Assembly (NCBI RefSeq): GCF_023498005.1
Contig: NZ_CP097289.1
Span: 5,208,001-5,272,000 of the forward strand
DNA: 64,000 nucleotides
From: Streptomyces durmitorensis
GTDB taxonomy: Bacteria; Actinomycetota; Actinomycetes; Streptomycetales; Streptomycetaceae
Direction: 5' to 3'
The notes beneath the pieces were generated by a model. It was given only the letters and a program-made list of their open reading frames with translations. It was not told where the DNA came from and did no database searches. Position 1 is the first letter of the stretch, and each line of letters begins with the position of its first letter. Made by a program: the position numbers and the translations under genes. Shown in pieces: positions 1-64,000 of the stretch.

Positions 1-240
1 AGACCTCCCCGCACACAAGCCCGCCGCTTCGCGGCGGATCTCTCCCGCCCACCCACCCATTACCCCGCAGGGCAATCGGGTGGGTGGGTGGGAATCATCC
101 GCCGCGAAGCGGCGGTTCAGGGCTGGCACCCAACAGCCCGAGGAGGTCGCGGCGGTTCAGTGCCCGCATCCACCCGCCCCGGGAAGTCGCGGCGGTTCAG
201 TGCCCGCCCCCGCCCCACCCGCCCCTGGGGAACGGCGGAC
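1..240. repeat. Composite G-rich/hairpin repeat, inverted pair plus 40-bp tandem units
   Basis: This gene-free stretch downstream of the SIS gene holds two copies of a dispersed repeat facing each other. The arm at 21-66 (CCGCCGCTTCGCGGCGG followed by CCCACCCACCC) is the approximate reverse complement of 73-116. The right arm contains GGGTGGGTGGGTGGG at 78-92, a perfect four-run G-quadruplex motif, and a CCGCCGCGAAGCGGCGG hairpin at 100-116. Two units of GTCGCGGCGGTTCAGTGCCC follow at 146 and 186, 40 bp apart. Related copies occur near 54.2 and 60.5 kb. Confidence 0.75.
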
Positions 241-1134
241 TCAGGTCAGGATGACGCTCCGTGTCAGGTTCCGCGGGCGGTCGGGGTCGAAGCCACGGGA
301 CTCGGCCAGGGCCACGGCAAGGCGCTGGGCGCGTACGAGGTCCGCCAGGGGATCCAGCTCCTCGCGGGCGACCAGTTCCCCGCCCACCCGGGCCACGTCC
401 CCCGCAAGCCCCTCAGGAAGCACGCCGAACATCCACGCCACCCGGCCGGGGCCGGTGATGGAGATCGGCCCGTGGCGGTACTCCATCGCCGGGTACGACT
501 CCGTCCACGCCCCCGCCGCCTCCCGCATCTTCAGCGCGGCCTCAAGGGCGAGCCCGTACGTCCAGCCACGCCCCAGGAACGTCCACTGCTCGGCGGCGAC
601 CACGGAGGCCGGCAGCGGCTCGGTCACCGCGAGTTCCGCGTCGACCGCCGCATCCGCGATCGACTTCACGCCGGGGATGTCCCCGAGCCCGGCCCGCAGG
701 AAGGCGAGCGCGGTCGTGGCGAAGCGGGTCTGGACGACCGACTCCTCGTCCGCCCAGTCCAGGACCGCCACCGAGTCGGCCGCGTCCATCACCGGCGTCT
801 TCGGGTCGGCGGTCAGGGCCGTCGTCGGGACCACGCCCTTCAGTTCGCCGAGGAGCTCAAGAACCTCCGTCGTCGTGCCGGAGCGGGTGATCGCGACCAC
901 CCGGTCGTACGTCCGCCCTGCGGGAAACTCCGACGACGCGAACGCGTCCGTCTCGCCCTGCCCGGCGGCCTCGCGCAGCGCCGCGTACGCGATGGCCATG
1001 AACCACGACGTCCCGCACCCGGTGACGGCGACCCGCTCGCCCGGCTTCGGCAGTCCGTCGAAGGTCGAGGCGGCATCGGCCGCCCGGTGCCAGCAGGCGG
1101 GCTGAGTTGCTATCTCTGCTGCGGTACGCGACAT
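241..1134 (-). CDS. SIS-domain sugar-phosphate isomerase/aminotransferase-like protein
   Basis: This 297-residue protein consists of tandem SIS (sugar isomerase) folds as in AgaS and the isomerase half of GlmS. The phosphosugar loop TGCGTS is at residues 38-43 and TRSGTTTE at 83-90. There is no glutaminase domain, so it probably isomerises or deaminates an aminosugar phosphate, or senses one. ATG 1134 is supported by an upstream AAGGAG. It diverges from a sugar-binding lipoprotein gene across a DasR-like site, which suggests GlcNAc or chitosugar metabolism. The exact substrate cannot be read from sequence. Confidence 0.85.
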   Translation of the reverse strand: MSRTAAEIATQPACWHRAADAASTFDGLPKPGERVAVTGCGTSWFMAIAYAALREAAGQGETDAFASSEFPAGRTYDRVVAITRSGTTTEVLELLGELKGVVPTTALTADPKTPVMDAADSVAVLDWADEESVVQTRFATTALAFLRAGLGDIPGVKSIADAAVDAELAVTEPLPASVVAAEQWTFLGRGWTYGLALEAALKMREAAGAWTESYPAMEYRHGPISITGPGRVAWMFGVLPEGLAGDVARVGGELVAREELDPLADLVRAQRLAVALAESRGFDPDRPRNLTRSVILT

Positions 1135-1193
1135 GCGTCAAGGCTCCTTGCCGGTGGGACGTCATTGGTACGCCGTTGCACAAGCGATACTGA

Positions 1194-1209
1194 GGTGGTG
1201 TAGACCTCG
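1194..1209. promoter_or_regulatory. Candidate DasR (dre) operator
   Basis: GGTGGTGTAGACCTCG matches the Streptomyces dre consensus AGTGGTCTAGACCACT at 12 of 16 positions, including TGGT and TAGACC. It lies between the divergent SIS and sugar-binding genes, where a GntR-family aminosugar repressor could control both. The assignment rests on similarity only. Confidence 0.5.
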
Positions 1210-1266
1210 TGTCCATACGCGAGGGAAAATCGCAGTTCACGTAGATCATCGAGGGTGGGAACAGCT

Positions 1267-2532
1267 GTGCAGCGGCGCGCGACAGGACTGACCGCGGCGA
1301 TAGCCGCACTGGGCATGGCGGCGGCACTCGCCGGCTGCGGCGGTCCGGGCGACTCCGGCGACGTCACCCTCAAGCTGGTGGCCGCCGACTACGGCGACTC
1401 CAAGGCCAACAGCTCCCAGAAGTACTGGGACGAGCTGGCCGAGAAGTTCGAGGCCAAGAACCCCGGCATCAAGGTGGACGTCGACGTCTACTCCTGGACC
1501 GACGTCGACCGCAAGGTCAAGGAGATGGTCAAGGCGGGCGACGCCCCTGACATGGCCCAGATCGGCGCCTACGCCGACTACGCCGCGCAGGACAAGCTGT
1601 ACCGCACCGAGGACCTGGTCTCCATCTCCACCCAGGCCGACTTCATGGCCCCCCTCTCCGAGGCGGGCGAGGTCAAGCGCGTCCAGTACGGCATGCCGTT
1701 CGCCTCCTCCACGCGCCTGCTCTTCTACAACGAGAAGATCTTCAAGGACGCCGGTCTCACCCCGCCGCAGAGCTGGACCGACCTCGCGGCCGACGCCAAG
1801 GCGCTCAAGGCGCGCGGCGTGAAGATCCCCTACGCCCTGCCGCTCGGCAAGGAAGAGGCGCAGGCCGAGACGATGCAGTGGCTGCTCAGCGGTGGCGGCG
1901 GCTACACCGACAACGTCGGCACGTACGACATCGACTCCACGCAGAACGTGAAGACCTTCACCTGGCTGAAGGACGAGCTCGTCGGCAAGGGCCTGACGGG
2001 CCCCACGCCCCCCGGCAAGCTCGACCGCGCCGAGGCCTTCGCCGCCTTCACGCGCGGCGACGTGGGCATGCTCAACGGCCACCCCACGCTGATGCAGATG
2101 GCGGCCAAGAAGGGCGTGAAGTACGGCATGGTGCCGATGCCCGGGGTGAACGGCAAGGCGCAGGCCACGATGGGCGTCGCCGACTGGATGATGGCCTTCA
2201 AGCAGAAGGGCCACCGCGAGGAGATCGGCAAGTTCCTCGACTTCGCCTACAGCACCAAGAACGTCCTGGACTTCTCGCGCGAGTACGACCTGCTGCCCGT
2301 GACGACCTCCGCCGCGCAGGAGATGACGGGCAACAAGAACGACAAGGCGCTCGCCGAGTTCCTCGACGAGCTGCCCACCTCGCAGCTGTACCCCGTGGGC
2401 AAGACGTCCTGGGCGCAGGTCTCCGTCGACGTCAAGAAGTACATCGGCAAGACCGTCGACGAGAACGGCAATCCGGCGTCGATCCTCGGTCAGATCCAGA
2501 CCAAGGCGGCGACGGAGGAGAACGCGGAATAG
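1267..2532 (+). CDS. Extracellular sugar-binding lipoprotein (ABC importer SBP)
   Basis: This 421-residue family-1 solute-binding protein has a type II signal peptide (positively charged start QRR, hydrophobic core, lipobox LAGC with the lipidated cysteine near residue 24). The mature part shows typical sugar-SBP patterns (KYWDELAEKFEAKNPGIKV; PPQSWTDL). GTG 1267 is chosen because GAGGGTGGG sits about 8 nt upstream; GTG 1255 is the alternative. No permease genes follow, so it must borrow a transporter encoded elsewhere or act as an orphan sensor. The divergent SIS gene and dre-like site suggest an aminosugar ligand. Confidence 0.88.
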   Translation: MQRRATGLTAAIAALGMAAALAGCGGPGDSGDVTLKLVAADYGDSKANSSQKYWDELAEKFEAKNPGIKVDVDVYSWTDVDRKVKEMVKAGDAPDMAQIGAYADYAAQDKLYRTEDLVSISTQADFMAPLSEAGEVKRVQYGMPFASSTRLLFYNEKIFKDAGLTPPQSWTDLAADAKALKARGVKIPYALPLGKEEAQAETMQWLLSGGGGYTDNVGTYDIDSTQNVKTFTWLKDELVGKGLTGPTPPGKLDRAEAFAAFTRGDVGMLNGHPTLMQMAAKKGVKYGMVPMPGVNGKAQATMGVADWMMAFKQKGHREEIGKFLDFAYSTKNVLDFSREYDLLPVTTSAAQEMTGNKNDKALAEFLDELPTSQLYPVGKTSWAQVSVDVKKYIGKTVDENGNPASILGQIQTKAATEENAE

Positions 2533-2533
2533 C

Positions 2534-2782
2534 GTGGCCGGTATGACGGACGACACCGGCCTCTCCGAGCGCGACCGCGCGATCCTCGCCCTGGAGCGCC
2601 GCGACTGGGTGAGTGGTCCCGGCGCCAAGGAGCGGGCCGTGCGCGAGCAGCTCGGCCTGGTGCCGGTGCGCTACTACCAGCTCCTGAACGCCCTGCTCGA
2701 CGACCCCCGCGCCCTGGCGCACGATCCGGTCACCGTCAACCGGCTTCGGCGCGTCAGGGAGTCCCGGCGCGGGGAGCGTTGA
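2534..2782 (+). CDS. DUF3263 protein
   Basis: This 82-residue protein matches the actinobacterial DUF3263 family: an LSERDRAILALE helix, a GAKERAVREQLG segment and VRYYQLLNALLDDP, which looks like a small helix-turn-helix. It starts 1 nt after the stop of the upstream lipoprotein gene; GTG 2534 and ATG 2543 are both possible starts. The family is probably DNA-binding, but no target is known to me. It lies directly before otsB. Confidence 0.8.
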   Translation: MAGMTDDTGLSERDRAILALERRDWVSGPGAKERAVREQLGLVPVRYYQLLNALLDDPRALAHDPVTVNRLRRVRESRRGER

Positions 2783-2785
2783 GCG

Positions 2786-2791
2786 TAGGGT
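2786..2791 (+). promoter_or_regulatory. Leaderless -10 box (TAGGGT) of otsB
   Basis: TAGGGT ends 7 nt before the otsB ATG, so transcription should start at or next to the start codon. The same spacing recurs at several genes in this window. Confidence 0.5.
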
Positions 2792-2798
2792 CAGGCCC

Positions 2799-3650
2799 AT
2801 GGGTGACCTTGTGTACTCTCCCGAGCTGCCCGAGCCCGTGACCGCCGCCGGGCGTGAGGGGCTCGCCGCGCTCCTCGCGCGGCCCGAGAAGGCCGTGATC
2901 GCGCTCGACTTCGACGGCACGCTCGCCCCGATCGTGCCCGACCCCGAGCAGGCCCGCGCCCACCCCGACGCCGTCCCCGCACTCGCCGCGCTCGCGCCGA
3001 AGGTGCTGTCGGTCGCCGTCGTCACCGGCCGCCCCGCGGGCGTGGCGGTGCGCTACGGCGGCCTCGCGGGCGTCCCCGCCCTCGAACACCTCGTCGTGCT
3101 CGGGCACTACGGAGCCGAGCGCTGGGACGCCGTCTCCTCCACCGTGCACGCGGCCGAGCCGCACCCGGGCGTGGCGTCCGTGCGCGCCGAACTGCCCGGC
3201 TTCCTGGACACGATCGGTGCCTGGCGCGGCACGTGGATCGAGGAGAAGGGCCGCGCGGTCGCGGTCCACACCCGCCGCGCACAGGACCCGCAGGCCGCCT
3301 TCGAGGCGCTGCGCGAGCCCCTCGCCGAGCTGGCGTCCCGCCACGGCCTGATCGTCGAACCGGGCCGCCTGGTCCTGGAGTTGAGGCCCCCGGGCATCGA
3401 CAAGGGCGTGGCCCTCGCCGACTACGTACGCGAGGTGGGCGCCGAGACCGTCCTGTACGCGGGCGACGACCTGGGCGACCTGCCCGCCTTCGCGGCCGTG
3501 GAGAAGCTCCGCTCGGACCAGGTGAAGGGCCTCCTGGTGTGCAGCGGCAGCGGCGAGGTGGCGGAACTGGCCGAGCGGGCCGACCTGGTGGTGGACGGCC
3601 CGCGCGGCGTGGTGGCGCTGCTCGGCGTCATCGCCGCTCGACTGGACTGA
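2799..3650 (+). CDS. otsB: Trehalose-6-phosphate phosphatase
   Basis: This HAD-superfamily phosphatase of 283 residues removes phosphate from trehalose-6-phosphate, the last step of the OtsA-OtsB trehalose pathway in the cytoplasm. Motif I is ALDFDGTLAP with nucleophile Asp37 and acid/base Asp39. VVTGRP is motif II, and the late YAGDDLGDLPAF is the metal-binding acidic motif. The length is typical of actinobacterial OtsB. It converges with otsA, from which it is separated by a TnpB-like insertion. A TAGGGT box 7 nt upstream suggests leaderless expression. Confidence 0.93.
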   Translation: MGDLVYSPELPEPVTAAGREGLAALLARPEKAVIALDFDGTLAPIVPDPEQARAHPDAVPALAALAPKVLSVAVVTGRPAGVAVRYGGLAGVPALEHLVVLGHYGAERWDAVSSTVHAAEPHPGVASVRAELPGFLDTIGAWRGTWIEEKGRAVAVHTRRAQDPQAAFEALREPLAELASRHGLIVEPGRLVLELRPPGIDKGVALADYVREVGAETVLYAGDDLGDLPAFAAVEKLRSDQVKGLLVCSGSGEVAELAERADLVVDGPRGVVALLGVIAARLD

Positions 3651-3651
3651 A

Positions 3652-3809
3652 TCAACCCCCCTGATCCGCAACGAGGTTGGGAAGATCCGGGATCGGGTTG
3701 CCGAAGTCGTCGCGGGTGATCCCGTCGTTGACTGCCGTGCCGAGCCCGCGAGCGGGGGAGTGCCGGTGGCATCGCGCGGCTGGAAGGTGTTCCAGTACAG
3801 GTCGTTCAT
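3652..3809 (-). pseudogene. Frameshifted short reading frame, unknown
   Basis: Downstream of the TnpB-like gene, on the same strand, ATG 3809 opens a frame MNDLYWNTFQPRDATGTPP with good GC3. After about 25 codons the coding bias moves to another frame reading VNDGITRDDFGNPIPDLPNL, which ends at a TGA at 3652, next to the otsB stop. One indel near 3740 would join the two parts into a peptide of about 50 residues. I do not recognise it. It could be a decayed passenger gene of the insertion, or simply flanking DNA with coding-like bias. Confidence 0.35.
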
Positions 3810-3895
3810 GTACGTACTGACGCTGTCCTTGGCGGGAGGAATCCTGCGCACGGGGCGTCTGGCCGCATCCGTACCTTTGGGAGCCAGCACCGTTC

Positions 3896-5545
3896 CTAAA
3901 CAGTGAGCGGGAGTGGGGCGTGGATCCACTCCCGGTCGCTGCGCTCGTCCCGAACGGTCTTGGGCGAGCTGGGTTGCCGCATTCGCGTCCCCGGTGGTGA
4001 CACCACTCGTGGTGGTGGTCCGGTGCGGGGTGGGCGGGTTCCCTCACGCCTGAGGCCGTGGGGTGCGGCCTGGGCGGTCCGATGCCCCACACCATCGCTC
4101 TGGTGGTGTGGGGGCGGTGCCGTCCGTCGCCGCGCTCCATGGCCTTGGGCGCGCCGTCCGATCACGATGCTTGCCGCGTCGTGTCGGGTGGTCTTGCGGG
4201 TGGGGGTGCACATCGGCTTTTGCCAGTGCTGGGCGCCCCACTTGCTGGTGTAGGCCGGATCGACGGCGATCACCGTGATGTGCTGTTCGGTGGCCATCGA
4301 GGCCAGGCGGGCCGCGAGTTTCGTGGTGGGGAAGCGGGAGATCAGGCGGCGGAAGCGTTTCTTGCGGCCGTGCCTCTCGCGGGTCTTGGCGTTGGTGAAG
4401 TCGAGGTCTTCGATCGCGATCGCCGCCGCCCCGCAGGCCTTGGCCCAGTGCAGCAGGCGGCTGGTGGCGTGCCGGATCTGCGCGTCACGATGCTGCGTGG
4501 TGCCGGTGAGGTCGTAGAAGAAGCGTCGCGGCTCGCCGACGGGGTTGCCGTGAGCGTCCAGGCGCCAGGCCGCGTAGTGATCGTCGTTGGTGTCCACGCC
4601 GATGACACCGCCCTGCCCGGCGAGTGCCGCCTCCACGGTCAGGGCCGACGGCTGGGTACGCTGCCAGCAGGCGGTGACATACCAGCGCCCGCGCACCGGG
4701 TCGTGATGGATGCGGTACGCGATTGCCCGATCAGCGAAGGCCCGGTCGCCCCACTCCTCACCGCGATGCGCGAACGCCACGGTGTCGGGCAGCCGGTAGC
4801 GCCCGTGCGGGGCGTTGGCCAAGTGCGCCAGCGGGGCGGGGAGTTTGATCGTCAGTTCGCCGCTTGGGGTGATGCGGATTGTCTCGTTGCCGCCCTGCTT
4901 GCCAGTCTCGCCGTCGGCGGCCAGGAACATCCGCGCCGCCTCCCACCGTCGTCGCCACGCGGGTTCGTCGAGGCCGGCTGCCGCCAGATGATGGCGCGTG
5001 TTGGCCAACTGCCGACCGCCGCGGACCACATGGACCCGCCCCGCCTCCCAGTCGGCCACAGCCTGCGCGTGCCGCTGCTCAAGGATCGCCAAGCGCCGGG
5101 ACTTGGCATGCCACTCTCGCCGCGAGCGATAGCCGCCCGGCGTGCGCTTCGTGCCCTTCGAACCCAGCGGTTTGACCAGGCGCTGGCGCAGCATCGCGAT
5201 GCCCGCCTCCAACGAAGCGATATGTGCGGCCAGTCCCCGCCGGGACAGCGCCCACTGATCATGGCTGGCCTTCGTGATCGCCCCCGCCCACCGTGAGGAC
5301 GACAGCGGCGTCAACGCCCGCTTGCGCACTGTCCATGCCGGGGCGTCATGCCCTACCCCGGCCGCACACCGCGCCTTCAAATCCCCAGACGCCAACGACC
5401 CGAGATGCAGGCCGACTTCACGTAGGACCGCCTCATCGTTGGGCCCGAGGTCTTTCAGGCGGGCGCGGATCGCCACCCCACCCGCAGCGGGCGCGACGAA
5501 CGGTGAGGCCAGCACCCGCAACCCGTCAGCAACCACTGCCCGCAC
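3896..5545 (-). CDS. TnpB-related protein of IS200/IS605 type, zinc finger missing
   Basis: This 549-residue protein belongs to the actinobacterial TnpB-related group. The RuvC-like core is intact: GVDTNDDH (Asp318), AIEDLDF (Glu379) and RHDAASIVIGRR (Asp456). The CxxC-CxxC zinc ribbon that normally lies between the last two motifs is absent; residues 430-455 contain one cysteine and read AYTSKWGAQHWQKP instead. A proline/arginine-rich tail of about 80 residues follows. GTG 5545 is the assumed start because a stop lies about 10 codons upstream. No tnpA is adjacent. It sits between convergent otsB and otsA, which looks like an insertion that spared both genes. Whether it cuts DNA with an RNA guide is unknown. 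Confidence 0.82.
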   Translation of the reverse strand: MRAVVADGLRVLASPFVAPAAGGVAIRARLKDLGPNDEAVLREVGLHLGSLASGDLKARCAAGVGHDAPAWTVRKRALTPLSSSRWAGAITKASHDQWALSRRGLAAHIASLEAGIAMLRQRLVKPLGSKGTKRTPGGYRSRREWHAKSRRLAILEQRHAQAVADWEAGRVHVVRGGRQLANTRHHLAAAGLDEPAWRRRWEAARMFLAADGETGKQGGNETIRITPSGELTIKLPAPLAHLANAPHGRYRLPDTVAFAHRGEEWGDRAFADRAIAYRIHHDPVRGRWYVTACWQRTQPSALTVEAALAGQGGVIGVDTNDDHYAAWRLDAHGNPVGEPRRFFYDLTGTTQHRDAQIRHATSRLLHWAKACGAAAIAIEDLDFTNAKTRERHGRKKRFRRLISRFPTTKLAARLASMATEQHITVIAVDPAYTSKWGAQHWQKPMCTPTRKTTRHDAASIVIGRRAQGHGARRRTAPPPHHQSDGVGHRTAQAAPHGLRREGTRPPRTGPPPRVVSPPGTRMRQPSSPKTVRDERSDREWIHAPLPLTV

Positions 5546-5683
5546 CCCCAGCCGCTCTACTGCGCCTCCCCGTCATGGCCTGATCAACGAGCCGTACCCG
5601 CGCAGGTCACCCATTCGGCCGAAGAGAATCCGTTCCCAGCCCTCTGGAGGTCGTGTCCGGCACGGGTCGCGTGCCCTCCGCGG

Positions 5684-7096
5684 CTAGCCCTCCAGCGCCC
5701 GCAGCTGGTCCAGGAACCACTGCGCCGGCGGCAACGCCGTAGCCGCCGCAGCGAGCCGCTTCGTTCGTTCTGCCCGCTCCTCCACCGGCATCGCCAGCGC
5801 AGCGTGCAACGCGGCCGCCGTCCCCGTCACGTCATAAGGGTTCACGACAAGCGCGTCCTCGCCCAGCTCCTCGTACGCCCCCGCCTCCCGCGAAAGCACC
5901 AGCACGCACCCCTCGTCGGAGACGACAGGCACCTCCTTGGCCACCAGGTTCATCCCGTCCCGGATCGGATTCACCAGCGCCACGTCCGCCAGGCGGTACG
6001 CCGCCAGCGACCGTGCGAAGTCGTCCTTCACGTGCAGCACGACCGGGGTCCAACCCTCCACCCCGTACTCGGAGTTGATCTCGTCGGCCACCCGCTGCAC
6101 TTCCGCCGTGTAATCGCGGTACACCGCGAGGTCCTGCCGCGAGGGGTAGGCGAAGGCCACGTGCACCACCCGCTCCCGCCACTCCGGCCAGGACGCCAGC
6201 AGCTCCCGGTAGGCCCGCAGCCCCCGCACGATGTTCTTCGACAGCTCCGTCCGGTCCACCCGGACGATCACCCGTCGGCCCGACCCCACCTGCTCCCGCA
6301 GCGCGACAAGCCGCTCCTCCACGTCCGCACGGCGCGACCGTTCCCGCAGGAAATCCGCGTCGGCCCCGAGCCCGTGCACCCCGATCCGCGTACCCGACGT
6401 ACCGCCGAGGACCGCCACGCAGCACTCCGTGAACGCGTCCGCCCACCGCCCCGTCAGGAACGCCGCCCGGTCGGCGCCCAGGATGCCCCGCAGGAGCTGT
6501 TCCGCGACGTCGTCCGGCAGCATCCGGAAGTAGTCCACCGGCGCCCACGGCGTGTGCGAGAAGTGGCCGATGCGCAGGTCCGGGCGGAGTTCGCGCAGCA
6601 TCCCCGGGACCAGCGCCAGGTGGTAGTCCTGGACGAGGACCGCGGCGCCCTGAGCGGCGCTCTCCGCGAGCGCTTCGGCGAAGGCCCGGTTGTAGGTCTC
6701 GTACGACGCCCACTGGGCCCGGAACTCCGGTCCGAAGGCCGGTTCGAGCGGCGTCTGGTAGAGCATGTGGTGGACGAACCACAGCACCGAGTTCGCGATG
6801 CCGTTGTACGCGTCGGCGTGCACCCCCTCGTGCGAGCCCGCGTCGATGTCGAGCATCCGGACCCCGGGCTCGCCCACCCCGCGCCGCACGGCCTCCCGGT
6901 CGCCTTCACCCAGCGCCGCGCAGACCCATAGGGCAGCAGGGTCGGAACCGTCGGAGTCCCCGATCGCGCTCAGCCCGGAGACGAGTCCGCCGCCGCCCCG
7001 CTTGGCCGTCAGCTCCCCGTTGTCCTCCAGGGCGTACGTGACGGGGCCGCGGTTGGACGCGACGAGGACCTGGGCGGCGGCGTGCTCGGAGACCAT
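5684..7096 (-). CDS. otsA: Trehalose-6-phosphate synthase
   Basis: This GT20 enzyme of 470 residues joins glucose from UDP- or GDP-glucose to glucose-6-phosphate to make trehalose-6-phosphate, the substrate of the nearby OtsB. The nucleotide-sugar loop GGGGLVSGL is near residues 34-42. Also visible are SVLWFVHHMLYQ, VQDYHLALVPGMLRE, HFSHTPW, the RVDRTELSKNI stretch, and NPIRDGMNLVAKE, which includes the conserved acidic acceptor-site region. The length fits the family. On its own strand a TAGGTT box (7108-7103) ends 6 nt before ATG 7096, so the transcript is probably leaderless. Confidence 0.95.
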   Translation of the reverse strand: MVSEHAAAQVLVASNRGPVTYALEDNGELTAKRGGGGLVSGLSAIGDSDGSDPAALWVCAALGEGDREAVRRGVGEPGVRMLDIDAGSHEGVHADAYNGIANSVLWFVHHMLYQTPLEPAFGPEFRAQWASYETYNRAFAEALAESAAQGAAVLVQDYHLALVPGMLRELRPDLRIGHFSHTPWAPVDYFRMLPDDVAEQLLRGILGADRAAFLTGRWADAFTECCVAVLGGTSGTRIGVHGLGADADFLRERSRRADVEERLVALREQVGSGRRVIVRVDRTELSKNIVRGLRAYRELLASWPEWRERVVHVAFAYPSRQDLAVYRDYTAEVQRVADEINSEYGVEGWTPVVLHVKDDFARSLAAYRLADVALVNPIRDGMNLVAKEVPVVSDEGCVLVLSREAGAYEELGEDALVVNPYDVTGTAAALHAALAMPVEERAERTKRLAAAATALPPAQWFLDQLRALEG

Positions 7097-7102
7097 GTGC
7101 CG

Positions 7103-7108
7103 AACCTA
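7103..7108 (-). promoter_or_regulatory. Leaderless -10 box (TAGGTT) of otsA
   Basis: On the minus strand TAGGTT stands 6 nt before ATG 7096, the spacing expected when the mRNA begins at the start codon. Confidence 0.45.
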
Positions 7109-7209
7109 GCCCTTCCCGGAAGCGCTCAAACGTACGGCCGGACCCGTGGCGGGCCCGGCCGTATACATTCAGCGAAATCAGGGAATCCGGGGAACCCAGG
7201 GACCCGCGG

Positions 7210-9297
7210 CTAGTCCCGCCTGCTCCTCGCCGCCGCCACCGCGAGCGCGCCCAGTGCGCACAGGGCGATCGCGAGGCCCGCGTACAGCATCGTGTCCGAG
7301 TCGCTGCCCGTGTCGGCCAGCTGGGGCGGGGCGTCCGCGCGTCCCACGGGGCCGTTCTGCGGCTCCTGCGGGGCAGGACGTGCCTGCACGCGCTGGGCGA
7401 GGATCGCCGAGGTGCACGGGTCGTCGCCGCCCCGGACGGATGCGGGGCAGTTGCTGCCGGGCGCCGTCACGGTGACCACCCTGACCTGGCCCGCCGTGCA
7501 GGAGACCGTCAGCTTCTGGGTGACGGTGACCTTGCCGTGCGGGCGGACGTCGCCCTTCCAGACGTACTTCGAACCCTGCTTGGTGACCTTGCCGCTGCTC
7601 GCGACGGGCTTGGTGCCGGGCGTCACCTGCCAGGACGCGGTGGCTCCGGTACGCGTGCTGCCCGAGGGGTTCTTGATGGTGATGGTGTTCTTGACGTCGC
7701 TGCACACCGGCGCGGTCCGCCGTGCGGGCACGTTGGTGATCCTGACCGGCGGCTGCTTCCGCTCGATGACCGGCGCGGCCCCGCACTTGGGGTCGGTGCT
7801 GCCCGCGTCGCAGTTGGAGCGCGGGGTCTCGACATCGACGTTGTTGAGCAGCTTGCCGTCGCCGCTGACTGGGTCCTTGATCTTGACCGAGTACGTCACC
7901 GTCGCCGTCTCACCGGCCGGGATGTCGCCGGTGTAGCTGATCTTCGGCTTGGTGTACGAGACGTCGCCGGTGCTCGCCTTCGCGTCGTCGTTGTACGTCG
8001 CGTCGTCGAGGTTGTCCGTCAGGTCGTCGCTGAACTTGGCGTTCGGGTAGTCGAGCTTGCTGATGTTCTTCGCCTTGACCGTGTAGGTCAGCGTGCCACC
8101 CGGCTTGATCGTCTTGGGGCTCGCCGTCTTCGTCACCTCCAGGTCGGGGACCGGGACGGAGAGCGCGAACGCCGAGGGGACGTACGTGTCGCCCTTCGTG
8201 GAGAAGCTCAGCGTCGTGGAGGTCGCGCCGACCGGGATCGGCTCGGCGGCCGGGGCGCGGGTACCGCTGCCCGTGACGTCGAACTCCTTGGCGTCGATGG
8301 AGAGGTTGTTGGTCATCTTCGGGTCGAGGGCGCCGTCGTCCTCGCTGATGAAGAAGTTGTTGGTGCTGCCCGTGTGCGCCTCGGTCATGGTCTGGCCGCC
8401 GACCAGGAAGCGGTCGCCGGGGGTGTTCCAGTCGCCTTCGTACGCGGTGACGCTGGCGCGCGGCTTGCCGTCCGTGCGGTAGAAGCCGTCGACCGTGACG
8501 CTGGTGGCGGGCGACGTGGAGCGCTGCAGGACGTGGCCGCCGTAGACGTAGACGTTGCGGCGGTCGGGGGCGTGGTCGTCGTTGGGGCCGTCGTACTTGT
8601 AGACGACGGTGAGCGACCAGCCCGCGACGCAGCCCTTGCCGGTGGGCGCCCAGATGTCGCCGACCGCGACCGGGACGGGTGCTCCGGTGCCGGTGACGCC
8701 GCTGAAGAGGCCCGTGATGTCGGCCTCGCCGGTGTAGTAGTGCGGGCCGTTGGTCGACGCCGGGTCCTTGACCAGGTTCGCCGGGGTGACCTTCGAGGGA
8801 GGCGCGCCGTCCACGCCGACGGCGGGCACCGCGTCCAGGGGTTCGCCGGGGGATGGCTGCACGTCGGCGCCCGAGATGTCGCAGCGCCTCAGCTGGGCGC
8901 CGCTGGGGCCCTTGTACGTTCCGTCGTTGCCGCCGAAGAAGAGGCGTGCGTACGCGACCTTCGCGCCGGGCGGGATCGCGACCTGGCCGGTGCTCGATCC
9001 GTGTTCGGGGTCCATGCCCGCGGCGTTGATCCGCTGCATGACGAAGGTGTTGTTGTTGTCGCGGCCCTGGCCGTCCGCGGCGGTGGCGCAGCGCGCCGCC
9101 ATGTCCGCGGGCGTCGTCGGGCAGCCCATGACCGTGTTGCCGATGGTCCTGAAGTCGCCGTACAGCGATTCGTCGTAGCGCTTGGCGAAGGGCTCGATCA
9201 CATCCGCGGCGGCGGGTGCGGCCGCGGCGCCGAGCGCCCCTGCCGCGAGTCCGGCCGTGGCCAGGGCCACACCGCCGATGCGTCGCGCGCTTCCCAT
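7210..9297 (-). CDS. Sortase-anchored surface protein with DUF11 repeats
   Basis: This 695-residue secreted protein has a Sec signal peptide (AGLAAGALGAAAAPAAAD) and a large N-terminal beta domain. Two DUF11-type repeats follow (VTKTASPKTIKPGGTLTYTV is the first signature). The end carries an LADTG sorting signal, a hydrophobic stretch and a basic RSRRD tail. LAxTG is the motif used by Streptomyces class E sortases, so the protein should be linked to peptidoglycan. ATG 9297 has an AGG just upstream; ATG 9315 is the alternative. The likely role is a cell-wall or aerial-hypha structural protein; no enzyme motif is seen. Confidence 0.85.
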   Translation of the reverse strand: MGSARRIGGVALATAGLAAGALGAAAAPAAADVIEPFAKRYDESLYGDFRTIGNTVMGCPTTPADMAARCATAADGQGRDNNNTFVMQRINAAGMDPEHGSSTGQVAIPPGAKVAYARLFFGGNDGTYKGPSGAQLRRCDISGADVQPSPGEPLDAVPAVGVDGAPPSKVTPANLVKDPASTNGPHYYTGEADITGLFSGVTGTGAPVPVAVGDIWAPTGKGCVAGWSLTVVYKYDGPNDDHAPDRRNVYVYGGHVLQRSTSPATSVTVDGFYRTDGKPRASVTAYEGDWNTPGDRFLVGGQTMTEAHTGSTNNFFISEDDGALDPKMTNNLSIDAKEFDVTGSGTRAPAAEPIPVGATSTTLSFSTKGDTYVPSAFALSVPVPDLEVTKTASPKTIKPGGTLTYTVKAKNISKLDYPNAKFSDDLTDNLDDATYNDDAKASTGDVSYTKPKISYTGDIPAGETATVTYSVKIKDPVSGDGKLLNNVDVETPRSNCDAGSTDPKCGAAPVIERKQPPVRITNVPARRTAPVCSDVKNTITIKNPSGSTRTGATASWQVTPGTKPVASSGKVTKQGSKYVWKGDVRPHGKVTVTQKLTVSCTAGQVRVVTVTAPGSNCPASVRGGDDPCTSAILAQRVQARPAPQEPQNGPVGRADAPPQLADTGSDSDTMLYAGLAIALCALGALAVAAARSRRD

Positions 9298-9353
9298 TAC
9301 CTGTCTGACCCACATAAGTGGGAAATGTAGACAAAACGCCCGGTCTTGGGCGG

Positions 9354-10298
9354 TTACGCCACGCGGCGAGCGGTGTACTCCGCGATGTCGGCCATCGGCG
9401 GCCGCTCCTCCGTGTCCACCGAATGGGTCCGCGGCTCGAACCCGTCCGCACCCCGCTCGAACTGCGTGAGCTCGGGGCGTACGAGATGGCCGCGCGCGAG
9501 CCGCAGCTGCGCCGTCCGGTAGATCGCCGCCGCCATCCGGCCCAGCGCCTGCCCGTCCTGGTGCCGGTGCTTGCGCACGCCGACATCGACCTGCGCGAGC
9601 GCGTCCAGGCCCACGGTGTGCAGGGCGTCGACGAGCAGGCCCAGCTCCACTCCGTAACCGACGGGGAACGGCAGCCGCTCAAGGAGTGACCTGCGCGCCG
9701 CGTACTCGCCGCCCAACGGCTGGACGAACCCGGCCAGTTGGGGCCAGTGCATGTTCAGCAGCGGGCGCGCCATCAGCTCGGTGACCCGACCGCCCTGACC
9801 TGCGGTTCCAGCCAGCGGACGGTCGTACATCGCCTTCACGAAGTCCACGTCGGGCTCGGTCAGGAGCGGGCCCACGATGCCGGTGACGAAGTCCGCCGAG
9901 AACTCCCTCAGGTCCGCGTCGACGAACGCGACGATGTCACCGCCGGTCACCAGGAGTGAGCGCCACAGGACCTCGCCCTTGCCGGGCACGGCCGGGATGC
10001 GCGGCAGGATCTCGTCCCGGTGCACGACCCGCGCGCCCGCCTCACGGGCGACCTCGGCCGTACGGTCCCGGGATCCGGAGTCGATCACCACGAGCTCGTC
10101 GACCAGGCAGGCCTCCTCGACCAGCTCCCGGCGGATCTCGGCGACGATCTCCCCGACCGTCTCCTCCTCGTCGAGCGCGGGCAGGACGACACTCACCGAG
10201 GCTCCCGACGCCCGTTTGGCGGCGACGAGTGCGCTGAGCGGACGGTCGGCAACGGACCAGGAACGCCTGGTCAGCCAGCGCTCGGCCTCTTCCAGCAC
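9354..10298 (-). CDS. gpgS: Glucosyl-3-phosphoglycerate synthase
   Basis: This GT2/GT81-type glycosyltransferase of 314 residues transfers glucose from a nucleotide sugar to 3-phosphoglycerate, the first step towards glucosylglycerate and methylglucose polysaccharides. Visible motifs are SVVLPALDEEETVGEIV, the VVIDSGSRDRT segment, the FVDADLREF metal-binding DxD and PLGGEYAARR. GTG 10298 has AGGAGGAG upstream. The gene diverges from the riboswitch-thrC unit. The length agrees with mycobacterial and Streptomyces GpgS. Confidence 0.9.
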   Translation of the reverse strand: MLEEAERWLTRRSWSVADRPLSALVAAKRASGASVSVVLPALDEEETVGEIVAEIRRELVEEACLVDELVVIDSGSRDRTAEVAREAGARVVHRDEILPRIPAVPGKGEVLWRSLLVTGGDIVAFVDADLREFSADFVTGIVGPLLTEPDVDFVKAMYDRPLAGTAGQGGRVTELMARPLLNMHWPQLAGFVQPLGGEYAARRSLLERLPFPVGYGVELGLLVDALHTVGLDALAQVDVGVRKHRHQDGQALGRMAAAIYRTAQLRLARGHLVRPELTQFERGADGFEPRTHSVDTEERPPMADIAEYTARRVA

Positions 10299-10464
10299 GG
10301 GTTGCTCCTCCTGTGTGTGGCCTACATGTGATCCATCTCGCGGTTCGGACGACTATCTCAAGGGTCCAGGCCGTCGGTTACAGTCTTGAACAACGCGGAT
10401 GACCATCGCATGTCGGGGGTCGACGCGTAACAAATGCCCTGGGCCCCCAAAGCCCCGGCGCCAT

Positions 10465-10590
10465 ACCGCTCATCCAGAGGGGCAGAGGGATACGGCCCGT
10501 TGAAGCCCCGGCAACCATCCCGCCGACCGCGCACGCGAGGTCTCGGTGGGGAAGGTGCCAATTCCGTCTCGTGACGAGATGCGTCACGGG
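10465..10590 (+). ncRNA. S-box (SAM-I) riboswitch upstream of thrC
   Basis: The sequence follows the SAM-I core: CATCCAGAGGGGCAGAGGGA, then GGCCCGTTGAAGCCCCGGC with CAACC, a variable stem with GGTCTCGGTGGGG, and GGTGCCAATTCC, closed by GAGATGCG, which can pair with CGCTCATC at the 5' end. It lies just before threonine synthase rather than a methionine gene. The thrC ribosome-binding site (GAGGAGAAAGG, near 10596-10606) follows within 10 nt, so control of translation initiation is plausible. Confidence 0.88.
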
Positions 10591-10618
10591 GAAGATGAGG
10601 AGAAAGGGCCTCGCCTCC

Positions 10619-11926
10619 ATGGCTGCGCAGACTGTCGGAACGTTCGAAAACACCCCCTCCACCACGGGTTCTGTGGACCTCGGCCCCGCATCGGGCCTTT
10701 CCTGCCGCGAGTGCGGCGAGCTGTACGCGCTCGGCCCGATCTTCGCCTGCGAGGCCTGTTTCGGCCCGCTCGAAGTCGCGTACGACCTGCCGACCGGTGA
10801 CCCCGAGGCGCTCCGGAAGCAGATCGAGTCCGGCCCCGACAACATCTGGCGCTACGCGCCTCTGCTGCCCGTCCCCGCGGACGTGGCGTCCAAGCCGAAC
10901 ATCAACCCCGGCTGGACCAAGCTCGTCAAGGCCGACAACCTCGCGCGTGAACTCGGCGTCGAGCAGGGCAAGTTGTTCGTCAAGGACGACTCCGGCAACC
11001 CGACGCACTCGTTCAAGGACCGTGTCGTGGCGCAGGCCATCGAGGCGGCGCGCGCGTTCGGCTTCACCACCCTCTCCTGCTCCTCCACCGGCAACCTCGC
11101 CGGCGCCGTCGGTGCCGCCGCGGCACGCGCCGGCTTCCGCTCCTGCGTGTTCATCCCGCACGACCTGGAGCAGGGCAAGGTCGTCATGGCCGCGGTCTAC
11201 GGCGGCGAGCTCGTCGGCATCGAGGGCAACTACGACGACGTGAACCGCTTCTGCTCCGAGCTCATCGGCGACCCGCTGGGCGAGGGCTGGGGCTTCGTGA
11301 ACGTGAACCTGCGGCCGTACTACGGCGAGGGCTCCAAGACCCTCGCGTACGAGATCTGCGAGCAGCTGGGGTGGGTCCTTCCCGACCAGCTGGTGATCCC
11401 GATCGCCTCGGGCTCGCAGCTCACGAAGATCGACAAGGGGCTCAAGGAGCTCATCGCGCTCGGCCTCGTCGAGGACAAGCCGTACAAGATCTTCGGCGCG
11501 CAGGCCGAGGGCTGCTCGCCGGTGTCGACCGCCTTCAAGGCCGGGCACGACGTCGTCCGGCCGCAGAAGCCGGACACCATCGCCAAGTCGCTCGCCATCG
11601 GCAACCCCGCCGACGGGCCGTACGTCCTGGACATCGCGCGTCGCACGGGCGGTGCGGTGGAGGACGTGAACGACGAGCAGGTCGTCGATGCGATCAAGCT
11701 GCTCGCCCGGACCGAGGGGATCTTCGCGGAGACCGCCGGTGGTGTGACGGTCGGCGTCACGAAGAAGCTGATCGAGGCGGGCCTCATCGATCCCTCCCTG
11801 ACCACGGTGGTCCTGAACACCGGTGATGGCCTCAAAACGCTTGACGCTGTCGCTGAGACTTCGCAGGCCACCGCTACCATCCGGCCCAGCCTTGACGCGT
11901 TCCGCGCCGCCGGGCTCGCCGACTAG
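10619..11926 (+). CDS. thrC: Threonine synthase
   Basis: This PLP-dependent enzyme of 435 residues converts O-phosphohomoserine to threonine. The PLP lysine is Lys133 in NPTHSFKD; the SCSSTGNLAGA and IPIASGSQLTK loops bind substrate and phosphate. A CxxC pair at residues 29/32 and another at 44/47 form a small N-terminal zinc-ribbon-like element seen in this long ThrC type. ATG 10619 is preferred over the in-frame GTG 10571, because the latter lies inside the riboswitch closing stem and GAGGAGAAAGG fits 10619. No hom or thrB is adjacent, so this may be a second, separately regulated threonine synthase. Confidence 0.92.
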   Translation: MAAQTVGTFENTPSTTGSVDLGPASGLSCRECGELYALGPIFACEACFGPLEVAYDLPTGDPEALRKQIESGPDNIWRYAPLLPVPADVASKPNINPGWTKLVKADNLARELGVEQGKLFVKDDSGNPTHSFKDRVVAQAIEAARAFGFTTLSCSSTGNLAGAVGAAAARAGFRSCVFIPHDLEQGKVVMAAVYGGELVGIEGNYDDVNRFCSELIGDPLGEGWGFVNVNLRPYYGEGSKTLAYEICEQLGWVLPDQLVIPIASGSQLTKIDKGLKELIALGLVEDKPYKIFGAQAEGCSPVSTAFKAGHDVVRPQKPDTIAKSLAIGNPADGPYVLDIARRTGGAVEDVNDEQVVDAIKLLARTEGIFAETAGGVTVGVTKKLIEAGLIDPSLTTVVLNTGDGLKTLDAVAETSQATATIRPSLDAFRAAGLAD

Positions 11927-11940
11927 CCGCCGTAGGGCCT

Positions 11941-11963
11941 GACCGCCGTCGTCGACGGCGGTC
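11941..11963 (+). terminator. Hairpin after thrC
   Basis: GACCGCCGTC-gtc-GACGGCGGTC is a perfect 10-bp stem 14 bp after the thrC stop, with no T-run. About 15 bp later comes GCAGTTCCCCGCGCCCC, a half of a hairpin repeat often seen between Streptomyces genes. Read-through into the MoaD-like gene is possible. Confidence 0.55.
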
Positions 11964-12028
11964 GTGGTCCGTCCTCGCGCAGTTCCCCGCGCCCCTGAAG
12001 GGGCCCCACACACCCCGAGGTGAAATCA

Positions 12029-12304
12029 ATGAGCGTCAAGGTTCGCATCCCCACCATTCTTCGCACCTACACCGGCGGTCAGTCCGAGGTCGCCGCAGAG
12101 GGGGCGACCCTCTCCGAGGTCATCGCCGACCTGGAGGCCAAGCACGCCGGTATCGCGGCCCGTGTCCTGGACGACCAGGGCAAGCTGCGGCGCTTCGTGA
12201 ACGTGTACGTGAACGACGACGACGTCCGTTTCGAGCAGGGCCTTCAGACCGCGACGCCGGACGGCGCGGGGGTCTCGATCATTCCCGCCGTCGCCGGTGG
12301 TTGA
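12029..12304 (+). CDS. MoaD/ThiS-family sulfur carrier protein
   Basis: This beta-grasp protein of 91 residues has the family N-terminus SVKVRIPTILRTYTGGQSEV and ends in AVAGG. The C-terminal Gly-Gly is the site that is adenylated and thiocarboxylated in MoaD, ThiS and CysO. ATG 12029 has GAGG 8 nt upstream. It follows threonine synthase; thiocarboxylate carriers of this type can feed cysteine, methionine, thiamine or molybdopterin synthesis, and the SAM riboswitch upstream points to sulfur amino acids. No partner E1 enzyme or synthase is adjacent. Confidence 0.88.
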   Translation: MSVKVRIPTILRTYTGGQSEVAAEGATLSEVIADLEAKHAGIAARVLDDQGKLRRFVNVYVNDDDVRFEQGLQTATPDGAGVSIIPAVAGG

Positions 12305-12334
12305 TCCTTTAAAGAAACACCCTGCGTAATCTTC

Positions 12335-12370
12335 ATTGCCCCCTCCGCGAGAGAAGCGGAGGGGGCAATT
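12335..12370 (+). terminator. Strong intrinsic-type hairpin
   Basis: ATTGCCCCCTCCGC and GCGGAGGGGGCAAT form a perfect 14-bp stem with a 7-nt loop, 30 bp after the MoaD-like gene. It probably ends the thrC-moaD transcript. Confidence 0.85.
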
Positions 12371-12728
12371 CCATGTGGTTGAGCGCGGTACAGTTGGGAA
12401 GCGAGCTTCCCCGTTTGTGCCGAGCGCATATACGAAGTCGCCCCGAGGGCGACAAGAAGTAGCCAAAGTGCACTGCCCATTTGCCCTTCTCGTGGCATTT
12501 GTCTGGCCCGACTTGCCCTGAACTCCGGTAAATCCTCCGCATATTTCCGATCAGGCGTGCCCAGAATTCTCGTCCGATTGACCTGTTGCAGAGGGCAGTT
12601 GGACAGATACATTCAGCCGCGGTCGACGCGTTCCGGCGCACGCCTCCACAACCCATTGGGGGGGTGAGGTCTGACCCGGGTCCGCGAAGTGCGGGTCCGT
12701 GCAAGGGCCAGTAATAGGGGAGTTAGGC
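12371..12728 (+). other. 358-bp intergenic region before the cold-shock gene
   Basis: No credible gene lies here. The stretch is less GC-rich than its surroundings (for example around 12500-12570) and contains a small GGAAGC/GCTTCC hairpin near 12395-12410. It ends in the cold-shock ribosome-binding site. A long structured 5' leader, as in other cold-shock mRNAs, is plausible but not shown. Confidence 0.4.
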
Positions 12729-12932
12729 ATGGCTCAGGGCACCGTCAAGTGGTTCAACGCGGAGAAGGGGTACGGCTTCATCGCGGTCGACGGTGGTGCG
12801 GATGTTTTCGTCCACTACAGCGCGATTCAGATGGACGGCTACCGCACCCTTGAAGAAGGTCAGCGAGTTGAGTTCGAGATCTCGCAGGGCCAGAAGGGTC
12901 CGCAGGCGGACATGGTCAAGCTCGCCGTCTGA
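12729..12932 (+). CDS. Cold-shock protein (CspA family)
   Basis: This 67-residue nucleic-acid chaperone has both RNA-binding motifs, KGYGFI (RNP1) and VFVHYSAI (RNP2), and the usual [11 protein letters not shown] start. ATG 12729 is fixed by GGGGAGTTAGGC just upstream. It is the single-domain size typical of Streptomyces ScoF/CspA proteins. It stands alone between a terminator and the groEL unit, with a long upstream region that may act as a temperature-responsive leader. Confidence 0.95.
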
Positions 12933-12969
12933 TCTCGGCGCGATCGGCCAGCGACTTAGCGAGTGACGA

Positions 12970-13002
12970 AGGGCCCGTATCCCCACAGGGGGTGCGGGCC
13001 CC
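12970..13002 (+). terminator. Hairpin after cold-shock gene
   Basis: GGGCCCG (12971) pairs with CGGGCCC (ending 13001), and CCCC/GGGG pairs inside, giving a stable GC stem 38 bp after the stop. Confidence 0.7.
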
Positions 13003-13029
13003 TCGTACGTCTGGGATCCGTGAGAGGCG

Positions 13030-13056
13030 CTTGCACTCGCAGGGGTCGAGTGCTAA
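13030..13056 (+). promoter_or_regulatory. CIRCE element 1 (HrcA operator)
   Basis: CTTGCACTC-N9-GAGTGCTAA matches the 27-bp CIRCE (TTAGCACTC-N9-GAGTGCTAA) with a perfect right half and two or fewer changes on the left. It lies in the groEL promoter/leader and should bind HrcA. Confidence 0.9.
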
Positions 13057-13065
13057 TCATTGGGC

Positions 13066-13092
13066 TTAGCACTCTCCGAGTGAGAGTGACAG
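13066..13092 (+). promoter_or_regulatory. CIRCE element 2 (HrcA operator)
   Basis: TTAGCACTC-N9-GAGTGACAG has a perfect left half and a GAGTG right half with the exact 9-nt spacing. It lies 9 bp after the first element, so HrcA may bind as two adjacent dimers. Confidence 0.85.
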
Positions 13093-13112
13093 AACTTGGA
13101 TCGGGTCGGTGA

Positions 13113-14846
<1,734 letters not shown>

Positions 14847-14886
14847 TCCGCCTCTGGCTGATCAGCGGTTCATCGCTCCACGCGAA

Positions 14887-14928
14887 CCGAGGGCGGCACT
14901 CCTTCTCACGAAGGGGTGCCGCCCTCGG
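14887..14928 (+). terminator. Bidirectional terminator after groEL
   Basis: CCGAGGGCGGCACTCCTT and AAGGGGTGCCGCCCTCGG form an 18-bp near-perfect stem around a 6-nt loop. It lies between groEL and the convergent hydrolase gene. A very similar stem recurs at 23683-23724. Confidence 0.88.
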
Positions 14929-14958
14929 GCGTTTTCCGGGAGCCGGGAGCGGTGCGGG

Positions 14959-16182
14959 CTACGGCAGGCGGTCCAGGATCCAGGTGCAGAGTTCTTCCGT
15001 GACCAGGGTGTGGCCCTCGTTCTGGGAGGCGCAGAGGTACTCGTCCAGTTCGCTGTCCTCGGAGTCCGCGACCGGGTCGTACAGCTTGCTGTGGTCGTCG
15101 ATCTCGCGCAGGGCGATGGCGCTGACCGACGGGACGAAGCAGTGCTCGCGGATCTCCGCCTCCGAGCCGAGGCCGATGAGCGCCGGGATCTTGTCGAGCT
15201 CGTCGGCCAGGATGCCGAAGCCCTCCAGGGTGCCGCCGGGTGCGCCGTCGATCTCGGGCAGGGCCGAGGTGTGGATCTTCGGCTTGCGCAGGGTCACCAC
15301 CCGTAGCTGGGCGATCAGTTGGTCCACCCCGGCGGACTGGGTGTAGAGGTTGGTGCCCGTGATGGCCAGGCCCTTGCCGCGGAAGGCCCGCTCACCCGCC
15401 GGGACGCCGTTGCTCTCGCCGGTGCGCACGCCGTTGGCCACGCCGATCTTGTGCGGGTGCCGCGGCCAGCTGCCGACCCGCTCCAGCTCCGCGAGGAACT
15501 CGGTGCGCTCCTTGTCGGTCTCCGGGGTGTCGTCCCACTCCGCGATGTGCTGCCACAGCAGCTGCCGCGCCGCCGTGCTGTTCATCTGCGTCGAGAACGA
15601 GTCGTTCAGGCGCCGGATGTAGTGCGCGAAGGCCTGGAGCGCGAGGGGGATCCAGGCGCCCCGGTGCGGGCTGTCGTAGGAGAAGTACAGCGTCGTCTCG
15701 TGCTCGTCGCCGTCGTGCTCCATCTTCGCAAGGGCGTACCGCGCGACGAGGCCGCCCATGCTGAAGCCGCCGACCGTCAGCCGGTGTTCGCCCGTGCGCC
15801 GCCGGATCGCCTCCTGGATCGCGGCCTTGGCCACCACCGCGTTGTCCAGGATCGAGGCACTGCGCTCGTCGAAGCCGACCAGGATGACGTCCCTCTCGCG
15901 GGCCCGCAGTTCGCTGATGAACGCGTACGGGCCGCGCTCCAGGGTCTCCCAGGAGAAGTCGAGGTCGCTGGGCCCGATGTTGAAGCCGTCGGCGAGGATC
16001 ACCGGGCGGCGCAGGCCCTGCTCGGCATCCGCGAGATACACCCACGCGGTGCCGCCCGGCAGCTCCCAGGTCTGGTCGGGCTCCGGCGCGGCTGAGGGGG
16101 CTTCCCTGGGGCCCGGCGCCAGGGTGATCGGGGGGTGGGCGCGCAAGGCCTCGGCGATCTGCTGTTCGTTGGGCTCGGTCAT
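14959..16182 (-). CDS. Alpha/beta-hydrolase, lipase-like
   Basis: This 407-residue protein has a GFSMGG nucleophile elbow (Ser141) preceded by VILADGFNIG and followed by SYDSPHRGAWIPLALQ, the pattern of PGAP1/DUF676-like lipases and esterases. No signal peptide is visible, so it is probably cytoplasmic. ATG 16182 is preferred to upstream codons because GGAGGGGA lies just before it. The substrate is unknown. Confidence 0.82.
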   Translation of the reverse strand: MTEPNEQQIAEALRAHPPITLAPGPREAPSAAPEPDQTWELPGGTAWVYLADAEQGLRRPVILADGFNIGPSDLDFSWETLERGPYAFISELRARERDVILVGFDERSASILDNAVVAKAAIQEAIRRRTGEHRLTVGGFSMGGLVARYALAKMEHDGDEHETTLYFSYDSPHRGAWIPLALQAFAHYIRRLNDSFSTQMNSTAARQLLWQHIAEWDDTPETDKERTEFLAELERVGSWPRHPHKIGVANGVRTGESNGVPAGERAFRGKGLAITGTNLYTQSAGVDQLIAQLRVVTLRKPKIHTSALPEIDGAPGGTLEGFGILADELDKIPALIGLGSEAEIREHCFVPSVSAIALREIDDHSKLYDPVADSEDSELDEYLCASQNEGHTLVTEELCTWILDRLP

Positions 16183-16543
16183 GAGGGTCCCCTCCGGGGG
16201 TGCGACTCCGACTTCGATGACATGCACTCCGATGACGTTCGGTGTCATCTTCGATACGTCGGGTAGCAGCCGGTAGGTGGTCCCGGCTTTCCACTCGGGG
16301 AGCGGGGGCCTTTCGGACAGGGGTGTGTTGGCCGGTTCGTCCGGTGACCATCGCCTTCCGGGGCATGCGTGTTCCGGAGGTGGGCCCCCGACCGGCGAGG
16401 GCCCGGACGGGGGCCTACGAGGGCGGGGCCTCGTAGGCCGTGTCAGCGTGCAACTCGGTCAGCATCGGGGTGCTGACGCGGCGGAAGTATGTCGCGAAGA
16501 GGACCGGGGAGGGGCTGCCGGCATTGCGCCTTCGCGCGGCGGG
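16183..16543. other. 361-bp gap between hydrolase and yoeB
   Basis: No credible gene is seen. A perfect 10-bp hairpin GGCCTACGAG/CTCGTAGGCC occurs at 16412-16439, about 105 bp downstream of the yoeB stop. It could terminate the yefM-yoeB transcript. The hydrolase promoter must lie between it and 16182. Confidence 0.5.
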
Positions 16544-16804
16544 TCAACGTTCGTAGTGGTACCGGCAGGAGGCGATACGGATCTCGTCCTCGACGATCTT
16601 GTAGATGAGGCGGTGCTCATCGGTGATGCGGCGGGACCAGTAGCCCTGGAAGCCGTGCTTCAGAGGCTCGGGTTTGCCGATGCCCTCGTTGCCGTTGCGT
16701 GCGATGTCCTGGAGGAGTGTATTGATCCGCTTGAGAACCCTGCGGTCCTGCGTCTGCCACCAGACGTAGTCCTGCCAGGGGGATTCGTCCCAGACGAACT
16801 TCAT
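16544..16804 (-). CDS. yoeB: YoeB/Txe-family mRNA endonuclease toxin
   Basis: This 86-residue protein matches YoeB along its whole length: VWDESPWQDYVWWQTQD at the start, KRINTLLQDI, EPLKHGFQGYWSRRI and the C-terminal RIASCRYHY with the catalytic His-Tyr pair. The toxin cleaves mRNA at the ribosome. Its ATG overlaps the yefM stop (ATGA), so synthesis is coupled to the antitoxin. Confidence 0.95.
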   Translation of the reverse strand: MKFVWDESPWQDYVWWQTQDRRVLKRINTLLQDIARNGNEGIGKPEPLKHGFQGYWSRRITDEHRLIYKIVEDEIRIASCRYHYER

Positions 16805-17052
16805 TCGGCGAGCTCCCTGACTGTGCCGCCACCGCTCTCCAGGCGGTCGATGGATGCCAGTAGGCGACGGGCGTTCTCAGGGTTCCGCAGCAGGTAAGCC
16901 GTCTCCTTCAGGGACTCGTACTCCTCAAGCGCCACGATGACGACCGGCTCCCGGCCCGCGCGGGTCACTATGACTTCCTCGCGGTCGTCTGTGACGGCGT
17001 TGAGCGTCTCGGCGTACTTCGCTCGCGACTCTGTGTAGGTCATGGTGCGCAT
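16801..17052 (-). CDS. yefM: YefM-family antitoxin
   Basis: This 83-residue Phd/YefM-fold antitoxin starts MRTMTYTESRAKYAETLNAV, contains REEVIVTRAGREPVVIVAL and ends with a toxin-binding acidic tail. It neutralises YoeB and represses its own promoter. ATG 17052 has AGGAGG 5 nt upstream. A perfect palindrome with TGTAC cores lies about 26 bp before the start. Confidence 0.93.
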   Translation of the reverse strand: MRTMTYTESRAKYAETLNAVTDDREEVIVTRAGREPVVIVALEEYESLKETAYLLRNPENARRLLASIDRLESGGGTVRELAE

Positions 17053-17077
17053 CGCGGCCTCCTCGGTGTTGTACGAC

Positions 17078-17095
17078 TTCCTGTACGTACAGGAA
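17078..17095. promoter_or_regulatory. YefM-type operator palindrome
   Basis: TTCCTGTACGTACAGGAA is a perfect 18-bp palindrome, flanked by further TGTACG motifs at about 17070 and 17098. YefM of other bacteria binds palindromes with TGTACA cores, so this is the probable autoregulation site. Confidence 0.75.
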
Positions 17096-17129
17096 ACTGT
17101 ACGGTCTGGACCTTGGGTGGGCAAATGGG

Positions 17130-17999
17130 TCATGCGTGTGCCCCGTCCTGTGGGCTGCGGGTGGCGGCGCGCGCAGCCGCCGCGTGGGAGTGGACCGCTG
17201 TGGGCGGCAGGGGTGCCGCCGCGCGAGGTGGTCCGGGTTCGCCCCGGCAGGGGCCGCAGGTGCCGCCTGGCAGGGCCTCGGGGCGGCCGGGTGCTCCGCA
17301 TCTCCCGCATTCCAGTACGCGCAGTACGGGGCGGGGGGCTGGCTCTGGCGGGAGCTTTGTCGTGAGGCGGCTGCGGATCAGGGCCGCCGGGCTGTGGACG
17401 GGGGTCGGGAGGCCTGCGGTCAGGGCGCGGAGGATGTCCGGCTCCGTGGCGCCCCGCGTGAACCATTCGGTGACCTGGGGCTCCAGGGCGACGCAGTCCG
17501 CGTACGAGAGGGAGAGCACGGGGGCCGTCCGGCCGAGAGCCGCCAGGAGGATGAACGCGCGGCTGCGGGTCGGGTGCCGGGGTCTGTCCGGCTCGGTTTC
17601 CGGTACGTCGCCGCGCGTGAAGGCCGTCCACCAGGCGTCGTCGCGCGCGGTTCTGGAAAACCACGTTCGAGTGATCCAGCGGGGGCTGTCGGAGCCGCGC
17701 AGGTGTTCCCTGCCGCGTCTCAAGTGCCCTGCATCCTGAAGTTTGTTGAGGGCGGTCCGGAGCGCGCACTGGCCGTATGGGAGGTGCTTGGCCAGGGTCT
17801 TTACGGAGATGTCCGCGCCGTCGGGGAGCCGGTCGAGGCAGGCTGCGATGGCTGCCTCTCGGGGCGGGAGGTGCGTGAAGTCGTCGTTCGTGCGGGGCCG
17901 TTGTTCGGGCGCCGAACGTTTTCCGTAACCCGGATTGGCCATCGGGTGCGGGGTCGCGTGCGCGGGGCGGAAGGCAGCACTAAGCTTGGCGTCAGCCAT
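17130..17999 (-). CDS. Helix-turn-helix regulator-like protein
   Basis: This protein of about 289 residues is not a firmly known family. A MarR/winged-helix-like segment lies near residues 50-100 (LPPREAAIAACLDRLPDGAD, then ISVKTLAKHLPYGQCALRTALNKLQDAGHLRRG). An alanine/proline-rich second half carries a CGRCGAPGRPEALPGGTCGPC zinc-ribbon-like motif with two CxxC pairs. A nested hairpin stands 35 nt before ATG 17999 and there is no strong ribosome-binding site, which suggests leader control. It lies among TA genes. Confidence 0.6.
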   Translation of the reverse strand: MADAKLSAAFRPAHATPHPMANPGYGKRSAPEQRPRTNDDFTHLPPREAAIAACLDRLPDGADISVKTLAKHLPYGQCALRTALNKLQDAGHLRRGREHLRGSDSPRWITRTWFSRTARDDAWWTAFTRGDVPETEPDRPRHPTRSRAFILLAALGRTAPVLSLSYADCVALEPQVTEWFTRGATEPDILRALTAGLPTPVHSPAALIRSRLTTKLPPEPAPRPVLRVLECGRCGAPGRPEALPGGTCGPCRGEPGPPRAAAPLPPTAVHSHAAAARAATRSPQDGAHA

Positions 18000-18033
18000 G
18001 GGTCGAAAACTCTGCTTTCGATCGTGATGGTTA

Positions 18034-18068
18034 AACCCCCGCAGGTGTTCCAGCACCGGGCGGGGGTT
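18034..18068 (-). promoter_or_regulatory. Nested leader hairpin before HTH gene
   Basis: AACCCCCGC pairs with GCGGGGGTT, and within it GGTG pairs with CACC. On the minus strand it lies in the leader of the HTH gene and is preceded by an A/C-rich run. It could be an attenuator, a terminator of incoming transcription or a protein-binding site. Confidence 0.55.
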
Positions 18069-18160
18069 GTTTTTGTTCGTTAATCGGGCACGCTAGAGCG
18101 TCGTCACGCTGCGTGGCAAGTCGAAGCCCGAAAGTGATCGACTGTGCCAACTCCAAGGGA

Positions 18161-18187
18161 GGGAGGGCGGGTTGAGGCCCGCCTCCC
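18161..18187 (-). terminator. Hairpin after DUF397 gene
   Basis: GGGAGGGCGGG and CCCGCCTCCC form a GC stem with one bulged G about 45 bp beyond the DUF397 stop. Confidence 0.65.
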
Positions 18188-18232
18188 GTTCCTTGAAAAG
18201 AGGGCTCGGCGCTGGTGGCTTGAGCCTCGGGG

Positions 18233-18499
18233 TCAGTTGTCCTTGAGGTTCGCGATGAACTCGGACCAACTGGCGGCCCGGAACACGAGCTTCGGGCCGG
18301 TGGGGTTCTTGGAGTCGCGGACGGGGACGATCTCGGGGTACCCGTCGGCTACTTCGAGGCAGTCGCCGCCGTCTCCGGCGCTGTACGTGGACTTGCGCCA
18401 GCGGGCCATCTCCAGGCAGTTGCCGCCGTCAGGGCCGCTGTAGCTGGACCTGTGCCAAACGATCCTGCTCGATCCGGGCTCAGGGGTGTTGTTCCTCAT
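18233..18499 (-). CDS. DUF397 protein with two repeats
   Basis: This 88-residue protein contains two DUF397 units, WHRSSYSGPDGGNCLEMA and WRKSTYSAGDGGDCLEVADG, the second continuing to VRDSKNPTGPKLVF and the terminal SEFIANLK. In Streptomyces these small proteins are partners of Scr1/DUF5753-type XRE regulators, as here. Its start overlaps the XRE stop by 20 bp, so the two are translationally coupled and may form a toxin-antitoxin-like or anti-regulator pair. Confidence 0.93.
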   Translation of the reverse strand: MRNNTPEPGSSRIVWHRSSYSGPDGGNCLEMARWRKSTYSAGDGGDCLEVADGYPEIVPVRDSKNPTGPKLVFRAASWSEFIANLKDN

Positions 18500-19322
18500 G
18501 TTCGTAATCGTGCGCCACCGACTCGACTACGGCCAGGGATTCTTGGGGTGAAAGACCCAACGCTTGCAGGAGGCTGAACGTCAGGGTGTGGCGCGCGACC
18601 GTGGCGGGGTCGTCGATCAAACGTCCCGTGTCCAGCCCGTCGACGAAGCAGAGGGTCGGGGCGTCCGTGAACTCCATGAGCTTCAGGGAGCCGCCCATTC
18701 CTGCGTGGGCCCCGGCGCTGAACGGCACTACCTGCAGAATGATTCGGTGCTGACGTGCCAGGTCGGCTACGCGACGCAGAGCTTCAGCCATCACGGCCGA
18801 GCCGCCGACCGGACGTCGGATCGCGGCCTCATCCATAATCACCCACAACAGGGGCGCTGTTGGGTCCTCGACGAGGCGCCCGCGATCCATGCGTGTCGCT
18901 ACCAGTTCCTTGATCTCGTCGTCCGTGGCCAACGGCCGGTAGGACCGGAACAGTGCGGCAGAGTACGCCGGGGTCTGGAGCAGGCCGGGGATCAGTAGCG
19001 GCAGATAGTGCTTGATGGTGGTGGCGGTCGTCTCCATCTCCGCCGCCTCGGCGAAGTGGTCCGGATACTTGGACTTGGCGAGAGCCTCGCAATTGCGGGC
19101 GAAGAAGCCCCCCGTACCCAGAACCTCATCGAAGTGCTGCGCGTACTCCAGGTGCATCCGACGCGTACCGGCCTCCAGTTGGCCGATGAACGAGCCGCTG
19201 ACGAACAGCGGCGCGCCCAGGGCCTCCTGGCTGATCCCCTTCCGCTCCCGTGCGTGACGGAGTTCGCAGCCCAGGAGGGCGCGGGGGTTGGACGAGGGGT
19301 CGAGGTCCTTGGGGCGCGTCAT
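18480..19322 (-). CDS. XRE-family regulator with DUF5753 (Scr1 family)
   Basis: This 280-residue protein has an N-terminal HTH (LRHARERKGISQEALGAPLF, then SFIGQLEAGTRRM) and a DUF5753 domain running from IKHYLPLLIPGLLQTPAY to the end. Such proteins pair with DUF397 partners and often influence development or antibiotic production. ATG 19322 is chosen because GAGGAG lies 7-8 nt upstream. An 11-bp inverted repeat in the divergent promoter region is a candidate operator. Confidence 0.93.
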   Translation of the reverse strand: MTRPKDLDPSSNPRALLGCELRHARERKGISQEALGAPLFVSGSFIGQLEAGTRRMHLEYAQHFDEVLGTGGFFARNCEALAKSKYPDHFAEAAEMETTATTIKHYLPLLIPGLLQTPAYSAALFRSYRPLATDDEIKELVATRMDRGRLVEDPTAPLLWVIMDEAAIRRPVGGSAVMAEALRRVADLARQHRIILQVVPFSAGAHAGMGGSLKLMEFTDAPTLCFVDGLDTGRLIDDPATVARHTLTFSLLQALGLSPQESLAVVESVAHDYEHEEQHP

Positions 19323-19391
19323 GGGGCAACTCCTCATCCAACAAGCCGGTTTGTTGGGGCGTGGCTGCTTCTCAGGCTACGCACCGCCGAC

Positions 19392-19425
19392 CACGCTGGG
19401 TGAGGAAACAGCAACACCCAGTGTG
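19392..19425. promoter_or_regulatory. Inverted repeat between XRE gene and vapBC operon
   Basis: CACGCTGGGTG (19392-19402) and CACCCAGTGTG (19415-19425) are inverted copies with one mismatch and a 12-nt spacer. They lie in the divergent promoter region and may bind the XRE regulator, coupling both operons. Confidence 0.55.
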
Positions 19426-19438
19426 AGAGGCAGAGACC

Positions 19439-19651
19439 ATGGCGCTGACGGCGGAGGAGCGGGTGCGGGCGGCGGAGGAGGCCGTTCGGCAGTTGAGAGC
19501 GGGGCTCGAAGAAGTCGGCGTCAGGCTGCCGTCCCTGCGGATGGACCCGCTGACGGCGGCGGCCGAAGGGGCGCTCCCCTTGGTCGAGTTGGGGCGCTGC
19601 AACCTCGACACCGCGCTGCGGCTCGCCGCCGTACTGGAGGGTGCGCGATGA
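19439..19651 (+). CDS. Small hypothetical protein
   Basis: This 70-residue, largely helical protein (ALTAEERVRAAEEAVRQLRA start, LELGRCNLDTALRLAAVLE-like end) is found next to XRE/DUF397 genes in Streptomyces as far as I recall; no function is known. It has AGAGG upstream of ATG 19439. Its stop overlaps the next ATG, so it is the first gene of a coupled four-gene operon ending in vapC. Confidence 0.72.
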   Translation: MALTAEERVRAAEEAVRQLRAGLEEVGVRLPSLRMDPLTAAAEGALPLVELGRCNLDTALRLAAVLEGAR

Positions 19652-19872
19652 ACGGCGACCCGATGGTTCCGGAGACAGGGACGTACGCCGTCGACTTCAG
19701 GGACGGCAGTGTCGGGCAAGTGATGGGGTGCGAGGGAGGCCTCGTACAGCTCAGGCCGCTGCGTGGCGGGCGGGAGTGGGACTGCCCTCCGGAGTCCGTG
19801 GGGCAGGCACCGCCAGGGGAGGTGCTGCGGGAGAAGGTGCGGCAGCTCAACCGGGAGAGGCGGTTGCCATGA
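19648..19872 (+). CDS. Small hypothetical protein
   Basis: This 74-residue protein (ETGTYAVDFRDGSVGQVMG, then VQLRPLRGGREWDCPPE) looks like a small SH3-like beta barrel that ends in a basic helix. ATG 19648 has GGAGGG 6 nt upstream and overlaps the preceding stop by 4 nt. It also overlaps the next start by 4 nt. Function unknown; it may be a regulatory partner of the TA pair behind it. Confidence 0.75.
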   Translation: MNGDPMVPETGTYAVDFRDGSVGQVMGCEGGLVQLRPLRGGREWDCPPESVGQAPPGEVLREKVRQLNRERRLP

Positions 19873-20123
19873 GCGAATCGCGGAGGCAGGCGACGGCCAC
19901 GCTTTGTACGCACGTCGAGATCGACGACGAGGCAGTGGAGACGGCCAAGCGTCTTGGCGGCCACAAGACGAAGACGGCTGCGGTGGCGCACGCGCTGGAG
20001 GAGTACAACAAGCGGCTGGAGCGGGCCGCCGCGTACGACAGGTTCATCGAGCTCGGCCGGGACTGGGACGTCGAAGGGGCTGAGGCGGCGCACCGCGCCG
20101 AGAAGGAGGCATGGCGCACGTGA
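19869..20123 (+). CDS. vapB: VapB-type antitoxin
   Basis: This 84-residue protein starts with a ribbon-helix-helix-like part (ATLCTHVEIDDEAVETAKRL, then GHKTKTAAVAHALEEYNKRL) and ends in the toxin-binding helix WDVEGAEAAHRAEKEAWRT. That is the usual layout of antitoxins paired with PIN toxins in actinobacteria. ATG 19869 has GGGAGAGG upstream. It overlaps vapC by 13 bp. Confidence 0.88.
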   Translation: MSESRRQATATLCTHVEIDDEAVETAKRLGGHKTKTAAVAHALEEYNKRLERAAAYDRFIELGRDWDVEGAEAAHRAEKEAWRT

Positions 20124-20545
20124 GTCGCTACCTGTTGGACAGCTCTGCGCTCTGGCGGATTCTGCGGGACGACGCGCTCGCCGCCAAATGGCGTGAGGCC
20201 GCGGCGGACGGTGACATCCGCTCGTGCTATCCCCAACGTGCGGAGTTCCTGATGTCAGCCAGGAACTGCAAGCAGTACGAGGCCTACCGTGCCTTGCTGT
20301 CGGACCTCTATGCAGACGGCTCCGTCCCCAAGGGTGCGGCCAAGTGGATCGGAGCCGTGCAGCTGCGCGCTGCCGAGAAGGGGGCGCACAAGGCACTTTC
20401 CGCCGTCGGCCTGCAGATCTGCGCGACTGCGGCCCACCACGGCCTGATCGTCCTGCACGACGACAACGACTTCGTGACGGCTGAGAGGTTCGCCGTCGAG
20501 ATGCGTCAGCGCAATGTGCGGGAAGGGCCGCTCGGGGACCGGTAG
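20111..20545 (+). CDS. vapC: VapC-type PIN-domain ribonuclease toxin, altered active site
   Basis: This 144-residue PIN protein has the first acidic residue Asp10 (LLDSSALWR), Glu45 (RAEFL) and the C-terminal HDDNDF. The usual third acidic position, DLLIAATA in relatives, reads GLQICATA here, with Gly100 in place of Asp. That change could weaken metal binding and make the toxin weak or inactive. It is the last gene of the coupled operon starting at 19439. Confidence 0.88.
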   Translation: MAHVSRYLLDSSALWRILRDDALAAKWREAAADGDIRSCYPQRAEFLMSARNCKQYEAYRALLSDLYADGSVPKGAAKWIGAVQLRAAEKGAHKALSAVGLQICATAAHHGLIVLHDDNDFVTAERFAVEMRQRNVREGPLGDR

Positions 20546-20579
20546 CGGCGGCTGCCGTGAGCGGCGGCTGCCGTGAAGG

Positions 20580-21335
20580 TCAGCGGACCGGGAAGCCGAA
20601 GGTGTAGCCCTGGTTCTTGAGCCGGGGGATGAGCGTGCGCAGGGACTCGACGGTCTGGGTGCGGTCGCCGCCCGCGTCGTGGAAGAGGAGCGTCGGCCCG
20701 TTCGGCAGCTCTCGCTCGACCGTGGCGACGATGGCGTCCGTGCCGGGGCGCTCGAAGTCCTTGGTGTCGACGTTCCAGCCCAGCGGGCGCATGCCACGCT
20801 CGGCGGCGAGCTTGCGGCTGTGCGGGGTGAAGGCGCCGCCGGGCGCGCGGTAGTACATCGGGCGTACGCCGCCGGACGCCTTGGTGATCATGCGTTCGGC
20901 GTCGAGGATCTGCTTCGACTGGTAGGCCTTGGAGTCCTTGTCCATGCCGGTGTTGTGCGACACCGAGTGGTCGCAGAGGCGGTGTCCGGCGGCGACGACC
21001 TTCTTCACCATGTCCGGGTGGGCCTCGGCCTGCGTCCCCACCATGCAGAAGGTGGCCTTCACGTCGTACTCCCGCAGTACGGCGAGGACTTCGGGCGTCC
21101 ACTGGGGGTCGGGGCCGTCGTCGATGGTGAGGTTGATGCCGCGCTCACCGGCCTCCGAGGCGTGCGCGATGGTCGCCGAGACCGGCTTGACGGCGCTGGG
21201 CTTCTTCGCTGGCGGTGATGAGTCGCCCGAAGCCTGTGCCGTCCACACGGAGGCGCCGGTGGCGAGCATCGTCACCCCGAGCGCAGCCCCGATCAACTTG
21301 CCGTACCAGCCACGTCCAACGCTGTGCCGCGCCAT
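20580..21335 (-). CDS. Secreted polysaccharide deacetylase (NodB domain)
   Basis: This 251-residue carbohydrate esterase 4 protein has an N-terminal signal/anchor segment (LIGAALGVTMLATGASVWTA). The NodB motifs are visible: TIDDGPD (70-76, Ile in place of the usual Phe), DHSVSH for metal binding, YRAPGGAF and LLFHDAGG. It probably deacetylates GlcNAc residues of peptidoglycan or chitin outside the membrane. ATG 21335 has AAAGGGGCGG just upstream; an ATG further 5' lacks such support. Confidence 0.9.
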   Translation of the reverse strand: MARHSVGRGWYGKLIGAALGVTMLATGASVWTAQASGDSSPPAKKPSAVKPVSATIAHASEAGERGINLTIDDGPDPQWTPEVLAVLREYDVKATFCMVGTQAEAHPDMVKKVVAAGHRLCDHSVSHNTGMDKDSKAYQSKQILDAERMITKASGGVRPMYYRAPGGAFTPHSRKLAAERGMRPLGWNVDTKDFERPGTDAIVATVERELPNGPTLLFHDAGGDRTQTVESLRTLIPRLKNQGYTFGFPVR

Positions 21336-21513
21336 GTCCGCCCCTTTGCGTCCCGTCCCGTGCCGCGCTCCGGTCCCTCGCGGCCACCTGGCAGGACGAG
21401 GTTCGGCGGCCGGAGGATGCACTGAGGGCGCGTCCGTTACCGATCAAGGACAATTCCGGGGAAGTTCGCGGACAACCCCGAGCGGCGACCGGGGACGGGG
21501 CGGTGTGCGGGGT

Positions 21514-21519
21514 TAGCGT
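21514..21519 (+). promoter_or_regulatory. Leaderless -10 box (TAGCGT)
   Basis: TAGCGT ends 7 nt before ATG 21527 of the MFS gene, fitting a leaderless transcript. Confidence 0.45.
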
Positions 21520-21526
21520 CGGCGGC

Positions 21527-22723
21527 ATGGACGTTGATCAACGACGTTGGCGGCAGTGCCTCCTCAGCGGGGCGGTGTTCGCCGTGTGCATGGCCGGCAC
21601 GACGCTGCCGACTCCCCTCTACGGCCTCTACCGGGAGAAGTTCGGGTTCTCCGAGCTGACGGTCACCGTCGTGTACGCCGTGTACGCCTTCGCGGTGATC
21701 GGCGTGCTGCTTCTCGCGGGCAACGTCTCGGACGTCGTGGGCAGGCGTCCGGTACTGCTGTGGGGCCTGGCCTGCGCGGCCGCGAGCGCCGTCTGCTTCC
21801 TGTGCGCCGTCGGGATGGGCTGGTTGTACGCGGGGCGGCTGTTGTCCGGTCTTTCCGCCGGGCTGTTCACCGGGGCCGCCACGGCGTACGTGATGGACAC
21901 GGCACCGCACGTCGGCGCATCCCGGGCCACGTTCGTGGCGACGGCGGCCAACATGGGCGGCCTCGGCTGCGGTCCGCTGCTCGCGGGTGTGCTCGCGCAG
22001 TACGCCGCCTGGCCGCTGTACCTGCCGTTCGCCGTGCACCTCGCGCTGGTCGCGGTCGCGGCCGTCGTCCTGCTGCGGCTTCCGGAGACGGTGCGGGAGC
22101 CGCGTCCGCTGAGCACGGTGCGGCCGCAGCGGCCCGGGGTGCCGCCGCAGGTGCGGGCGGTGTTCGTGCCCGCGGGGATCGCCTCGTTCGTGGGGTTCGC
22201 GCTGTTCGGGGTGTTCACCTCGGTCAGCCCGGAGTTCCTCGCGGAGTCCCTGGACGTGGAGAACCACGCGGTGAGCGGCCTTGTCGTCGCGCTGGCCTTC
22301 TTCGCCTCGACCGCAGGGCAGTTGGCGACGGGCCGGGTCGGGGTGGGGCGGTCACTGCCGCTGGGGTGCGCCGGGCTCCTCGTAGGCCTCGCGTTGCTCG
22401 CGGGCGCGCTGCGGTGGGACCTGTTGTGGCTGGTGGTGCTGAGCGCGCTGGTCGGCGGGTGCGGTCAGGGTCTCGCGTTCCGCGGGGCGCTGGCGGCGGT
22501 GGCCGAGGCGTCTCCCACGGACCGGCGCGCCGCGGTGATCTCGACGCTGTTCGTGGTCGCGTACACGGGCATCTCGCTGCCGGTCATCGGCGTGGGCCTG
22601 CTGACGGGGCCGATGGGTCTTGAGGGGGCGGGGCTCGTGTTCATCGCGTGCATGGCGGTGCTGGTCTCGACCGCGGGGGTCTATCTGCTGCGGCGGCCGG
22701 TGGGGGCGGGGGCGCGGGCGTAG
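21527..22723 (+). CDS. MFS transporter
   Basis: This 398-residue, roughly 12-helix major facilitator has the loop motif GNVSDVVGRRPVLL between helices 2 and 3 and an AYVMDTAPHVGASRATF segment. No central long loop is present. It is of the drug-efflux-like type, but the substrate cannot be inferred. A leaderless promoter precedes ATG 21527. It diverges from the deacetylase gene. Confidence 0.87.
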   Translation: MDVDQRRWRQCLLSGAVFAVCMAGTTLPTPLYGLYREKFGFSELTVTVVYAVYAFAVIGVLLLAGNVSDVVGRRPVLLWGLACAAASAVCFLCAVGMGWLYAGRLLSGLSAGLFTGAATAYVMDTAPHVGASRATFVATAANMGGLGCGPLLAGVLAQYAAWPLYLPFAVHLALVAVAAVVLLRLPETVREPRPLSTVRPQRPGVPPQVRAVFVPAGIASFVGFALFGVFTSVSPEFLAESLDVENHAVSGLVVALAFFASTAGQLATGRVGVGRSLPLGCAGLLVGLALLAGALRWDLLWLVVLSALVGGCGQGLAFRGALAAVAEASPTDRRAAVISTLFVVAYTGISLPVIGVGLLTGPMGLEGAGLVFIACMAVLVSTAGVYLLRRPVGAGARA

Positions 22724-22734
22724 GCGCGTATCCC

Positions 22735-23070
22735 TCAGGCCGCCGAGTGGGCGATGAACGTGACTTCCTCGTGGTCGGCGTCCAGGGCGATGTTCAAGGA
22801 GGCGTTCATCGCGGTGGCCACGCGGCGGAGGAGGGGCAGGGTGGGTACCGCGTCCGCGCCTTCGATGCGGGAGATCTTGGCCTGGGTTAGTCCCGCCCGC
22901 TCGGCGAGCTGCGTCTGGGTCAGGCCGAGTTCGGCGCGGCGGTCGTACACAGCCTTGGCGAAGGCCATGGCGAGGCGAATCTCGGCGCGGTCGGCCTCGG
23001 CCTCCGGTGACTCGGCGTACCCCTCGCGGAGCTTCCTCTCGCGGGCCAGCTTCCAGCGGGTGTGGCTCAT
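22735..23070 (-). CDS. XRE-type HTH regulator (HigA-like)
   Basis: This 111-residue protein has a central Cro/C1 HTH (LGLTQTQLAERAGLTQAKISRIE, split here across the helix pair) after an acidic helix. It ends in an EVTFIAHSAA beta strand. It lies 20 bp after the relE stop on the same strand, so it is probably the third gene of the phd-relE unit and may act as a second antitoxin or repressor. Confidence 0.85.
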   Translation of the reverse strand: MSHTRWKLARERKLREGYAESPEAEADRAEIRLAMAFAKAVYDRRAELGLTQTQLAERAGLTQAKISRIEGADAVPTLPLLRRVATAMNASLNIALDADHEEVTFIAHSAA

Positions 23071-23090
23071 TTCGTGTTTCCTGCCTCGGG

Positions 23091-23360
23091 CTACAGGTTG
23101 CGGTAGACGTCGCGCCGGTTGCCCACGTGGACGACCAGGATCACCAGGACCTCGTCACGGATCTCGTACACCACTCGGAAGCTGCCGACGCGCAGCCGGT
23201 ACAGGCCGTCATGGCCCGTGAGCTTCTTGCTGTCCGCGTCTTCACGACGTGGGTCGTCACCGAGTGCGGTGAGAGCCGTCAGGATGTGCAGGGCTTGTTG
23301 TCGGTCGATGGCGCGGAGTTGGCGCTGAGCGTAGGTGGTGAAGCGGAAGGCGTACTTCAC
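23091..23360 (-). CDS. RelE/ParE-family toxin
   Basis: This 89-residue protein shows the RelE fold: YAFRFTTYAQRQLRAID, DPRREDADSKKLTGHDGLYR, then LRVGSFRVVYEIRD and the terminal VVHVGNRRDVYRNL with its conserved basic residues. It is expected to be a ribosome-dependent mRNA interferase. Its ATG overlaps the stop of the Phd-like antitoxin (ATGA). A HigA-like gene follows. Confidence 0.92.
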   Translation of the reverse strand: MKYAFRFTTYAQRQLRAIDRQQALHILTALTALGDDPRREDADSKKLTGHDGLYRLRVGSFRVVYEIRDEVLVILVVHVGNRRDVYRNL

Positions 23361-23632
23361 GCGGCGTTGCCCTTGCCCTTGCCGCCGTCTGCTTCGAAGA
23401 GGTCTGCGAGGAGCTCGGCCATGCTGACGGTGGGGTCGTCGCGATGCTGCTCGGCCTCGCGCGCGGCCAGCTCGTCGCTCGCCTCTTCGAGTGCGTCCAG
23501 GACCTCTATGGGGACCAAGGCCGCCACGCGCTTCCCCTTACGGGTCAGCACGGTCACCTCGCCCGCCTCGGCCTTGTCGACGACCTCGGCGAGATGGGCG
23601 CGGGCTTCACGGATGGTGACGTTCTCGCTCAT
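23357..23632 (-). CDS. Phd/YefM-family antitoxin
   Basis: This 91-residue antitoxin starts SENVTIREARAHLAEVVDKA, continues GEVTVLTRKGKRVAALVP and ends in a long acidic/Lys-rich tail. That is the Phd fold with a toxin-neutralising C-terminus. On the minus strand a TACACT box ends 6 nt before ATG 23632, so the transcript is probably leaderless. Paired GTGTAC motifs upstream are likely its operator. Confidence 0.9.
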   Translation of the reverse strand: MSENVTIREARAHLAEVVDKAEAGEVTVLTRKGKRVAALVPIEVLDALEEASDELAAREAEQHRDDPTVSMAELLADLFEADGGKGKGNAA

Positions 23633-23639
23633 GACGCAA

Positions 23640-23661
23640 GTGTACGCATCAATGTGTACAC
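23640..23661. promoter_or_regulatory. TA-module operator with paired GTGTAC sites
   Basis: GTGTACgcatcaatGTGTAC places two GTGTAC boxes 14 bp apart, over the predicted -10 box of the Phd-RelE-XRE unit. Binding of antitoxin here would block transcription. Confidence 0.55.
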
Positions 23662-23682
23662 GCGGCATGATCCCGAGATCAG

Positions 23683-23724
23683 CCGAGGGCGGCACCCCCG
23701 TCATGCGCGGGGTGCCGCCCTCGG
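23683..23724 (-). terminator. Terminator after murP
   Basis: CCGAGGGCGGCACCCC pairs with GGGGTGCCGCCCTCGG over 16 bp around a 9-nt loop. It lies 30 bp past the murP stop and separates it from the TA module. Confidence 0.88.
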
Positions 23725-23754
23725 GCGCTGGTGGCCCAGGGGCCACCGGGAGGA

Positions 23755-25290
23755 TCAGACCGCCGCCGGCTGCCTCTCCTTGCCGTCGTCGCCTTCGACG
23801 GGCGTCGGTGCCGAGGGGGCTGCCTCGCCCCGGGCCACCACCGACTCGCCCGCATCCACATCCGCGTTCAAGTCCACCAGCATCTGCTTGCTGAAGCCGA
23901 AGAAGTACGTCGCGAAGAAGCCCACCACATAGCCGACGAGGAGACCGCCGCCGTAGATCGCGATCGTCAGGCCCAGGCCCTTGTTGCCGTCCAGGAGCGG
24001 GAACAGGGCCCAGCCCGACGGGCCGATCGCCGTGGAGCCGACCTTCTCGCCGATCATCGAGAAGAACCCGATGAACGCGCCGCCCGCCGCGCCGCCCACG
24101 CACGCCGTGATGAAGGGGCGGCCGAGGGGGAGCGAGACGCCGTAGATGAGGGGTTCGCCCACGCCCAGGAAGCCTGCGGGGAGTGCCGACTTGATCGTCG
24201 TACGGATCGACTTGTTGTGCTTGAGGCGCTTGTAGACCGCGATCGCGCAGCCGACCTGGCCCGCGCCCGCCATCGCCAGGATGGGGAGCAGGACCGTGAA
24301 GCCCTGCTGCTCGATCAAGGTCGTGTGGATGGGGATCAGGGCCTGGTGCAGGCCCAGCATCACCAGGGGCAGGAACAGGCCGCCCAGGACCAGGCCCGCG
24401 AACGCGCCCGTGTTGTCCAGGAGCCAGTTCGCCGCCGTGCCGATGCCCGTCGAGACCTCGCCCGCCAGGAACATCAGGCCGAAGATCGTGACCAGGCCCG
24501 AGAGCAGGACCGTGATCGTCGGGGTCACGAGGACGTCGAGCGCCTCCGGGACCCACCTCCTGCACCACTTCTCGATGTAGGTCGCAAGGACCGCCGCGCC
24601 GAGTGCGCCGAGGACGCCGCCCTGGCCCGGCGACAGCTTCTGACCGAACGCCTCGATGTTCGCGACACCCGGGAACACGATGATCGCCGCGACCGCGCCG
24701 CCCAGGATCGGCGTACCGCCGAACTCCTTCGCCGTGTTGTAGCCAACGAACACCGCGATCAGCGCCATGAACCCGGAGGCGATCGCCGCGAGCGCCGGGG
24801 TGATGCCCGGCAGCCACTCCAGGTTGATCAACAGGCCGTTGATGCCCGCGATGATGCCGCAGCCGATCAGGGCCGGGATCAGCGGCACGAAGATGTTCGC
24901 GATGCGGCGCAGGAAGAGCTTGAAGGGGGTGGAGTTCTTCGCCTTCCTCGCCGCCCTGATCTCGGCACCCTGCGCCGCCAACTCATCGGCGGTCAGGACG
25001 TGTTCGGGGGCCGCGGTGGGCTCAGCCGACCTGGCCTCCTCCACCAGTGCCTCGAACTCCGGCGTGACACGGGCGACCGTGCCGGGGCCGAGGACGATCT
25101 GGTACGTGTCGTCCTCGACCACGCCCATCACGGCGGGCAGCGCCTTCAGGGCTTCGTCGTCGACGAGGGAGCGGTCGGCGAGGCTCAGACGCAGGCGCGT
25201 CATGCAGTGGGCGATGGAGGTGACGTTCTGGGCTCCGCCGACGAGGGGAAGGATCGCGGCGGCTGTGGCGCGGTTCTTGTCAGTTGCCAT
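23755..25290 (-). CDS. murP: PTS EIIBC permease, MurNAc type
   Basis: This 511-residue sugar permease has an N-terminal EIIB domain with the phospho-cysteine Cys29 in IAHCMTRLR. The membrane EIIC domain follows, with about 10 helices and the substrate motif FLGVGEPLIYGV. It imports and phosphorylates a sugar using HPr and a separate EIIA. The murQ and RpiR-type neighbours indicate N-acetylmuramic acid; sucrose- or trehalose-type EIIBC are the alternatives. It lies 57 bp downstream of murQ on the same strand. Confidence 0.87.
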   Translation of the reverse strand: MATDKNRATAAAILPLVGGAQNVTSIAHCMTRLRLSLADRSLVDDEALKALPAVMGVVEDDTYQIVLGPGTVARVTPEFEALVEEARSAEPTAAPEHVLTADELAAQGAEIRAARKAKNSTPFKLFLRRIANIFVPLIPALIGCGIIAGINGLLINLEWLPGITPALAAIASGFMALIAVFVGYNTAKEFGGTPILGGAVAAIIVFPGVANIEAFGQKLSPGQGGVLGALGAAVLATYIEKWCRRWVPEALDVLVTPTITVLLSGLVTIFGLMFLAGEVSTGIGTAANWLLDNTGAFAGLVLGGLFLPLVMLGLHQALIPIHTTLIEQQGFTVLLPILAMAGAGQVGCAIAVYKRLKHNKSIRTTIKSALPAGFLGVGEPLIYGVSLPLGRPFITACVGGAAGGAFIGFFSMIGEKVGSTAIGPSGWALFPLLDGNKGLGLTIAIYGGGLLVGYVVGFFATYFFGFSKQMLVDLNADVDAGESVVARGEAAPSAPTPVEGDDGKERQPAAV

Positions 25291-25347
25291 GGTGCGGGGT
25301 GCCTTGCTGTGCGTGCGGGGTGGCGCTGTTCTTCCAGCGGCTCGGGG

Positions 25348-26361
25348 TCAGGTGGTGCGGGTCGTGCGCGAGGTGTCGAGGGCGGCCCTGAGGTGGCCGT
25401 CCGAGGAGGAGAGGAGGTCTGCGGCCGTGGGGCCGTCCACTTCGCCGAGGATGGCGAGGATGGCGTTCTTCACCTCCCCGTCGGTGGCTGCGAGGGCCGT
25501 CTCGATCTCCTCGTCGGAGGCACCGGTGGCCAGCGAGACGATCCGTCGTGAGCGGGCGCGCAGCTTCTCGTTCGAGGCGCGTACGTCCACCATCAGGTTT
25601 CCGTAGGTCTTGCCGAGGCGGATCATGGTGATCGTCGACAGCATGTTGAGGACGAGCTTCTGGGCCGTGCCCGCCTTCAGGCGGGTGGAACCGGTGAGGA
25701 GTTCGGGGCCGACGACGACCTCGATGCCGTGGTCGGCGGCCGCCGCGAGACCGCTGTCCGCGTTGCAGGAGAGGCCGATGGTGAGCGCGCCCTTGCGGCG
25801 TGCGTGCTCCACCGCGCCGATCGCGTACGGGGTGCGGCCGGACGCGGAGATCCCGACGACGACGTCGTCCGCGGTGAGGCGCAGCCCGTCCAGGTCCTCG
25901 GCCGCGAACTCCTTGCTGTCCTCCGCGCCCTCGACCGCCGTGACCATGGCGCTCGGGCCGCCCGCGATGAGGCCGACGACCTCGGCCGGGTCGGTGTTGA
26001 AGGTGGGCGGGCACTCGGAGGCGTCGAGCACTCCGAGGCGTCCCGCCGTGCCCGCGCCCGCGTAGATGAGCCGGCCGCCGCGGGCCATGCGCGCGGCGGT
26101 GCCGTCGATGGCCGCGGCGATCGCCGGGAGCTGCTCGGCGACGGCCGCGGACACGGTGGCGTCCTCGCCGTTCATGATCTTCGCGATCTCCAGCGTGGGC
26201 TGCCGGTCGATCTCGGAGAGCTCGGGCCGGAACGCCTCGGTGGTGAGGGTGTCCAGCTGGGCGCGGAGTTCGCCGTACGTGTCACCGGACCCGGGCCCGG
26301 ACCCGGACCCGGATTCGCTTCCGGGGGCGGGGGAGGGGGTGGCGTCGGTCGTGGAGGTCAT
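25348..26361 (-). CDS. murQ: N-acetylmuramic acid 6-phosphate etherase
   Basis: This 337-residue SIS-fold enzyme removes D-lactate from MurNAc-6-phosphate to give GlcNAc-6-phosphate during cell-wall recycling. Diagnostic motifs are [49 protein letters not shown] and [19 protein letters not shown]. About 25 Gly/Ser/Pro-rich residues precede the core. It lies between the RpiR regulator and murP on the same strand. Confidence 0.96.
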
Positions 26362-26431
26362 GAGGTGCGGCTCTTTCGTGTGCGGCGGGGGGTGGCGGGG
26401 GGTTGCGGTGCGCCCTTGGGAGGGGCGGAGG

Positions 26432-27355
26432 TCAGCGGCTGCCGCCGCGCGGGCTGTGCCGGTGCGCGAGTGCTTCGTACGAGGCGGCGAGTGCGGGCGC
26501 CGCGGTCTCGTACGTCCGCTGGGCGACGCCCACGAACAGGCAGTCCACGACGAGCAGCTGGCTCGTGCGCGACGACATCGCGGCGGGCCTGAGCTCGCTC
26601 TCGCGGGCGGTGGAGGTGGTCAGTATGTGATCCGCGTACTGCGAGACGGGGCTGCCGGGGCGCCCGGTGATCGCGATGGTCGTCGCCCCGCGTTCGAAGG
26701 CGACCCGCAGCGGCTCGATGACGTCGCCGGTCGACCCGGAGTGCGTGATCGCGATGGCCACGTCCTTGGACTGCAGGGTGACGGCGTTCGTGACCGCCAG
26801 GTGCGGGTCGGAGTGGGCGAAGGCGATGTGGCCGATGCGAAGCAGCTTCTGCGCGAGGTCCTGGGCGACCAGGCCGGACGCGGCCACGCCGTAGATCTCG
26901 GCGCGGGGTGCGACGGCGAGCGCGGCGACGGCGGCGCCGAGCTGGACGGTGTCGAGGCCGCCCGCGGTGTCGGCGAGGGTCTGCTGCTCGTCGTACGCGA
27001 GCTTCGCCACGACGTCCGCGATCGGGTCGTCGACGGCGATGTCGGCGGTGACGGCGGGCGCGCGGCCCGACTGCTGCTGGGCGGCGAGTCCGGCGAGGGC
27101 GAGCCGCAGGTCGCGGTAGCCGGGGTAGCCGAGGAGGCGGGCGGTGCGGACCACCGTGGCCTCGCTGGTGCCGGTGAGCTCGGCGAGGCCGGTGACCGTG
27201 AGGGCGGCGCAGCCCGCGGGGTCGCCGGCGACGGCTTCGGCGACGAGCTGCATGGAGCGGGTCATGGACGGCGCGAGGGTCCGCACCTTGGCCGCGAGGG
27301 CGGCGGGGGCGGGGGGCGCCGCGCCTGCGAAAATTTCCTTCACGTTGTTGGTCAC
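26432..27355 (-). CDS. RpiR-family transcriptional regulator (MurR-like)
   Basis: This 307-residue regulator has an N-terminal HTH ([20 protein letters not shown]) and a C-terminal SIS domain ([38 protein letters not shown]) that senses a sugar phosphate. With murQ and murP behind it, MurNAc-6-P is the probable ligand. GTG 27355 is the likely start; no clear ribosome-binding site is seen. GAAA...TTTC palindromes around the start may be its own operator. Confidence 0.9.
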
Positions 27356-27372
27356 GCTTGAAAGATATTTTC
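27329..27372. promoter_or_regulatory. Paired GAAA-TTTC palindromes at the RpiR start
   Basis: GAAAATTTC (27329-27337) is a perfect palindrome, and GAAAGATATTTTC (27360-27372) an imperfect one. They flank the GTG start of the RpiR gene in otherwise GC-rich DNA and look like RpiR-type operators. Confidence 0.5.
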
Positions 27373-27456
27373 GGACGCGGGATGGGTCAAGAGTGCTTTG
27401 GTCCCGATCTCGGATGGATCTTCGAGTGGGTTGCGCGTGGGGTGGACAATGGCTGC

Positions 27457-27813
27457 ATGGACGCGATCGACCCCTTGGAGCAGGCGCTGCACGCCGCTCG
27501 TGCACTTGTCCTCGCCGACCTGGTGACCCGCGAGGTCGCCCAGGCCGAGGTCGTCTCGCTGGTCGAGGAGTCGGTGGCGCACCGCCGCTGGTGGGTCGAG
27601 CAGTGGCCCGAGGGCGTCGAGTACGTCGCGGGTCTCGTCGCCCAGGATGTCCAGGACGCGCTCCTGGAGCGCTACGGCCGCTGGCCGCTGTGCCCGGTCT
27701 GCGGCACGGGTGATCCGCATGCCCTGGACGTGGAGCCGGAGTTGGGCCCCGACCCGCACTGGGTGTGCGGCAAGGCGGGCGTGGTCGTGGCGCCGGTGGG
27801 CGGCCTGACGTGA
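27457..27813 (+). CDS. Hypothetical protein
   Basis: This 118-residue protein is helical at the start (DAIDPLEQALHAARALVLAD) and has a CPVCG...HWVCG segment near the C-terminus that could bind zinc weakly (three cysteines). It is conserved in Streptomyces as far as I recall; function unknown. Its stop overlaps the GTG start of the DUF4031 gene by 4 nt. Confidence 0.72.
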   Translation: MDAIDPLEQALHAARALVLADLVTREVAQAEVVSLVEESVAHRRWWVEQWPEGVEYVAGLVAQDVQDALLERYGRWPLCPVCGTGDPHALDVEPELGPDPHWVCGKAGVVVAPVGGLT

Positions 27814-28076
27814 CAGTCTTCATTGACCCGCCGACCTGGCCGGGCCACGGCCGCATGTGGTCGCATCTGGTCAGCGACGTCTCGTACGAGGAACTGCACG
27901 CGTTCGCCGCGGGCATCGGCGCCCCGGCGCGTGCCTTCGAGCGCGACCACTACGACCTGCCCTCGCACCGCTACGACGACGCGGTGCGCGCGGGCGCGGT
28001 CGAGATCGGCTCCAAGGAGCTGGTGCGCAGGCTGACGGACGCGGGGCTGCGGAGGCCCAAGGGCAGGCCCGCCTAG
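27810..28076 (+). CDS. DUF4031 protein
   Basis: This 88-residue protein starts with TVFIDPPTWPGHGRMWSHLV and continues RAFERDHYDLPSHRYDDAV, the signature of DUF4031. GTG 27810 overlaps the previous stop, so translation is coupled. The family is small and uncharacterised. Confidence 0.88.
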   Translation: MTVFIDPPTWPGHGRMWSHLVSDVSYEELHAFAAGIGAPARAFERDHYDLPSHRYDDAVRAGAVEIGSKELVRRLTDAGLRRPKGRPA

Positions 28077-28089
28077 GGCGAGTCGAGCC

Positions 28090-28095
28090 TAGGGT
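28090..28095 (+). promoter_or_regulatory. Leaderless -10 box (TAGGGT)
   Basis: TAGGGT ends 7 nt before ATG 28103 of the NIPSNAP gene. Confidence 0.45.
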
Positions 28096-28102
28096 GGCCC
28101 GC

Positions 28103-28405
28103 ATGATCACGGTTCACCTGAAGTACGAGATCGATCCCGACCGCATCGACGACTTCGAGGAGTACGGCCGCCGCTGGGTCGTCCTCGTCAACCGCTTCGG
28201 CGGCGACCACCACGGCTACTTCCTGCCCAGCGAGGGCGACAGCGACATCGCGTACGCCCTCTTCTCCTTCCCGAGCTTCGCCGCGTACGAGCAGTACCGC
28301 ACCGACAGCGCGACCGACCCCGAGTGCCAGGAGGCCTTCGACCTCGCGCGCCGGACGGGGTGCATCCGGCGCTACGAGCGGCGGTTCCTACGGCCCCTGG
28401 AGTGA
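28103..28405 (+). CDS. NIPSNAP-family protein
   Basis: This 100-residue protein has the ferredoxin-like NIPSNAP fold (ITVHLKYEIDPDRIDDFEEY, HHGYFLPSEG, ALFSFPSFAAYEQYR). The role is unknown; relatives are dimeric alpha/beta-barrel proteins. Its end overlaps the convergent MFS gene by 18 bp. A leaderless promoter precedes it. Confidence 0.9.
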   Translation: MITVHLKYEIDPDRIDDFEEYGRRWVVLVNRFGGDHHGYFLPSEGDSDIAYALFSFPSFAAYEQYRTDSATDPECQEAFDLARRTGCIRRYERRFLRPLE

Positions 28406-29674
28406 AGGCTCCTGGCGCGTGGCTTCGGCTGAAGAGGTCGTGACCACGCGGCTCGGTGTCCTGCGGTGCAGGCGCAGGGAGACGGTGACCGCCGCGATCG
28501 CGATCGCCGTCATGGCCGCGCCCGCCCATGCCGTGGAGGCGTAGCCCAGCTTGAGGTCGATCACCGTGCCGCCGAGCCAGGGGCCGCCGGTGTTGCCCAG
28601 GTTGAACGCGGCCGTCGTGGTCGCGCCCGCGAGGGTGGGGGCGGCGCCCGCGACGTTGAACATGCGGGCGTTGAGGGCCGGGGCGGTGTAGAAGGCGGAG
28701 ACGCCGAGGAGGAACGAGAGGGAGATCGCCACGGCCGCCGTGCCGGAGAAGAGGGCGAGGGCGACGAGGAAGACCGTCGAGGCCACGATGCCGCTCAGCA
28801 GGACGCCGAAGAGGTGCGCGTCCGCGATGCGGCCGCCGATCGCCGTGCCGAGGAGCGCGCCCGCGCCGAAGAGGCCGAGGACGGTCGGGACCCAGCCCTT
28901 GTCGAGGCCCGCGACGTCCGTCAGGAGCGGGGAGAGGTACGAGAACGCGCAGAAGACGCCGCCCGCGGCGAGCGCGGTGATCGCGATGGAGAGCCAGACC
29001 TGGCGGTCGCGGTAGATGGCGAGCTCTTGCTTCAGGCGGGGCTTCTCGGCGGGGAGGGGGATGCGGGGGATGAGGGTGAGTACGCCGACGAGGGCGATGG
29101 CGGAGGCGGCACCGACCGCCCAGAAGGCGGACCGCCAGCCGAAGTTGTCGCCGAGGAACGCGCCTGCGGGTACGCCGAGGACGTTTGCGATGGAGAGTCC
29201 GCCGATCATCACGGCCATGGCGCGGGCGCGCTGGTTGACCGGCACCATCGCGATGGCGACGGCCGCGCCGACGGCCCAGAACCCGGCGCAGGCGAACGCG
29301 CTGATGACGCGGGACGCGAAGAGGATCTCGTAGGTGGGCGCGAGGGCACCGGCGACCTGGCCCAGGCCGAAGACGGTGATGAGGGTGATGAGGGTCGTGC
29401 GGCGGGGGAGGCGGAGGGTCGCCACGGCGAGGAGGGGGGCGCCGACGACCATGCCGATGGCGAAGGCGGAGATGAGGAGGCCGGCGCGGGGGATGGAGAC
29501 GTCCATGTCGTCCGCGATGGGGGGCAGGAGCCCCGAGAGCATGAACTCGCTCGTGCCGAGGGCGAAGACGGCGAGGCCGAGGATGTAGACGGCTACGGGC
29601 ATGCGGGTCCGTGGCCTGGGGGCCTTGGGGGTAGGGGCCTTTGGGTCAGGGGCCTTTGGGTCAGGTGTCGGCAT
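28388..29674 (-). CDS. MFS efflux transporter (AraJ/Cmx type)
   Basis: This 428-residue transporter has 12 predicted helices, the N-terminal VYILGLAVFALGTSEFMLSG signature and LPPIADDMDVSIPRAGLLIS. These are typical of AraJ/CmlR-like drug exporters, including chloramphenicol pumps. The first 25 residues repeat PDPKAP/PTPKAP, so ATG further in (PVAVYIL) could be the real start. The substrate is not known. Confidence 0.88.
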   Translation of the reverse strand: MPTPDPKAPDPKAPTPKAPRPRTRMPVAVYILGLAVFALGTSEFMLSGLLPPIADDMDVSIPRAGLLISAFAIGMVVGAPLLAVATLRLPRRTTLITLITVFGLGQVAGALAPTYEILFASRVISAFACAGFWAVGAAVAIAMVPVNQRARAMAVMIGGLSIANVLGVPAGAFLGDNFGWRSAFWAVGAASAIALVGVLTLIPRIPLPAEKPRLKQELAIYRDRQVWLSIAITALAAGGVFCAFSYLSPLLTDVAGLDKGWVPTVLGLFGAGALLGTAIGGRIADAHLFGVLLSGIVASTVFLVALALFSGTAAVAISLSFLLGVSAFYTAPALNARMFNVAGAAPTLAGATTTAAFNLGNTGGPWLGGTVIDLKLGYASTAWAGAAMTAIAIAAVTVSLRLHRRTPSRVVTTSSAEATRQEPSLQGP

Positions 29675-29769
29675 AACGTGGTGAACGTTGGGGGTGGGGG
29701 TGGCATTCCTGGTCCGGTGGTGCGGGGGTGCCGGGTGCGGTGCGGGTCCGTCTGTGGGTGCGGGGCCGA

Positions 29770-29965
29770 GCCGGTATGTCCGTCCTCGCTATCGTCCGGT
29801 GGCCGTGGGGTTGCTTCGGTGGGGGAGCGCCGCGAGCCGTGCTCCGGGCGGACATACCGGCACGTCCCCTCCCGAGCGTCGCCGACTGCGGGGTCACGGG
29901 GGGCGGGCGGGAAAGCAGGTTCGTCCAGGGTCGGATGCGGGGCAATCGGGCGGGTGGGTGGGAAA
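29770..29965 (-). repeat. Composite 196-bp repeat: 92-bp TIR element plus G-rich tail
   Basis: GCCGGTATGTC (29770) and GACATACCGGC (ending 29861) are perfect 11-bp terminal inverted repeats of a 92-bp core. A tail with GATGCGGGGCAATCGGGCGG and GGGTGGGTGGG reaches 29965. Copies of the same length occur at 40.1 and 46.3 kb; this one is the most diverged. The remaining gap bases (29675-29993) hold no gene. Confidence 0.85.
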
Positions 29966-29993
29966 GGCCTGTTCGGCAAGGGGGGGCGGCGGT

Positions 29994-31067
29994 TCAGGCT
30001 CGGCGGAGGTACGCCTGGAGGTTTTCGCGGTCCGAGGCGCGGACGTAACCCGCCCGGAGGGCCACCTGCTGGGAGGCCGTGTTCTCGGGCTCGACGACGG
30101 CCAGGAGGGACCTCACCCCGGGACGGGCCAGAGCCACGGCGGAGAGGGAATCCAGCGCCTCCGAGGCATAGCCGTACCCCCGCGCGCCGACCGCCAGGTC
30201 ATAGCCGACCTCCGCCACCCCCTCCTCGTCCGGCGGCCCATGGAACCCCATCCCGCCGACGGCGACCTCGTCCTCCGCGCGGACCAGCGCGAACATCCCC
30301 CACTCGGGCCGGTGCACCCCGGACGCGTACGCCTTCGTCACCATCTCCGCGGCCGTCCGCGTCCCGTCGAAGGGCCCGCCCTCGATCCACGTCAGACCAC
30401 CCGTGCCGCCCGCGGCGAGATCGGCCGCCGCGGCGGGGGACACCTCCCGCAGGACGATCCGCCCCGCCGGAATCTCCAGGGAGTTGTGCCAGCGCCAGCC
30501 CTCCAGCTTCGGGCGCCCCGCCAGCGTGCCGCGGCCCGTGGCCCAGAGCAGCGTCGCCCACTGCTCCCCGGGCGCCCGCGCGGGCGTGACCTCGGGGAAG
30601 ATCCAGGCGAGCACCGCCTCGCAGAGCGCGGCAGGCGGCTGTGCGTCGACGCCGAGCGCCTGCGCGATGTCGTACGTGTGGAGCAGCACCTCCGCGACGC
30701 CCATCGCCGCGAAGCCCACCGCGTCCGCGCTGCCGGAGGGGTAGGGGTGGTAGCCCCTGACCCCGGACGGAGTGGTCCGCAGCACCGCCGAGAGCAGGCC
30801 GCCGGTCGACTCGATGACGCTGATCGCGTCCTTGGGGCCCGAGCCCTCGTCGAAGGAGATCTCGAAGGGGACCCAGCCGTCCGTCGCCCGTCCCGTCAAC
30901 TGCCCGGCGTACGAGACGAGATCGCACGCGATGTGCTCGGCCGTCTCCAGGCAGCTCCAGTCGAGACCGCCCGCCTTGGCGCTCCAGTCGAGCCCCGCCG
31001 CCGTACGCAGCACCTTCGCCGCGTGTGCCACGGCCTCGTCGAGCTGGTCCCCACCCATGGAAAGCAT
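29994..31067 (-). CDS. DinB/maleylpyruvate-isomerase-like N-domain fused to GNAT acetyltransferase
   Basis: This 357-residue protein joins two domains. Residues about 1-195 resemble the mycothiol-dependent isomerase/DinB fold (LDEAVAHAAKVLRTAAGLDW, SCLETAEHIACDLVSYAGQL). Residues 195-357 are a GNAT domain (WIEGGPFDGTRTAAEMV, GYDLAVGARGYGYASEAL, VEPENTASQQVALRAGYVR). The substrates are unknown. On the minus strand TACGCT (31074-31079) lies 6 nt before ATG 31067, suggesting a leaderless mRNA. Confidence 0.85.
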   Translation of the reverse strand: MLSMGGDQLDEAVAHAAKVLRTAAGLDWSAKAGGLDWSCLETAEHIACDLVSYAGQLTGRATDGWVPFEISFDEGSGPKDAISVIESTGGLLSAVLRTTPSGVRGYHPYPSGSADAVGFAAMGVAEVLLHTYDIAQALGVDAQPPAALCEAVLAWIFPEVTPARAPGEQWATLLWATGRGTLAGRPKLEGWRWHNSLEIPAGRIVLREVSPAAAADLAAGGTGGLTWIEGGPFDGTRTAAEMVTKAYASGVHRPEWGMFALVRAEDEVAVGGMGFHGPPDEEGVAEVGYDLAVGARGYGYASEALDSLSAVALARPGVRSLLAVVEPENTASQQVALRAGYVRASDRENLQAYLRRA

Positions 31068-31087
31068 GGGCCGAGCGTACGGGAGCG

Positions 31088-31747
31088 TCAGGCGCTGAGC
31101 AGGTCCATTTCCGTCGCCAGGTTCGCGCGCGCGGGGCCCTCCCACTCGGCCGCGCCATGCGGGGTGCGGAACAGCTTCGGCAGCGCGAGGAGTTGGCGGA
31201 GCACCGCCGCCCGGCCCGCGCGGAAGTCCTCGTCCGGCACGAAGGCGTACTCCTCGCGGACGGCGGCGGCGTACGCGGCGTACGCGTCCGGGGCCGCGGC
31301 CAGGATCGCCAGGTCGGCGTCGCACAGGGCCTCGCCGTTGTGGTCTCCGTCGGCGGGGTCGTGGGTGAGGGTGAGACGGACCAGGCGGGCCACCTCGGCC
31401 GTGGCCTCGGGCGTCAACCCGGCCTCGTGGAGGGCGCGTTCGGCGAGACGGGCGCTGCGCTCCTCGTTCTCGGAGCGGTCCGGCGCGTACACCGCGTCGT
31501 GGAACCAGGCCGCGAGCCGCACGAGATCGGCGTCGTCCGCGTGCTCCTCCAGTACGTCGATGTGGTCGAGGACCGCCGCCAGGTGGGCGGTGGTGTGGTA
31601 CCGCCGCTGCGGCTCGGCCCAGCGTGCGAGCAGGTTGTCCGCGTAGGGCGCGGGGTCGGGGGCGCCGTCGCTCGCGCGGAGCAGGGTCGCGTGCCAGCGG
31701 GCGCGGAGTTCCTTGTCGTCGTCGTTGTCGTTGTGGTTGTCGGCCAT
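31088..31747 (-). CDS. HD-domain metal-dependent phosphohydrolase
   Basis: This 219-residue protein has RYHTTAHLAAVLDHID, the HD pair WFHDAVY and CDADLAILAA, as in predicted HD-superfamily hydrolases such as YpgQ. It would remove phosphate or pyrophosphate from a nucleotide-like substrate. A TAGAGT box (minus strand, 31754-31759) 6 nt before ATG 31747 suggests a leaderless mRNA. A CsoR-like palindrome lies just upstream. Confidence 0.88.
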   Translation of the reverse strand: MADNHNDNDDDKELRARWHATLLRASDGAPDPAPYADNLLARWAEPQRRYHTTAHLAAVLDHIDVLEEHADDADLVRLAAWFHDAVYAPDRSENEERSARLAERALHEAGLTPEATAEVARLVRLTLTHDPADGDHNGEALCDADLAILAAAPDAYAAYAAAVREEYAFVPDEDFRAGRAAVLRQLLALPKLFRTPHGAAEWEGPARANLATEMDLLSA

Positions 31748-31766
31748 GGGGGGACTCTAAGGGCTC

Positions 31767-31785
31767 ATATACCCCCTGGGGGTGT
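31767..31785. promoter_or_regulatory. CsoR-like copper operator
   Basis: ATATACCCCCTGGGGGTGT contains the perfect palindrome ACCCCC-T-GGGGGT and resembles the CsoR sites at 33647 and 33695. It lies between the divergent HD and mycothiol-enzyme genes. Confidence 0.55.
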
Positions 31786-31837
31786 TCGGTCGTGGCGCCC
31801 CGTTGCCATGAGGGCGGCGGCACGATTGGCTGCCGAC

Positions 31838-32512
31838 ATGACGACCACGAGGACTGACGAGACGCACGACCCCGAGCGCCCGGGGCGCCTCCTGCGCACC
31901 GAACGCGACGCCCTGATACCGCTGTTGAGGGAAGCCGACGACTCCGCGTACGACATCAGGACCTGTTGTCCCGGCTGGACGGTGCGGCATGTGCTCGCGC
32001 ACTGCGGCTCCGCGCTGATGCGGGTGGTCGAGAACCGCTTCGAGGAGGGTGTGTACTCGCCGGAGTCCAACGACCGCGACATCGCCGAGCGTGCCGACTG
32101 GTCCAACTCCCGTGTGGTGGACGAGCTGGAGCGGGGGATGACGGAGGCGGGCGCGATCATGGCCCGCGCGAAGGGGCGCATGGACGGGATCGCGCTCGGC
32201 GAGTGGGTGCACGCGGGGGATGTCCGCGCGGCGTGGGGGAAGCCGGGGGCCTATGGGGGTGCGGGGCTTCCTGATGCGTTGCGGCTGCTCTCGGAGCGCA
32301 GCAGGGTGGTGAAGGCGGTGCCGCTGCACGCGGACATCGACGGCCGCGACGAACCGCTGCTCCTGGGCACGCACGACGGCACCAGCCCCCCGGCCCGCTA
32401 CATCGGCGACGCCCCGACCCTGATACGTCTCTACACGGGACGCCCGCTGACGGGGACACGCTATGAACTGGCGGGCGCGAGGGAGAGCGAACTGTCCACG
32501 ATCTTCAGTTGA
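31838..32512 (+). CDS. Maleylpyruvate-isomerase-family mycothiol-dependent enzyme
   Basis: This 224-residue protein has RLLRTERDALIPLLREADDS, CCPGWTVRHVLAHCGSALM and GEWVHAGDVRAAWG, matching the MDMPI/DinB-like family. These proteins use mycothiol as a cofactor in isomerase, transferase or detoxification reactions. ATG 31838 is taken as the start; ATG 31808 is in frame. Its reaction is unknown. The CsoR-like site upstream suggests that copper may induce it. Confidence 0.85.
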   Translation: MTTTRTDETHDPERPGRLLRTERDALIPLLREADDSAYDIRTCCPGWTVRHVLAHCGSALMRVVENRFEEGVYSPESNDRDIAERADWSNSRVVDELERGMTEAGAIMARAKGRMDGIALGEWVHAGDVRAAWGKPGAYGGAGLPDALRLLSERSRVVKAVPLHADIDGRDEPLLLGTHDGTSPPARYIGDAPTLIRLYTGRPLTGTRYELAGARESELSTIFS

Positions 32513-32576
32513 GTTGAGTTGAGCTGAGCTGAGCCTGAGCATCCTGGGCGGGGGCCCGATCCGCCCCCGCCGAGGC

Positions 32577-33563
32577 CTAGTGCCCGTGCTCGCCGGACTC
32601 GGAGGCGCCGTCGTGCTCCGACGCGGCTTCGCCCGCGCTGCCCGCCGTCACGGTGAACGCCGCCGTTCGCACCTTGCCCTCGTGCTTGAAGTCCAGGAAC
32701 AGGCGGTACGAACCGGGGCTCGGGGCCGTCGCCGCGAAGGAGACTCCGGGGCCCGGCTTGGTCCTGCCGTCGCCCGGTTCGCCGGTGGGGTGCACGTGGA
32801 GGTAGGCCAGGTCGCCGGAGCGCAGGGCCACCAGGTGGCCGTACGAGCCGAGGTAGGGCTGGAGGTCGGTGACCGGCTTGCCGTTCTTCGCCACGTTCAG
32901 GGTCAGGTCGGCGGACTTCCCCGGCTTCAGCTCGCCGTCGAGGCTCACCTCGTAGCCGTCGACCGAAGCCTTCGTGTTGTGCTCGGGAAGGCCCTTCGGC
33001 TCGTACTTCCCCGCCACCGCGAGGTCCGCGCCCAGCGTCAGGCCCTCCTTCGCGCCCTCGGGCTTGAAGTCGGCGAAGACGCGGTAGCCGCCCGCCTCCG
33101 GGAGCTCGACCGGCGTCGACCAGGTGCCGTCCGCCGCGCGGGTCGGGTGCAGGTGGCGGTAGGTCGTCAGGTCGCGTGAGGCGACGATGAGGTGCAGCTC
33201 CTTGTCGTGTTCCGTCTCGTACGCCGTGACGTTCTTGCCCCGGCCGTCCTTGCCCGCGCCGTCCTTGACCACCGCGAACCGCAGCTCCTCGCGCTTGTCG
33301 GCGTCGACGCGTGAGGTCTTCAGGTCGAGCGTGTAGCCGCGCTCGGAGATCTGCAGGCCGCCGGGCACGGCATCCGCGTGGCCCGCGCCGGCGTCCGTAC
33401 CGCCGCCCCCTGGCTCCTCCTTCTCGCCCGTGTGCCCGCCGTGCTCGCTCGCGGGCTTCTTCTCCGCGGTCACGGGGTCGACGCCCTGGCCCACGCCGTA
33501 CGCGGTGCCGAAGGTCGCGGCGACGGCTGCGGCGAAGGCGGTGATCTTCAGTCCGGTGTTCAT
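32577..33563 (-). CDS. Secreted histidine-rich protein, probable copper handling
   Basis: This 328-residue exported protein has a signal peptide (ITAFAAAVAATFGTAYGVG) and His/Glu-rich ends (EHGGHTGEKEE; ESGEHGH). It carries a duplicated domain: YRHLHPTRAADGTW with GYRVFADFKPEG, and YLHVHPTGEPGDG with SYRLFLDFKHEG. The paired HxHPT motifs suggest metal binding outside the cell. It is divergent from copZ-copA across two CsoR sites, so a copper role is likely. ATG 33563 has GGGAG upstream. Confidence 0.82.
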   Translation of the reverse strand: MNTGLKITAFAAAVAATFGTAYGVGQGVDPVTAEKKPASEHGGHTGEKEEPGGGGTDAGAGHADAVPGGLQISERGYTLDLKTSRVDADKREELRFAVVKDGAGKDGRGKNVTAYETEHDKELHLIVASRDLTTYRHLHPTRAADGTWSTPVELPEAGGYRVFADFKPEGAKEGLTLGADLAVAGKYEPKGLPEHNTKASVDGYEVSLDGELKPGKSADLTLNVAKNGKPVTDLQPYLGSYGHLVALRSGDLAYLHVHPTGEPGDGRTKPGPGVSFAATAPSPGSYRLFLDFKHEGKVRTAAFTVTAGSAGEAASEHDGASESGEHGH

Positions 33564-33646
33564 GACGACTCCCATGAGGCGAAGGGGTGAGGCGAAGGGG
33601 CGAGTGAGGTGACCGGTGCGAGCGGTCTCTCCTTACGCCTCCGAAG

Positions 33647-33663
33647 ATACCCCCCTAGGGTAT
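33647..33663. promoter_or_regulatory. CsoR operator 1
   Basis: ATACCCCCCTAGGGTAT is a near-perfect palindrome of the CsoR type (TACCCCCCNGGGGTA). It lies near the promoter of the secreted His-rich gene, on the left side of the divergent region. Confidence 0.82.
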
Positions 33664-33693
33664 GAAGTCAAGCCCGGGATTCCTCTTGCGTTC

Positions 33694-33711
33694 AGTACCC
33701 CCCAGGGGTAT
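33694..33711. promoter_or_regulatory. CsoR operator 2
   Basis: AGTACCCCCCAGGGGTAT is a second CsoR-type palindrome 48 bp from the first. It lies in the copZ-copA promoter region. Confidence 0.84.
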
Positions 33712-33776
33712 ATATGGATCTCGAAGGCGGTACCCACCCCAGGTATCCGACCTGGCCAAGGCCCCAGGAGGCGCTC

Positions 33777-33998
33777 ATGTCCGCGTACACCACCACCTAC
33801 AAGGTCGACGGCGTCCACAGCGCGCACTGCAGGGGAGTCGTCAGCGACGTACTCGGTGCGCTCGACGGAGTGACGGGCGTGCACATCCCCGCGGACGGCA
33901 CCGGCCGCGTCACCGTCACCAGCGCCGCCGAGCCCGACGACGCACGGATCGCGGAGACCGTCGAGGACGCCGGATACGACTACGCCGGCCGCGTCTGA
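33777..33998 (+). CDS. CopZ-like HMA-domain protein with altered metal site
   Basis: This 73-residue protein has the ferredoxin-like heavy-metal-associated fold ([34 protein letters not shown]). The usual MxCxxC copper loop reads VHSAHC, with one cysteine only (Cys18). It is cotranscribed with copA after 52 bp and lies behind a CsoR operator, so it should still belong to the copper system. His may stand in as a ligand. GGAG lies about 7 nt before ATG 33777. Confidence 0.85.
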
Positions 33999-34050
33999 CC
34001 CGCCCGCACCCCCTCCGCAAGCCCGCCCACGACACGAGGAGCCCGCAGCC

Positions 34051-36333
34051 ATGTCCACCACACCCGGCACCCCCGAGGTGGCGTCCACCGCCGAAGTCGA
34101 GCTCGCCATCGGTGGCATGACCTGCGCCTCGTGCGCCGCCCGCATCGAGAAGAAGCTCAACCGCATGGACGGCGTCGAGGCGACCGTCAACTACGCCACC
34201 GAGAAGGCCAAGGTCAGCTACCGCGGCCAGGACATCGCCGTACAGGACCTGATCGCCACCGTCGAGGCCACCGGCTACACCGCGCAGGAGCCCGCCCCGG
34301 CCGGCACCGAGGAGTCGGACCCGGGCGACGACGAGCGGCGGGCCGACGACGAACTGCGGCCCCTGCGCGAGCGGTTGATCACGGCGGTCCTGCTCTCCGT
34401 GCCCGTCGTCGCGATGGCGATGATCCCGGCCCTCCAGTTCGAGTACTGGCAGTGGCTCTCGCTGACCCTCGCGGCGCCGGTCGTGACGTACGCGGCCTGG
34501 CCCTTCCACAAGGCCGCTTTCACGAACGCGCGGCACGGCGCGGCGACGATGGACACGCTGATCTCGGTCGGCACTTCGGCCGCGTTCATCTGGTCGCTGT
34601 GGGCGCTGTTCTTCGGCACGGCCGGTACGCCCGGCATGACGCACCCCTTCGAGCTGACCATCTCCCGCTCGGACGGCGCGGGGAACATCTACCTGGAGGC
34701 CGCGGCGGGCGTCACCGCCTTCATCCTGGCCGGGCGGTACTTCGAGGCCCGCTCCAAGCGCAAGGCGGGCGCCGCCCTGAAGGCGCTGCTCCAGCTGGGC
34801 GCCAAGGACGTCACGGTCCTGCGCGACGGTGGGCGTGAAGAGACCATCCCCGTAAGCGACTTGAAGACCGGCGACCGCTTCCTCGTCCGCCCCGGCGAGA
34901 AGATCGCCACCGACGGCAAGGTCGTCGAGGGCGCGTCCGCCGTCGACGCCTCCATGCTCACCGGCGAGTCCGTGCCGGTCGAGGTCGCCAAGGGCGACGC
35001 GGTCACCGGAGCCACCCTGAACGTGGGCGGACGCCTCGTCGTCGAAGCCACCCGCGTCGGCGCCGACACCCAACTGGCCAGGATGGCCAAGCTCGTCGAG
35101 GACGCGCAGAACGGCAAGGCGGCGGCCCAGCGCCTGGCCGACAAGATCTCGGCCGTCTTCGTGCCGGTCGTCATCGCGCTGGCCGTCGCCACCCTCGGCT
35201 TCTGGCTCGGTAACGGCTCCGGTCTGACGGCGGCCTTCACCGCCGCGGTCGCCGTGCTGATCATCGCCTGCCCCTGCGCCCTGGGTCTCGCGACACCGAC
35301 CGCCCTCATGGTCGGCACCGGACGCGGCGCCCAGCTCGGCATCCTGATCAAGGGCCCGGAGGTCCTGGAGACGACCCGCAAGGTCGACACGATCGTCCTG
35401 GACAAGACCGGCACCGTCACCACCGGCAAGATGACGCTGCTCGCCACGCACGTCGCGGACGGCACCACCGAGGACGAAGTCCTGCGCCTGGCAGGGGCGT
35501 TGGAGCACTCCTCGGAGCACCCCATCGCCCAGGCGGTGGCCACCGGCGCGGCCGCACAGGTCGGCACGCTGCCCGTCCCCGAGGACTTCGCGAACGTGGC
35601 GGGCCTGGGTGTGCAGGGCATCGTCGAGGGCCACGCGGTGCTCGTCGGCCGCGAGGCTCTGCTCAAGGAGTGGGCGATCGGGCTCCCCGTGGAGCTGGAG
35701 CGGGCGAAGGCCGAGGCCGAGGCGGCCGGGCGTACGGCGATCGCGGTCGCCTGGGACGGCGAGGCCCGCGCGGTCCTGGAGGTGGCGGACGCGGTCAAGG
35801 ACACGAGCCCGGAAGCCATCCGCCGCCTCCGCGCTCTCGGCCTCACGCCCATCCTCCTGACCGGCGACAACAAGGCGGTCGCGGCATCGGTGGCCGCCGA
35901 GGTCGGCATCGCTCCGCAGGACGTGATCGCGGAGGTCATGCCGCAGGACAAGGTGGACGTCGTCAAGCGCCTCCAGGCGGAGGGCCGCAGCGTGGCCATG
36001 GTCGGCGACGGCGTGAACGACGCGGCGGCCCTCGCCCAGGCCGACCTGGGTCTGGCGATGGGCACGGGCACGGACGCTGCGATCGAGGCGGGCGACCTGA
36101 CCCTCGTACGAGGAGACCTGCGGGCCGCGGCGGACGCCATCCGCCTCTCCCGCCGCACCCTCGGCACGATCAAGTCGAACCTGTTCTGGGCCTTCGCCTA
36201 CAACGTGGGCGCACTGCCACTGGCCGCCGCGGGCCTCCTGAACCCGATGATCGCGGGCGCCGCGATGGCCTTCTCCTCGGTCTTCGTGGTCGGCAACAGC
36301 CTGCGCCTGAGGGGGTTCAAGCCGCTGAGCTGA
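34051..36333 (+). CDS. copA: Copper-exporting P1B-type ATPase
   Basis: This 760-residue pump has an N-terminal HMA domain ([17 protein letters not shown], Cys25/Cys28) and eight expected membrane helices. The Cu+ ligand motif CPC is at 407-409 and the phosphorylation site DKTGT starts at Asp451. SSEHPIA in the nucleotide domain and [12 protein letters not shown] at the hinge complete the set. It exports Cu+ from the cytoplasm. GAGG precedes ATG 34051. It shares an operon with copZ and CsoR-type control. Confidence 0.96.
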
Positions 36334-36390
36334 ACGCCGAGGGGGCACTTGCCCGAACCTGCGGCAAGGTCGGCGTGTACATGTCTCTAC

Positions 36391-36427
36391 GATCACCCCG
36401 GTGCGCTTGGGTCGCGCCGGGGTGATC
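36391..36427 (+). terminator. Strong hairpin after copA
   Basis: GATCACCCCGGTGCG pairs with CGCGCCGGGGTGATC over 15 bp around a 7-nt loop, 58 bp after the copA stop. Confidence 0.85.
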
Positions 36428-36444
36428 TGCGCGTAGGCTGGGTA

Positions 36445-36460
36445 ATTGGACTAGACCTAT
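36445..36460. promoter_or_regulatory. Candidate DasR (dre) site upstream of cutC
   Basis: ATTGGACTAGACCTAT matches AGTGGTCTAGACCACT at 12 of 16 positions, with the core CTAGACC intact. It lies in the promoter region of cutC and not near an aminosugar gene. Confidence 0.5.
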
Positions 36461-36526
36461 GTGCGGCGGCTTCGGAGACTTCTGCGATGCCCGCCCCCGC
36501 GGACCCGGACCCGAAGGAAGACATCC

Positions 36527-37216
36527 ATGAGCAAGCGTGCAGTCCTGGAGGTGATCGCCCTCGACGCCGAGGACGCCGTCGCCGCCCAGGCCGGAGGCGC
36601 GGACCGCCTCGAGCTGGTCACCGACATGGCCGCGGACGGCCTGACCCCGTCCCGCGAGACCTTCGCCGAGATCCGCGCCGCCGTGGACATCTCCCTGCGC
36701 GTGATGCTGCGCCTGGCGGACGGTTTCGCGGCGGGCGACGTGGCCGAGCTCGTACGCCGTGCGCGCGAGCTCAGGAGCGAGGGCGCCGACGAGTTCGTAC
36801 TCGGCTTCCTCGACGAGACGGGCGGCCCCGACCTGCCCGCGGTCGAGGCGGTGGTGGGCGCGCTCGACGGCTGCCGCTGGACGTTCCACCGGGCCATCGA
36901 CCGGACCCCCGACCGCGACGCCCTGCGCAAGCAGCTCGCGGACCTGCCGGGACTCGACACCTACCTCACCGCGGGCGCGGCGGCGGGCGTGGACGAGGGC
37001 CTGCCCACGCTGCTCGCCGAGGCGGCACGGTCCGGCGAACCGGGCTACGAGCAGCAGATCCTGGTCGGCGGCGGCCTGCGCCTCGACCACCTCCCGCAGC
37101 TCTTGGCCGCCGGGGTCGACGCCTTCCACATCGGCGGGGCCTCGCGGCCCAACGGCTGGACGGCACCGGTCTGCGCCGAGGCCGTCGCCCGGTGGCGGGC
37201 AGCGGTGGACGCCTGA
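36527..37216 (+). CDS. cutC: CutC-family protein
   Basis: This 229-residue TIM-barrel protein has VLEVIALDAEDAVAAQAGGADRLELV (split over the first strand and helix), FHRAIDRTPD and the terminal FHIGGASRP. The family was linked to copper tolerance in E. coli, but the true reaction is uncertain. It lies downstream of copA after a terminator and has its own promoter region with a DasR-like site, so it may be regulated by aminosugars rather than copper. GGAAG precedes ATG 36527. Confidence 0.9.
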   Translation: MSKRAVLEVIALDAEDAVAAQAGGADRLELVTDMAADGLTPSRETFAEIRAAVDISLRVMLRLADGFAAGDVAELVRRARELRSEGADEFVLGFLDETGGPDLPAVEAVVGALDGCRWTFHRAIDRTPDRDALRKQLADLPGLDTYLTAGAAAGVDEGLPTLLAEAARSGEPGYEQQILVGGGLRLDHLPQLLAAGVDAFHIGGASRPNGWTAPVCAEAVARWRAAVDA

Positions 37217-37289
37217 TCCCATACCGCGGGCCGCTTGATCGTATTCTCCGCGGGACGGGATACAACTGGGCCTACGGGGAGAGAACTTC

Positions 37290-37856
37290 ATGCCGACACC
37301 AGCAGACAAGGCGCGTCCCGCCGAGCGGATGCTCGCGGCCGGGGCGTTGCCCGTGGCCGCGACGCTGCTCACCGGGACGGTGGCGCTCTACATCACGCTC
37401 GTCGCGTTCGGGAACATCACCGATTTCGACTCCAACCAACAGTTCGTGCGCCATGTCCTGGCGATGGACACCACCTTCAAGGACGACGACCTGATGTGGC
37501 GCGCGGTGAGATCCACCGCGCTCCAGGACGCCGCGTACGTCGGGATCATCGTCTGGGAGACCCTGGCCGCGCTGGTCCTCCTCACGGCGACAGCCCTGTG
37601 GGCCGGTGCCCTGCGCCGCCCCCAGGGACTGCGCCGGGCCCAACGGGCGGGCACCATAGGCCTGTTGATGCTCCTCGTCCTGTTCGGGGCGGGGTTCATC
37701 GGGATCGGCGGCGAATGGTTCGCCATGTGGCAGTCGGAGGACTGGAACGGCTTGGACGCGGCCACGCGGGTCGTGACGCTCGCGGGCATCGTGCTCGTCG
37801 TCACGCACCTGCCGTCCGCCGGCGCCCCGGCGGACGGCTCCAAGGGAAGCGAGTGA
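37290..37856 (+). CDS. DUF2165 membrane protein
   Basis: This 188-residue protein has four predicted membrane helices, the conserved ITDFDSNQQFVRHVLAMD stretch after helix 1 and WFAMWQSEDWNG before the last helix, as in DUF2165. Function unknown. GGGGAGAG lies about 8 nt before ATG 37290. Confidence 0.9.
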   Translation: MPTPADKARPAERMLAAGALPVAATLLTGTVALYITLVAFGNITDFDSNQQFVRHVLAMDTTFKDDDLMWRAVRSTALQDAAYVGIIVWETLAALVLLTATALWAGALRRPQGLRRAQRAGTIGLLMLLVLFGAGFIGIGGEWFAMWQSEDWNGLDAATRVVTLAGIVLVVTHLPSAGAPADGSKGSE

Positions 37857-37872
37857 ACCGCCCCGCTCTCGC

Positions 37873-39915
37873 CTAGCGGGCGAGCTGCTCGGGAAGCGCG
37901 GCCGAGTGCACGACGGTGAGCCCCGAGACGGCACGGGTCAGGGCGACGTACAGCCGCCTGAGCCCGGTCCGCTCGTCGGGCTCGCCGTCCACGACGGCCG
38001 CAGGCTCGTCGAGTACGACATAGTCGTACTCAAGTCCCTTGGCGAGGGAGGCGGGCACGAGGGTGAGCCGGGTGTCGGGGGTGGTCTCCTCACCGGGCGA
38101 GAGGTACGTCATCCCGGCGGCGTCCAGTGCTTCGGCGAGCGCGGGTACGCGCGCGTCGGCGGCGATGAGCCCGATGGACCCCTCCTGCCGCAGCGACTCG
38201 ACGCAGGCTTCGAGGGCAGCGGCGTCGAGGTCGTCCACGGGCCGCACCACGAGTGAACCCGCCGACTCACGCACGGACTTCACCTCGGCGAGGCCGGGCG
38301 CGATGGAGGGAAGCAGCCGGGAGGCGAACGCGATCACTTCCCGGGGCACACGGAACCCCGCGGTGAGCTCCTCCACCACGGCATCGCCCTTCCCCAGATG
38401 GTCGAGGGCCTGCTCCCAACTGCGGGTGGCCCACGGGGTGGTGCCCTGCGCGAGGTCGCCGAGGACGGTGGCGGATCCGGTGGTGCAGCGGCGCCCGACG
38501 GCGCGGTACTGCATCGGGGAAAGATCCTGCGCCTCGTCCAGGACGACATGCCCGAGCGAATGGGTCCGGGCCACGAGATCGCTGGCCTCGTCGATCAACA
38601 CGGCATCGGCGGCGGACCACTTGACGGCCTTCAGGCTCCGCGCGGGCTTGGCCCAGAGGATGAGCTTCTGCTCGTCGGCGTCGAGGATCCCCTCCGCGTG
38701 CACGGCGAGGAACTCGGCATCGGAGAGCAGCCGCAGCACGAGCTTGGCGGGATCGACGGGCGGCCACACGGCCTTGACGGCGGCCTTCACGGCGGGGTTG
38801 CGGGCGACGGCATCCTGTACGCGGTCGTCCGGTGCCTCGCCGGCCTGTTCCATGCGGACGAGCACGGCGTGGGCGATGCGCTGGGGCAGGGCGTCGCGGG
38901 CGGCGCCGTACCGAATGTCGCGAGCGAGCAACTCCCCGACGATCTCTTCGAGTTCGTAGGCGGGAACGCGCCAACGCCGGGACCCACGCACCACTACGAC
39001 GGGCTCGCCGGGCATGCTCACATGGGACCGCAGGGCTCTGCGCAGAACGTCGGCCATGCGGGCGTCGCCCTTGATGACGGCGGCGGGCGCGTCGTCCGTC
39101 CCCCGTACGTCGACGTGGGCGACGAGGTCGTCGACCGTCGCCTGCTTGACCTCCAACTCACCTAGAGCGGGCAGGACTTGCTCGATGTAGTGCAGGAAGG
39201 ACTTGTTGGGCCCGATGACCAGGGTCCCGGTCCGGGCGAGGCGCTCGCGGTGGGCGTAGAGCAGATAGGCGACACGGTGTAGGCCGACGGCGGTCTTCCC
39301 GGTGCCGGGCCCGCCCTGAACGCAGACGGACCCCCCGAGCCCGCTCCGGACGATCTCGTCCTGCTCGGGCTGGATGGTGGCGACGATGTCGCGCATGGGT
39401 CCGACGCGGGGCCGCTCGATCTCCTGCTGGAGCAGCTTGCTGGTCTGCTCCTTCTCGTCGGCGTCGCTGAGGTGTTCGTCCTCGTACGCGGTGAGGTCAC
39501 CGCCGGTGTATCCGAACCGCCGCCGCAGGCCGATGTCCATCGGGGCCTTCTTGGAGGCGCGGTAGAAGGGCTGCGAGACGGGGGCGCGCCAGTCGATGAC
39601 CATGGGGTCGCCGTCGGCGTCGTGGACGTGCCGCCGCCCGATGTAGAACTGCTCTCCCTCGGCGCCTTCGGCCTGGTCGGCGCCGGGGGCGTGGAGATAG
39701 TCGAGCCGCCCGAAGAAGAGGGGGGTGTGGGACAGGTCGGCGAGGGACTTGATCCGGTCGTCGATCTGGCTCTGCAGGACGGCGGCGTTGACCCAGTTCG
39801 CGGTGACGTCGCGGATGTCGAGCGCCTCGGCGTCCTCGCGCATGGCTCTCAGGGCCGAGCGGGACGCGGAGAGGTGGTTCCGCTCTCGGGAGAGCGGGTC
39901 GGGGTGGGCGTGCAC
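37873..39915 (-). CDS. HelD-like RNA-polymerase-associated ATPase
   Basis: This 680-residue UvrD/Rep-like protein has a helical N-terminal arm, LFFGRLDYLHAPG, the Walker A GGPGTGKTAVG, Walker B/motif II VVLDEAQDLSP and the C-terminal motif RRLYVALTRAV. HelD proteins pry stalled RNA polymerase off DNA; the HelR branch also gives rifampicin tolerance. GTG 39915 has GGAGG about 6 nt upstream. I found no rifamycin-associated inverted repeat upstream, so HelD rather than HelR is the safer name. Confidence 0.9.
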   Translation of the reverse strand: MHAHPDPLSRERNHLSASRSALRAMREDAEALDIRDVTANWVNAAVLQSQIDDRIKSLADLSHTPLFFGRLDYLHAPGADQAEGAEGEQFYIGRRHVHDADGDPMVIDWRAPVSQPFYRASKKAPMDIGLRRRFGYTGGDLTAYEDEHLSDADEKEQTSKLLQQEIERPRVGPMRDIVATIQPEQDEIVRSGLGGSVCVQGGPGTGKTAVGLHRVAYLLYAHRERLARTGTLVIGPNKSFLHYIEQVLPALGELEVKQATVDDLVAHVDVRGTDDAPAAVIKGDARMADVLRRALRSHVSMPGEPVVVVRGSRRWRVPAYELEEIVGELLARDIRYGAARDALPQRIAHAVLVRMEQAGEAPDDRVQDAVARNPAVKAAVKAVWPPVDPAKLVLRLLSDAEFLAVHAEGILDADEQKLILWAKPARSLKAVKWSAADAVLIDEASDLVARTHSLGHVVLDEAQDLSPMQYRAVGRRCTTGSATVLGDLAQGTTPWATRSWEQALDHLGKGDAVVEELTAGFRVPREVIAFASRLLPSIAPGLAEVKSVRESAGSLVVRPVDDLDAAALEACVESLRQEGSIGLIAADARVPALAEALDAAGMTYLSPGEETTPDTRLTLVPASLAKGLEYDYVVLDEPAAVVDGEPDERTGLRRLYVALTRAVSGLTVVHSAALPEQLAR

Positions 39916-40057
39916 GGGGTGCCTCCGGCGGGGTGCGGGGTCTGGGGCCGGCCGGTTGCCGTCCGGTCGGCGCGGGCGCGTTGCACGCGGGCAGACCGGG
40001 CATTTTATGCCCCCCTGCATGGCGGGGCCACCGAATTCCCCCCGGGGGGGGCGGGCC

Positions 40058-40140
40058 TCTCCCACCCACCCACCCGTCACCCCGCATCCGCCCCTCGCCG
40101 AACATGCTTTCCCGCCCACCCACCCGTTACCCGGTAGTCG
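40058..40140 (-). repeat. G-rich tail of composite repeat (minus strand)
   Basis: Two CCCACCCACCC blocks (40058-40073 and 40115-40127) around CATCCGCCCCTCGCCGAACA are the reverse complement of 46438-46511. Together with the adjoining 92-bp core they form the 196-bp composite repeat in the opposite orientation to the 46.3-kb copy. Confidence 0.85.
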
Positions 40141-40609
40141 GCGACGCTCGTGAGGGGGCGTGCCGGTATGTCTGCCCGGAGCACGGTTCGCGGCGCTCCA
40201 GCGGCGAAGTAGCTGCGCGGCCACCGGACGATAGCGAGGACGGACATACCGGCGCGGCCCCGCCCGCAAGACGGACCAGCCCCGCAGTGCGAGTGCACCC
40301 GCAGTCGGCGGCGCTCGTGAGGGGGCGTGCCGGTATGTCTGCCCGGAGCACGGTTCGCGGCGCTCCAGTAGCGAAGTAGCTACGCGGCCACCGGACGATA
40401 GCGAGGACGGACATACCGGCGCGGCCCCGCCCGCAAGACGGACCAGCCCCGCAGTGCGAGTGCACCCGCAGTCGGCGGCGCTCGTGAGGGGGCGTGCCGG
40501 TATGTCTGCCCGGAGCACGGTTCGCGGCGCTCCAGCGGCGAAGTAGCTACGCGGCCACCGGACGATAGCGAGGACGGACATACCGGCGCGGCCCCGCCCC
40601 CCCCGCAGA
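40141..40609. repeat. Tandem 167-bp repeat, three copies, each with a 92-bp TIR core
   Basis: GCCGGTATGTC starts at 40162, 40329 and 40496, giving an exact 167-bp period. Each core ends with GACATACCGGC 92 bp later. Copies differ at only a few bases in the middle (for example CAGCGGCGAAGTAGC or CAGTAGCGAAGTAGC). Inner arms such as GGAGC/GCTCC make the core strongly foldable. No gene is present in 39916-40650. Confidence 0.92.
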
Positions 40610-40637
40610 CGGAGCCGTTCCGCGGGGTGAGATCTAC

Positions 40638-40643
40638 TAGGGT
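40638..40643 (+). promoter_or_regulatory. Leaderless -10 box (TAGGGT)
   Basis: TAGGGT ends 7 nt before GTG 40651 of the GT87 gene and lies directly after the tandem repeat. Confidence 0.5.
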
Positions 40644-40650
40644 CGCCGCC

Positions 40651-41991
40651 GTGAAGGCACCCACTGTGAGCAACTGGTCACGTTACGCAAAGGCCCCCGC
40701 GCCAGCAGCCGCCCTGCTCGCAGTCTCCCTCGCCGCCCTCGCCACCCTCTGCGTAGCCCAACGCATCCCCATGGCCGACACCCTCGTCTACCGAGCCGAA
40801 GGCGCCGCCGTCGTCAGTGGGAGCGATCTCTACGGGTTCACCGTCACCGAGTGGGACCTCCCGGCCACCTACCCGCCCTTCGCCGCCATCCTCTTCGTAC
40901 CCACCACCTGGCTCCCCCTCCCCGCCCTCAAGCTCACCTTCCTCATCGGCAACGTCGTCCTCCTCGCCCTCCTCGTCCACCTCTCCTGCCGCCTCGCCGA
41001 TCTCCCCACTCGTCTCATCCCGCTCTTCACCGCCCTCGCCCTCTGGTTCGAGCCCGTCTTCCAGACCCTCCTCTTCGGGCAGATCAACCTCGCCCTCGCC
41101 TGCCTGATCCTCTGGGACCTCACCAGAGCACCCGGCGCCGTCGGCAAGGGCTTCGCGATCGGTGTCGCCGCCGGGATCAAGCTCACCCCGGCCGTCTTCA
41201 TCGCGTACCTCTTCCTCACCCGGCGCGTACGCGAAGGGCTCACCGCCACCGCCGCCCTCACCGGCACCCTCGCGCTCGGCGCGCTCGTGCTCCCCGCCGC
41301 CAGCCTCGACTTCTGGACCCACCGGATCTTCGAGACGGGCCGCGTCGGCAAGGCGTGGATCGTCGACAATCAGTCGCTGCAAGGGCTCGTCGCCCGCCTC
41401 GCCCACGACCCGCACCCGGGGCTCCTCTGGGCCGTCCCGGCCGCCCTCACCGCCGCCGCAGGCCTGTGGCTGGCAAGCCGCCGCACCACCAGCGAAGCCC
41501 GCGGCGTCCTCCTGACGGCCGCCACCGCGCTCCTCGTCTCGCCCATCAGCTGGTCCCACCACTGGGTCTGGTGCGTCCCGCTCCTGGCCCTGCTCATGGC
41601 AGAGGGCCGCCCCCGCCTGACCGCGGCGGTGGCGACCCTCTTCACGGCCCGCACCCTGTGGCTCGTCCCGCACCAGGGCGACCTGGACCTACGACTCCCT
41701 CACTGGCAACAGCCCTTGGCGTCGCCCTACACCCTGCTGGCCCTCGTGATCATGGCCGCACTCAGTTGTCGGCAAGCAGCTCGTCCGCGTCCACGATCCG
41801 GTACGCGTACCCCTGCTCCGCAAGGAACCGCTGCCGATGCGCCGCGAAGTCCTGGTCGATGGTGTCCCGGGCCACGACGGAGTAGAAGCGGGCCTCATGA
41901 CCGTCGGCCTTCGGACGCAGCACACGACCGAGCCGCTGTGCCTCCTCCTGCCGGGAGCCGAACGTCCCGGACACCTGGATCGCGACCGTAG
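40651..41991 (+). CDS. GT87-family membrane glycosyltransferase (DUF2029)
   Basis: This multi-spanning protein has the GT87 pattern: ADTLVYRAEGAAVVSGSDLY, ATYPPFAAILFVP, LLFGQINLALACLILWDL and ISWSHHWVWCVPLL. Relatives use polyprenyl-phosphate mannose or arabinose to build cell-envelope glycans. The family part ends near residue 370 (about 41762). The frame then runs 77 codons further with poor GC3, antisense to the 3' end of the XPB gene, which suggests that the original stop was lost. GTG 40651 is chosen from the leaderless promoter. Confidence 0.85.
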   Translation: MKAPTVSNWSRYAKAPAPAAALLAVSLAALATLCVAQRIPMADTLVYRAEGAAVVSGSDLYGFTVTEWDLPATYPPFAAILFVPTTWLPLPALKLTFLIGNVVLLALLVHLSCRLADLPTRLIPLFTALALWFEPVFQTLLFGQINLALACLILWDLTRAPGAVGKGFAIGVAAGIKLTPAVFIAYLFLTRRVREGLTATAALTGTLALGALVLPAASLDFWTHRIFETGRVGKAWIVDNQSLQGLVARLAHDPHPGLLWAVPAALTAAAGLWLASRRTTSEARGVLLTAATALLVSPISWSHHWVWCVPLLALLMAEGRPRLTAAVATLFTARTLWLVPHQGDLDLRLPHWQQPLASPYTLLALVIMAALSCRQAARPRPRSGTRTPAPQGTAADAPRSPGRWCPGPRRSRSGPHDRRPSDAAHDRAAVPPPAGSRTSRTPGSRP

Positions 41992-43405
41992 CCTCGGGCA
42001 GGTCGATCGAGAAGTTCGCGACCTTCGAGACGACGAGGACGGAGATCTCGCCCTCCCGGAACGCGCCGAACAGCTTCTCGCGCTGCGCGTTCGTCGTCTC
42101 GCCCTTGATGACGGGCGCGTCCAGGTGCTCGCCCAGCTCGTCCAGCTGGTCGATGTACTGCCCGATGACCAGGGTCTGTTCGCCCGCGTGCTTCTTGACC
42201 AGCGCCTCCGTCACCTTCCGCTTCGTGGCGGTCGTGGCGCAGAAGCGGTACTTCTCCTCGGCCTCGGCCGTCGCGTACGCGAGGCGCTCCGAGTCCGTCA
42301 GATTGACCCGCACCTCGACGCAGTCGGCGGGCGCGATGTACCCCTGCGCCTCGATCTCCTTCCACGGAGCGTCGAACCGCTTGGGCCCGATGAGGGAGAA
42401 GACGTCGGACTCCCGGCCGTCCTCCCTCACCAGCGTCGCCGTCAGGCCGAGCCGCCGCCTGGCCTGGAGGTCGGCGGTGAACTTGAAGACGGGGGCGGGG
42501 AGCAGGTGCACCTCGTCGTAGATGACAAGGCCCCAGTCCCGGGAGTCGAAGAGCTCCAGGTGCGGATAGACACCCTTCCGCTTCGTCGTCAGGACCTGGT
42601 ACGTGGCGATGGTGACGGGCCGGATCTCCTTGCGGGTCCCGCTGTACTCGCCGATCTCTTCCTCGGTCAGCGAGGTCCGCTTGATCAGCTCGTGCTTCCA
42701 CTGCCTGGCGGAGACCGTGTTGGTCACCAGGATCAGCGTGGTCGCCTTGGCCTCGGCCATCGCACCGGCGCCCACCAGCGTCTTGCCGGCGCCACAGGGC
42801 AGCACGACCACACCGCTGCCGCCGTGCCAGAACCCCTCGACCGCCTGCTTCTGATACGGCCGCAGCGCCCAGCCGTCCTCCGCGAGCTCGATGCGGTGCG
42901 CCTCGCCGTCGACGTACCCGGCGAGGTCCTCGGCGGGCCAGCCCAGCTTCAGGAGGGTCTGCTTGACCTGCCCGCGCTCGGAGGGGTGGACGACGACGGT
43001 GTCCGCGTCCACCCGCTCACCGACGAGCGGCTGCACCTTCTTGGAGCGGAGGATCTCCTCCAGGACCGGACGGTCGGTGGTGGTCAGGACGAGGCCGTGC
43101 GTGGGGTGCTTCGAGAGGGTGAGCCTGCCGTAGCGCGCCATCGTCTCGGCGATGTCCACGAGCAGCGCGTGCGGCACGGGATAGCGGGAGAACTCCACCA
43201 GGGCGTCCACGACCTGCTCCGCGTCGTGCCCGGCGGCACGGGCGTTCCACAGGCCGAGCGGCGTCACGCGGTAGGTGTGGATGTGCTCGGGAGCACGCTC
43301 CAGCTCCGCGAAGGGCGCGATGACTCGGCGGCAGGCGTCGGCCTGCTCGTGGTCGACCTCGAGCAGGAGAGTCTTGTCCGACTGGACGATCAGGGGACCA
43401 TTCAC
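41762..43405 (-). CDS. XPB/Ssl2-family DNA helicase
   Basis: This 547-residue SF2 helicase has an N-terminal XPB-specific part (PLIVQSDKTLLLEVDHEQAD), then RPYQKQAVEGFW, Walker A LPCGAGKTLVG, the DEVH box (IYDEVHLLP), LGLTATLVREDG and the late motif SRQEEAQRLGRVLRP. Bacterial XPB unwinds DNA 3'-5' and is thought to work in repair. GTG 43405 follows AAAGGG. The gene behind it (Helicase_C_3) is its usual neighbour in actinobacteria. Confidence 0.94.
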   Translation of the reverse strand: MNGPLIVQSDKTLLLEVDHEQADACRRVIAPFAELERAPEHIHTYRVTPLGLWNARAAGHDAEQVVDALVEFSRYPVPHALLVDIAETMARYGRLTLSKHPTHGLVLTTTDRPVLEEILRSKKVQPLVGERVDADTVVVHPSERGQVKQTLLKLGWPAEDLAGYVDGEAHRIELAEDGWALRPYQKQAVEGFWHGGSGVVVLPCGAGKTLVGAGAMAEAKATTLILVTNTVSARQWKHELIKRTSLTEEEIGEYSGTRKEIRPVTIATYQVLTTKRKGVYPHLELFDSRDWGLVIYDEVHLLPAPVFKFTADLQARRRLGLTATLVREDGRESDVFSLIGPKRFDAPWKEIEAQGYIAPADCVEVRVNLTDSERLAYATAEAEEKYRFCATTATKRKVTEALVKKHAGEQTLVIGQYIDQLDELGEHLDAPVIKGETTNAQREKLFGAFREGEISVLVVSKVANFSIDLPEATVAIQVSGTFGSRQEEAQRLGRVLRPKADGHEARFYSVVARDTIDQDFAAHRQRFLAEQGYAYRIVDADELLADN

Positions 43406-43482
43406 GCGCGCACCCTTTCGGTAAGCCAAACGTCCAGTGTGCCGCATGGCGCGTGAATACGTTCCGGCCTCAGGCTGCGGGC

Positions 43483-46116
43483 TCAGTCGTCCGCCAGCTC
43501 CGCGACCCCCGTGACCCGGTGCAGGGGGTAGGTGCGGACCTCGTCCGCCGTGTGGTCGTACGCCGTGACGAAGCCGCCCTCCACGCGGATCGGGGCGATC
43601 ACGCGCTGGCTCGCCGAGCCCTCCGCGTTGACGTAGCCGATCCACACCGCCTCGCCCGTCAGGACCGCGGCCTGCATCGTGGCGAGGGTCTCCGACGCCG
43701 TCGTGCGGGGCAGCGTGTCGCCGGTCTCCGGGGCTGCCTTGCGGGGCGCCGTCGAGGCCAGGTCGCCCGCGCGGATGGCGCGCACGGCCGCACCGATCAG
43801 CGTGGCGTCGGCCAGCGGGGGGCCGTCGTGGACCGGCTCGGGCGCGGTGCGGGGCGGCGAGCGGTGGGCGTGCGCCCGGGTGATCAGTACGTCGCCCTCG
43901 GCGCTCTCCGCCGCGGGCGCGAAGCCCATCGAGCGCAGGCCTTCGAGGAGGGCCCCGGGGTCGGCCTGCGCGGCGAGCACGGTCGGCGCGAGGCGGCGCA
44001 GGCGCAGGTTCTGGGAGCGCTTGTCGGCGAGGATCTCGTTCAGGAGGGCCTCGTCGTCGCAGCGTACGTACGCGGATGCGGCGCCGATCCGCAGGTGGCC
44101 GTGTTTACGGGCCACGTCGTCGATGAGGTACGCGAGCGGCTGCGGAACCGGCGTACGGGAGTGTGCGGCGAGGAAGGCGTGCAGGTCGGAGGCGGCCTTG
44201 CCCGCGTCGAGCGCGCGCCGCACGGAGCCGGGTGTGAACCGGTACACCGTCGCCCCGCCCTTCGACTCGACGTCGGCGAGCACGGCGAGCGTCTCGGCCA
44301 GCGGGCGCTCCAGGGGGCCGGGGGCCACGGCCGTGAGGTCGGCCTGGAGCAGGACGTGGTCGAGCGGCTCGGGGAGCAGGGGGGCGAGGAGGCGGGCGGC
44401 TCTCGCTCCGGAGACGGCGAGTTCGGCGGCGGAGGGGGGTGTGGCGTGGGTGGGCTGAGCGGTGTGGGTGGTGTGAGCGGTGTGAGCGGCGGGGGTGGTG
44501 TGGGTGGCGTGGGTGGCTGTTGTTCGTGTGGTGGGACCCTCGTCCTCGCTTTCGGAGCCGAGCAGCGCCCGGCCGTGCGCGGACAGCGCCCCGCGGCCCG
44601 TGATCCCCAGCAACTCCGCTTCGTTCAGCGTCCATTGGGCGATGCGGGCCCGCAGCTCCATGGGCGCGTTGGCGGCCGGGGCGTGGGTGGAAACGCCTCC
44701 GGCGGACGCGCCGCCCCCGGCCGAGCCGCGCGGCGGTCGCTCCCATCGCAGGCGCGCGAGGATCGACTCGGGCGTCGGGCTCGCGCCGTCCGGCAGGGTG
44801 GTGAGGAGCGTGAGCACCCGGTGCCTGATCTCCGGCGCCGACGAGCGGTCCAGGTGCGGGCCGAGCGCCGACAGCGTGCGGTCCTTGCCGTCACGGCCGC
44901 CGATCAGGCCCGCGGTGCGGGTCGCCGTCAGCCAGGCCGTGGCGAGGACCGACCAGCGCTCGGGGGCGGGCAGTTCCTGCCAGTCGTCGTACGCGGGTGT
45001 CGCCGCGTACCGCTCGTCCGCGTCGCCGTCCGGCGCCACGAGGCCCGCAGCGTAGGCCAGTTCGACCCAGAACGCCGCCACCGGCTCCGGTACGTCGAGG
45101 GCCACCGCCGTGCGCTTCAGGTCGCGCACGCTGAGGCCGCCCGCGCGCAGCACGGTGGGGCCGCCCTCGTCCCAGTCCTTCAGGAGCTCCTCGACCGTGT
45201 CGAGCGCCATGTACGCCTGGCTCGCCGCCGCGGCGTCCACAGCCTGTGGACGGTGTTCGCGCAGCGGCTCGACGGCTGGGGGTACCGGTTCGAGCACCCG
45301 GTGCGCGCGGCCCGCGCGCAGGTGGAGAGCGGCTTCGCGGGGGAGTACGACGGTGCCGGGCGAGGTGGGAAGCAGGAGCCCGCGGTCGAGGAGCCAGCGC
45401 AGGTGGCGGGCCGGGTCGGCGGTGACCTGGCCGTAGGGCGGGCCCCAGACGAGCCGTGAGAGCACCTCGACGGACTCCGCGGGGGCCTCGTCGAGCAGCG
45501 CGGACATGCGGGTGCGGTCCGCGAAGAGCTCGGTGAGGGACTTGACCGCCGAGACCGCGTCGTGGGTGGAGGGGAGCCCGGCCGCCGCCACGATGTCCTG
45601 CATGCGGTTCGGCGACATGCCCGCGGTGGCTTCGGCGACGGTGGGGCCGAGGCCGGTGGGGGAGGGGTACTGCGGGGCGGGGGCGAGGAGTTCGCGTGCG
45701 GTGCGGACCAGGCGGATGCGGTCCTCGGCGCCCCAGGTGAGGGCCTGCTCGCGGAGGGTGGCGAGGGCGCGGCCGAGCGCGGCGTCGACGGTGGCGCGGC
45801 CTCGCCCTTGCTCGACTCCTTGCTCGTCCCCGGCGACGAGGGCGTGCAGCTCTTCGTACGTGGCCGGTTCCGGGGCCACGGCGAGCGCCTCGGCGACCTG
45901 CTGGGCGAACCGGTCGAGCCGCTCCAGGGCGCGGACGACGGAGGCGCGGGTGGCCGCGCGGGTCGCGAGCTGGGTGAGGTCGTTCGGGACCGGGGTGAGG
46001 AGGTCGGGGCGGGCGTGGAGCAGCGCACCGAGGGACGCGTCGTCGCGGGACCGGAGTGCCTCGGCGAGGGACCGGGGTGTGTCCGCTGGGCGCTGGGGCT
46101 GCTCGTCGGTGCTCAT
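43483..46116 (-). CDS. Helicase_C_3 / WYL-type XPB-associated protein
   Basis: This 877-residue protein lies 78 bp upstream of the XPB helicase on the same strand. The N-terminal half is helical (LAEALRSRDDASLGALLHAR). A Thr/His/Ala-rich linker (about residues 525-560) precedes the Helicase_C_3 domain (DHVLLQADLTAVAPGPL, VYRFTPGSVRRALDAG). The end resembles a WYL domain (IGYVNAEGSASQRVIAPIRV, FVTAYDHTADEVRTYPLHR). No helicase motor motifs are present. On the minus strand TACCGT (46124-46129) 7 nt before ATG 46116 suggests a leaderless mRNA. Confidence 0.87.
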   Translation of the reverse strand: MSTDEQPQRPADTPRSLAEALRSRDDASLGALLHARPDLLTPVPNDLTQLATRAATRASVVRALERLDRFAQQVAEALAVAPEPATYEELHALVAGDEQGVEQGRGRATVDAALGRALATLREQALTWGAEDRIRLVRTARELLAPAPQYPSPTGLGPTVAEATAGMSPNRMQDIVAAAGLPSTHDAVSAVKSLTELFADRTRMSALLDEAPAESVEVLSRLVWGPPYGQVTADPARHLRWLLDRGLLLPTSPGTVVLPREAALHLRAGRAHRVLEPVPPAVEPLREHRPQAVDAAAASQAYMALDTVEELLKDWDEGGPTVLRAGGLSVRDLKRTAVALDVPEPVAAFWVELAYAAGLVAPDGDADERYAATPAYDDWQELPAPERWSVLATAWLTATRTAGLIGGRDGKDRTLSALGPHLDRSSAPEIRHRVLTLLTTLPDGASPTPESILARLRWERPPRGSAGGGASAGGVSTHAPAANAPMELRARIAQWTLNEAELLGITGRGALSAHGRALLGSESEDEGPTTRTTATHATHTTPAAHTAHTTHTAQPTHATPPSAAELAVSGARAARLLAPLLPEPLDHVLLQADLTAVAPGPLERPLAETLAVLADVESKGGATVYRFTPGSVRRALDAGKAASDLHAFLAAHSRTPVPQPLAYLIDDVARKHGHLRIGAASAYVRCDDEALLNEILADKRSQNLRLRRLAPTVLAAQADPGALLEGLRSMGFAPAAESAEGDVLITRAHAHRSPPRTAPEPVHDGPPLADATLIGAAVRAIRAGDLASTAPRKAAPETGDTLPRTTASETLATMQAAVLTGEAVWIGYVNAEGSASQRVIAPIRVEGGFVTAYDHTADEVRTYPLHRVTGVAELADD

Positions 46117-46218
46117 CAGGGCCACGGTAGCGGGTTGGGGTGCGGTGCCGGGCGTTCCTGGCGGTGGTCCGGGCGTGGGGTGGGGTGCGGGGGGCCGACG
46201 CGGGTCTGTCTTGGGTGC

Positions 46219-46285
46219 GGGGCCGCGCCGGTATGTCCGTCCCCTCGCGAGCGGTCCCGACTACCGGGTAACGGGCGGGCGGGCG
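46219..46285 (+). repeat. Internally deleted copy of the 92-bp repeat
   Basis: GCCGGTATGTCCGTCC runs directly into CTCGCGAGCGGTCCCGACTA and CCGGGTAACGGGCGGG. The left arm of the core is thus joined to the tail, with the rest of the core missing. It lies just before the full copy. Confidence 0.75.
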
Positions 46286-46315
46286 GAACCGCTTCGTCTG
46301 TGGGTGCGGGGCCGT

Positions 46316-46511
46316 GCCGGTATGTCCGTCCTCGCTATCGTCCGGTGGCCGCGGGGCTGCTTCGCTGCTGGAGCGCCGCGAACCGTGCTCCGGGCAGACA
46401 TACCGGCACGTCCCCTCACGAGCGTCGCCGACTACCGGGTAACGGGTGGGTGGGCGGGAAAGCATGTTCGGCGAGGGGCGGATGCGGGGTGATCGGGCGG
46501 GTGGGTGGGAA
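46316..46511 (+). repeat. Composite 196-bp repeat, inverted relative to 40.06-40.25 kb
   Basis: The 92-bp core spans 46316-46407 (GCCGGTATGTC to GACATACCGGC), followed by a tail with GGGTAACGGGTGGGTGGGCG and GATCGGGCGGGTGGGTGGG. By eye it is about 95% identical to the reverse complement of 40058-40253. Nothing gene-like is seen in 46130-46643. Confidence 0.92.
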
Positions 46512-46643
46512 GGCTTGGGCGGGGGCTTTGCTGGCGGGGGCGATCAAGGGGCAGGAGTGGGGCGCCCCCGCCAGGAGAAGGTAACGTCGACTCACCGGGT
46601 ACAACGGGCGGCTCGTCAACGGGGCCGCCCCGGAGGGGACTTC

Positions 46644-47699
46644 GTGGGGATCGAGAGCGATCAGCTCGTCTTCGACTATCTGAGCCGCGTCGGCGACCTG
46701 GCCCAGCAGCACCAGCTGCCGTCAGGCACCCGCATGCGCCTGGTCTCCGCCCTGCGGAACGAGATCGACCGGAGCCGGGCGAAGACCACGGGCGACAGCC
46801 CGGCCGCGATACGCCGCATCCTGGACCGCCTCGGCACCCCCGAGGAGTTGGTCGAAGCCGCAGGCACAGGTGGGGATGCAGGGGCCCGCCCCGGTGACGT
46901 ACCGAAGACGGCCACTCCCCGCCCCGCCGTCCCCACCCAACGCACCCCGGAGCCGAAGGAACGCCCCAAGCGCCTGCGCCGCATCGTGCCCCGCCCCCGC
47001 CCGGCGGCGGAGGAACCGGAGCTGCCCGAGGAGGACCCCGGGCCCTCCCCGCCGCACCTCGCGAGCACGGACGAGCTCGGCGAGAGCGGCTCCGAGCCCG
47101 ACTGGTGGCGGGTGGACAGCAGCCCCTTCGGCCTCGCCGACAGCGTGCCGGGCTTCACCGGCGGCGTAGAGATCCCGGAAATCCTCAAGCCCCCGCCGAA
47201 GAAGCGCCTCGAAGAGGAGGAGCGGGAGGAAAAGGAGGATGAAGTCGATGCCGATGTAGGTGACGAGGAAGAGTGGGAGGAAGCCGGTGCGCCCGCCGCC
47301 CGGCGGCGTCGCCTCCGCATCCGCCGCCCCGCATCCGCAGTCACCGCCTCTGCCGCCCCCCGCTTCACCAACCCCCTCCTCCTGCTCGCCGCAGCCCTCC
47401 TCACCGTCGGCGCCATCCTCGGCAACTGGCTTGCCCTGGGCGGCGGCTGGCTCCTCGCCTACGCCTCGCGCAGGCTGAGCCGCGCCGAGGCGAAGTGGGC
47501 CGTCATCGGTCTTCCCGGCCTCTCCGTGGCGGCCGGGATCACCTGGCTGTGGGGCAGGAACGAAGGCCGCTGGGGCGATCCCATCCGCGACGGCCACATG
47601 AGCGACGCGATGGCCGACACCTGGCCGTGGGTCGTCCGCGGCGCGGCCGTCGCCTCCGCGCTCTACCTGTTGTGGAGATCGCAGCGGCAACGGCCCTGA
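46644..47699 (+). CDS. Membrane protein with HAAS-like N-terminal domain
   Basis: This 351-residue protein starts with a soluble helical domain (LVFDYLSRVGDLAQQHQL, MRLVSALRNEIDRSRA, ILDRLGTPEELVEAA) of the type found before many Streptomyces membrane proteins. A long proline/acidic linker with a Glu/Lys-rich run (about residues 190-220) leads to three or four membrane helices. GTG 46644 has GGAGGGGA about 5 nt upstream. Function unknown. Confidence 0.82.
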   Translation: MGIESDQLVFDYLSRVGDLAQQHQLPSGTRMRLVSALRNEIDRSRAKTTGDSPAAIRRILDRLGTPEELVEAAGTGGDAGARPGDVPKTATPRPAVPTQRTPEPKERPKRLRRIVPRPRPAAEEPELPEEDPGPSPPHLASTDELGESGSEPDWWRVDSSPFGLADSVPGFTGGVEIPEILKPPPKKRLEEEEREEKEDEVDADVGDEEEWEEAGAPAARRRRLRIRRPASAVTASAAPRFTNPLLLLAAALLTVGAILGNWLALGGGWLLAYASRRLSRAEAKWAVIGLPGLSVAAGITWLWGRNEGRWGDPIRDGHMSDAMADTWPWVVRGAAVASALYLLWRSQRQRP

Positions 47700-47700
47700 G

Positions 47701-48441
47701 TCATCCGCGATCCGGTCCTGGCGTTGTCGCCGCGGGCTTGGTGTGGAGGATCTCGCGGGCCTGGTCCGCGGCGCGCGCCGTGCTCTCGCTGACGTAGTCG
47801 AGGAAGCGGGCGATGTTCTCGAGGCGGGCGCCGGCCGGGGTGTTGGGGCCCAGGGTGCCGACGCCTTGCCGCGCGGTCTCGACTATCTGGGCGATGGACC
47901 GGGCGCTGGCCATCATCGACTGGTACCAGACGTCGTCGTCCACGACATAGCGCTCGCGGCGGCGTTCGTCCCGTTCCCGGCGGATGAGCCCCTGGCTCTC
48001 CAGGAACGTGATCGCCTTGGAGACGGACGCCGGGCTGACCTGAAGGCGCTGGACGAGCTCGGACGCGGTGAGGCGGCCCTCGTCGGTGGTGCAGAGGCAG
48101 GCTTGCACCCGGGCCGTCATCTTGGTCATCCCCGACTGCATGAAGACGGTGGTGAGCGTCTCCACGTACTCCTGCACGGCCTCGGCGTCGCGTCCGTGGG
48201 CCTGCGGGAGCGCCTGAGCGTCTCGGGGCGCGGCCTGCTTGCGGCGGTGGTTGCGGCGTTCGGTGGCGCGGTGGGCCAGGTCGGCGCGGTAGGCGGTGGG
48301 GCCGCCGTTCCTCATCACCTCGCGCGTGATCGTCGAGGTCGGACGTTCGAGGCGTCTGGCGATCTCCGCGTAGGCGTGGCCTTCGGCAAGGCCCAGCGCG
48401 ATCTGCTGACGTTCCTGCTGGGTGAGTCTGCCGCCCGGCAT
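47701..48441 (-). CDS. GbsR/MarR-family regulator with extra N-terminal HTH
   Basis: This 246-residue protein combines two DNA-binding parts. Residues 1-60 resemble the IS30-type HTH (RLTQQERQQIALGLAEGHAY, AEIARRLERPTSTITREV). Residues 85-190 are a MarR/GbsR winged helix (SGMTKMTARVQACLCTTDEG, LTASELVQRLQVSPASVSKA, RRERDERRRERYVV). It diverges from the DUF4097-ABC operon, with repeated TTGCAACG boxes between, so it is probably its repressor. Confidence 0.9.
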   Translation of the reverse strand: MPGGRLTQQERQQIALGLAEGHAYAEIARRLERPTSTITREVMRNGGPTAYRADLAHRATERRNHRRKQAAPRDAQALPQAHGRDAEAVQEYVETLTTVFMQSGMTKMTARVQACLCTTDEGRLTASELVQRLQVSPASVSKAITFLESQGLIRRERDERRRERYVVDDDVWYQSMMASARSIAQIVETARQGVGTLGPNTPAGARLENIARFLDYVSESTARAADQAREILHTKPAATTPGPDRG

Positions 48442-48497
48442 CGCGGTCTCCTTCGTACTCCTCGGGTGCCCCCACCATAGCGTTCACTTTCAATCCA

Positions 48498-48620
48498 TTG
48501 CAACGTGAGTGTGGTTGGCGTTGCGTTATCTTTTGGGCTGTTGCAACGATTTATCTGCTCTGAGCTGCGTAGATGTTGTTTCTGTGCAACGAAGGAGTTG
48601 TTGGAATCGTGAATGCAACG
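48498..48620. promoter_or_regulatory. Array of GCAACG boxes between regulator and ABC operon
   Basis: TTGCAACG occurs at 48498 and 48541, an inverted CGTTGCG at 48519, and GTGCAACG/ATGCAACG at 48584 and 48613. The stretch is AT-richer than its surroundings. Five related boxes in 120 bp suggest binding sites for the adjacent two-HTH regulator. Confidence 0.65.
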
Positions 48621-48671
48621 TAGCTTTTCCAATGTCAGAAACACAGCAACGGAAACCCGAAGGAGCACACC

Positions 48672-49346
48672 ATGCAGAACTTCGACACCCCCGCCCCGAT
48701 CGCCGCCGTCCTCGACATCCCCGCCGGCCACATCCGCTTCATCGCCGCCGACCGGGCCGACACCGCGGTCGAGATCCTCCCCGCCGACAAGTCGAACAGC
48801 CGTGACGTGAAGGCTGCCGAGCAGATCGAGGTCCAGTACGGCGACGGCGTCCTGCGGATCGAGGCCGCACCGGCGAAGAACCGGATCCTCGGCAGCGGCT
48901 CCGGGTCGGTCGAGGTGACCGTCCAGCTGCCCGCCGGCTCCCGCGTCGACGCGAAGGCCGCCAGCTTCGACCTCCGGGGCGTCGGACGGCTCGGTGACGT
49001 CGTGTTCGAGGGCGCGCAGGGCACGGTCAAGCTCGACGAGACCGCGAGCGCCCACCTCACCCTCCAGGACGGCGACATCTTCGTCGGCCGCCTGGGCGGA
49101 CCCGCGGAGATCAGCACCCAGAAGGGCGACCTCACCGTCGCCGAGGCCGTGCACGGCAAGGTCGCGCTGCGCACCGAGTCCGGCGCGATCTCGGTCGGCG
49201 CCGCCCGCGGCGTCTCCGCGTCCCTGGACGCCGGCACCTCCTACGGTCGGATCCACAACTCCCTCAAGAACGCCGAAGGCGCCTCCGCCGAACTCACCAT
49301 CCACGCGACCACCGGCTACGGCGACATCGACGCCCGCAGCCTCTGA
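48672..49346 (+). CDS. DUF4097-family beta-strand repeat protein
   Basis: This 224-residue protein is a right-handed beta-repeat of the DUF4097 type: repeated short strands (VEVTVQLPAGSRVDAKAASF, GDIFVGRLGGPAEISTQKGD, SGAISVGAARGVSASLDAG). It has no signal peptide. Such proteins often sit next to drug-type ABC exporters, as here. GAAGGAG precedes ATG 48672. Its function is unknown. Confidence 0.9.
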   Translation: MQNFDTPAPIAAVLDIPAGHIRFIAADRADTAVEILPADKSNSRDVKAAEQIEVQYGDGVLRIEAAPAKNRILGSGSGSVEVTVQLPAGSRVDAKAASFDLRGVGRLGDVVFEGAQGTVKLDETASAHLTLQDGDIFVGRLGGPAEISTQKGDLTVAEAVHGKVALRTESGAISVGAARGVSASLDAGTSYGRIHNSLKNAEGASAELTIHATTGYGDIDARSL

Positions 49347-49400
49347 CCGTCGACGCCCGCAGCCCGACAGCCTCTGACAGCCACTCAAGGAGCATCCACC

Positions 49401-50393
49401 ATGACCAGCTTGGCCATCGCGGCGAACGGGCTGCGCAAGTCGTACGGAGACAAGGTCGTCCTCGACGGCGTCGACCTGACCGTCCCCGAAGGAACCGTCT
49501 TCGCGCTCCTCGGTCCGAACGGCGCGGGCAAGACCACCGCCGTGAAGATCCTCTCCACCCTCATCAGCGCCGATGCCGGGGAACTGCACGTCGGCGGCCA
49601 CGACCTGGCCGCCGAACCGCAGGCCGTGCGGGCCGCGATCGGCGTCACCGGCCAGTTCTCCGCGGTCGACGGCCTGATCACCGGCGAGGAGAACATGCTC
49701 CTCATGGCGGACCTGCACCACCTCCCCAAGCAGGAAGGGCGGCGGGTGGCAGCCGAGTTGCTGGAGCGCTTCGACCTGACCGAGGCGGCGAAGAAGCCCG
49801 CCTCCACCTACTCCGGCGGCATGAAGCGCCGCCTGGACATCGCCATGACGCTGGTCGGCAACCCGCGGATCATCTTCCTCGACGAGCCGACCACCGGCCT
49901 GGACCCGCGCTCCCGACACAACATGTGGCAGATCATCCGCGAGCTCGTCGCCGACGGCGTCAGCATCCTCCTCACCACCCAGTACCTGGAGGAGGCCGAC
50001 GAACTCGCCGACCGCATCGCAGTGTTGAACGACGGCAAGATCGCCGCCGAGGGCACGGCCGACGAGCTGAAGCGGCTCATCCTGGGCGGGCACGTCCGGC
50101 TCCGCTTCACCGACCCGGCCGCCTATCGGTCCGCCGCCCTCGCGCTCGACGAGGCCGCGAAGGACGACGAGGCCCTCGCGCTGCAGATCCTCAGCGGCGG
50201 CAGCCAGCGCGAACTGCGCGCCATCCTCGACCGGTTGGACTCCGCCGGCATCGAGGCGGACGAACTGACCGTGCACACCCCCGACCTGGACGACGTCTTC
50301 TTCGCCCTGACCGGCCCGGCCGACATCCCCAACCAGGCCAACCAGGCCAACCAGACCAACCAGGCCAACCAGACCAAGGAGAACGTCCGATGA
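49401..50393 (+). CDS. ABC exporter ATP-binding protein (DrrA type)
   Basis: This 330-residue ATPase has Walker A GPNGAGKTT, signature YSGGMKRRLD, Walker B RIIFLDEPTTGLDPRSR and the H-loop region LLTTQYLEEADELA, with the DrrA-like C-terminal domain. It powers efflux through the next gene product. The last 20 residues are an NQANQTNQ repeat from five 9-bp DNA units (50331-50375). AAGGAG precedes ATG 49401. It overlaps the permease start by 4 nt. Confidence 0.95.
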   Translation: MTSLAIAANGLRKSYGDKVVLDGVDLTVPEGTVFALLGPNGAGKTTAVKILSTLISADAGELHVGGHDLAAEPQAVRAAIGVTGQFSAVDGLITGEENMLLMADLHHLPKQEGRRVAAELLERFDLTEAAKKPASTYSGGMKRRLDIAMTLVGNPRIIFLDEPTTGLDPRSRHNMWQIIRELVADGVSILLTTQYLEEADELADRIAVLNDGKIAAEGTADELKRLILGGHVRLRFTDPAAYRSAALALDEAAKDDEALALQILSGGSQRELRAILDRLDSAGIEADELTVHTPDLDDVFFALTGPADIPNQANQANQTNQANQTKENVR

Positions 50394-51175
50394 GCTCCCT
50401 CGCCCTCGCCGTGCGCGACTCGTCCACGATGCTGCGCCGCAACCTCCTGCACGCCCGGCGCTACCCGTCCCTCACCCTCAACCTGCTGCTCACGCCGGTC
50501 ATGTTGCTGCTGCTCTTCGTCTACATCTTCGGCGATGTGATGAGCGCGGGCATCGGCGGCACGGACCGCGCCGACTACATCGCCTACATCGTCCCCGGCA
50601 TCCTCCTGATGACCATCGGCAGCACCACGATCGGCACCGCGGTCTCCGTCTCCACCGACATGACCGAGGGCATCATCGCCCGCTTCCGCACCATGGCCAT
50701 CCACCGAGGATCCGTGCTCGTCGGGCACGTCGTCGGCAGCGTGATCCAGTGCGTGATGAGCCTGGTCCTCGTGGGTGCGGTCGGCGTGGCCATCGGCTTC
50801 CGCTCCACCGACGCCACGGTCCTGGAGTGGCTCGCCGCCTTCGGACTGCTCGTCTTCTTCGCCATGGCGCTCACCTGGGTCGCGGTCGGCATGGGCCTGG
50901 TCAGCCCGAACGCCGAGGCGGCAGGCAACAACGCGATGCCGATGATCCTGCTGCCGCTCCTGTCCAGCGCCTTCATCCCGGTCGACACGATGCCGGGCTG
51001 GTTCCGGCCGATCGCCGAGTACCAGCCCTTCACGCCCGCCATCGAGACCCTGCGCGGCCTGCTGCTCGGCAGCGAGATCGGCAACAACGGCTGGATCGCC
51101 ATCGCCTGGTGCCTGGGACTGACCGTGCTCGGCTACTTCTGGTCGAAGGCCAAGTTCAACAACGACCCGAAGTAA
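50390..51175 (+). CDS. ABC-2-type permease (DrrB type)
   Basis: This 261-residue membrane protein has six predicted helices, the ABC-2 segment GTAVSVSTDMTEGIIARFRT and NAMPMILLPLLSSAFIPVDT. It forms the export channel for the ATPase encoded directly upstream, with a 4-nt overlap. The substrate may be a drug or lipid. It is probably controlled by the divergent GbsR/MarR regulator. Confidence 0.93.
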   Translation: MSSLALAVRDSSTMLRRNLLHARRYPSLTLNLLLTPVMLLLLFVYIFGDVMSAGIGGTDRADYIAYIVPGILLMTIGSTTIGTAVSVSTDMTEGIIARFRTMAIHRGSVLVGHVVGSVIQCVMSLVLVGAVGVAIGFRSTDATVLEWLAAFGLLVFFAMALTWVAVGMGLVSPNAEAAGNNAMPMILLPLLSSAFIPVDTMPGWFRPIAEYQPFTPAIETLRGLLLGSEIGNNGWIAIAWCLGLTVLGYFWSKAKFNNDPK

Positions 51176-51219
51176 CCGCCGTGACAGCGCGGGGCACTTC
51201 CCCGCCACTCGTCCCACCC

Positions 51220-51260
51220 AGAGCGGCGTACTCCGACATCGCGTCGGCGTACGCCGCTCT
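51220..51260. terminator. Bidirectional terminator
   Basis: AGAGCGGCGTAC pairs with GTACGCCGCTCT over 12 bp, followed on the plus strand by TCTTTCG. It lies between the convergent ABC exporter and siderophore operons. Confidence 0.85.
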
Positions 51261-51274
51261 TCTTTCGTACGCGG

Positions 51275-52330
51275 TCACTTCTTCGTCAGGTCCGCCTGCA
51301 TCTCGTCCAGGATCTTGTTCGCCGCCGTGTAGCCGATGCCCTGGATCCACAGCTCGTCGTCGACGGTGTGGACATTGCCCTTCTTCACCGCGTCCATGTT
51401 CTTCCACAGGCTGCTGCCGACGGTCTGCGTCTGCTTGGACTTCTTCGGATCGCCGTACGTGGAGCGGAAGATGACATCCGCGTCGGCGAGGTCGATCTTC
51501 TCGGGCGACACGTCGTACGAGAAGCCGTCCTTGGCCTTGGCCGCGACGGCGGGGCGGCCGAGACCCACGTCCTTGAGGAGCGTGGCGATGTAGGTCTGCT
51601 CGCCGTAGATGCGGATGTCCGCGCCCTCCACGAAGCGGACGACGTTGACCTTTGTCGCCTTGGCCTTCGCCGGGCCGCCGACGGCGGTGGTGACCTTCTC
51701 GGCGTGCGCGTCGTAGTCGGCGACGACCTTCTTCGCCTCGGCCTTCTTGCCCAGCGCGTCGCCGTGCACCTGGAAGTTCTCCTTCCAGGGGTAGCCGGTG
51801 TTCTCCGTCATCACGGTCGGCGCGATCTGCTTGAGCTGGTCGTACTTCGCGGCGTGCCGGATCTTGCTGGTGAGGATGACGTCCGGCTTGAGGGCCGCGA
51901 TGGCCTCCATGTTCGGGTTCAGCATCTCGCCGACGTCCTTGATGCCGCTGACCTTGTCCTTGGGCAGATAGCCCGGGAAGCCCGACGACGCCTCGACGTG
52001 CGTGGAGCCGACCGGCTTCACGCCCAGCGTGATCGCCGAGTCCAGCTCGGCCGTGTCGAGGACGACGACCCGCTGGGGCGCGACAGGGACCTTCACCTCA
52101 CCCATGGCGGTCTTGACGACATGCGTCTTGCCGGAGCCGGAGCCGGAGTCACCCTCAGAGCCGGAGTCGGAGTCCGACGAGCCGCAGGCGGACAGCGCGA
52201 GTGCGCCGCTCAGGGCGAGGGCTCCGGCGGCGACGGCGTGACGGCGACGGCGGCGGCGGTGTGCGGAGCTGGGTGCGGCGGGCATGACGGTCATCGCGGT
52301 CATCGCGGTCCTGTCGGTCTTGGCGGTCAT
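51275..52330 (-). CDS. Ferric-siderophore-binding lipoprotein
   Basis: This 351-residue FepB/FhuD-type binding protein has a lipobox (LSAC, Cys49) after a long basic start. It then shows [19 protein letters not shown], the [16 protein letters not shown] segment and a terminal [20 protein letters not shown]. Several Met codons precede the signal core, so translation may begin later than ATG 52330. Its ATG overlaps the stop of the ATPase gene. It is the last gene of a four-gene iron-import operon. Confidence 0.92.
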
Positions 52331-53187
52331 GGCTTCTGGGCCACCTTTCGATCGGCGGGCGAGGGCTGCGGGCGCGGCTCGGCGGCCCACGGAGCGCCGG
52401 GGACGACCAGGGGCGACCCCGTCACCGGATCCGGTACCACCACACACTCCAGACCGAACACCTCGCGCACGAGATCCTCGGTGACGACATCGGCGGGCGT
52501 GCCCTCGGCGACGATCCGGCCCGCCTTCATGGCGACGAGGTGATCGGCGTACCGGGCGGCCTGGTTGAGGTCGTGCAGCACCACGACCACGGTCCTGCCG
52601 CGCTCGCCCTCGTGGCTCTCCGCGGCCAACTGGCGCACCAGGTCGAGCACTTCCACCTGGTGCGAGATGTCGAGATACGTCGTCGGCTCGTCCAGGAGCA
52701 GGATGTCCGTCTCCTGCGCGATGGCCATCGCGATCCACACCCGCTGGCGCTGACCGCCGGACAGCTCGTCCACGGACCGCTCGGCGAGCGCGGCGACGTC
52801 GGTACGTTCCATCGCCTCCGTCACGGCCCGCTCGTCCTCGTCGGACCACTGCTGCCACCAGTGCTGGTGGGGCTGGCGTCCGCGCGCGACGAGGTCGGCG
52901 ACGGTGATCGCCTCGGGCGCGACCGGAGTCTGCGGGAGCAGCCCGATCTGCTGGGCGATCTTCTTGGTCGGCAGCTTGGCGAGCGCGTCGCCGTCGAGCA
53001 GCACCGCGCCGCTCCTGGGCTTGAGCAGGCGGCCGAGCGCGCGCAGGGTCGTCGACTTCCCGCAGGCGTTGGGGCCGACGATGACCGTGACCTTGCCGTC
53101 GGGGACCGCGAGTTCGAGCTCGTGCACGACTTCGCGGTCCTCGTAGGCGAGGGTCAGCTCGCGGGCGCTGAGGCGGGCGGCGGTCAC
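52327..53187 (-). CDS. Siderophore ABC importer ATPase (FepC type)
   Basis: This 286-residue ATPase has Walker [11 protein letters not shown], signature [14 protein letters not shown] and Walker [17 protein letters not shown], then [16 protein letters not shown]. These features are typical of FecE/FepC ATPases of iron-complex importers. It is overlapped by 4 nt with both neighbours, so the operon is translationally coupled. Confidence 0.95.
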
Positions 53188-54299
53188 GAGGTGCCTCCAT
53201 TGCGGACGGAACGACTGCGAACGATCAGCCAGATCAGGTACGGGGCTCCGACGGCCGCCGTGAGCACGCCGACCGGCAGCTCGGTGGGCGAGAAGAGCCG
53301 CCGGGCGAGCAGGTCGGCGAGGACCACGATCAGCGCGCCCATGAGCGCCGAGCAGAGCAGCGGGATCTGCGCGGTGCGGGTCATCCGGCGGGCGATCTGC
53401 GGGGCGAGCAGCGCCACGAAGTCGACGGGCCCCGCGGCGCCGGTCGCCACGGAGGCGAGGACGACGCCGAGCAGGACGAGACCGAGGCGTACGTGCCCGA
53501 GGCGCACCCCGAGTGCGGTCGCCGTGTCGTCGTCCATGGTGACCGAGCGCTGGGCGCGGGCGGCCCAGAAGACGAACGGGAGCAGCACGAGCAGGGTCCA
53601 GGCCAGTGGCGTGGCCTCCGTCCAGCCGCGGCCGTTGAGCGAGCCCGTCATCCAGATCTGCGCCTGCTGGGCGACGAGATAGTCGCCCTTGGTCATGAAG
53701 AGCGTGGTGATGGAGCGCAGGGCGATCGCGAAGCCGATGCCGATGAGCACGAAGCGCGTCGCGTGCAGGCCGCCGCGCCAGGCGAAGACGTACACGAGCG
53801 CGGCGGCCGCGATGCCGCCGAGCACCGAGAGGTAGGGCAGGACGGTGGCCGATGTGACCCCGAGGGTCATCGCCCCCACCGTCAGGGCGCTGGCGCCCTG
53901 GCTGATGCCGATGATGTCGGGGCTGGCCAGGGGGTTGCGGGCGACGGTCTGGATGAGCCCGCCCGCGACGCCGAAGGCGGCGCCGACGAGGAGGCCCACG
54001 ACCATGCGGGGTTCGCGCAGCGTTCCCACGACCAGTTCGTCGGGGGACGGCTGCCCCGTCAGGACCTTCAGAACCTCGCCGGGTGCGACGAAGGACTCGC
54101 CGATGCAGAGGTACGCGAGGCAGCTCGCCGCGAGGAGCAGGGCGAGGATGACTGCGGCTGCCGCTGCCCTGCGGTGGAGCAGGAAGGCAGCCTTCCCGAA
54201 CCGCACCACTGCGTACCCGGCGGGTCGGATGCGGGTAATCGGGTGGGTGGGTGGGAGAGTCCCGCCGCGAAGCGGCGGTTCAGGAGATACCGAGGTCAC
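53184..54299 (-). CDS. Siderophore permease (FepG/FecD type) with repeat-derived N-terminus
   Basis: This 371-residue BtuC-fold permease has about nine or ten helices, the FecCD motifs [17 protein letters not shown] and [17 protein letters not shown] and the end GAPYLIWLI. Residues about 6-30 ([20 protein letters not shown]) are encoded by the G-rich dispersed repeat at 54227-54284, which has been read in frame. ATG 54299 overlaps the previous stop (ATGA). A later start after the repeat is possible. Confidence 0.92.
54227..54284 (+). repeat. G-quadruplex/hairpin repeat inside a coding region
   Basis: GGATGCGGGTAATC is followed by GGGTGGGTGGGTGGG (54241-54255), then CCGCCGCGAAGCGGCGG (54262-54278) and TTCAG. 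It matches the right arm of the window-start repeat. It lies inside the 5' coding end of the minus-strand permease gene. Confidence 0.88.
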
Positions 54300-55294
54300 G
54301 CTGCCACCGCCTTCCGGCGCACCAAGGTCACCAAGAACGGCACCCCGATGAGCGCGGTCATCACCCCGGCGGGCACCTCACTCGGTGGGAAGATCACGCG
54401 CCCCACCGTGTCGGAGACCAGCAGCATCACCGGCCCCAGGACCGCGGCCATCGGCAGCACCCAGCGGTGCCCGCTGCCCACGATCGCGCGGGCGATGTGC
54501 GGGACCGCGAGGCCGATGAACGCGATGGGACCGGCCGCTGCCACGCCCGCGCCGGTGAGCACGGTCGCCCCGAGCCCCCCGACGATCCGCACGGTCGCGA
54601 CCTTCTGCCCGAGCCCCTTGGCCACGTCCTCGCCCAGGGCAAGGGCGTCGAGCCCGCGCGCCACGGACAGCACCAGCACGAGCCCCACGAGCAGGAAGGG
54701 CCAGATCTGGCCGACGATCTCGGAGTCGCGCCCGGAGAGCGAGCCCACCTGCCAGAAGCGGAACTCGTCCAGGGCGGAGGCCTTGGTGGTGAGGATCCCG
54801 GTGGTCACGGACACAAGGAGGGCATTGATCGCGGCGCCGCCGAGCGCGAGCTTCACGGGGGTCGCACCGCCCCTGCCGCTCGCGGCGATCGCGTACACCG
54901 CGACGGAGGCGATGCCCGCGCCGACGAAGGCGTACCAGACGTATCCGGTGAGGGTGTGCACGCCCGCGAAGGCGATCGCCATGACGACACCCACCGACGC
55001 GCCCTGGCTGACGCCGAGGATGCCGGGGTCGGCGATGGGGTTGCGGGTGATGCCCTGAAGGACCGTGCCGGCCAGGGCGAGCGCGGCGCCGACCATCAGG
55101 CCGATGAGCGTGCGCGGCACCCGCATCTCGCGGACGACCTCGGCGGCGTCGGTGTGCCCGCCGTGCAGCAGGGCGTCGAAGACGGCGGACGGGGCGATCG
55201 CGCGGGCGCCGACGGAGAGGCTGAGCAGGACCGCGAGCAGCAGGGCCACGACGGCCGCCGTCATCGCGACAGCGCGTCTGGCTGGCACACGCAT
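54296..55294 (-). CDS. Siderophore permease (FepD/FecC type)
   Basis: This 332-residue permease has the FecCD features RVPRTLIGLMVGAALALAG, GITRNPIADPGILGVSQGAS and GPIAFIGLAVPHIARAIVG. It pairs with the next permease to form the membrane channel for a ferric siderophore. ATG 55294 is chosen; upstream codons extend through the promoter. A possible iron box lies 57 bp upstream. Confidence 0.94.
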   Translation of the reverse strand: MRVPARRAVAMTAAVVALLLAVLLSLSVGARAIAPSAVFDALLHGGHTDAAEVVREMRVPRTLIGLMVGAALALAGTVLQGITRNPIADPGILGVSQGASVGVVMAIAFAGVHTLTGYVWYAFVGAGIASVAVYAIAASGRGGATPVKLALGGAAINALLVSVTTGILTTKASALDEFRFWQVGSLSGRDSEIVGQIWPFLLVGLVLVLSVARGLDALALGEDVAKGLGQKVATVRIVGGLGATVLTGAGVAAAGPIAFIGLAVPHIARAIVGSGHRWVLPMAAVLGPVMLLVSDTVGRVIFPPSEVPAGVMTALIGVPFLVTLVRRKAVAA

Positions 55295-55350
55295 CGGCTG
55301 AGCTCGTTTCGGTTCGGTGGGGAGATGGGGGATGGGGGCTGAACGGGAAG

Positions 55351-55369
55351 CTTGGTAAGGCTTGGCTAA
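55351..55369 (-). promoter_or_regulatory. Candidate iron box (DmdR/IdeR site)
   Basis: CTTGGTAAGGCTTGGCTAA matches the Streptomyces iron box TTAGGTTAGGCTCACCTAA at 13 of 19 positions, including AGGCT and CTAA. It lies upstream of the siderophore importer operon and the divergent HAD gene. Confidence 0.6.
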
Positions 55370-55427
55370 GCGTAAGGGCGACCTTAATGCCCGCCACCAG
55401 GGCGTCGGACCTCTGCACAATGGCCCC

Positions 55428-56054
55428 ATGACTGCACGCGCTCTGACGGTCGGCTTCGACCTCGACATGACCCTGATCGACTCCCGGCCCGGCATCAGGG
55501 AGGCCTACCTGGCCCTGTCCGCCGAGACGGGAACGTACATAGACGCCGATCTCGCGATCACCCGGCTCGGCCCTCCGCTGGAGGAGGAGCTGCGCAACTG
55601 GTTCCCCGAGGACCGGATCCAGGAGATGGGCGACCGCTACCGCGAGATCTATCCCACGTACGCCATCGCCCCCACGCTCGCGATGCCCGGCGCCCCCGAG
55701 GCGGTCGCGGCCGTGCGCGCCCACGGCGGCCGGGCGATCGTGGTGACCGCCAAGCACGAGCCGAACGCGAAGCTCCACCTGGCGCACCTGGGCATCGAGG
55801 CGGACGCGGTGATCGGCTGGCTGTGGGCCGAGGCGAAGGCGGAGGCGCTGCGCGAGCACGACGCGGCGGTGTACGTCGGTGACCACACCGGTGATGTACG
55901 CGGCGCGCGTACGGCGGGCGCGCTCTCCGTCGCGGTGGCGACCGGGCCGTGCGACGCAGCGGAACTGCGCGCGGCGGGCGCGGACGTCGTGCTCGCCGAC
56001 CTGACGCAGTTCCCCGCCTGGCTCGACGCGTACGTCGCGGGCGGCGCCGCCTGA
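55428..56054 (+). CDS. HAD-family phosphatase
   Basis: This 208-residue HAD protein has motif [16 protein letters not shown], motif [10 protein letters not shown], the lysine in [13 protein letters not shown] and motif [14 protein letters not shown]. It resembles phosphoglycolate-phosphatase-like enzymes. ATG 55428 follows a weak CACAAT box at a leaderless distance. The substrate is not known. Confidence 0.9.
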
Positions 56055-56061
56055 GTGGCCG

Positions 56062-56313
56062 CTAGGTAGCCGCGGATTTCGCCTGGCGGCGCTGAACGGC
56101 GATACCCCGCAGCACTCCTGCCCCGGCGATGAGGAATCCGACGCCCATCAGCATGCACACCGCGTAGGCGATGGACGGGAAGGGGTCGGTGCCGAGAAAC
56201 AGCGGGGCCACCGTGACCAGAGTGGCCACGGCTCCGACGAAGAAAACGATTGCTCCGGTCCGGACCAGGCCATCGCCCGGTCCTACGGAATTCGCTTGGG
56301 TTTTGTCACGCAC
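56062..56313 (-). CDS. Small two-helix membrane protein
   Basis: This 83-residue protein has two membrane helices ([20 protein letters not shown] and [20 protein letters not shown]) and a basic C-terminus. It is conserved in Streptomyces as far as I recall; function unknown. It converges with the HAD gene and diverges from the cold-shock gene. Confidence 0.78.
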
Positions 56314-56484
56314 CCCACCAGGGTAGTTCCCAGCGCGAAGGAAGAATCCGGGGACGTCTTGTCACCGGCTCCCGGACCAATAGTCTTGGTGCTGGCGGGT
56401 CGGGCGACCCGCTGTAGTGCTATCCAGAGCCGTTTTCCGCGGCATAGACGCGTACGACGACAAGTACGAGGACGAGGACTTCAG

Positions 56485-56868
56485 GTGCCTACCGGCAAGG
56501 TCAAGTGGTTCAACAGCGAGAAGGGCTTCGGCTTTCTCTCCCGCGATGACGGCGGCGACGTCTTCGTGCACTCCTCCGTACTGCCCGCAGGTGTCGACAC
56601 ACTCAAGCCCGGCCAGCGCGTCGAATTCGGCGTCGTCGCGGGCCAGCGCGGTGACCAGGCTCTCTCGGTGACGATCCTCGACCCGACGCCGTCCGTGGCG
56701 GCGGCCCAGCGGCGCAAGCCCGATGAACTGGCGTCCATCGTCCAGGACTTGACGACACTCCTGGAGAACATCACGCCGATGCTGGAGAAGGGGCGCTACC
56801 CCGACAAGGCGTCGGGCGCGAAGATCGCGGGTCTGCTGCGTGCGGTGGCGGACCAGCTGGACGTGTAG
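56485..56868 (+). CDS. Cold-shock protein with C-terminal extension
   Basis: This 127-residue protein has an N-terminal cold-shock domain ([30 protein letters not shown]) with both RNP motifs. A helical tail of about 60 residues ([40 protein letters not shown]) is not present in CspA. GTG 56485 is the likely start, with GAGGAC upstream. Confidence 0.92.
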
Positions 56869-56879
56869 TCGCCGGTCAG

Positions 56880-57800
56880 CTACCGGTCGTAGGTGAGCGC
56901 ATCCGGCGCGAGGGGCGGTACGAGCCCCTCCGCCGCCGCTCGCGTGAGCAGTCCGCGGATCGCCGCGTAGCCGTTCTCGCCCAGGTCGGCCGTGAACTCG
57001 TTCACGTACAGGCCGATGTGCTGATCGGCGACGGCCGGATCCATCTCCTGCGCGTGCTCCAGGACGTAGGGGCGCGAGGCCTCGGGGTCGTCCCAGGCCA
57101 TGCGCACGGAGGTGCGGACGGCGTCCGCGAGCTGCCGCAGGCGCTCCGCTCCAAGCGACCGCTTGGCGATGATCGCGCCCAGCGGGATGGGCAGGCCCGT
57201 CGTGTTCTCCCAGTGCTCGCCCATGTCGGCGAGGCAGTTGAGGCCGTAGTTCTGGTACGTGAAGCGCGCCTCGTGGATGACGAGGCCCGCGTCGACCTTG
57301 CCGTCCCGCACCGCGGGCATGATCTGGTCGAAGGGCAGCACGACGATCTCGCCCACGCCGTCGGCCAGGGTGTCCGCGGCCCAGAGCCGGAACAGCAGGT
57401 ACGCCGTCGACTTCTCGCTCGGCACCGCGACCGTCTTGCCCGTGAGGTCGACCCCGGCCTCCCGGGTCAGGACCAGCGGCCCGCAGCCGCGCCCGAGCGC
57501 ACCGCCGCAGGGCAGCAGCGCGTACTCGTCGAGGACGTAGGGCAGCACGGCGTACGACACCTTCAGTACGTCGAATGCGCACGAGCCGCGCTCGGCCATG
57601 CCGTTCGTGATGTCGATGTCCGCGAACGTGACGTCGAGCGCGGGCGCGCCGGGCACCCGGCCGTGGGCCCAGGCGTCGAAGACGAACGTGTCGTTCGGGC
57701 AGGGGGAGTAAGCGATCTTCAGGGCGTTCGCGCCCTGCGCGGGGGATGCGGGGGCTGCCAGGGCTGCGGGCGATGCGGGCGATGCGGGCGATTCAGTCAT
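56880..57800 (-). CDS. mqnD: 1,4-dihydroxy-6-naphthoate synthase
   Basis: This 306-residue enzyme of the futalosine route converts cyclic de-hypoxanthine futalosine to 1,4-dihydroxy-6-naphthoate on the way to menaquinone. Motifs are KIAYSPCPNDTFVFDAWAHG, VPSEKSTAYLLFRL and HEARFTYQNYGLNCLADMG. The first 25 residues are an Ala/Ser/Pro repeat (SPASPAALAAPASPA). Its ATG overlaps the mqnB stop by 8 nt. Confidence 0.94.
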   Translation of the reverse strand: MTESPASPASPAALAAPASPAQGANALKIAYSPCPNDTFVFDAWAHGRVPGAPALDVTFADIDITNGMAERGSCAFDVLKVSYAVLPYVLDEYALLPCGGALGRGCGPLVLTREAGVDLTGKTVAVPSEKSTAYLLFRLWAADTLADGVGEIVVLPFDQIMPAVRDGKVDAGLVIHEARFTYQNYGLNCLADMGEHWENTTGLPIPLGAIIAKRSLGAERLRQLADAVRTSVRMAWDDPEASRPYVLEHAQEMDPAVADQHIGLYVNEFTADLGENGYAAIRGLLTRAAAEGLVPPLAPDALTYDR

Positions 57801-58443
57801 GCCGGTTCCAACTCTCCAGTACGGGCGCGAATTTCCCGAACGCGTCCCCGAGCGCGCCGAGTGCCTCGCCGATCCGCCAGGCTCCGCGGTCCCGCGGCCC
57901 GACGGCGTTGGAGACCGCGCGTATCTCCAGGACGGGCAGTGCGTACGCGGCGGCGGCCTCGGCGACCCCGAACCCCTCCATCGCCTCGGCGAGCGCACGC
58001 GGATGGCGGCGCCGCAGCTCGGCGGCGCGCGCGGCGGAGCCGGTCACGGTGGAGACGGTCAGGACGGTGCCGGTGCGGGCGCCGCAGGCGGCGGCCAGGT
58101 CCCGTACGAGGGACGGCGGCGGCCGGTGGGTGACGGCGCCGAACCCGAGCTCGGTGACGGGCAGGAAGCCGTCGGGTGTCTCCGCGCCCAGATCGGCCGC
58201 GGTGATCTCGTCGGCGACGACGAGGGAGCCGATGGGTGCGTCGGGCTGGAAACCGCCGCCGATTCCGGCGGAGACCACCAGGTCGTACGGGGCGCGCGCG
58301 AGGGCGGCCGCCGTGTGCGCCGCGGCGGCCGCGGGCCCGACGCCGACAGCGACGGCGTCGGCGTGCGGGGGCAGCAGGTCAGCCACCGCGTCCCGTTCGG
58401 CGGGGACCGCGGTGGCTACCAGCAGGCGGAGGGGAGACTGCAA
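57793..58443 (-). CDS. mqnB: Futalosine hydrolase, probable TTG start
   Basis: This nucleosidase of 216 residues splits hypoxanthine from futalosine. It has LRLLVATAVPAERDAV at the start, DLVVSAGIGGGFQPDAPIG, and EAMEGFGVAEAA with the catalytic region typical of MTAN-like enzymes. No ATG or GTG lies close to the conserved start; TTG 58443 fits best and lies 9 nt after the upstream stop. It forms an operon with mqnD. Confidence 0.9.
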   Translation of the reverse strand: MQSPLRLLVATAVPAERDAVADLLPPHADAVAVGVGPAAAAAHTAAALARAPYDLVVSAGIGGGFQPDAPIGSLVVADEITAADLGAETPDGFLPVTELGFGAVTHRPPPSLVRDLAAACGARTGTVLTVSTVTGSAARAAELRRRHPRALAEAMEGFGVAEAAAAYALPVLEIRAVSNAVGPRDRGAWRIGEALGALGDAFGKFAPVLESWNRHD

Positions 58444-58451
58444 GGGAGCGG

Positions 58452-58961
58452 TCAGGCGTCCTTCTTGAGCTTGAACGACCACAGGCCGGTCGCCTTGGCG
58501 GTGGAGCCCTTGCCGCCCTCGAGCAGGCTGACGGTGGTGGAGTTCGTGCCGCCGCCGTACTGCTGGTTGAAGAAGACGCTGCCGGGGATGACGACGTACG
58601 TCTTCTTGCTGGCCTCGGTGAGCGGCTGACCGTTCATCAGGAGCGTCCAGCCCTTCTCGGCGACCTCGGGGTCGACGCCGAAGCGGACCTTCTCGTCGGG
58701 GTCGACCTTGATGGACTTCACGTCCGTGTCCTTGAGGCAGCCCTGCAACTGGGACGGCTTGAGCTCCTTGCCGTCGTTGTAGCAGGAGGCCTCGGAGTTC
58801 ACCGAGTTGCTGCCCACCGTGATGGTGGCGAGCGGCGTCGGCTTGTCGCAGGCCGACAGGACGAGGAGTCCGGCGGAGACAGCGCCAAGGGCGGCCACGG
58901 AACGGCGACGGCGCGCCGAGCTGTGAACGAGTGCGGCTCCGCCGCGGAGCAGGGAGGTCAT
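58452..58961 (-). CDS. DUF2771-type lipoprotein
   Basis: This 169-residue lipoprotein has a signal peptide ending in the lipobox LSAC (Cys38). The mature part (CDKPTPLATITVGSNSVN, then SCYNDGKELKPSQLQGCL) fits the actinobacterial DUF2771 family. It lies directly upstream of mqnB with an 8-nt gap, so it may share its transcript. Function unknown. Confidence 0.82.
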   Translation of the reverse strand: MTSLLRGGAALVHSSARRRRSVAALGAVSAGLLVLSACDKPTPLATITVGSNSVNSEASCYNDGKELKPSQLQGCLKDTDVKSIKVDPDEKVRFGVDPEVAEKGWTLLMNGQPLTEASKKTYVVIPGSVFFNQQYGGGTNSTTVSLLEGGKGSTAKATGLWSFKLKKDA

Positions 58962-59039
58962 GGGCGAAGGCTATCGGGCACCCCGTGCCGTCTCGCCACG
59001 TGGGGGTCGCGGCGTGCCGCACCCATGGATTTGTCGGGC

Positions 59040-60455
59040 TCACGCCACCCGCGGGCGCCGCTTCCCGCCGTGCCGGGCCGCCGCGAGCAGGCCCCGCGCG
59101 GTCGTCAGCCAGCCGAGCGCGACGATCCCGGCGGCCACCGAGAGCCCCAGTGACCCGATCAGCGGCAGGGCCATGCCGATTCCGCCGCCCACCACCCACG
59201 CCACCTGAAGGATGGTCTCCGAGCGGGCGAAGGCGGAGGTGCGCACCTCTTCCGGCACGTCACGCTGGATCAGCGCGTCCAGGGACAGCTTCGACATGGC
59301 CTGCGCGAAGCCCGCCACCGCGCCGAGGCAGGCGACGCCCACCGCCCCGAAGAACACCGCCGCGGTGATGGCCACGCCGAGGACGACGGCGACGACGGTC
59401 ACGATGATGACCTCCGGCGCCCGTGACTTCAGCCCGGCGCCGACGGCCGTGCCGAGCGCGTTCCCGACGCCCGCCGCGACACCCACTATCCCCAGGGACA
59501 CCGCGGCGCTCTGGCCGCCGAGGGGCTCCTCGCGCAGCAGGAAGGCGAGGAAGAAGATGAGGAACCCGGAGAGACAGCGCAGCGAGGCGTTGGCGGTGAG
59601 GGCGTGGGTGACGGCGGGCCCGACCGTACGCAGTCCGAGGCGCCGCTTCTTGGACGTGTCCGTCGCGGCTTCGGCGCGCGCGTGCAGGTGCAGATGCTCC
59701 TCGTCGGCCGCGAGGAGCGCCTTGTGCTCGCCCTTCGCCGAGTCCACCTTGGGCGGCAGCGAGAGGGAGAGGAGCATCCCGACAATGAAGATCACAAAGG
59801 CGCCGTAGAGCGGCCAGCGCGGCCCGAGCGCCTGTAGCCCCGCGCCGACGGGAGCGGCGATGCCGGTCGCCAGGAGCCCGCCGAGCGTGACTCTGGAGTT
59901 GGCCTTGACCAGGGAGAAGCCCTTGGGCAGGAGTCTGGGCACCACGGCGCTGCGTACGACCCCGTAGGCCTTGGAGGCGACCAGGACGCCGAGGGCGGCG
60001 GGATAGAGCTCCAGGCTCCCCGTGATCACCGCCTCGGACAGCAGCAGGGCGAGCAGGGCGCGCGCCAGCATCGCGGCGGCCATCGCATAGCGGCGGCCGT
60101 GCGGGAGGCGGTCCAGGAGGGGGCCGATGACGGGGGCGAGGAGAGTGAAGGGCGCCATGGTGATGGCGAGATAGAGGGCGACGCGGCCGCGGGCCTCGTC
60201 CGTCGGTACGGAGAAGAACACGGTCGACGCGAGCGCGATGGTGATCATGACGTCGCCCGCGCCGTTCACGGCGTGCAGCTCGATGAGCTTGCCGAGCCCC
60301 GACTCGCCCGCGCCGTGCGCGTGCGTGGCCTTGCGGATGCCGCGGGCCGTGCCGGTGAAGGGGAGGTGCAGGGCGCGGCCGATCCAGCGGGCGGCCCGGT
60401 TCAGCACCGGGCCCTGTCCGCTGACTCCGTGGGACGACGACCTTGCGGCAGCCAC
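59040..60455 (-). CDS. MFS transporter
   Basis: This 471-residue transporter has an N-terminal soluble segment, then GAGDVMITIALASTVFFSVP, GPLLDRLPHGRRYAMAAAM between helices 2 and 3 and about 12 helices. A central His/Glu-rich loop (EEHLHLHARAEAATDTSKKR) may bind metal or regulate. GTG 60455 is the probable start. A perfect palindrome lies 3-37 bp upstream. Substrate unknown. Confidence 0.87.
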   Translation of the reverse strand: MAAARSSSHGVSGQGPVLNRAARWIGRALHLPFTGTARGIRKATHAHGAGESGLGKLIELHAVNGAGDVMITIALASTVFFSVPTDEARGRVALYLAITMAPFTLLAPVIGPLLDRLPHGRRYAMAAAMLARALLALLLSEAVITGSLELYPAALGVLVASKAYGVVRSAVVPRLLPKGFSLVKANSRVTLGGLLATGIAAPVGAGLQALGPRWPLYGAFVIFIVGMLLSLSLPPKVDSAKGEHKALLAADEEHLHLHARAEAATDTSKKRRLGLRTVGPAVTHALTANASLRCLSGFLIFFLAFLLREEPLGGQSAAVSLGIVGVAAGVGNALGTAVGAGLKSRAPEVIIVTVVAVVLGVAITAAVFFGAVGVACLGAVAGFAQAMSKLSLDALIQRDVPEEVRTSAFARSETILQVAWVVGGGIGMALPLIGSLGLSVAAGIVALGWLTTARGLLAAARHGGKRRPRVA

Positions 60456-60457
60456 TC

Positions 60458-60492
60458 CGCCATAGTGCCCCTTAAAGGGGGGCACTATGGCG
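60458..60492. promoter_or_regulatory. 14-bp-arm palindrome at the MFS gene start
   Basis: CGCCATAGTGCCCC (60458-60471) and GGGGCACTATGGCG (60479-60492) are perfect inverted arms around ttaaagg. On the minus strand it ends 2 nt before the GTG of the MFS gene, where it could be an operator or a leader hairpin. Confidence 0.7.
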
Positions 60493-60497
60493 CATAC

Positions 60498-60615
60498 GCT
60501 GCGGGGCAATCGGGCGGGGGCGCGAAAACTGATGCGGGGCAATCGGGCGGGGGCGCGAAATCTGATGCGGGGTAAACGGGTGGGTGGGCGGGAAATCCGC
60601 CGCGAAGCGGCATCA
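60498..60615 (+). repeat. Three tandem G-rich repeat units with hairpin
   Basis: Units beginning GCGGGGCAATCGGGCGGG, GATGCGGGGCAATCGGGCGG and GATGCGGGGTAAACGGGTGG follow each other at about 32-bp spacing. The last continues into GGGTGGGCGGGAAATCCG and CCGCGAAGCGG, the hairpin seen at the window start and at 54.2 kb. No gene is seen in 60616-60866. Confidence 0.82.
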
Positions 60616-60866
60616 GAGGGGGCCCCGGGCAGAGGGGGCGGGCACGCCGGTGTAGGCCCAGGGGCCAGGAGAAGGTAGCGTGCGTAGCGCGCCTGCGGCG
60701 GTTGTTCTTGGCCGCGCGCCTCTCGGTCATCCCGCAGAATGGATGACGTAGGTGCGCCCGAGGACGTTCGGGCGCGGACGTCGACGCGGCCCTCCGGTCC
60801 GCTCCGTCCGCACTCCCGCGTATGGGTGGCGCACTCGTGAGACGGCGTAATGGAGAAGCGATACCT

Positions 60867-61805
60867 GTGAGCGCAGCGACAACGCGAAGCCGTACCCCGC
60901 GTACCCCGCGTACTCCCGACCGCCTGTGCGCCGAGGCGGTGGGACTGGCCCGGGACGCGGCCGAAGAAGCCGCCGCGCCCGGTGTGGTCGGCGAGCACGT
61001 CGAGGCCGTGGTCGAGGGCGACCGCGTCGTCACGCACCTGTTCGAGTGCAAGGACTTCGGCTACCGGGGCTGGCGCTGGGCCGTGACGGTGGCCCGCGCC
61101 TCGCGCGCCAAGGTCGTCACGCTCGACGAGACGGTGCTGCTGCCCGGTCCCGACGCCTTGCTGGCCCCCGAGTGGGTGCCGTGGAGTGAGCGGCTGCGCC
61201 CCGGTGACATGGGCCCGGGGGACCTGCTGCCCACGGACGCGGAGGATCTGCGCCTGGAGCCCGGTTACTCGGGCGAGGAGGAGCCGCCGCCGAACTCCGT
61301 GTTCTCGGAGGAGATGGCGGAGCTGGTCGAGGCGGAGGACGCCGAGATCACCGCGGAGCCGTCCGCCGAGGTGCCGTCGGCGCCCGCGCGCGGCTCGATC
61401 GCCGCGATCGCCGACGAGCTGGGCATGCGCAGGGCGCGCGTCCTGTCCCGGTACGGCCTGCATGCCGCGGCCGACCGCTGGGAGGAGTCGCACGGCGCGA
61501 AGACGGCGATGGCGCAGGCGGCGCCCGCGTCCTGCGTCAGCTGTGGCTTCCTTGCCCCGATCGGCGGATCGCTCGGGCAGGCGTTCGGTGTGTGCGCGAA
61601 TGAGTTCGGTCCGGCGGACGGGCATGTCGTGTCCCTCGCGTACGGCTGCGGGGGCCACTCGGAGGCTGCCGTGATGCCGAAGCCGTCGCGGCCTGCCGCG
61701 CCCGTCCTCGACGAGACCCGGGTGGACGTCCTGCCGCTGCGGCCCGCGCCCGACTCGGGGTCGGTGCCGTTGGAGGGGGCGGCGGAGGAACTCGGCCACA
61801 GCTGA
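60867..61805 (+). CDS. DUF3027 protein
   Basis: This 312-residue protein has RLCAEAVGLARDAAEEAA, the conserved HLFECKDFGYRGWRWAVTVA and WVPWSERLRPGDMGPGDLLP, the DUF3027 signature. A late CVSCGFLAPIGGSLGQAFGVCANEF segment could bind zinc. GTG 60867 has GGAGAAG about 9 nt upstream. Function unknown. The large ATPase gene follows on the same strand after 76 bp. Confidence 0.92.
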   Translation: MSAATTRSRTPRTPRTPDRLCAEAVGLARDAAEEAAAPGVVGEHVEAVVEGDRVVTHLFECKDFGYRGWRWAVTVARASRAKVVTLDETVLLPGPDALLAPEWVPWSERLRPGDMGPGDLLPTDAEDLRLEPGYSGEEEPPPNSVFSEEMAELVEAEDAEITAEPSAEVPSAPARGSIAAIADELGMRRARVLSRYGLHAAADRWEESHGAKTAMAQAAPASCVSCGFLAPIGGSLGQAFGVCANEFGPADGHVVSLAYGCGGHSEAAVMPKPSRPAAPVLDETRVDVLPLRPAPDSGSVPLEGAAEELGHS

Positions 61806-61881
61806 GCTCTGGGCTCCCGCTGGGGGAAACCCCAGGACGCGGTACCGTTCGCCCCGCGAACCAAGCGAGGGAGACGACACC

Positions 61882-64000
61882 GTGAGCAAGACCGTGCGGC
61901 CGGCGGCCGAGGGTAATGACCCGTTCGGCACGGCACGGCTCCGGCGGGGGGTCCTCGACGCCTGGGCGGCCAGTCCTGCCCGGTTCCGGGAGGACGCCAA
62001 CGCCGAGGAGGACCTCGCCCTCGGCGGCTACCGGGACCGGCTGATCGTCGAGCTCGCCCAGAACGCCGCCGACGCCGCGGCCCGCGCCGGTGCCCCGGGA
62101 CGCCTTGCCCTCACCCTCCGGGACGGAGTGCTCGCCGCCGCCAACAACGGCACCCCCCTCGACGCCACCGGCGTCGAGTCCCTCTCCACCCTGCGCGCCT
62201 CCGCCAAGCGCGAGGAGCAGAACAACGGCGCCGTCGGGCGGTTCGGCGTCGGCTTCGCCGCCGTGCTCGCCGTCTCCGACGAGCCCGCCCTCGTCGGACG
62301 TACCGGCGGCGTCCGCTGGTCCCTGAGCGAGGCCCGTGAACTCGCCGCCGACACGGCCCGGTTCAGCCCGGGGCTCGGGGACGAGGTCCGCAGGCGTGAC
62401 GGGCACGTGCCGCTGCTGCGGCTGCCCTTCGCCGCCGAGGGGAGCGCCCCGGACGGGTACGACACCGTCGTCATCCTGCCCCTGCGCGACGCCGCTGCCG
62501 AAGATCTCGTCGTGCGGCTGCTCGACGGCATCGATGACGCTCTCCTCCTTGCCCTTCCCGGGCTCGAAGAAGTCGTCGTCCAGGTCGGGGACCAGGCTCC
62601 CCGCACCCTTCGCCGCACCGCCGAGCCCGGCTACGTGGACGTCTTCGACAGCCGTGACGATGTCGGTGATGGTGACGGTGGCACTCGCTGGCGCATCGTC
62701 AGCAGGCAAGGCTCCCTGGAGCCGGACCTCCTCGCCGACCGGCCCGTCGAAGAGCGGCTGCGGCCCCACTGGTCCGTCACCTGGGCCGTGCCCACCGACC
62801 GCGAAGGCGCCCCGAAGCCGCCCCGCAGCGCCCCCGTCCTGCACGCGCCGACCCCCAGCGACGAGCCGCTCGGGGTGCCCGCCCTGCTCATCGCCTCGTT
62901 CCCGCTCGACACCACCCGGCGGCACGCGGCGCCCGGACCCCTCACCGACTTCCTCGTGCAGCGCGCCGCCGACGCGTACGCCGAACTCCTCGCCGACTGG
63001 CGGCCCGTCGGGGAAGGCATCATCAGCCTCGTCCCCGGCCCGCTCGGCAAGAGCGAGCTCGACGGCGCGCTGCGCCAGGCCATCCTGGACCGGCTGCCCC
63101 GCACGGCTTTCCTGCCTCCCGCGGTGGAGGCCGTCCCGCAACAGGACCCCGACGTACCCGAGTGGGAGGTCCCCGTCGCGCTGCGGCCGCGTGACGCGGA
63201 GGTCGTGGAGGGCGCGGGCGCCGACACCGTACGCGTGCTCGCCGATGTGCTGCCGAGCCTGCTCCCGGCGGGACTTGAGCGGCGGGCCGAGCTGCGCACC
63301 CTCGGTGTCGCCCGCGTCGCGCTGACCGAGGCGATCGACCGCCTCGCGGGTCTGGAGCGGGAGCCGGGCTGGTGGCGGCGGCTCTACGACACCCTCGCCG
63401 GCGTCGACCCCGACCGCCTGACCGGGCTTCCCGTCCCGCTCGCCGACGGGCGCACGACCATCGGGCCCCGCCAGGTCCTCCTGCCCGTCACCGGCGACGA
63501 CAGCGACCCCGCCGCCCTCGTCCGGCTCGGCCTGAAGGTCGCGCACCCCGACGCCGTGCATCCCCTCCTGGAGAAGCTCGGCGCCCTGCCCGCCACGCCC
63601 CGCGCCGTCCTGACGACTCCTCAGGTCCGCGCCGCCGTCGCCGCGTCACTCGACGACGACACGTGGGACGAGGACGCCGTGGACGCCGAGGAGCTGGCGG
63701 ACATCGTGCTCTCGCTCGTCCGCGACGCGAACCTCGCGCCCGGCGACGAGCCCTGGCTCGGCGCGCTCGCCCTCCCTGACGACGAGGACGGCGACCTCGC
63801 TCCCGCCGGGGAACTCGTCTTCCCCGGCAGCCCGTTCGCCCAGATCATGAGCGAGGACGAACTCGCCACGGTGGACGCCGATCTCGCCGAGCGCTGGGGC
63901 GAGCAGCCGCTGGCCGCGTGCGGTGTGCTCGCCACGTTCGCGCTGGTCCGCGCCACGGACATCGTGCTCGACCCGGACGAACTGGAGCCGCGCGACGGCG
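61882..64000 (+). CDS. Sacsin N-terminal ATPase-like protein, cut by window end
   Basis: At least 706 residues are present and the frame is open to the right edge. The N-terminal domain is an HSP90/sacsin-type ATPase: the N-box RLIVELAQNAADAAARAG (Glu57, Asn61), AAANNGTPLD (87-94) and the G2-type loop GRFGVGFAAVLAVSD (119-133). A long alpha/beta region follows without clear motifs. GTG 61882 is supported by GAGGGAG upstream. In Streptomyces such proteins are over 900 residues long; role unknown, possibly chaperone-like. Confidence 0.88.
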   Translation, partial: MSKTVRPAAEGNDPFGTARLRRGVLDAWAASPARFREDANAEEDLALGGYRDRLIVELAQNAADAAARAGAPGRLALTLRDGVLAAANNGTPLDATGVESLSTLRASAKREEQNNGAVGRFGVGFAAVLAVSDEPALVGRTGGVRWSLSEARELAADTARFSPGLGDEVRRRDGHVPLLRLPFAAEGSAPDGYDTVVILPLRDAAAEDLVVRLLDGIDDALLLALPGLEEVVVQVGDQAPRTLRRTAEPGYVDVFDSRDDVGDGDGGTRWRIVSRQGSLEPDLLADRPVEERLRPHWSVTWAVPTDREGAPKPPRSAPVLHAPTPSDEPLGVPALLIASFPLDTTRRHAAPGPLTDFLVQRAADAYAELLADWRPVGEGIISLVPGPLGKSELDGALRQAILDRLPRTAFLPPAVEAVPQQDPDVPEWEVPVALRPRDAEVVEGAGADTVRVLADVLPSLLPAGLERRAELRTLGVARVALTEAIDRLAGLEREPGWWRRLYDTLAGVDPDRLTGLPVPLADGRTTIGPRQVLLPVTGDDSDPAALVRLGLKVAHPDAVHPLLEKLGALPATPRAVLTTPQVRAAVAASLDDDTWDEDAVDAEELADIVLSLVRDANLAPGDEPWLGALALPDDEDGDLAPAGELVFPGSPFAQIMSEDELATVDADLAERWGEQPLAACGVLATFALVRATDIVLDPDELEPRDG

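Follow-up and report, generated by a model that had tools for sequence, protein, structure and literature searches.

What is the short inverted-repeat element that recurs between the genes of this Streptomyces chromosome, and does its presence matter for the DNA around it? The window, the whole 64-kb stretch of DNA analysed here (C1:5208001-5272000 of a genome of 9.86 Mb, hereafter the source genome), holds several copies, which to an initial annotation looked like a MITE, a REP-type element or a structured RNA, and which it did not recognise as a described family. Bacterial palindromic repeats are usually taken as passive or as substrates of a transposase. Here, the repeat is tied to a directional and measurable footprint in nearby genes, and at inherited sites a species' copies change in concert. 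Three findings were unexpected: a one-sided strand skew that extends over kilobases, concerted evolution at shared sites, and a fading of the skew in the relative G147.

Results

Copies of the element and anatomy of the unit

The window contains five cores of exactly 92 bp with perfect 11-bp arms, GCCGGTATGTC and GACATACCGGC, located where they had been annotated and found in both orientations (Table 1). With up to one mismatch allowed, the window has 15 occurrences of the 11-mer where 1.15 are expected, and none of 100 shuffles reached 15. A sixth copy, placed at 46219, is internally deleted as had been proposed; only its 5' arm is present, at 46227 and without a partner, and by eye the copy can be read as the product of a deletion that joined two CGTCC microhomologies.

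Table 1 Element copies and adjoining skew zones in the window (window coordinates).
Feature	Position	Strand	Basis
Core copy 1, 92 bp	29770..29861	+	exact arms; profile match 29758-29873
Core copy 2, 92 bp, first in tandem of three (period 167)	40162..40253	-	exact arms and profile
Core copy 3, 92 bp, tandem	40329..40420	-	exact arms and profile
Core copy 4, 92 bp, tandem	40496..40587	-	exact arms and profile
Internally deleted copy, apparently 5' flank and arm fused to 3' flank via CGTCC microhomology	46213..46256	+	model positions 2-43; junction by eye
Core copy 5, 92 bp	46316..46407	+	exact arms and profile
Approximate full unit of copy 1: conserved 5' flank (about 16 nt), core, conserved 3' flank (about 29 nt)	29754..29890	+	flank conservation in 46 copies; ends by eye
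G-rich, C-poor zone upstream of copy 1	28400..29757	+	plus-strand GC skew +0.19 to +0.28
Zone upstream of the minus-strand tandem	40600..42400	-	plus-strand skew -0.23, -0.29, -0.18, -0.10
Zone upstream of copy 5	43600..46200	+	plus-strand skew +0.08 to +0.22

Perfect arm pairs separated by a spacer of N60-85 were found at 46 places in the genome, while the reversed control pattern gave 0. The core measures 92 bp at 43 of these places and 93 bp at the other three. The repeat noted by the initial annotation is real and more widespread than stated. A sequence-only model made from the 46 aligned copies recovers about 65 near-full copies that score at least 68 bits (150 candidates scored). These are grouped into 45 clusters, of which 34 are single copies and 11 are tandem arrays of 2 to 5; the exact copies in tandem have a period of 166-168 bp. 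The unit exceeds the 92-bp core, since conserved flanks are seen on both sides in the 46 copies. The 5' flank terminates in GGGGCGGGGCCG and the 3' flank resembles CGTCCCCTC..CGAGCGCTGCCGACTGCG. Directly after the 3' arm, 43 of the 46 aligned copies have CGTC and three have CGCC. Apart from the copies and the truncated copies beside them, no element halves were found in the source genome (E up to 0.1, 150 candidates scored).

The element had been described as lying always between genes. This holds for most copies, but 3 of 43 examined clusters overlap a gene predicted by a home-made composition-based caller. In these 43 clusters the element points with the neighbouring genes in 13, against them in 13, and lies between convergent genes in 10 and divergent genes in 7; its direction is unrelated to that of the genes. 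The statement that it has no ORF of its own needs a similar qualification: a frame that opens at an ATG in the arm runs through the core in 41 of 46 copies. We do not read this conserved frame (MSVLAI...) as coding; it meets a stop in the core in 5 of the 46 copies, and the 93-bp copies shift it. A transposase gene was also considered inside the inverted pair 1803652/1804881, where the ORFs appear, by eye only, to be unrelated.

Stem and covariation

The stem comprises about 24 positions, is closed by GGGG/CCCC and has a conserved junction motif. Covariation was scored on 80 matches to the sequence-only model. They come from 71 chosen loci, including 8 in the source genome; a set of 85 rows filtered for the stem was left out because it had been selected for pairing. 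Compensatory changes are present, with 10 of the 24 stem pairs changed on both sides. The covariation score is strong (0.193 versus 0.060 in shuffles); none of 500 shuffles was as high, and slid controls reached at most 0.053. The count of further pair types (25 versus 22 in shuffles, 43 of 500 shuffles as high) is a weak measure. Correction of one arm by the other, or ends that change together, could be an alternative source of the covariation. At three stem positions, most copies have a mismatch or a wobble pair, namely C.U in 65, C.A in 49 and U.G in 65 of the 80 matches. Outside these three columns, a manual count of cells that are not independent gave 13 G.U and 34 A.C on the modelled strand, and an RNA of that strand is not favoured by them.

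Distribution

The family was found beyond the source genome. Its outer-frame pattern occurs in 18 of 392 Streptomyces genomes, with interiors that differ by genome, and the sequence-only model at E 1e-6 matches at least 16 of the 392, the source genome being included in both numbers. Because the best 9 candidates of each genome were scored, the numbers of copies given for other genomes are minimum values. Other Streptomyces have elements that keep this frame but differ in their stem letters. In a sample of 61 genomes that ranged from genus to class level, matches at E 0.001 were confined to the source genome, G022 and G024, and those in G022 and G024 are weak. In a collection of 84,980 named species, from which the source genome is possibly absent, a pattern of 27 fixed bases matched 35 stretches, all of them in Streptomyces (huasconensis, atriruber, alfalfae, silaceus, and the strains WAC 01529, G44 and MZ04). 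Plasmids and phages searched by blastn with one copy as the query, and viral contigs searched with a pattern, gave no match.

Shared sites, gain and loss

In the genome G304, 11 of the 14 known copies share both gene junction and orientation with a copy of the source genome (orientation taken from alignment coordinates), and the remaining 3 match none of the source clusters that were fetched. Five copies of G117 and G271 are apparently at shared sites too (L333, L334, L335; L342, L346), with one flank longer or rearranged at L333 and L334. By our estimate, sharing of sites by chance would be expected far below one; independent gains at the same sites would be a formal alternative to inheritance. 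A tree of seven genomes, built from 1,545 aligned columns, groups the source genome with its sister G147 (99) and this pair with G304 (100). G147 is nearly free of the element. At L186 and L166, which are both shared with G304, the element was most simply lost in G147, since the tree places G304 outside the pair; we found no element remnant at these two loci.

Two further sites can be compared. At the rpf/rsmA junction (genes named by eye), the intergenic region has 214 bp in the source genome and 39 in G147, and no element copy was found in the rpf-rsmA intergenic sequence of 12 relatives. In G147 and G304 this junction has G-rich repeats of another family, and the palindrome is absent. At a site in an ABC-transporter operon, also recognised by eye, G147 lacks any insert and offers one clean empty site. 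A diverged duplicate of about 15 bp possibly flanks the insert there, so that the search for a target-site duplication yielded one candidate at one site, by eye. Many copies are apparently kept at inherited sites; some are gained, and copies can be purged.

Concerted evolution

The mean distance between copies is 0.175 within the source genome, 0.137 within G304 and 0.293 between genomes. The 18 orthologous pairs, with a mean distance of 0.292, are no closer than random pairs (0.293), and a locus-specific signal in them is not significant (permutation p 0.12). Copies inside a tandem array differ by 0.120, compared with 0.176 between arrays. At nine columns the two genomes have different and almost invariant letters (62-64 of 65 copies in the source genome, 13-14 of 14 in G304), and at shared loci these diagnostic letters track the genome and not the locus. 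Because the junctions are shared, yet the copies of each genome carry its own diagnostic letters, the alignments point to concerted evolution of the copies within a genome. One copy of the source genome, at 5140348, is a relic that has the G304 letter at all 9 diagnostic columns, and another, at 4491774, retains the G304 letters at two diagnostic columns, which pair with each other in the stem. Of the site pairs, 72% show a four-gamete conflict, and such conflicts are less frequent where the two sites lie close together (PHI-like permutation p 0.011); r-squared shows no decay of linkage with distance (p 0.61). In G117, the flanks of the two inverted clusters of the window join at one element. 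This junction fits recombination between copies, for which more than one rearrangement would be needed.

A one-sided strand-skew footprint

On the element strand, the GC skew upstream of the 45 clusters falls from +0.313 at 20-150 bp through 0.238, 0.213, 0.154, 0.132, 0.083 and 0.074 to 0.018 at 2.5-3 kb. It is positive at 300-600 bp in all 45 clusters, and near the element T is also in excess on this strand. The downstream skew is 0.076 adjoining the element, -0.058 at 300-600 bp (p 0.007) and about 0 elsewhere, apart from 0.035 at 2.5-3 kb (p 0.01). Between 150 and 1500 bp the upstream skew exceeds the downstream one in 45 of 45 clusters, and the mean of 0.167 compares with a maximum of 0.033 in 2000 random sets and with at most 0.065 in 300 random sets whose orientation was chosen to maximise it. 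The direction of the element follows the strand of the G-rich flank in 38 of 45 clusters (300-2900 bp). In the window, the three zones at 28.4-29.8, 40.6-42.4 and 43.6-46.2 kb have the signs expected from the orientation of the element.

The footprint does not stem from gene orientation, because GC3 skew on the upstream side is shifted whichever way the genes point: it is +0.119 in 57 genes on the same strand as the element and -0.243 in 54 on the opposite strand, against a background of -0.148 (321 genes). On the downstream side the values are -0.134 (57 genes) and -0.08 (53 genes), respectively.

The skew at 300-600 bp upstream is positive in other genomes as well, at 13 of 14 copies of G304, 10 of 10 of G117 and 8 of 8 of G271; in G271 the downstream skew near the element is also positive, at 7 of 8 copies. 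At 16 loci of the near clade the upstream skew is the stronger, yet that at 150-300 bp downstream is positive too (0.087, p 0.03). Skew is present on both sides in class B (4 loci) and in the distant classes (23 loci). Orientations in the distant classes were mostly set by eye from the flanks, so that this set is not independent, and it was left out of the argument. As a possible origin of the skew we also considered G-rich repeats that lie away from elements; 15 of 17 such sites were usable, and their pattern is two-sided and convergent, unlike the one-sided footprint of the element, so that this origin was rejected.

Effect of the element or property of the site

Orthologous sites that lack the element also have a positive upstream skew, mostly a weaker one, and part of the skew may predate the element. 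At six sites without the element in G147, the upstream skew is 0.144, 0.161, 0.167, 0.117, 0.089 and 0.138, and the source genome is higher at each of the six. G304 is also without the element at 4 of these 6 sites and has a copy at L186 and L166, where the skew of G147 may be a relic of the lost element. Within the source genome, the footprint is stronger at the sites that G304 also occupies than at the others (0.212 versus 0.153, p 0.027).

Changes at the six sites were polarised by parsimony with one outgroup, G304, which is about 13% away, and one element-poor species, G147. Upstream, the source lineage has 46 C>T against 26 G>A changes (p 0.024) and 61 C>G against 44 G>C (p 0.12, not significant). 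The bias is the opposite in G147, with 16 C>T against 68 G>A and 45 C>G against 98 G>C, and the two lineages differ by Fisher's test for both ratios (p 1e-8 for C>T:G>A, p 3e-5 for C>G:G>C). In five downstream regions, C>T:G>A is 30:22 in the source lineage and 22:44 in G147 (p 0.009), and the contrast in C>G:G>C has p 0.10. The skew thus appears to be maintained where the element is present and to fade in its element-poor relative, because the source genome is higher at all six sites, the substitution biases are opposite and the footprint is stronger at shared sites.

Two side observations concern these counts. The downstream contrasts between the source genome and G147 are weaker than the upstream ones or opposite in sign, and much of the upstream contrast consists of G147 losing G.

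Discussion

For a family with a covarying stem, shared positions, genome-specific diagnostic letters, a one-sided decaying skew and a relaxation of that skew in one element-poor relative, we tentatively favour the reading that a single strand is exposed time and again, and in a polar manner, at a REP/ERIC-like palindromic repeat, the simplest route being a break, resection of the upstream side and repair from another copy. A strand that is often left single loses C, with T and G in its place, when cytosine is deaminated and the lesion bypassed. The DNA 5' of a copy, on the CTCGCTATCG strand, would repeatedly become single-stranded. The palindrome would extrude or fold and then be cut, and the upstream end would be resected 5' to 3' over 1-2 kb, which would expose exactly the strand that loses C. 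The exposed strand would lose cytosine by deamination, to T directly and to G through bypass of abasic sites. Repair of the break from another copy would convert the interior and in this way homogenise the family. As a guess, the conserved 3' flank could protect the downstream end and so account for the one-sidedness. It is possible, though we consider it doubtful, that these are dozens of programmed-looking polar fragile sites, at which recurrent cutting, upstream resection and repair homogenise the family genome-wide and impose a directional C-to-G and C-to-T mutation pressure on the genes nearby over about 2 kb. If the break had two ends, the downstream side should show the opposite skew, of which only the faint one at 300-600 bp (-0.058) is present.

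The footprint could instead belong to the site, if a passive REP/ERIC-like repeat preferred, in one orientation, places that were already strand-skewed. The G-skewed element-free sites of G147 (0.089 to 0.167) and the G-rich repeats of another family at the palindrome-free rpf-rsmA junction of G147 and G304 speak for such a preference. We consider it rather unlikely, as the gradient has its centre at the element, all 45 clusters agree at 300-600 bp, the source genome exceeds G147 at every compared site, G147 is losing the skew, sites shared with G304 are stronger, and two of the skewed sites of G147 have probably lost a copy. A polar process of replication or transcription, such as a fork barrier, an R-loop or an antisense transcript ending at the element, could expose the single strand in place of breakage. 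The excess of G, and of T near the element, is that of a leading or non-template strand, and the length of the footprint resembles that of an Okazaki fragment. However, orientation hardly tracks the chromosome arm (29 of 45 clusters with the midpoint taken as the origin, p 0.07), the skew is equal in arm-consistent and inconsistent copies (0.163 and 0.175) and it is independent of gene direction, which makes this process distinctly unlikely as the source.

Two of the kinds named by the initial annotation fit less well than the reading of single-strand exposure that we prefer. A MITE that a DDE or another transposase mobilises through the ends it carries would agree with the empty ABC-transporter site and its possible flanking duplicate, and with arms that change together as recognised ends would. 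We hold it to be quite improbable: conserved sequence lies outside both arms, which places the inverted repeats inside the unit, left-right differences persist in the C.U and C.A mismatches, no half element was found away from copies in the source genome at the threshold given above, and a Y1 transposase was not detected there. For a target-site duplication there is at most a suggestive candidate, at a single site. A structured RNA that is transcribed from the strand of the element and has a role in cis or trans draws on the strong stem covariation and on the conserved U.G pair (65 of 80), which adjoins the junction. The wobble cells, not independent of one another, do not favour the modelled strand, however, and the element shows no gene-orientation bias; Rfam gave no match at E <=1 for 7 loci, and the kilobase skew would be left unexplained. 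We regard such an RNA as very improbable.

The designation as a REP-type element is broadly right in kind. Like REPs and REPINs, the element is non-coding, intergenic, palindromic and present in many copies. A RAYT-type Y1 transposase (PF01797), in contrast, had 0 matches in the source genome, while the same search was positive in 5 of 14 control genomes. The 92-bp core is also far longer than a REP, for which passages of one article give 20-40 bp (PMC3733652), and the element is set apart from REPs by its one-sided kilobase footprint and by the near-fixed diagnostic letters of each genome at shared sites. REPIN populations last for millions of years, according to part of another article (PMC8049555). 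ERIC, NEMIS and other bacterial elements of 100-150 bp are imperfect palindromes that are intergenic and do not code; by this description, the Streptomyces element is like ERIC and NEMIS in length class and in each of these features. We know of no report of a kilobase skew for elements of that type. Gene conversion was reportedly raised by Higgins in 1988 for the evolution of REPs.

The view that the family had not been described agrees with the open-licence PMC literature, where the titles and the beginnings of abstracts among the matches listed hold no description of it. The word Streptomyces is absent from the main texts of PMC3733652, PMC12306157, PMC2267715 and PMC8049555 and appears once, inside a reference, in PMC1590033; the relevant passages of PMC4681348, on S. 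coelicolor, do not describe the family.

Inverted repeats cause rearrangements in E. coli and, in yeast, breaks with distant mutation. Excerpts from two articles report that rearrangements at a 246-bp palindrome of E. coli are controlled by SbcCD and RecA (PMC3315005), and that breaks at inverted repeats of yeast raise mutation up to 8 kb away, with single-stranded regions as the hypothesis (PMC3681665). As far as these excerpts go, those palindromes were introduced and are longer, and the effect in yeast is two-sided, whereas the Streptomyces pattern is evolutionary and one-sided. A strand-specific change of the flanking DNA, as for a fragile palindrome, is present at the Streptomyces element, with the reservations that element-free sites are also skewed and that some classes are skewed on both sides. 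If breakage is the cause, about 45 natural polar fragile sites would be a tool for work on break repair, gene conversion and localised mutation. If it is not, the skew still needs explaining, because it is seen in 45 of 45 clusters and fades in one relative that lost elements.

A minor likeness to REPs lies at the end of the core, where the CGTC found after the 3' arm matches one form of the tag (GTAG or CGTC) that REPs have at one end; this tag-like match may be due to chance.

Gene order and repeats at the element sites

Between the two inverted clusters of the 92-bp palindromic element (window 40.6-46.2 kb), gene order is rearranged in the compared genome G117 (loci L347/L348), and the new junction formed there carries one element. 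At locus L163 (about 2950-3190), two genes that were named by eye as ABC-transporter genes are split by an insertion; the same two genes almost abut or overlap in the sister genome G147. G147 is almost without copies, having two decayed matches and one 49-bp fragment match. If the 11 sites at which the relative G304 shares gene junction and orientation with S. durmitorensis are ancestral, the ancestor of G147 had at least 11 copies.

The palindrome is frequently flanked by a second, G-rich repeat, which has a unit of about 54 bp as judged by eye (CGGGCGGGTGGGTGGGAAAG..TTCGTCCAGGGGCGGATG) and contains G-quadruplex-like runs. At the rpf-rsmA junction of both G147 and G304, the G-rich repeat is retained and the palindrome is absent. 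Inverted neighbours of the G-rich repeats, minus then plus, occur at single junctions in the S. durmitorensis background stretches L356, L360, L362, L363 and L366.

In genome G064, four 3' half-elements lie in tandem, repeating about every 67 bp (L107, 1233-1489), and a long (CAGA/CTGT)n microsatellite immediately adjoins an element copy at L175, near 3130-3180.

Additional features located in the window
Feature	Position	Strand	Remark
Second repeat, G-rich	40000-40150, 46260-46530, 29880-30000		Adjoins palindrome
SAM riboswitch	10467-10601	+	RF00162, 77.9 bits
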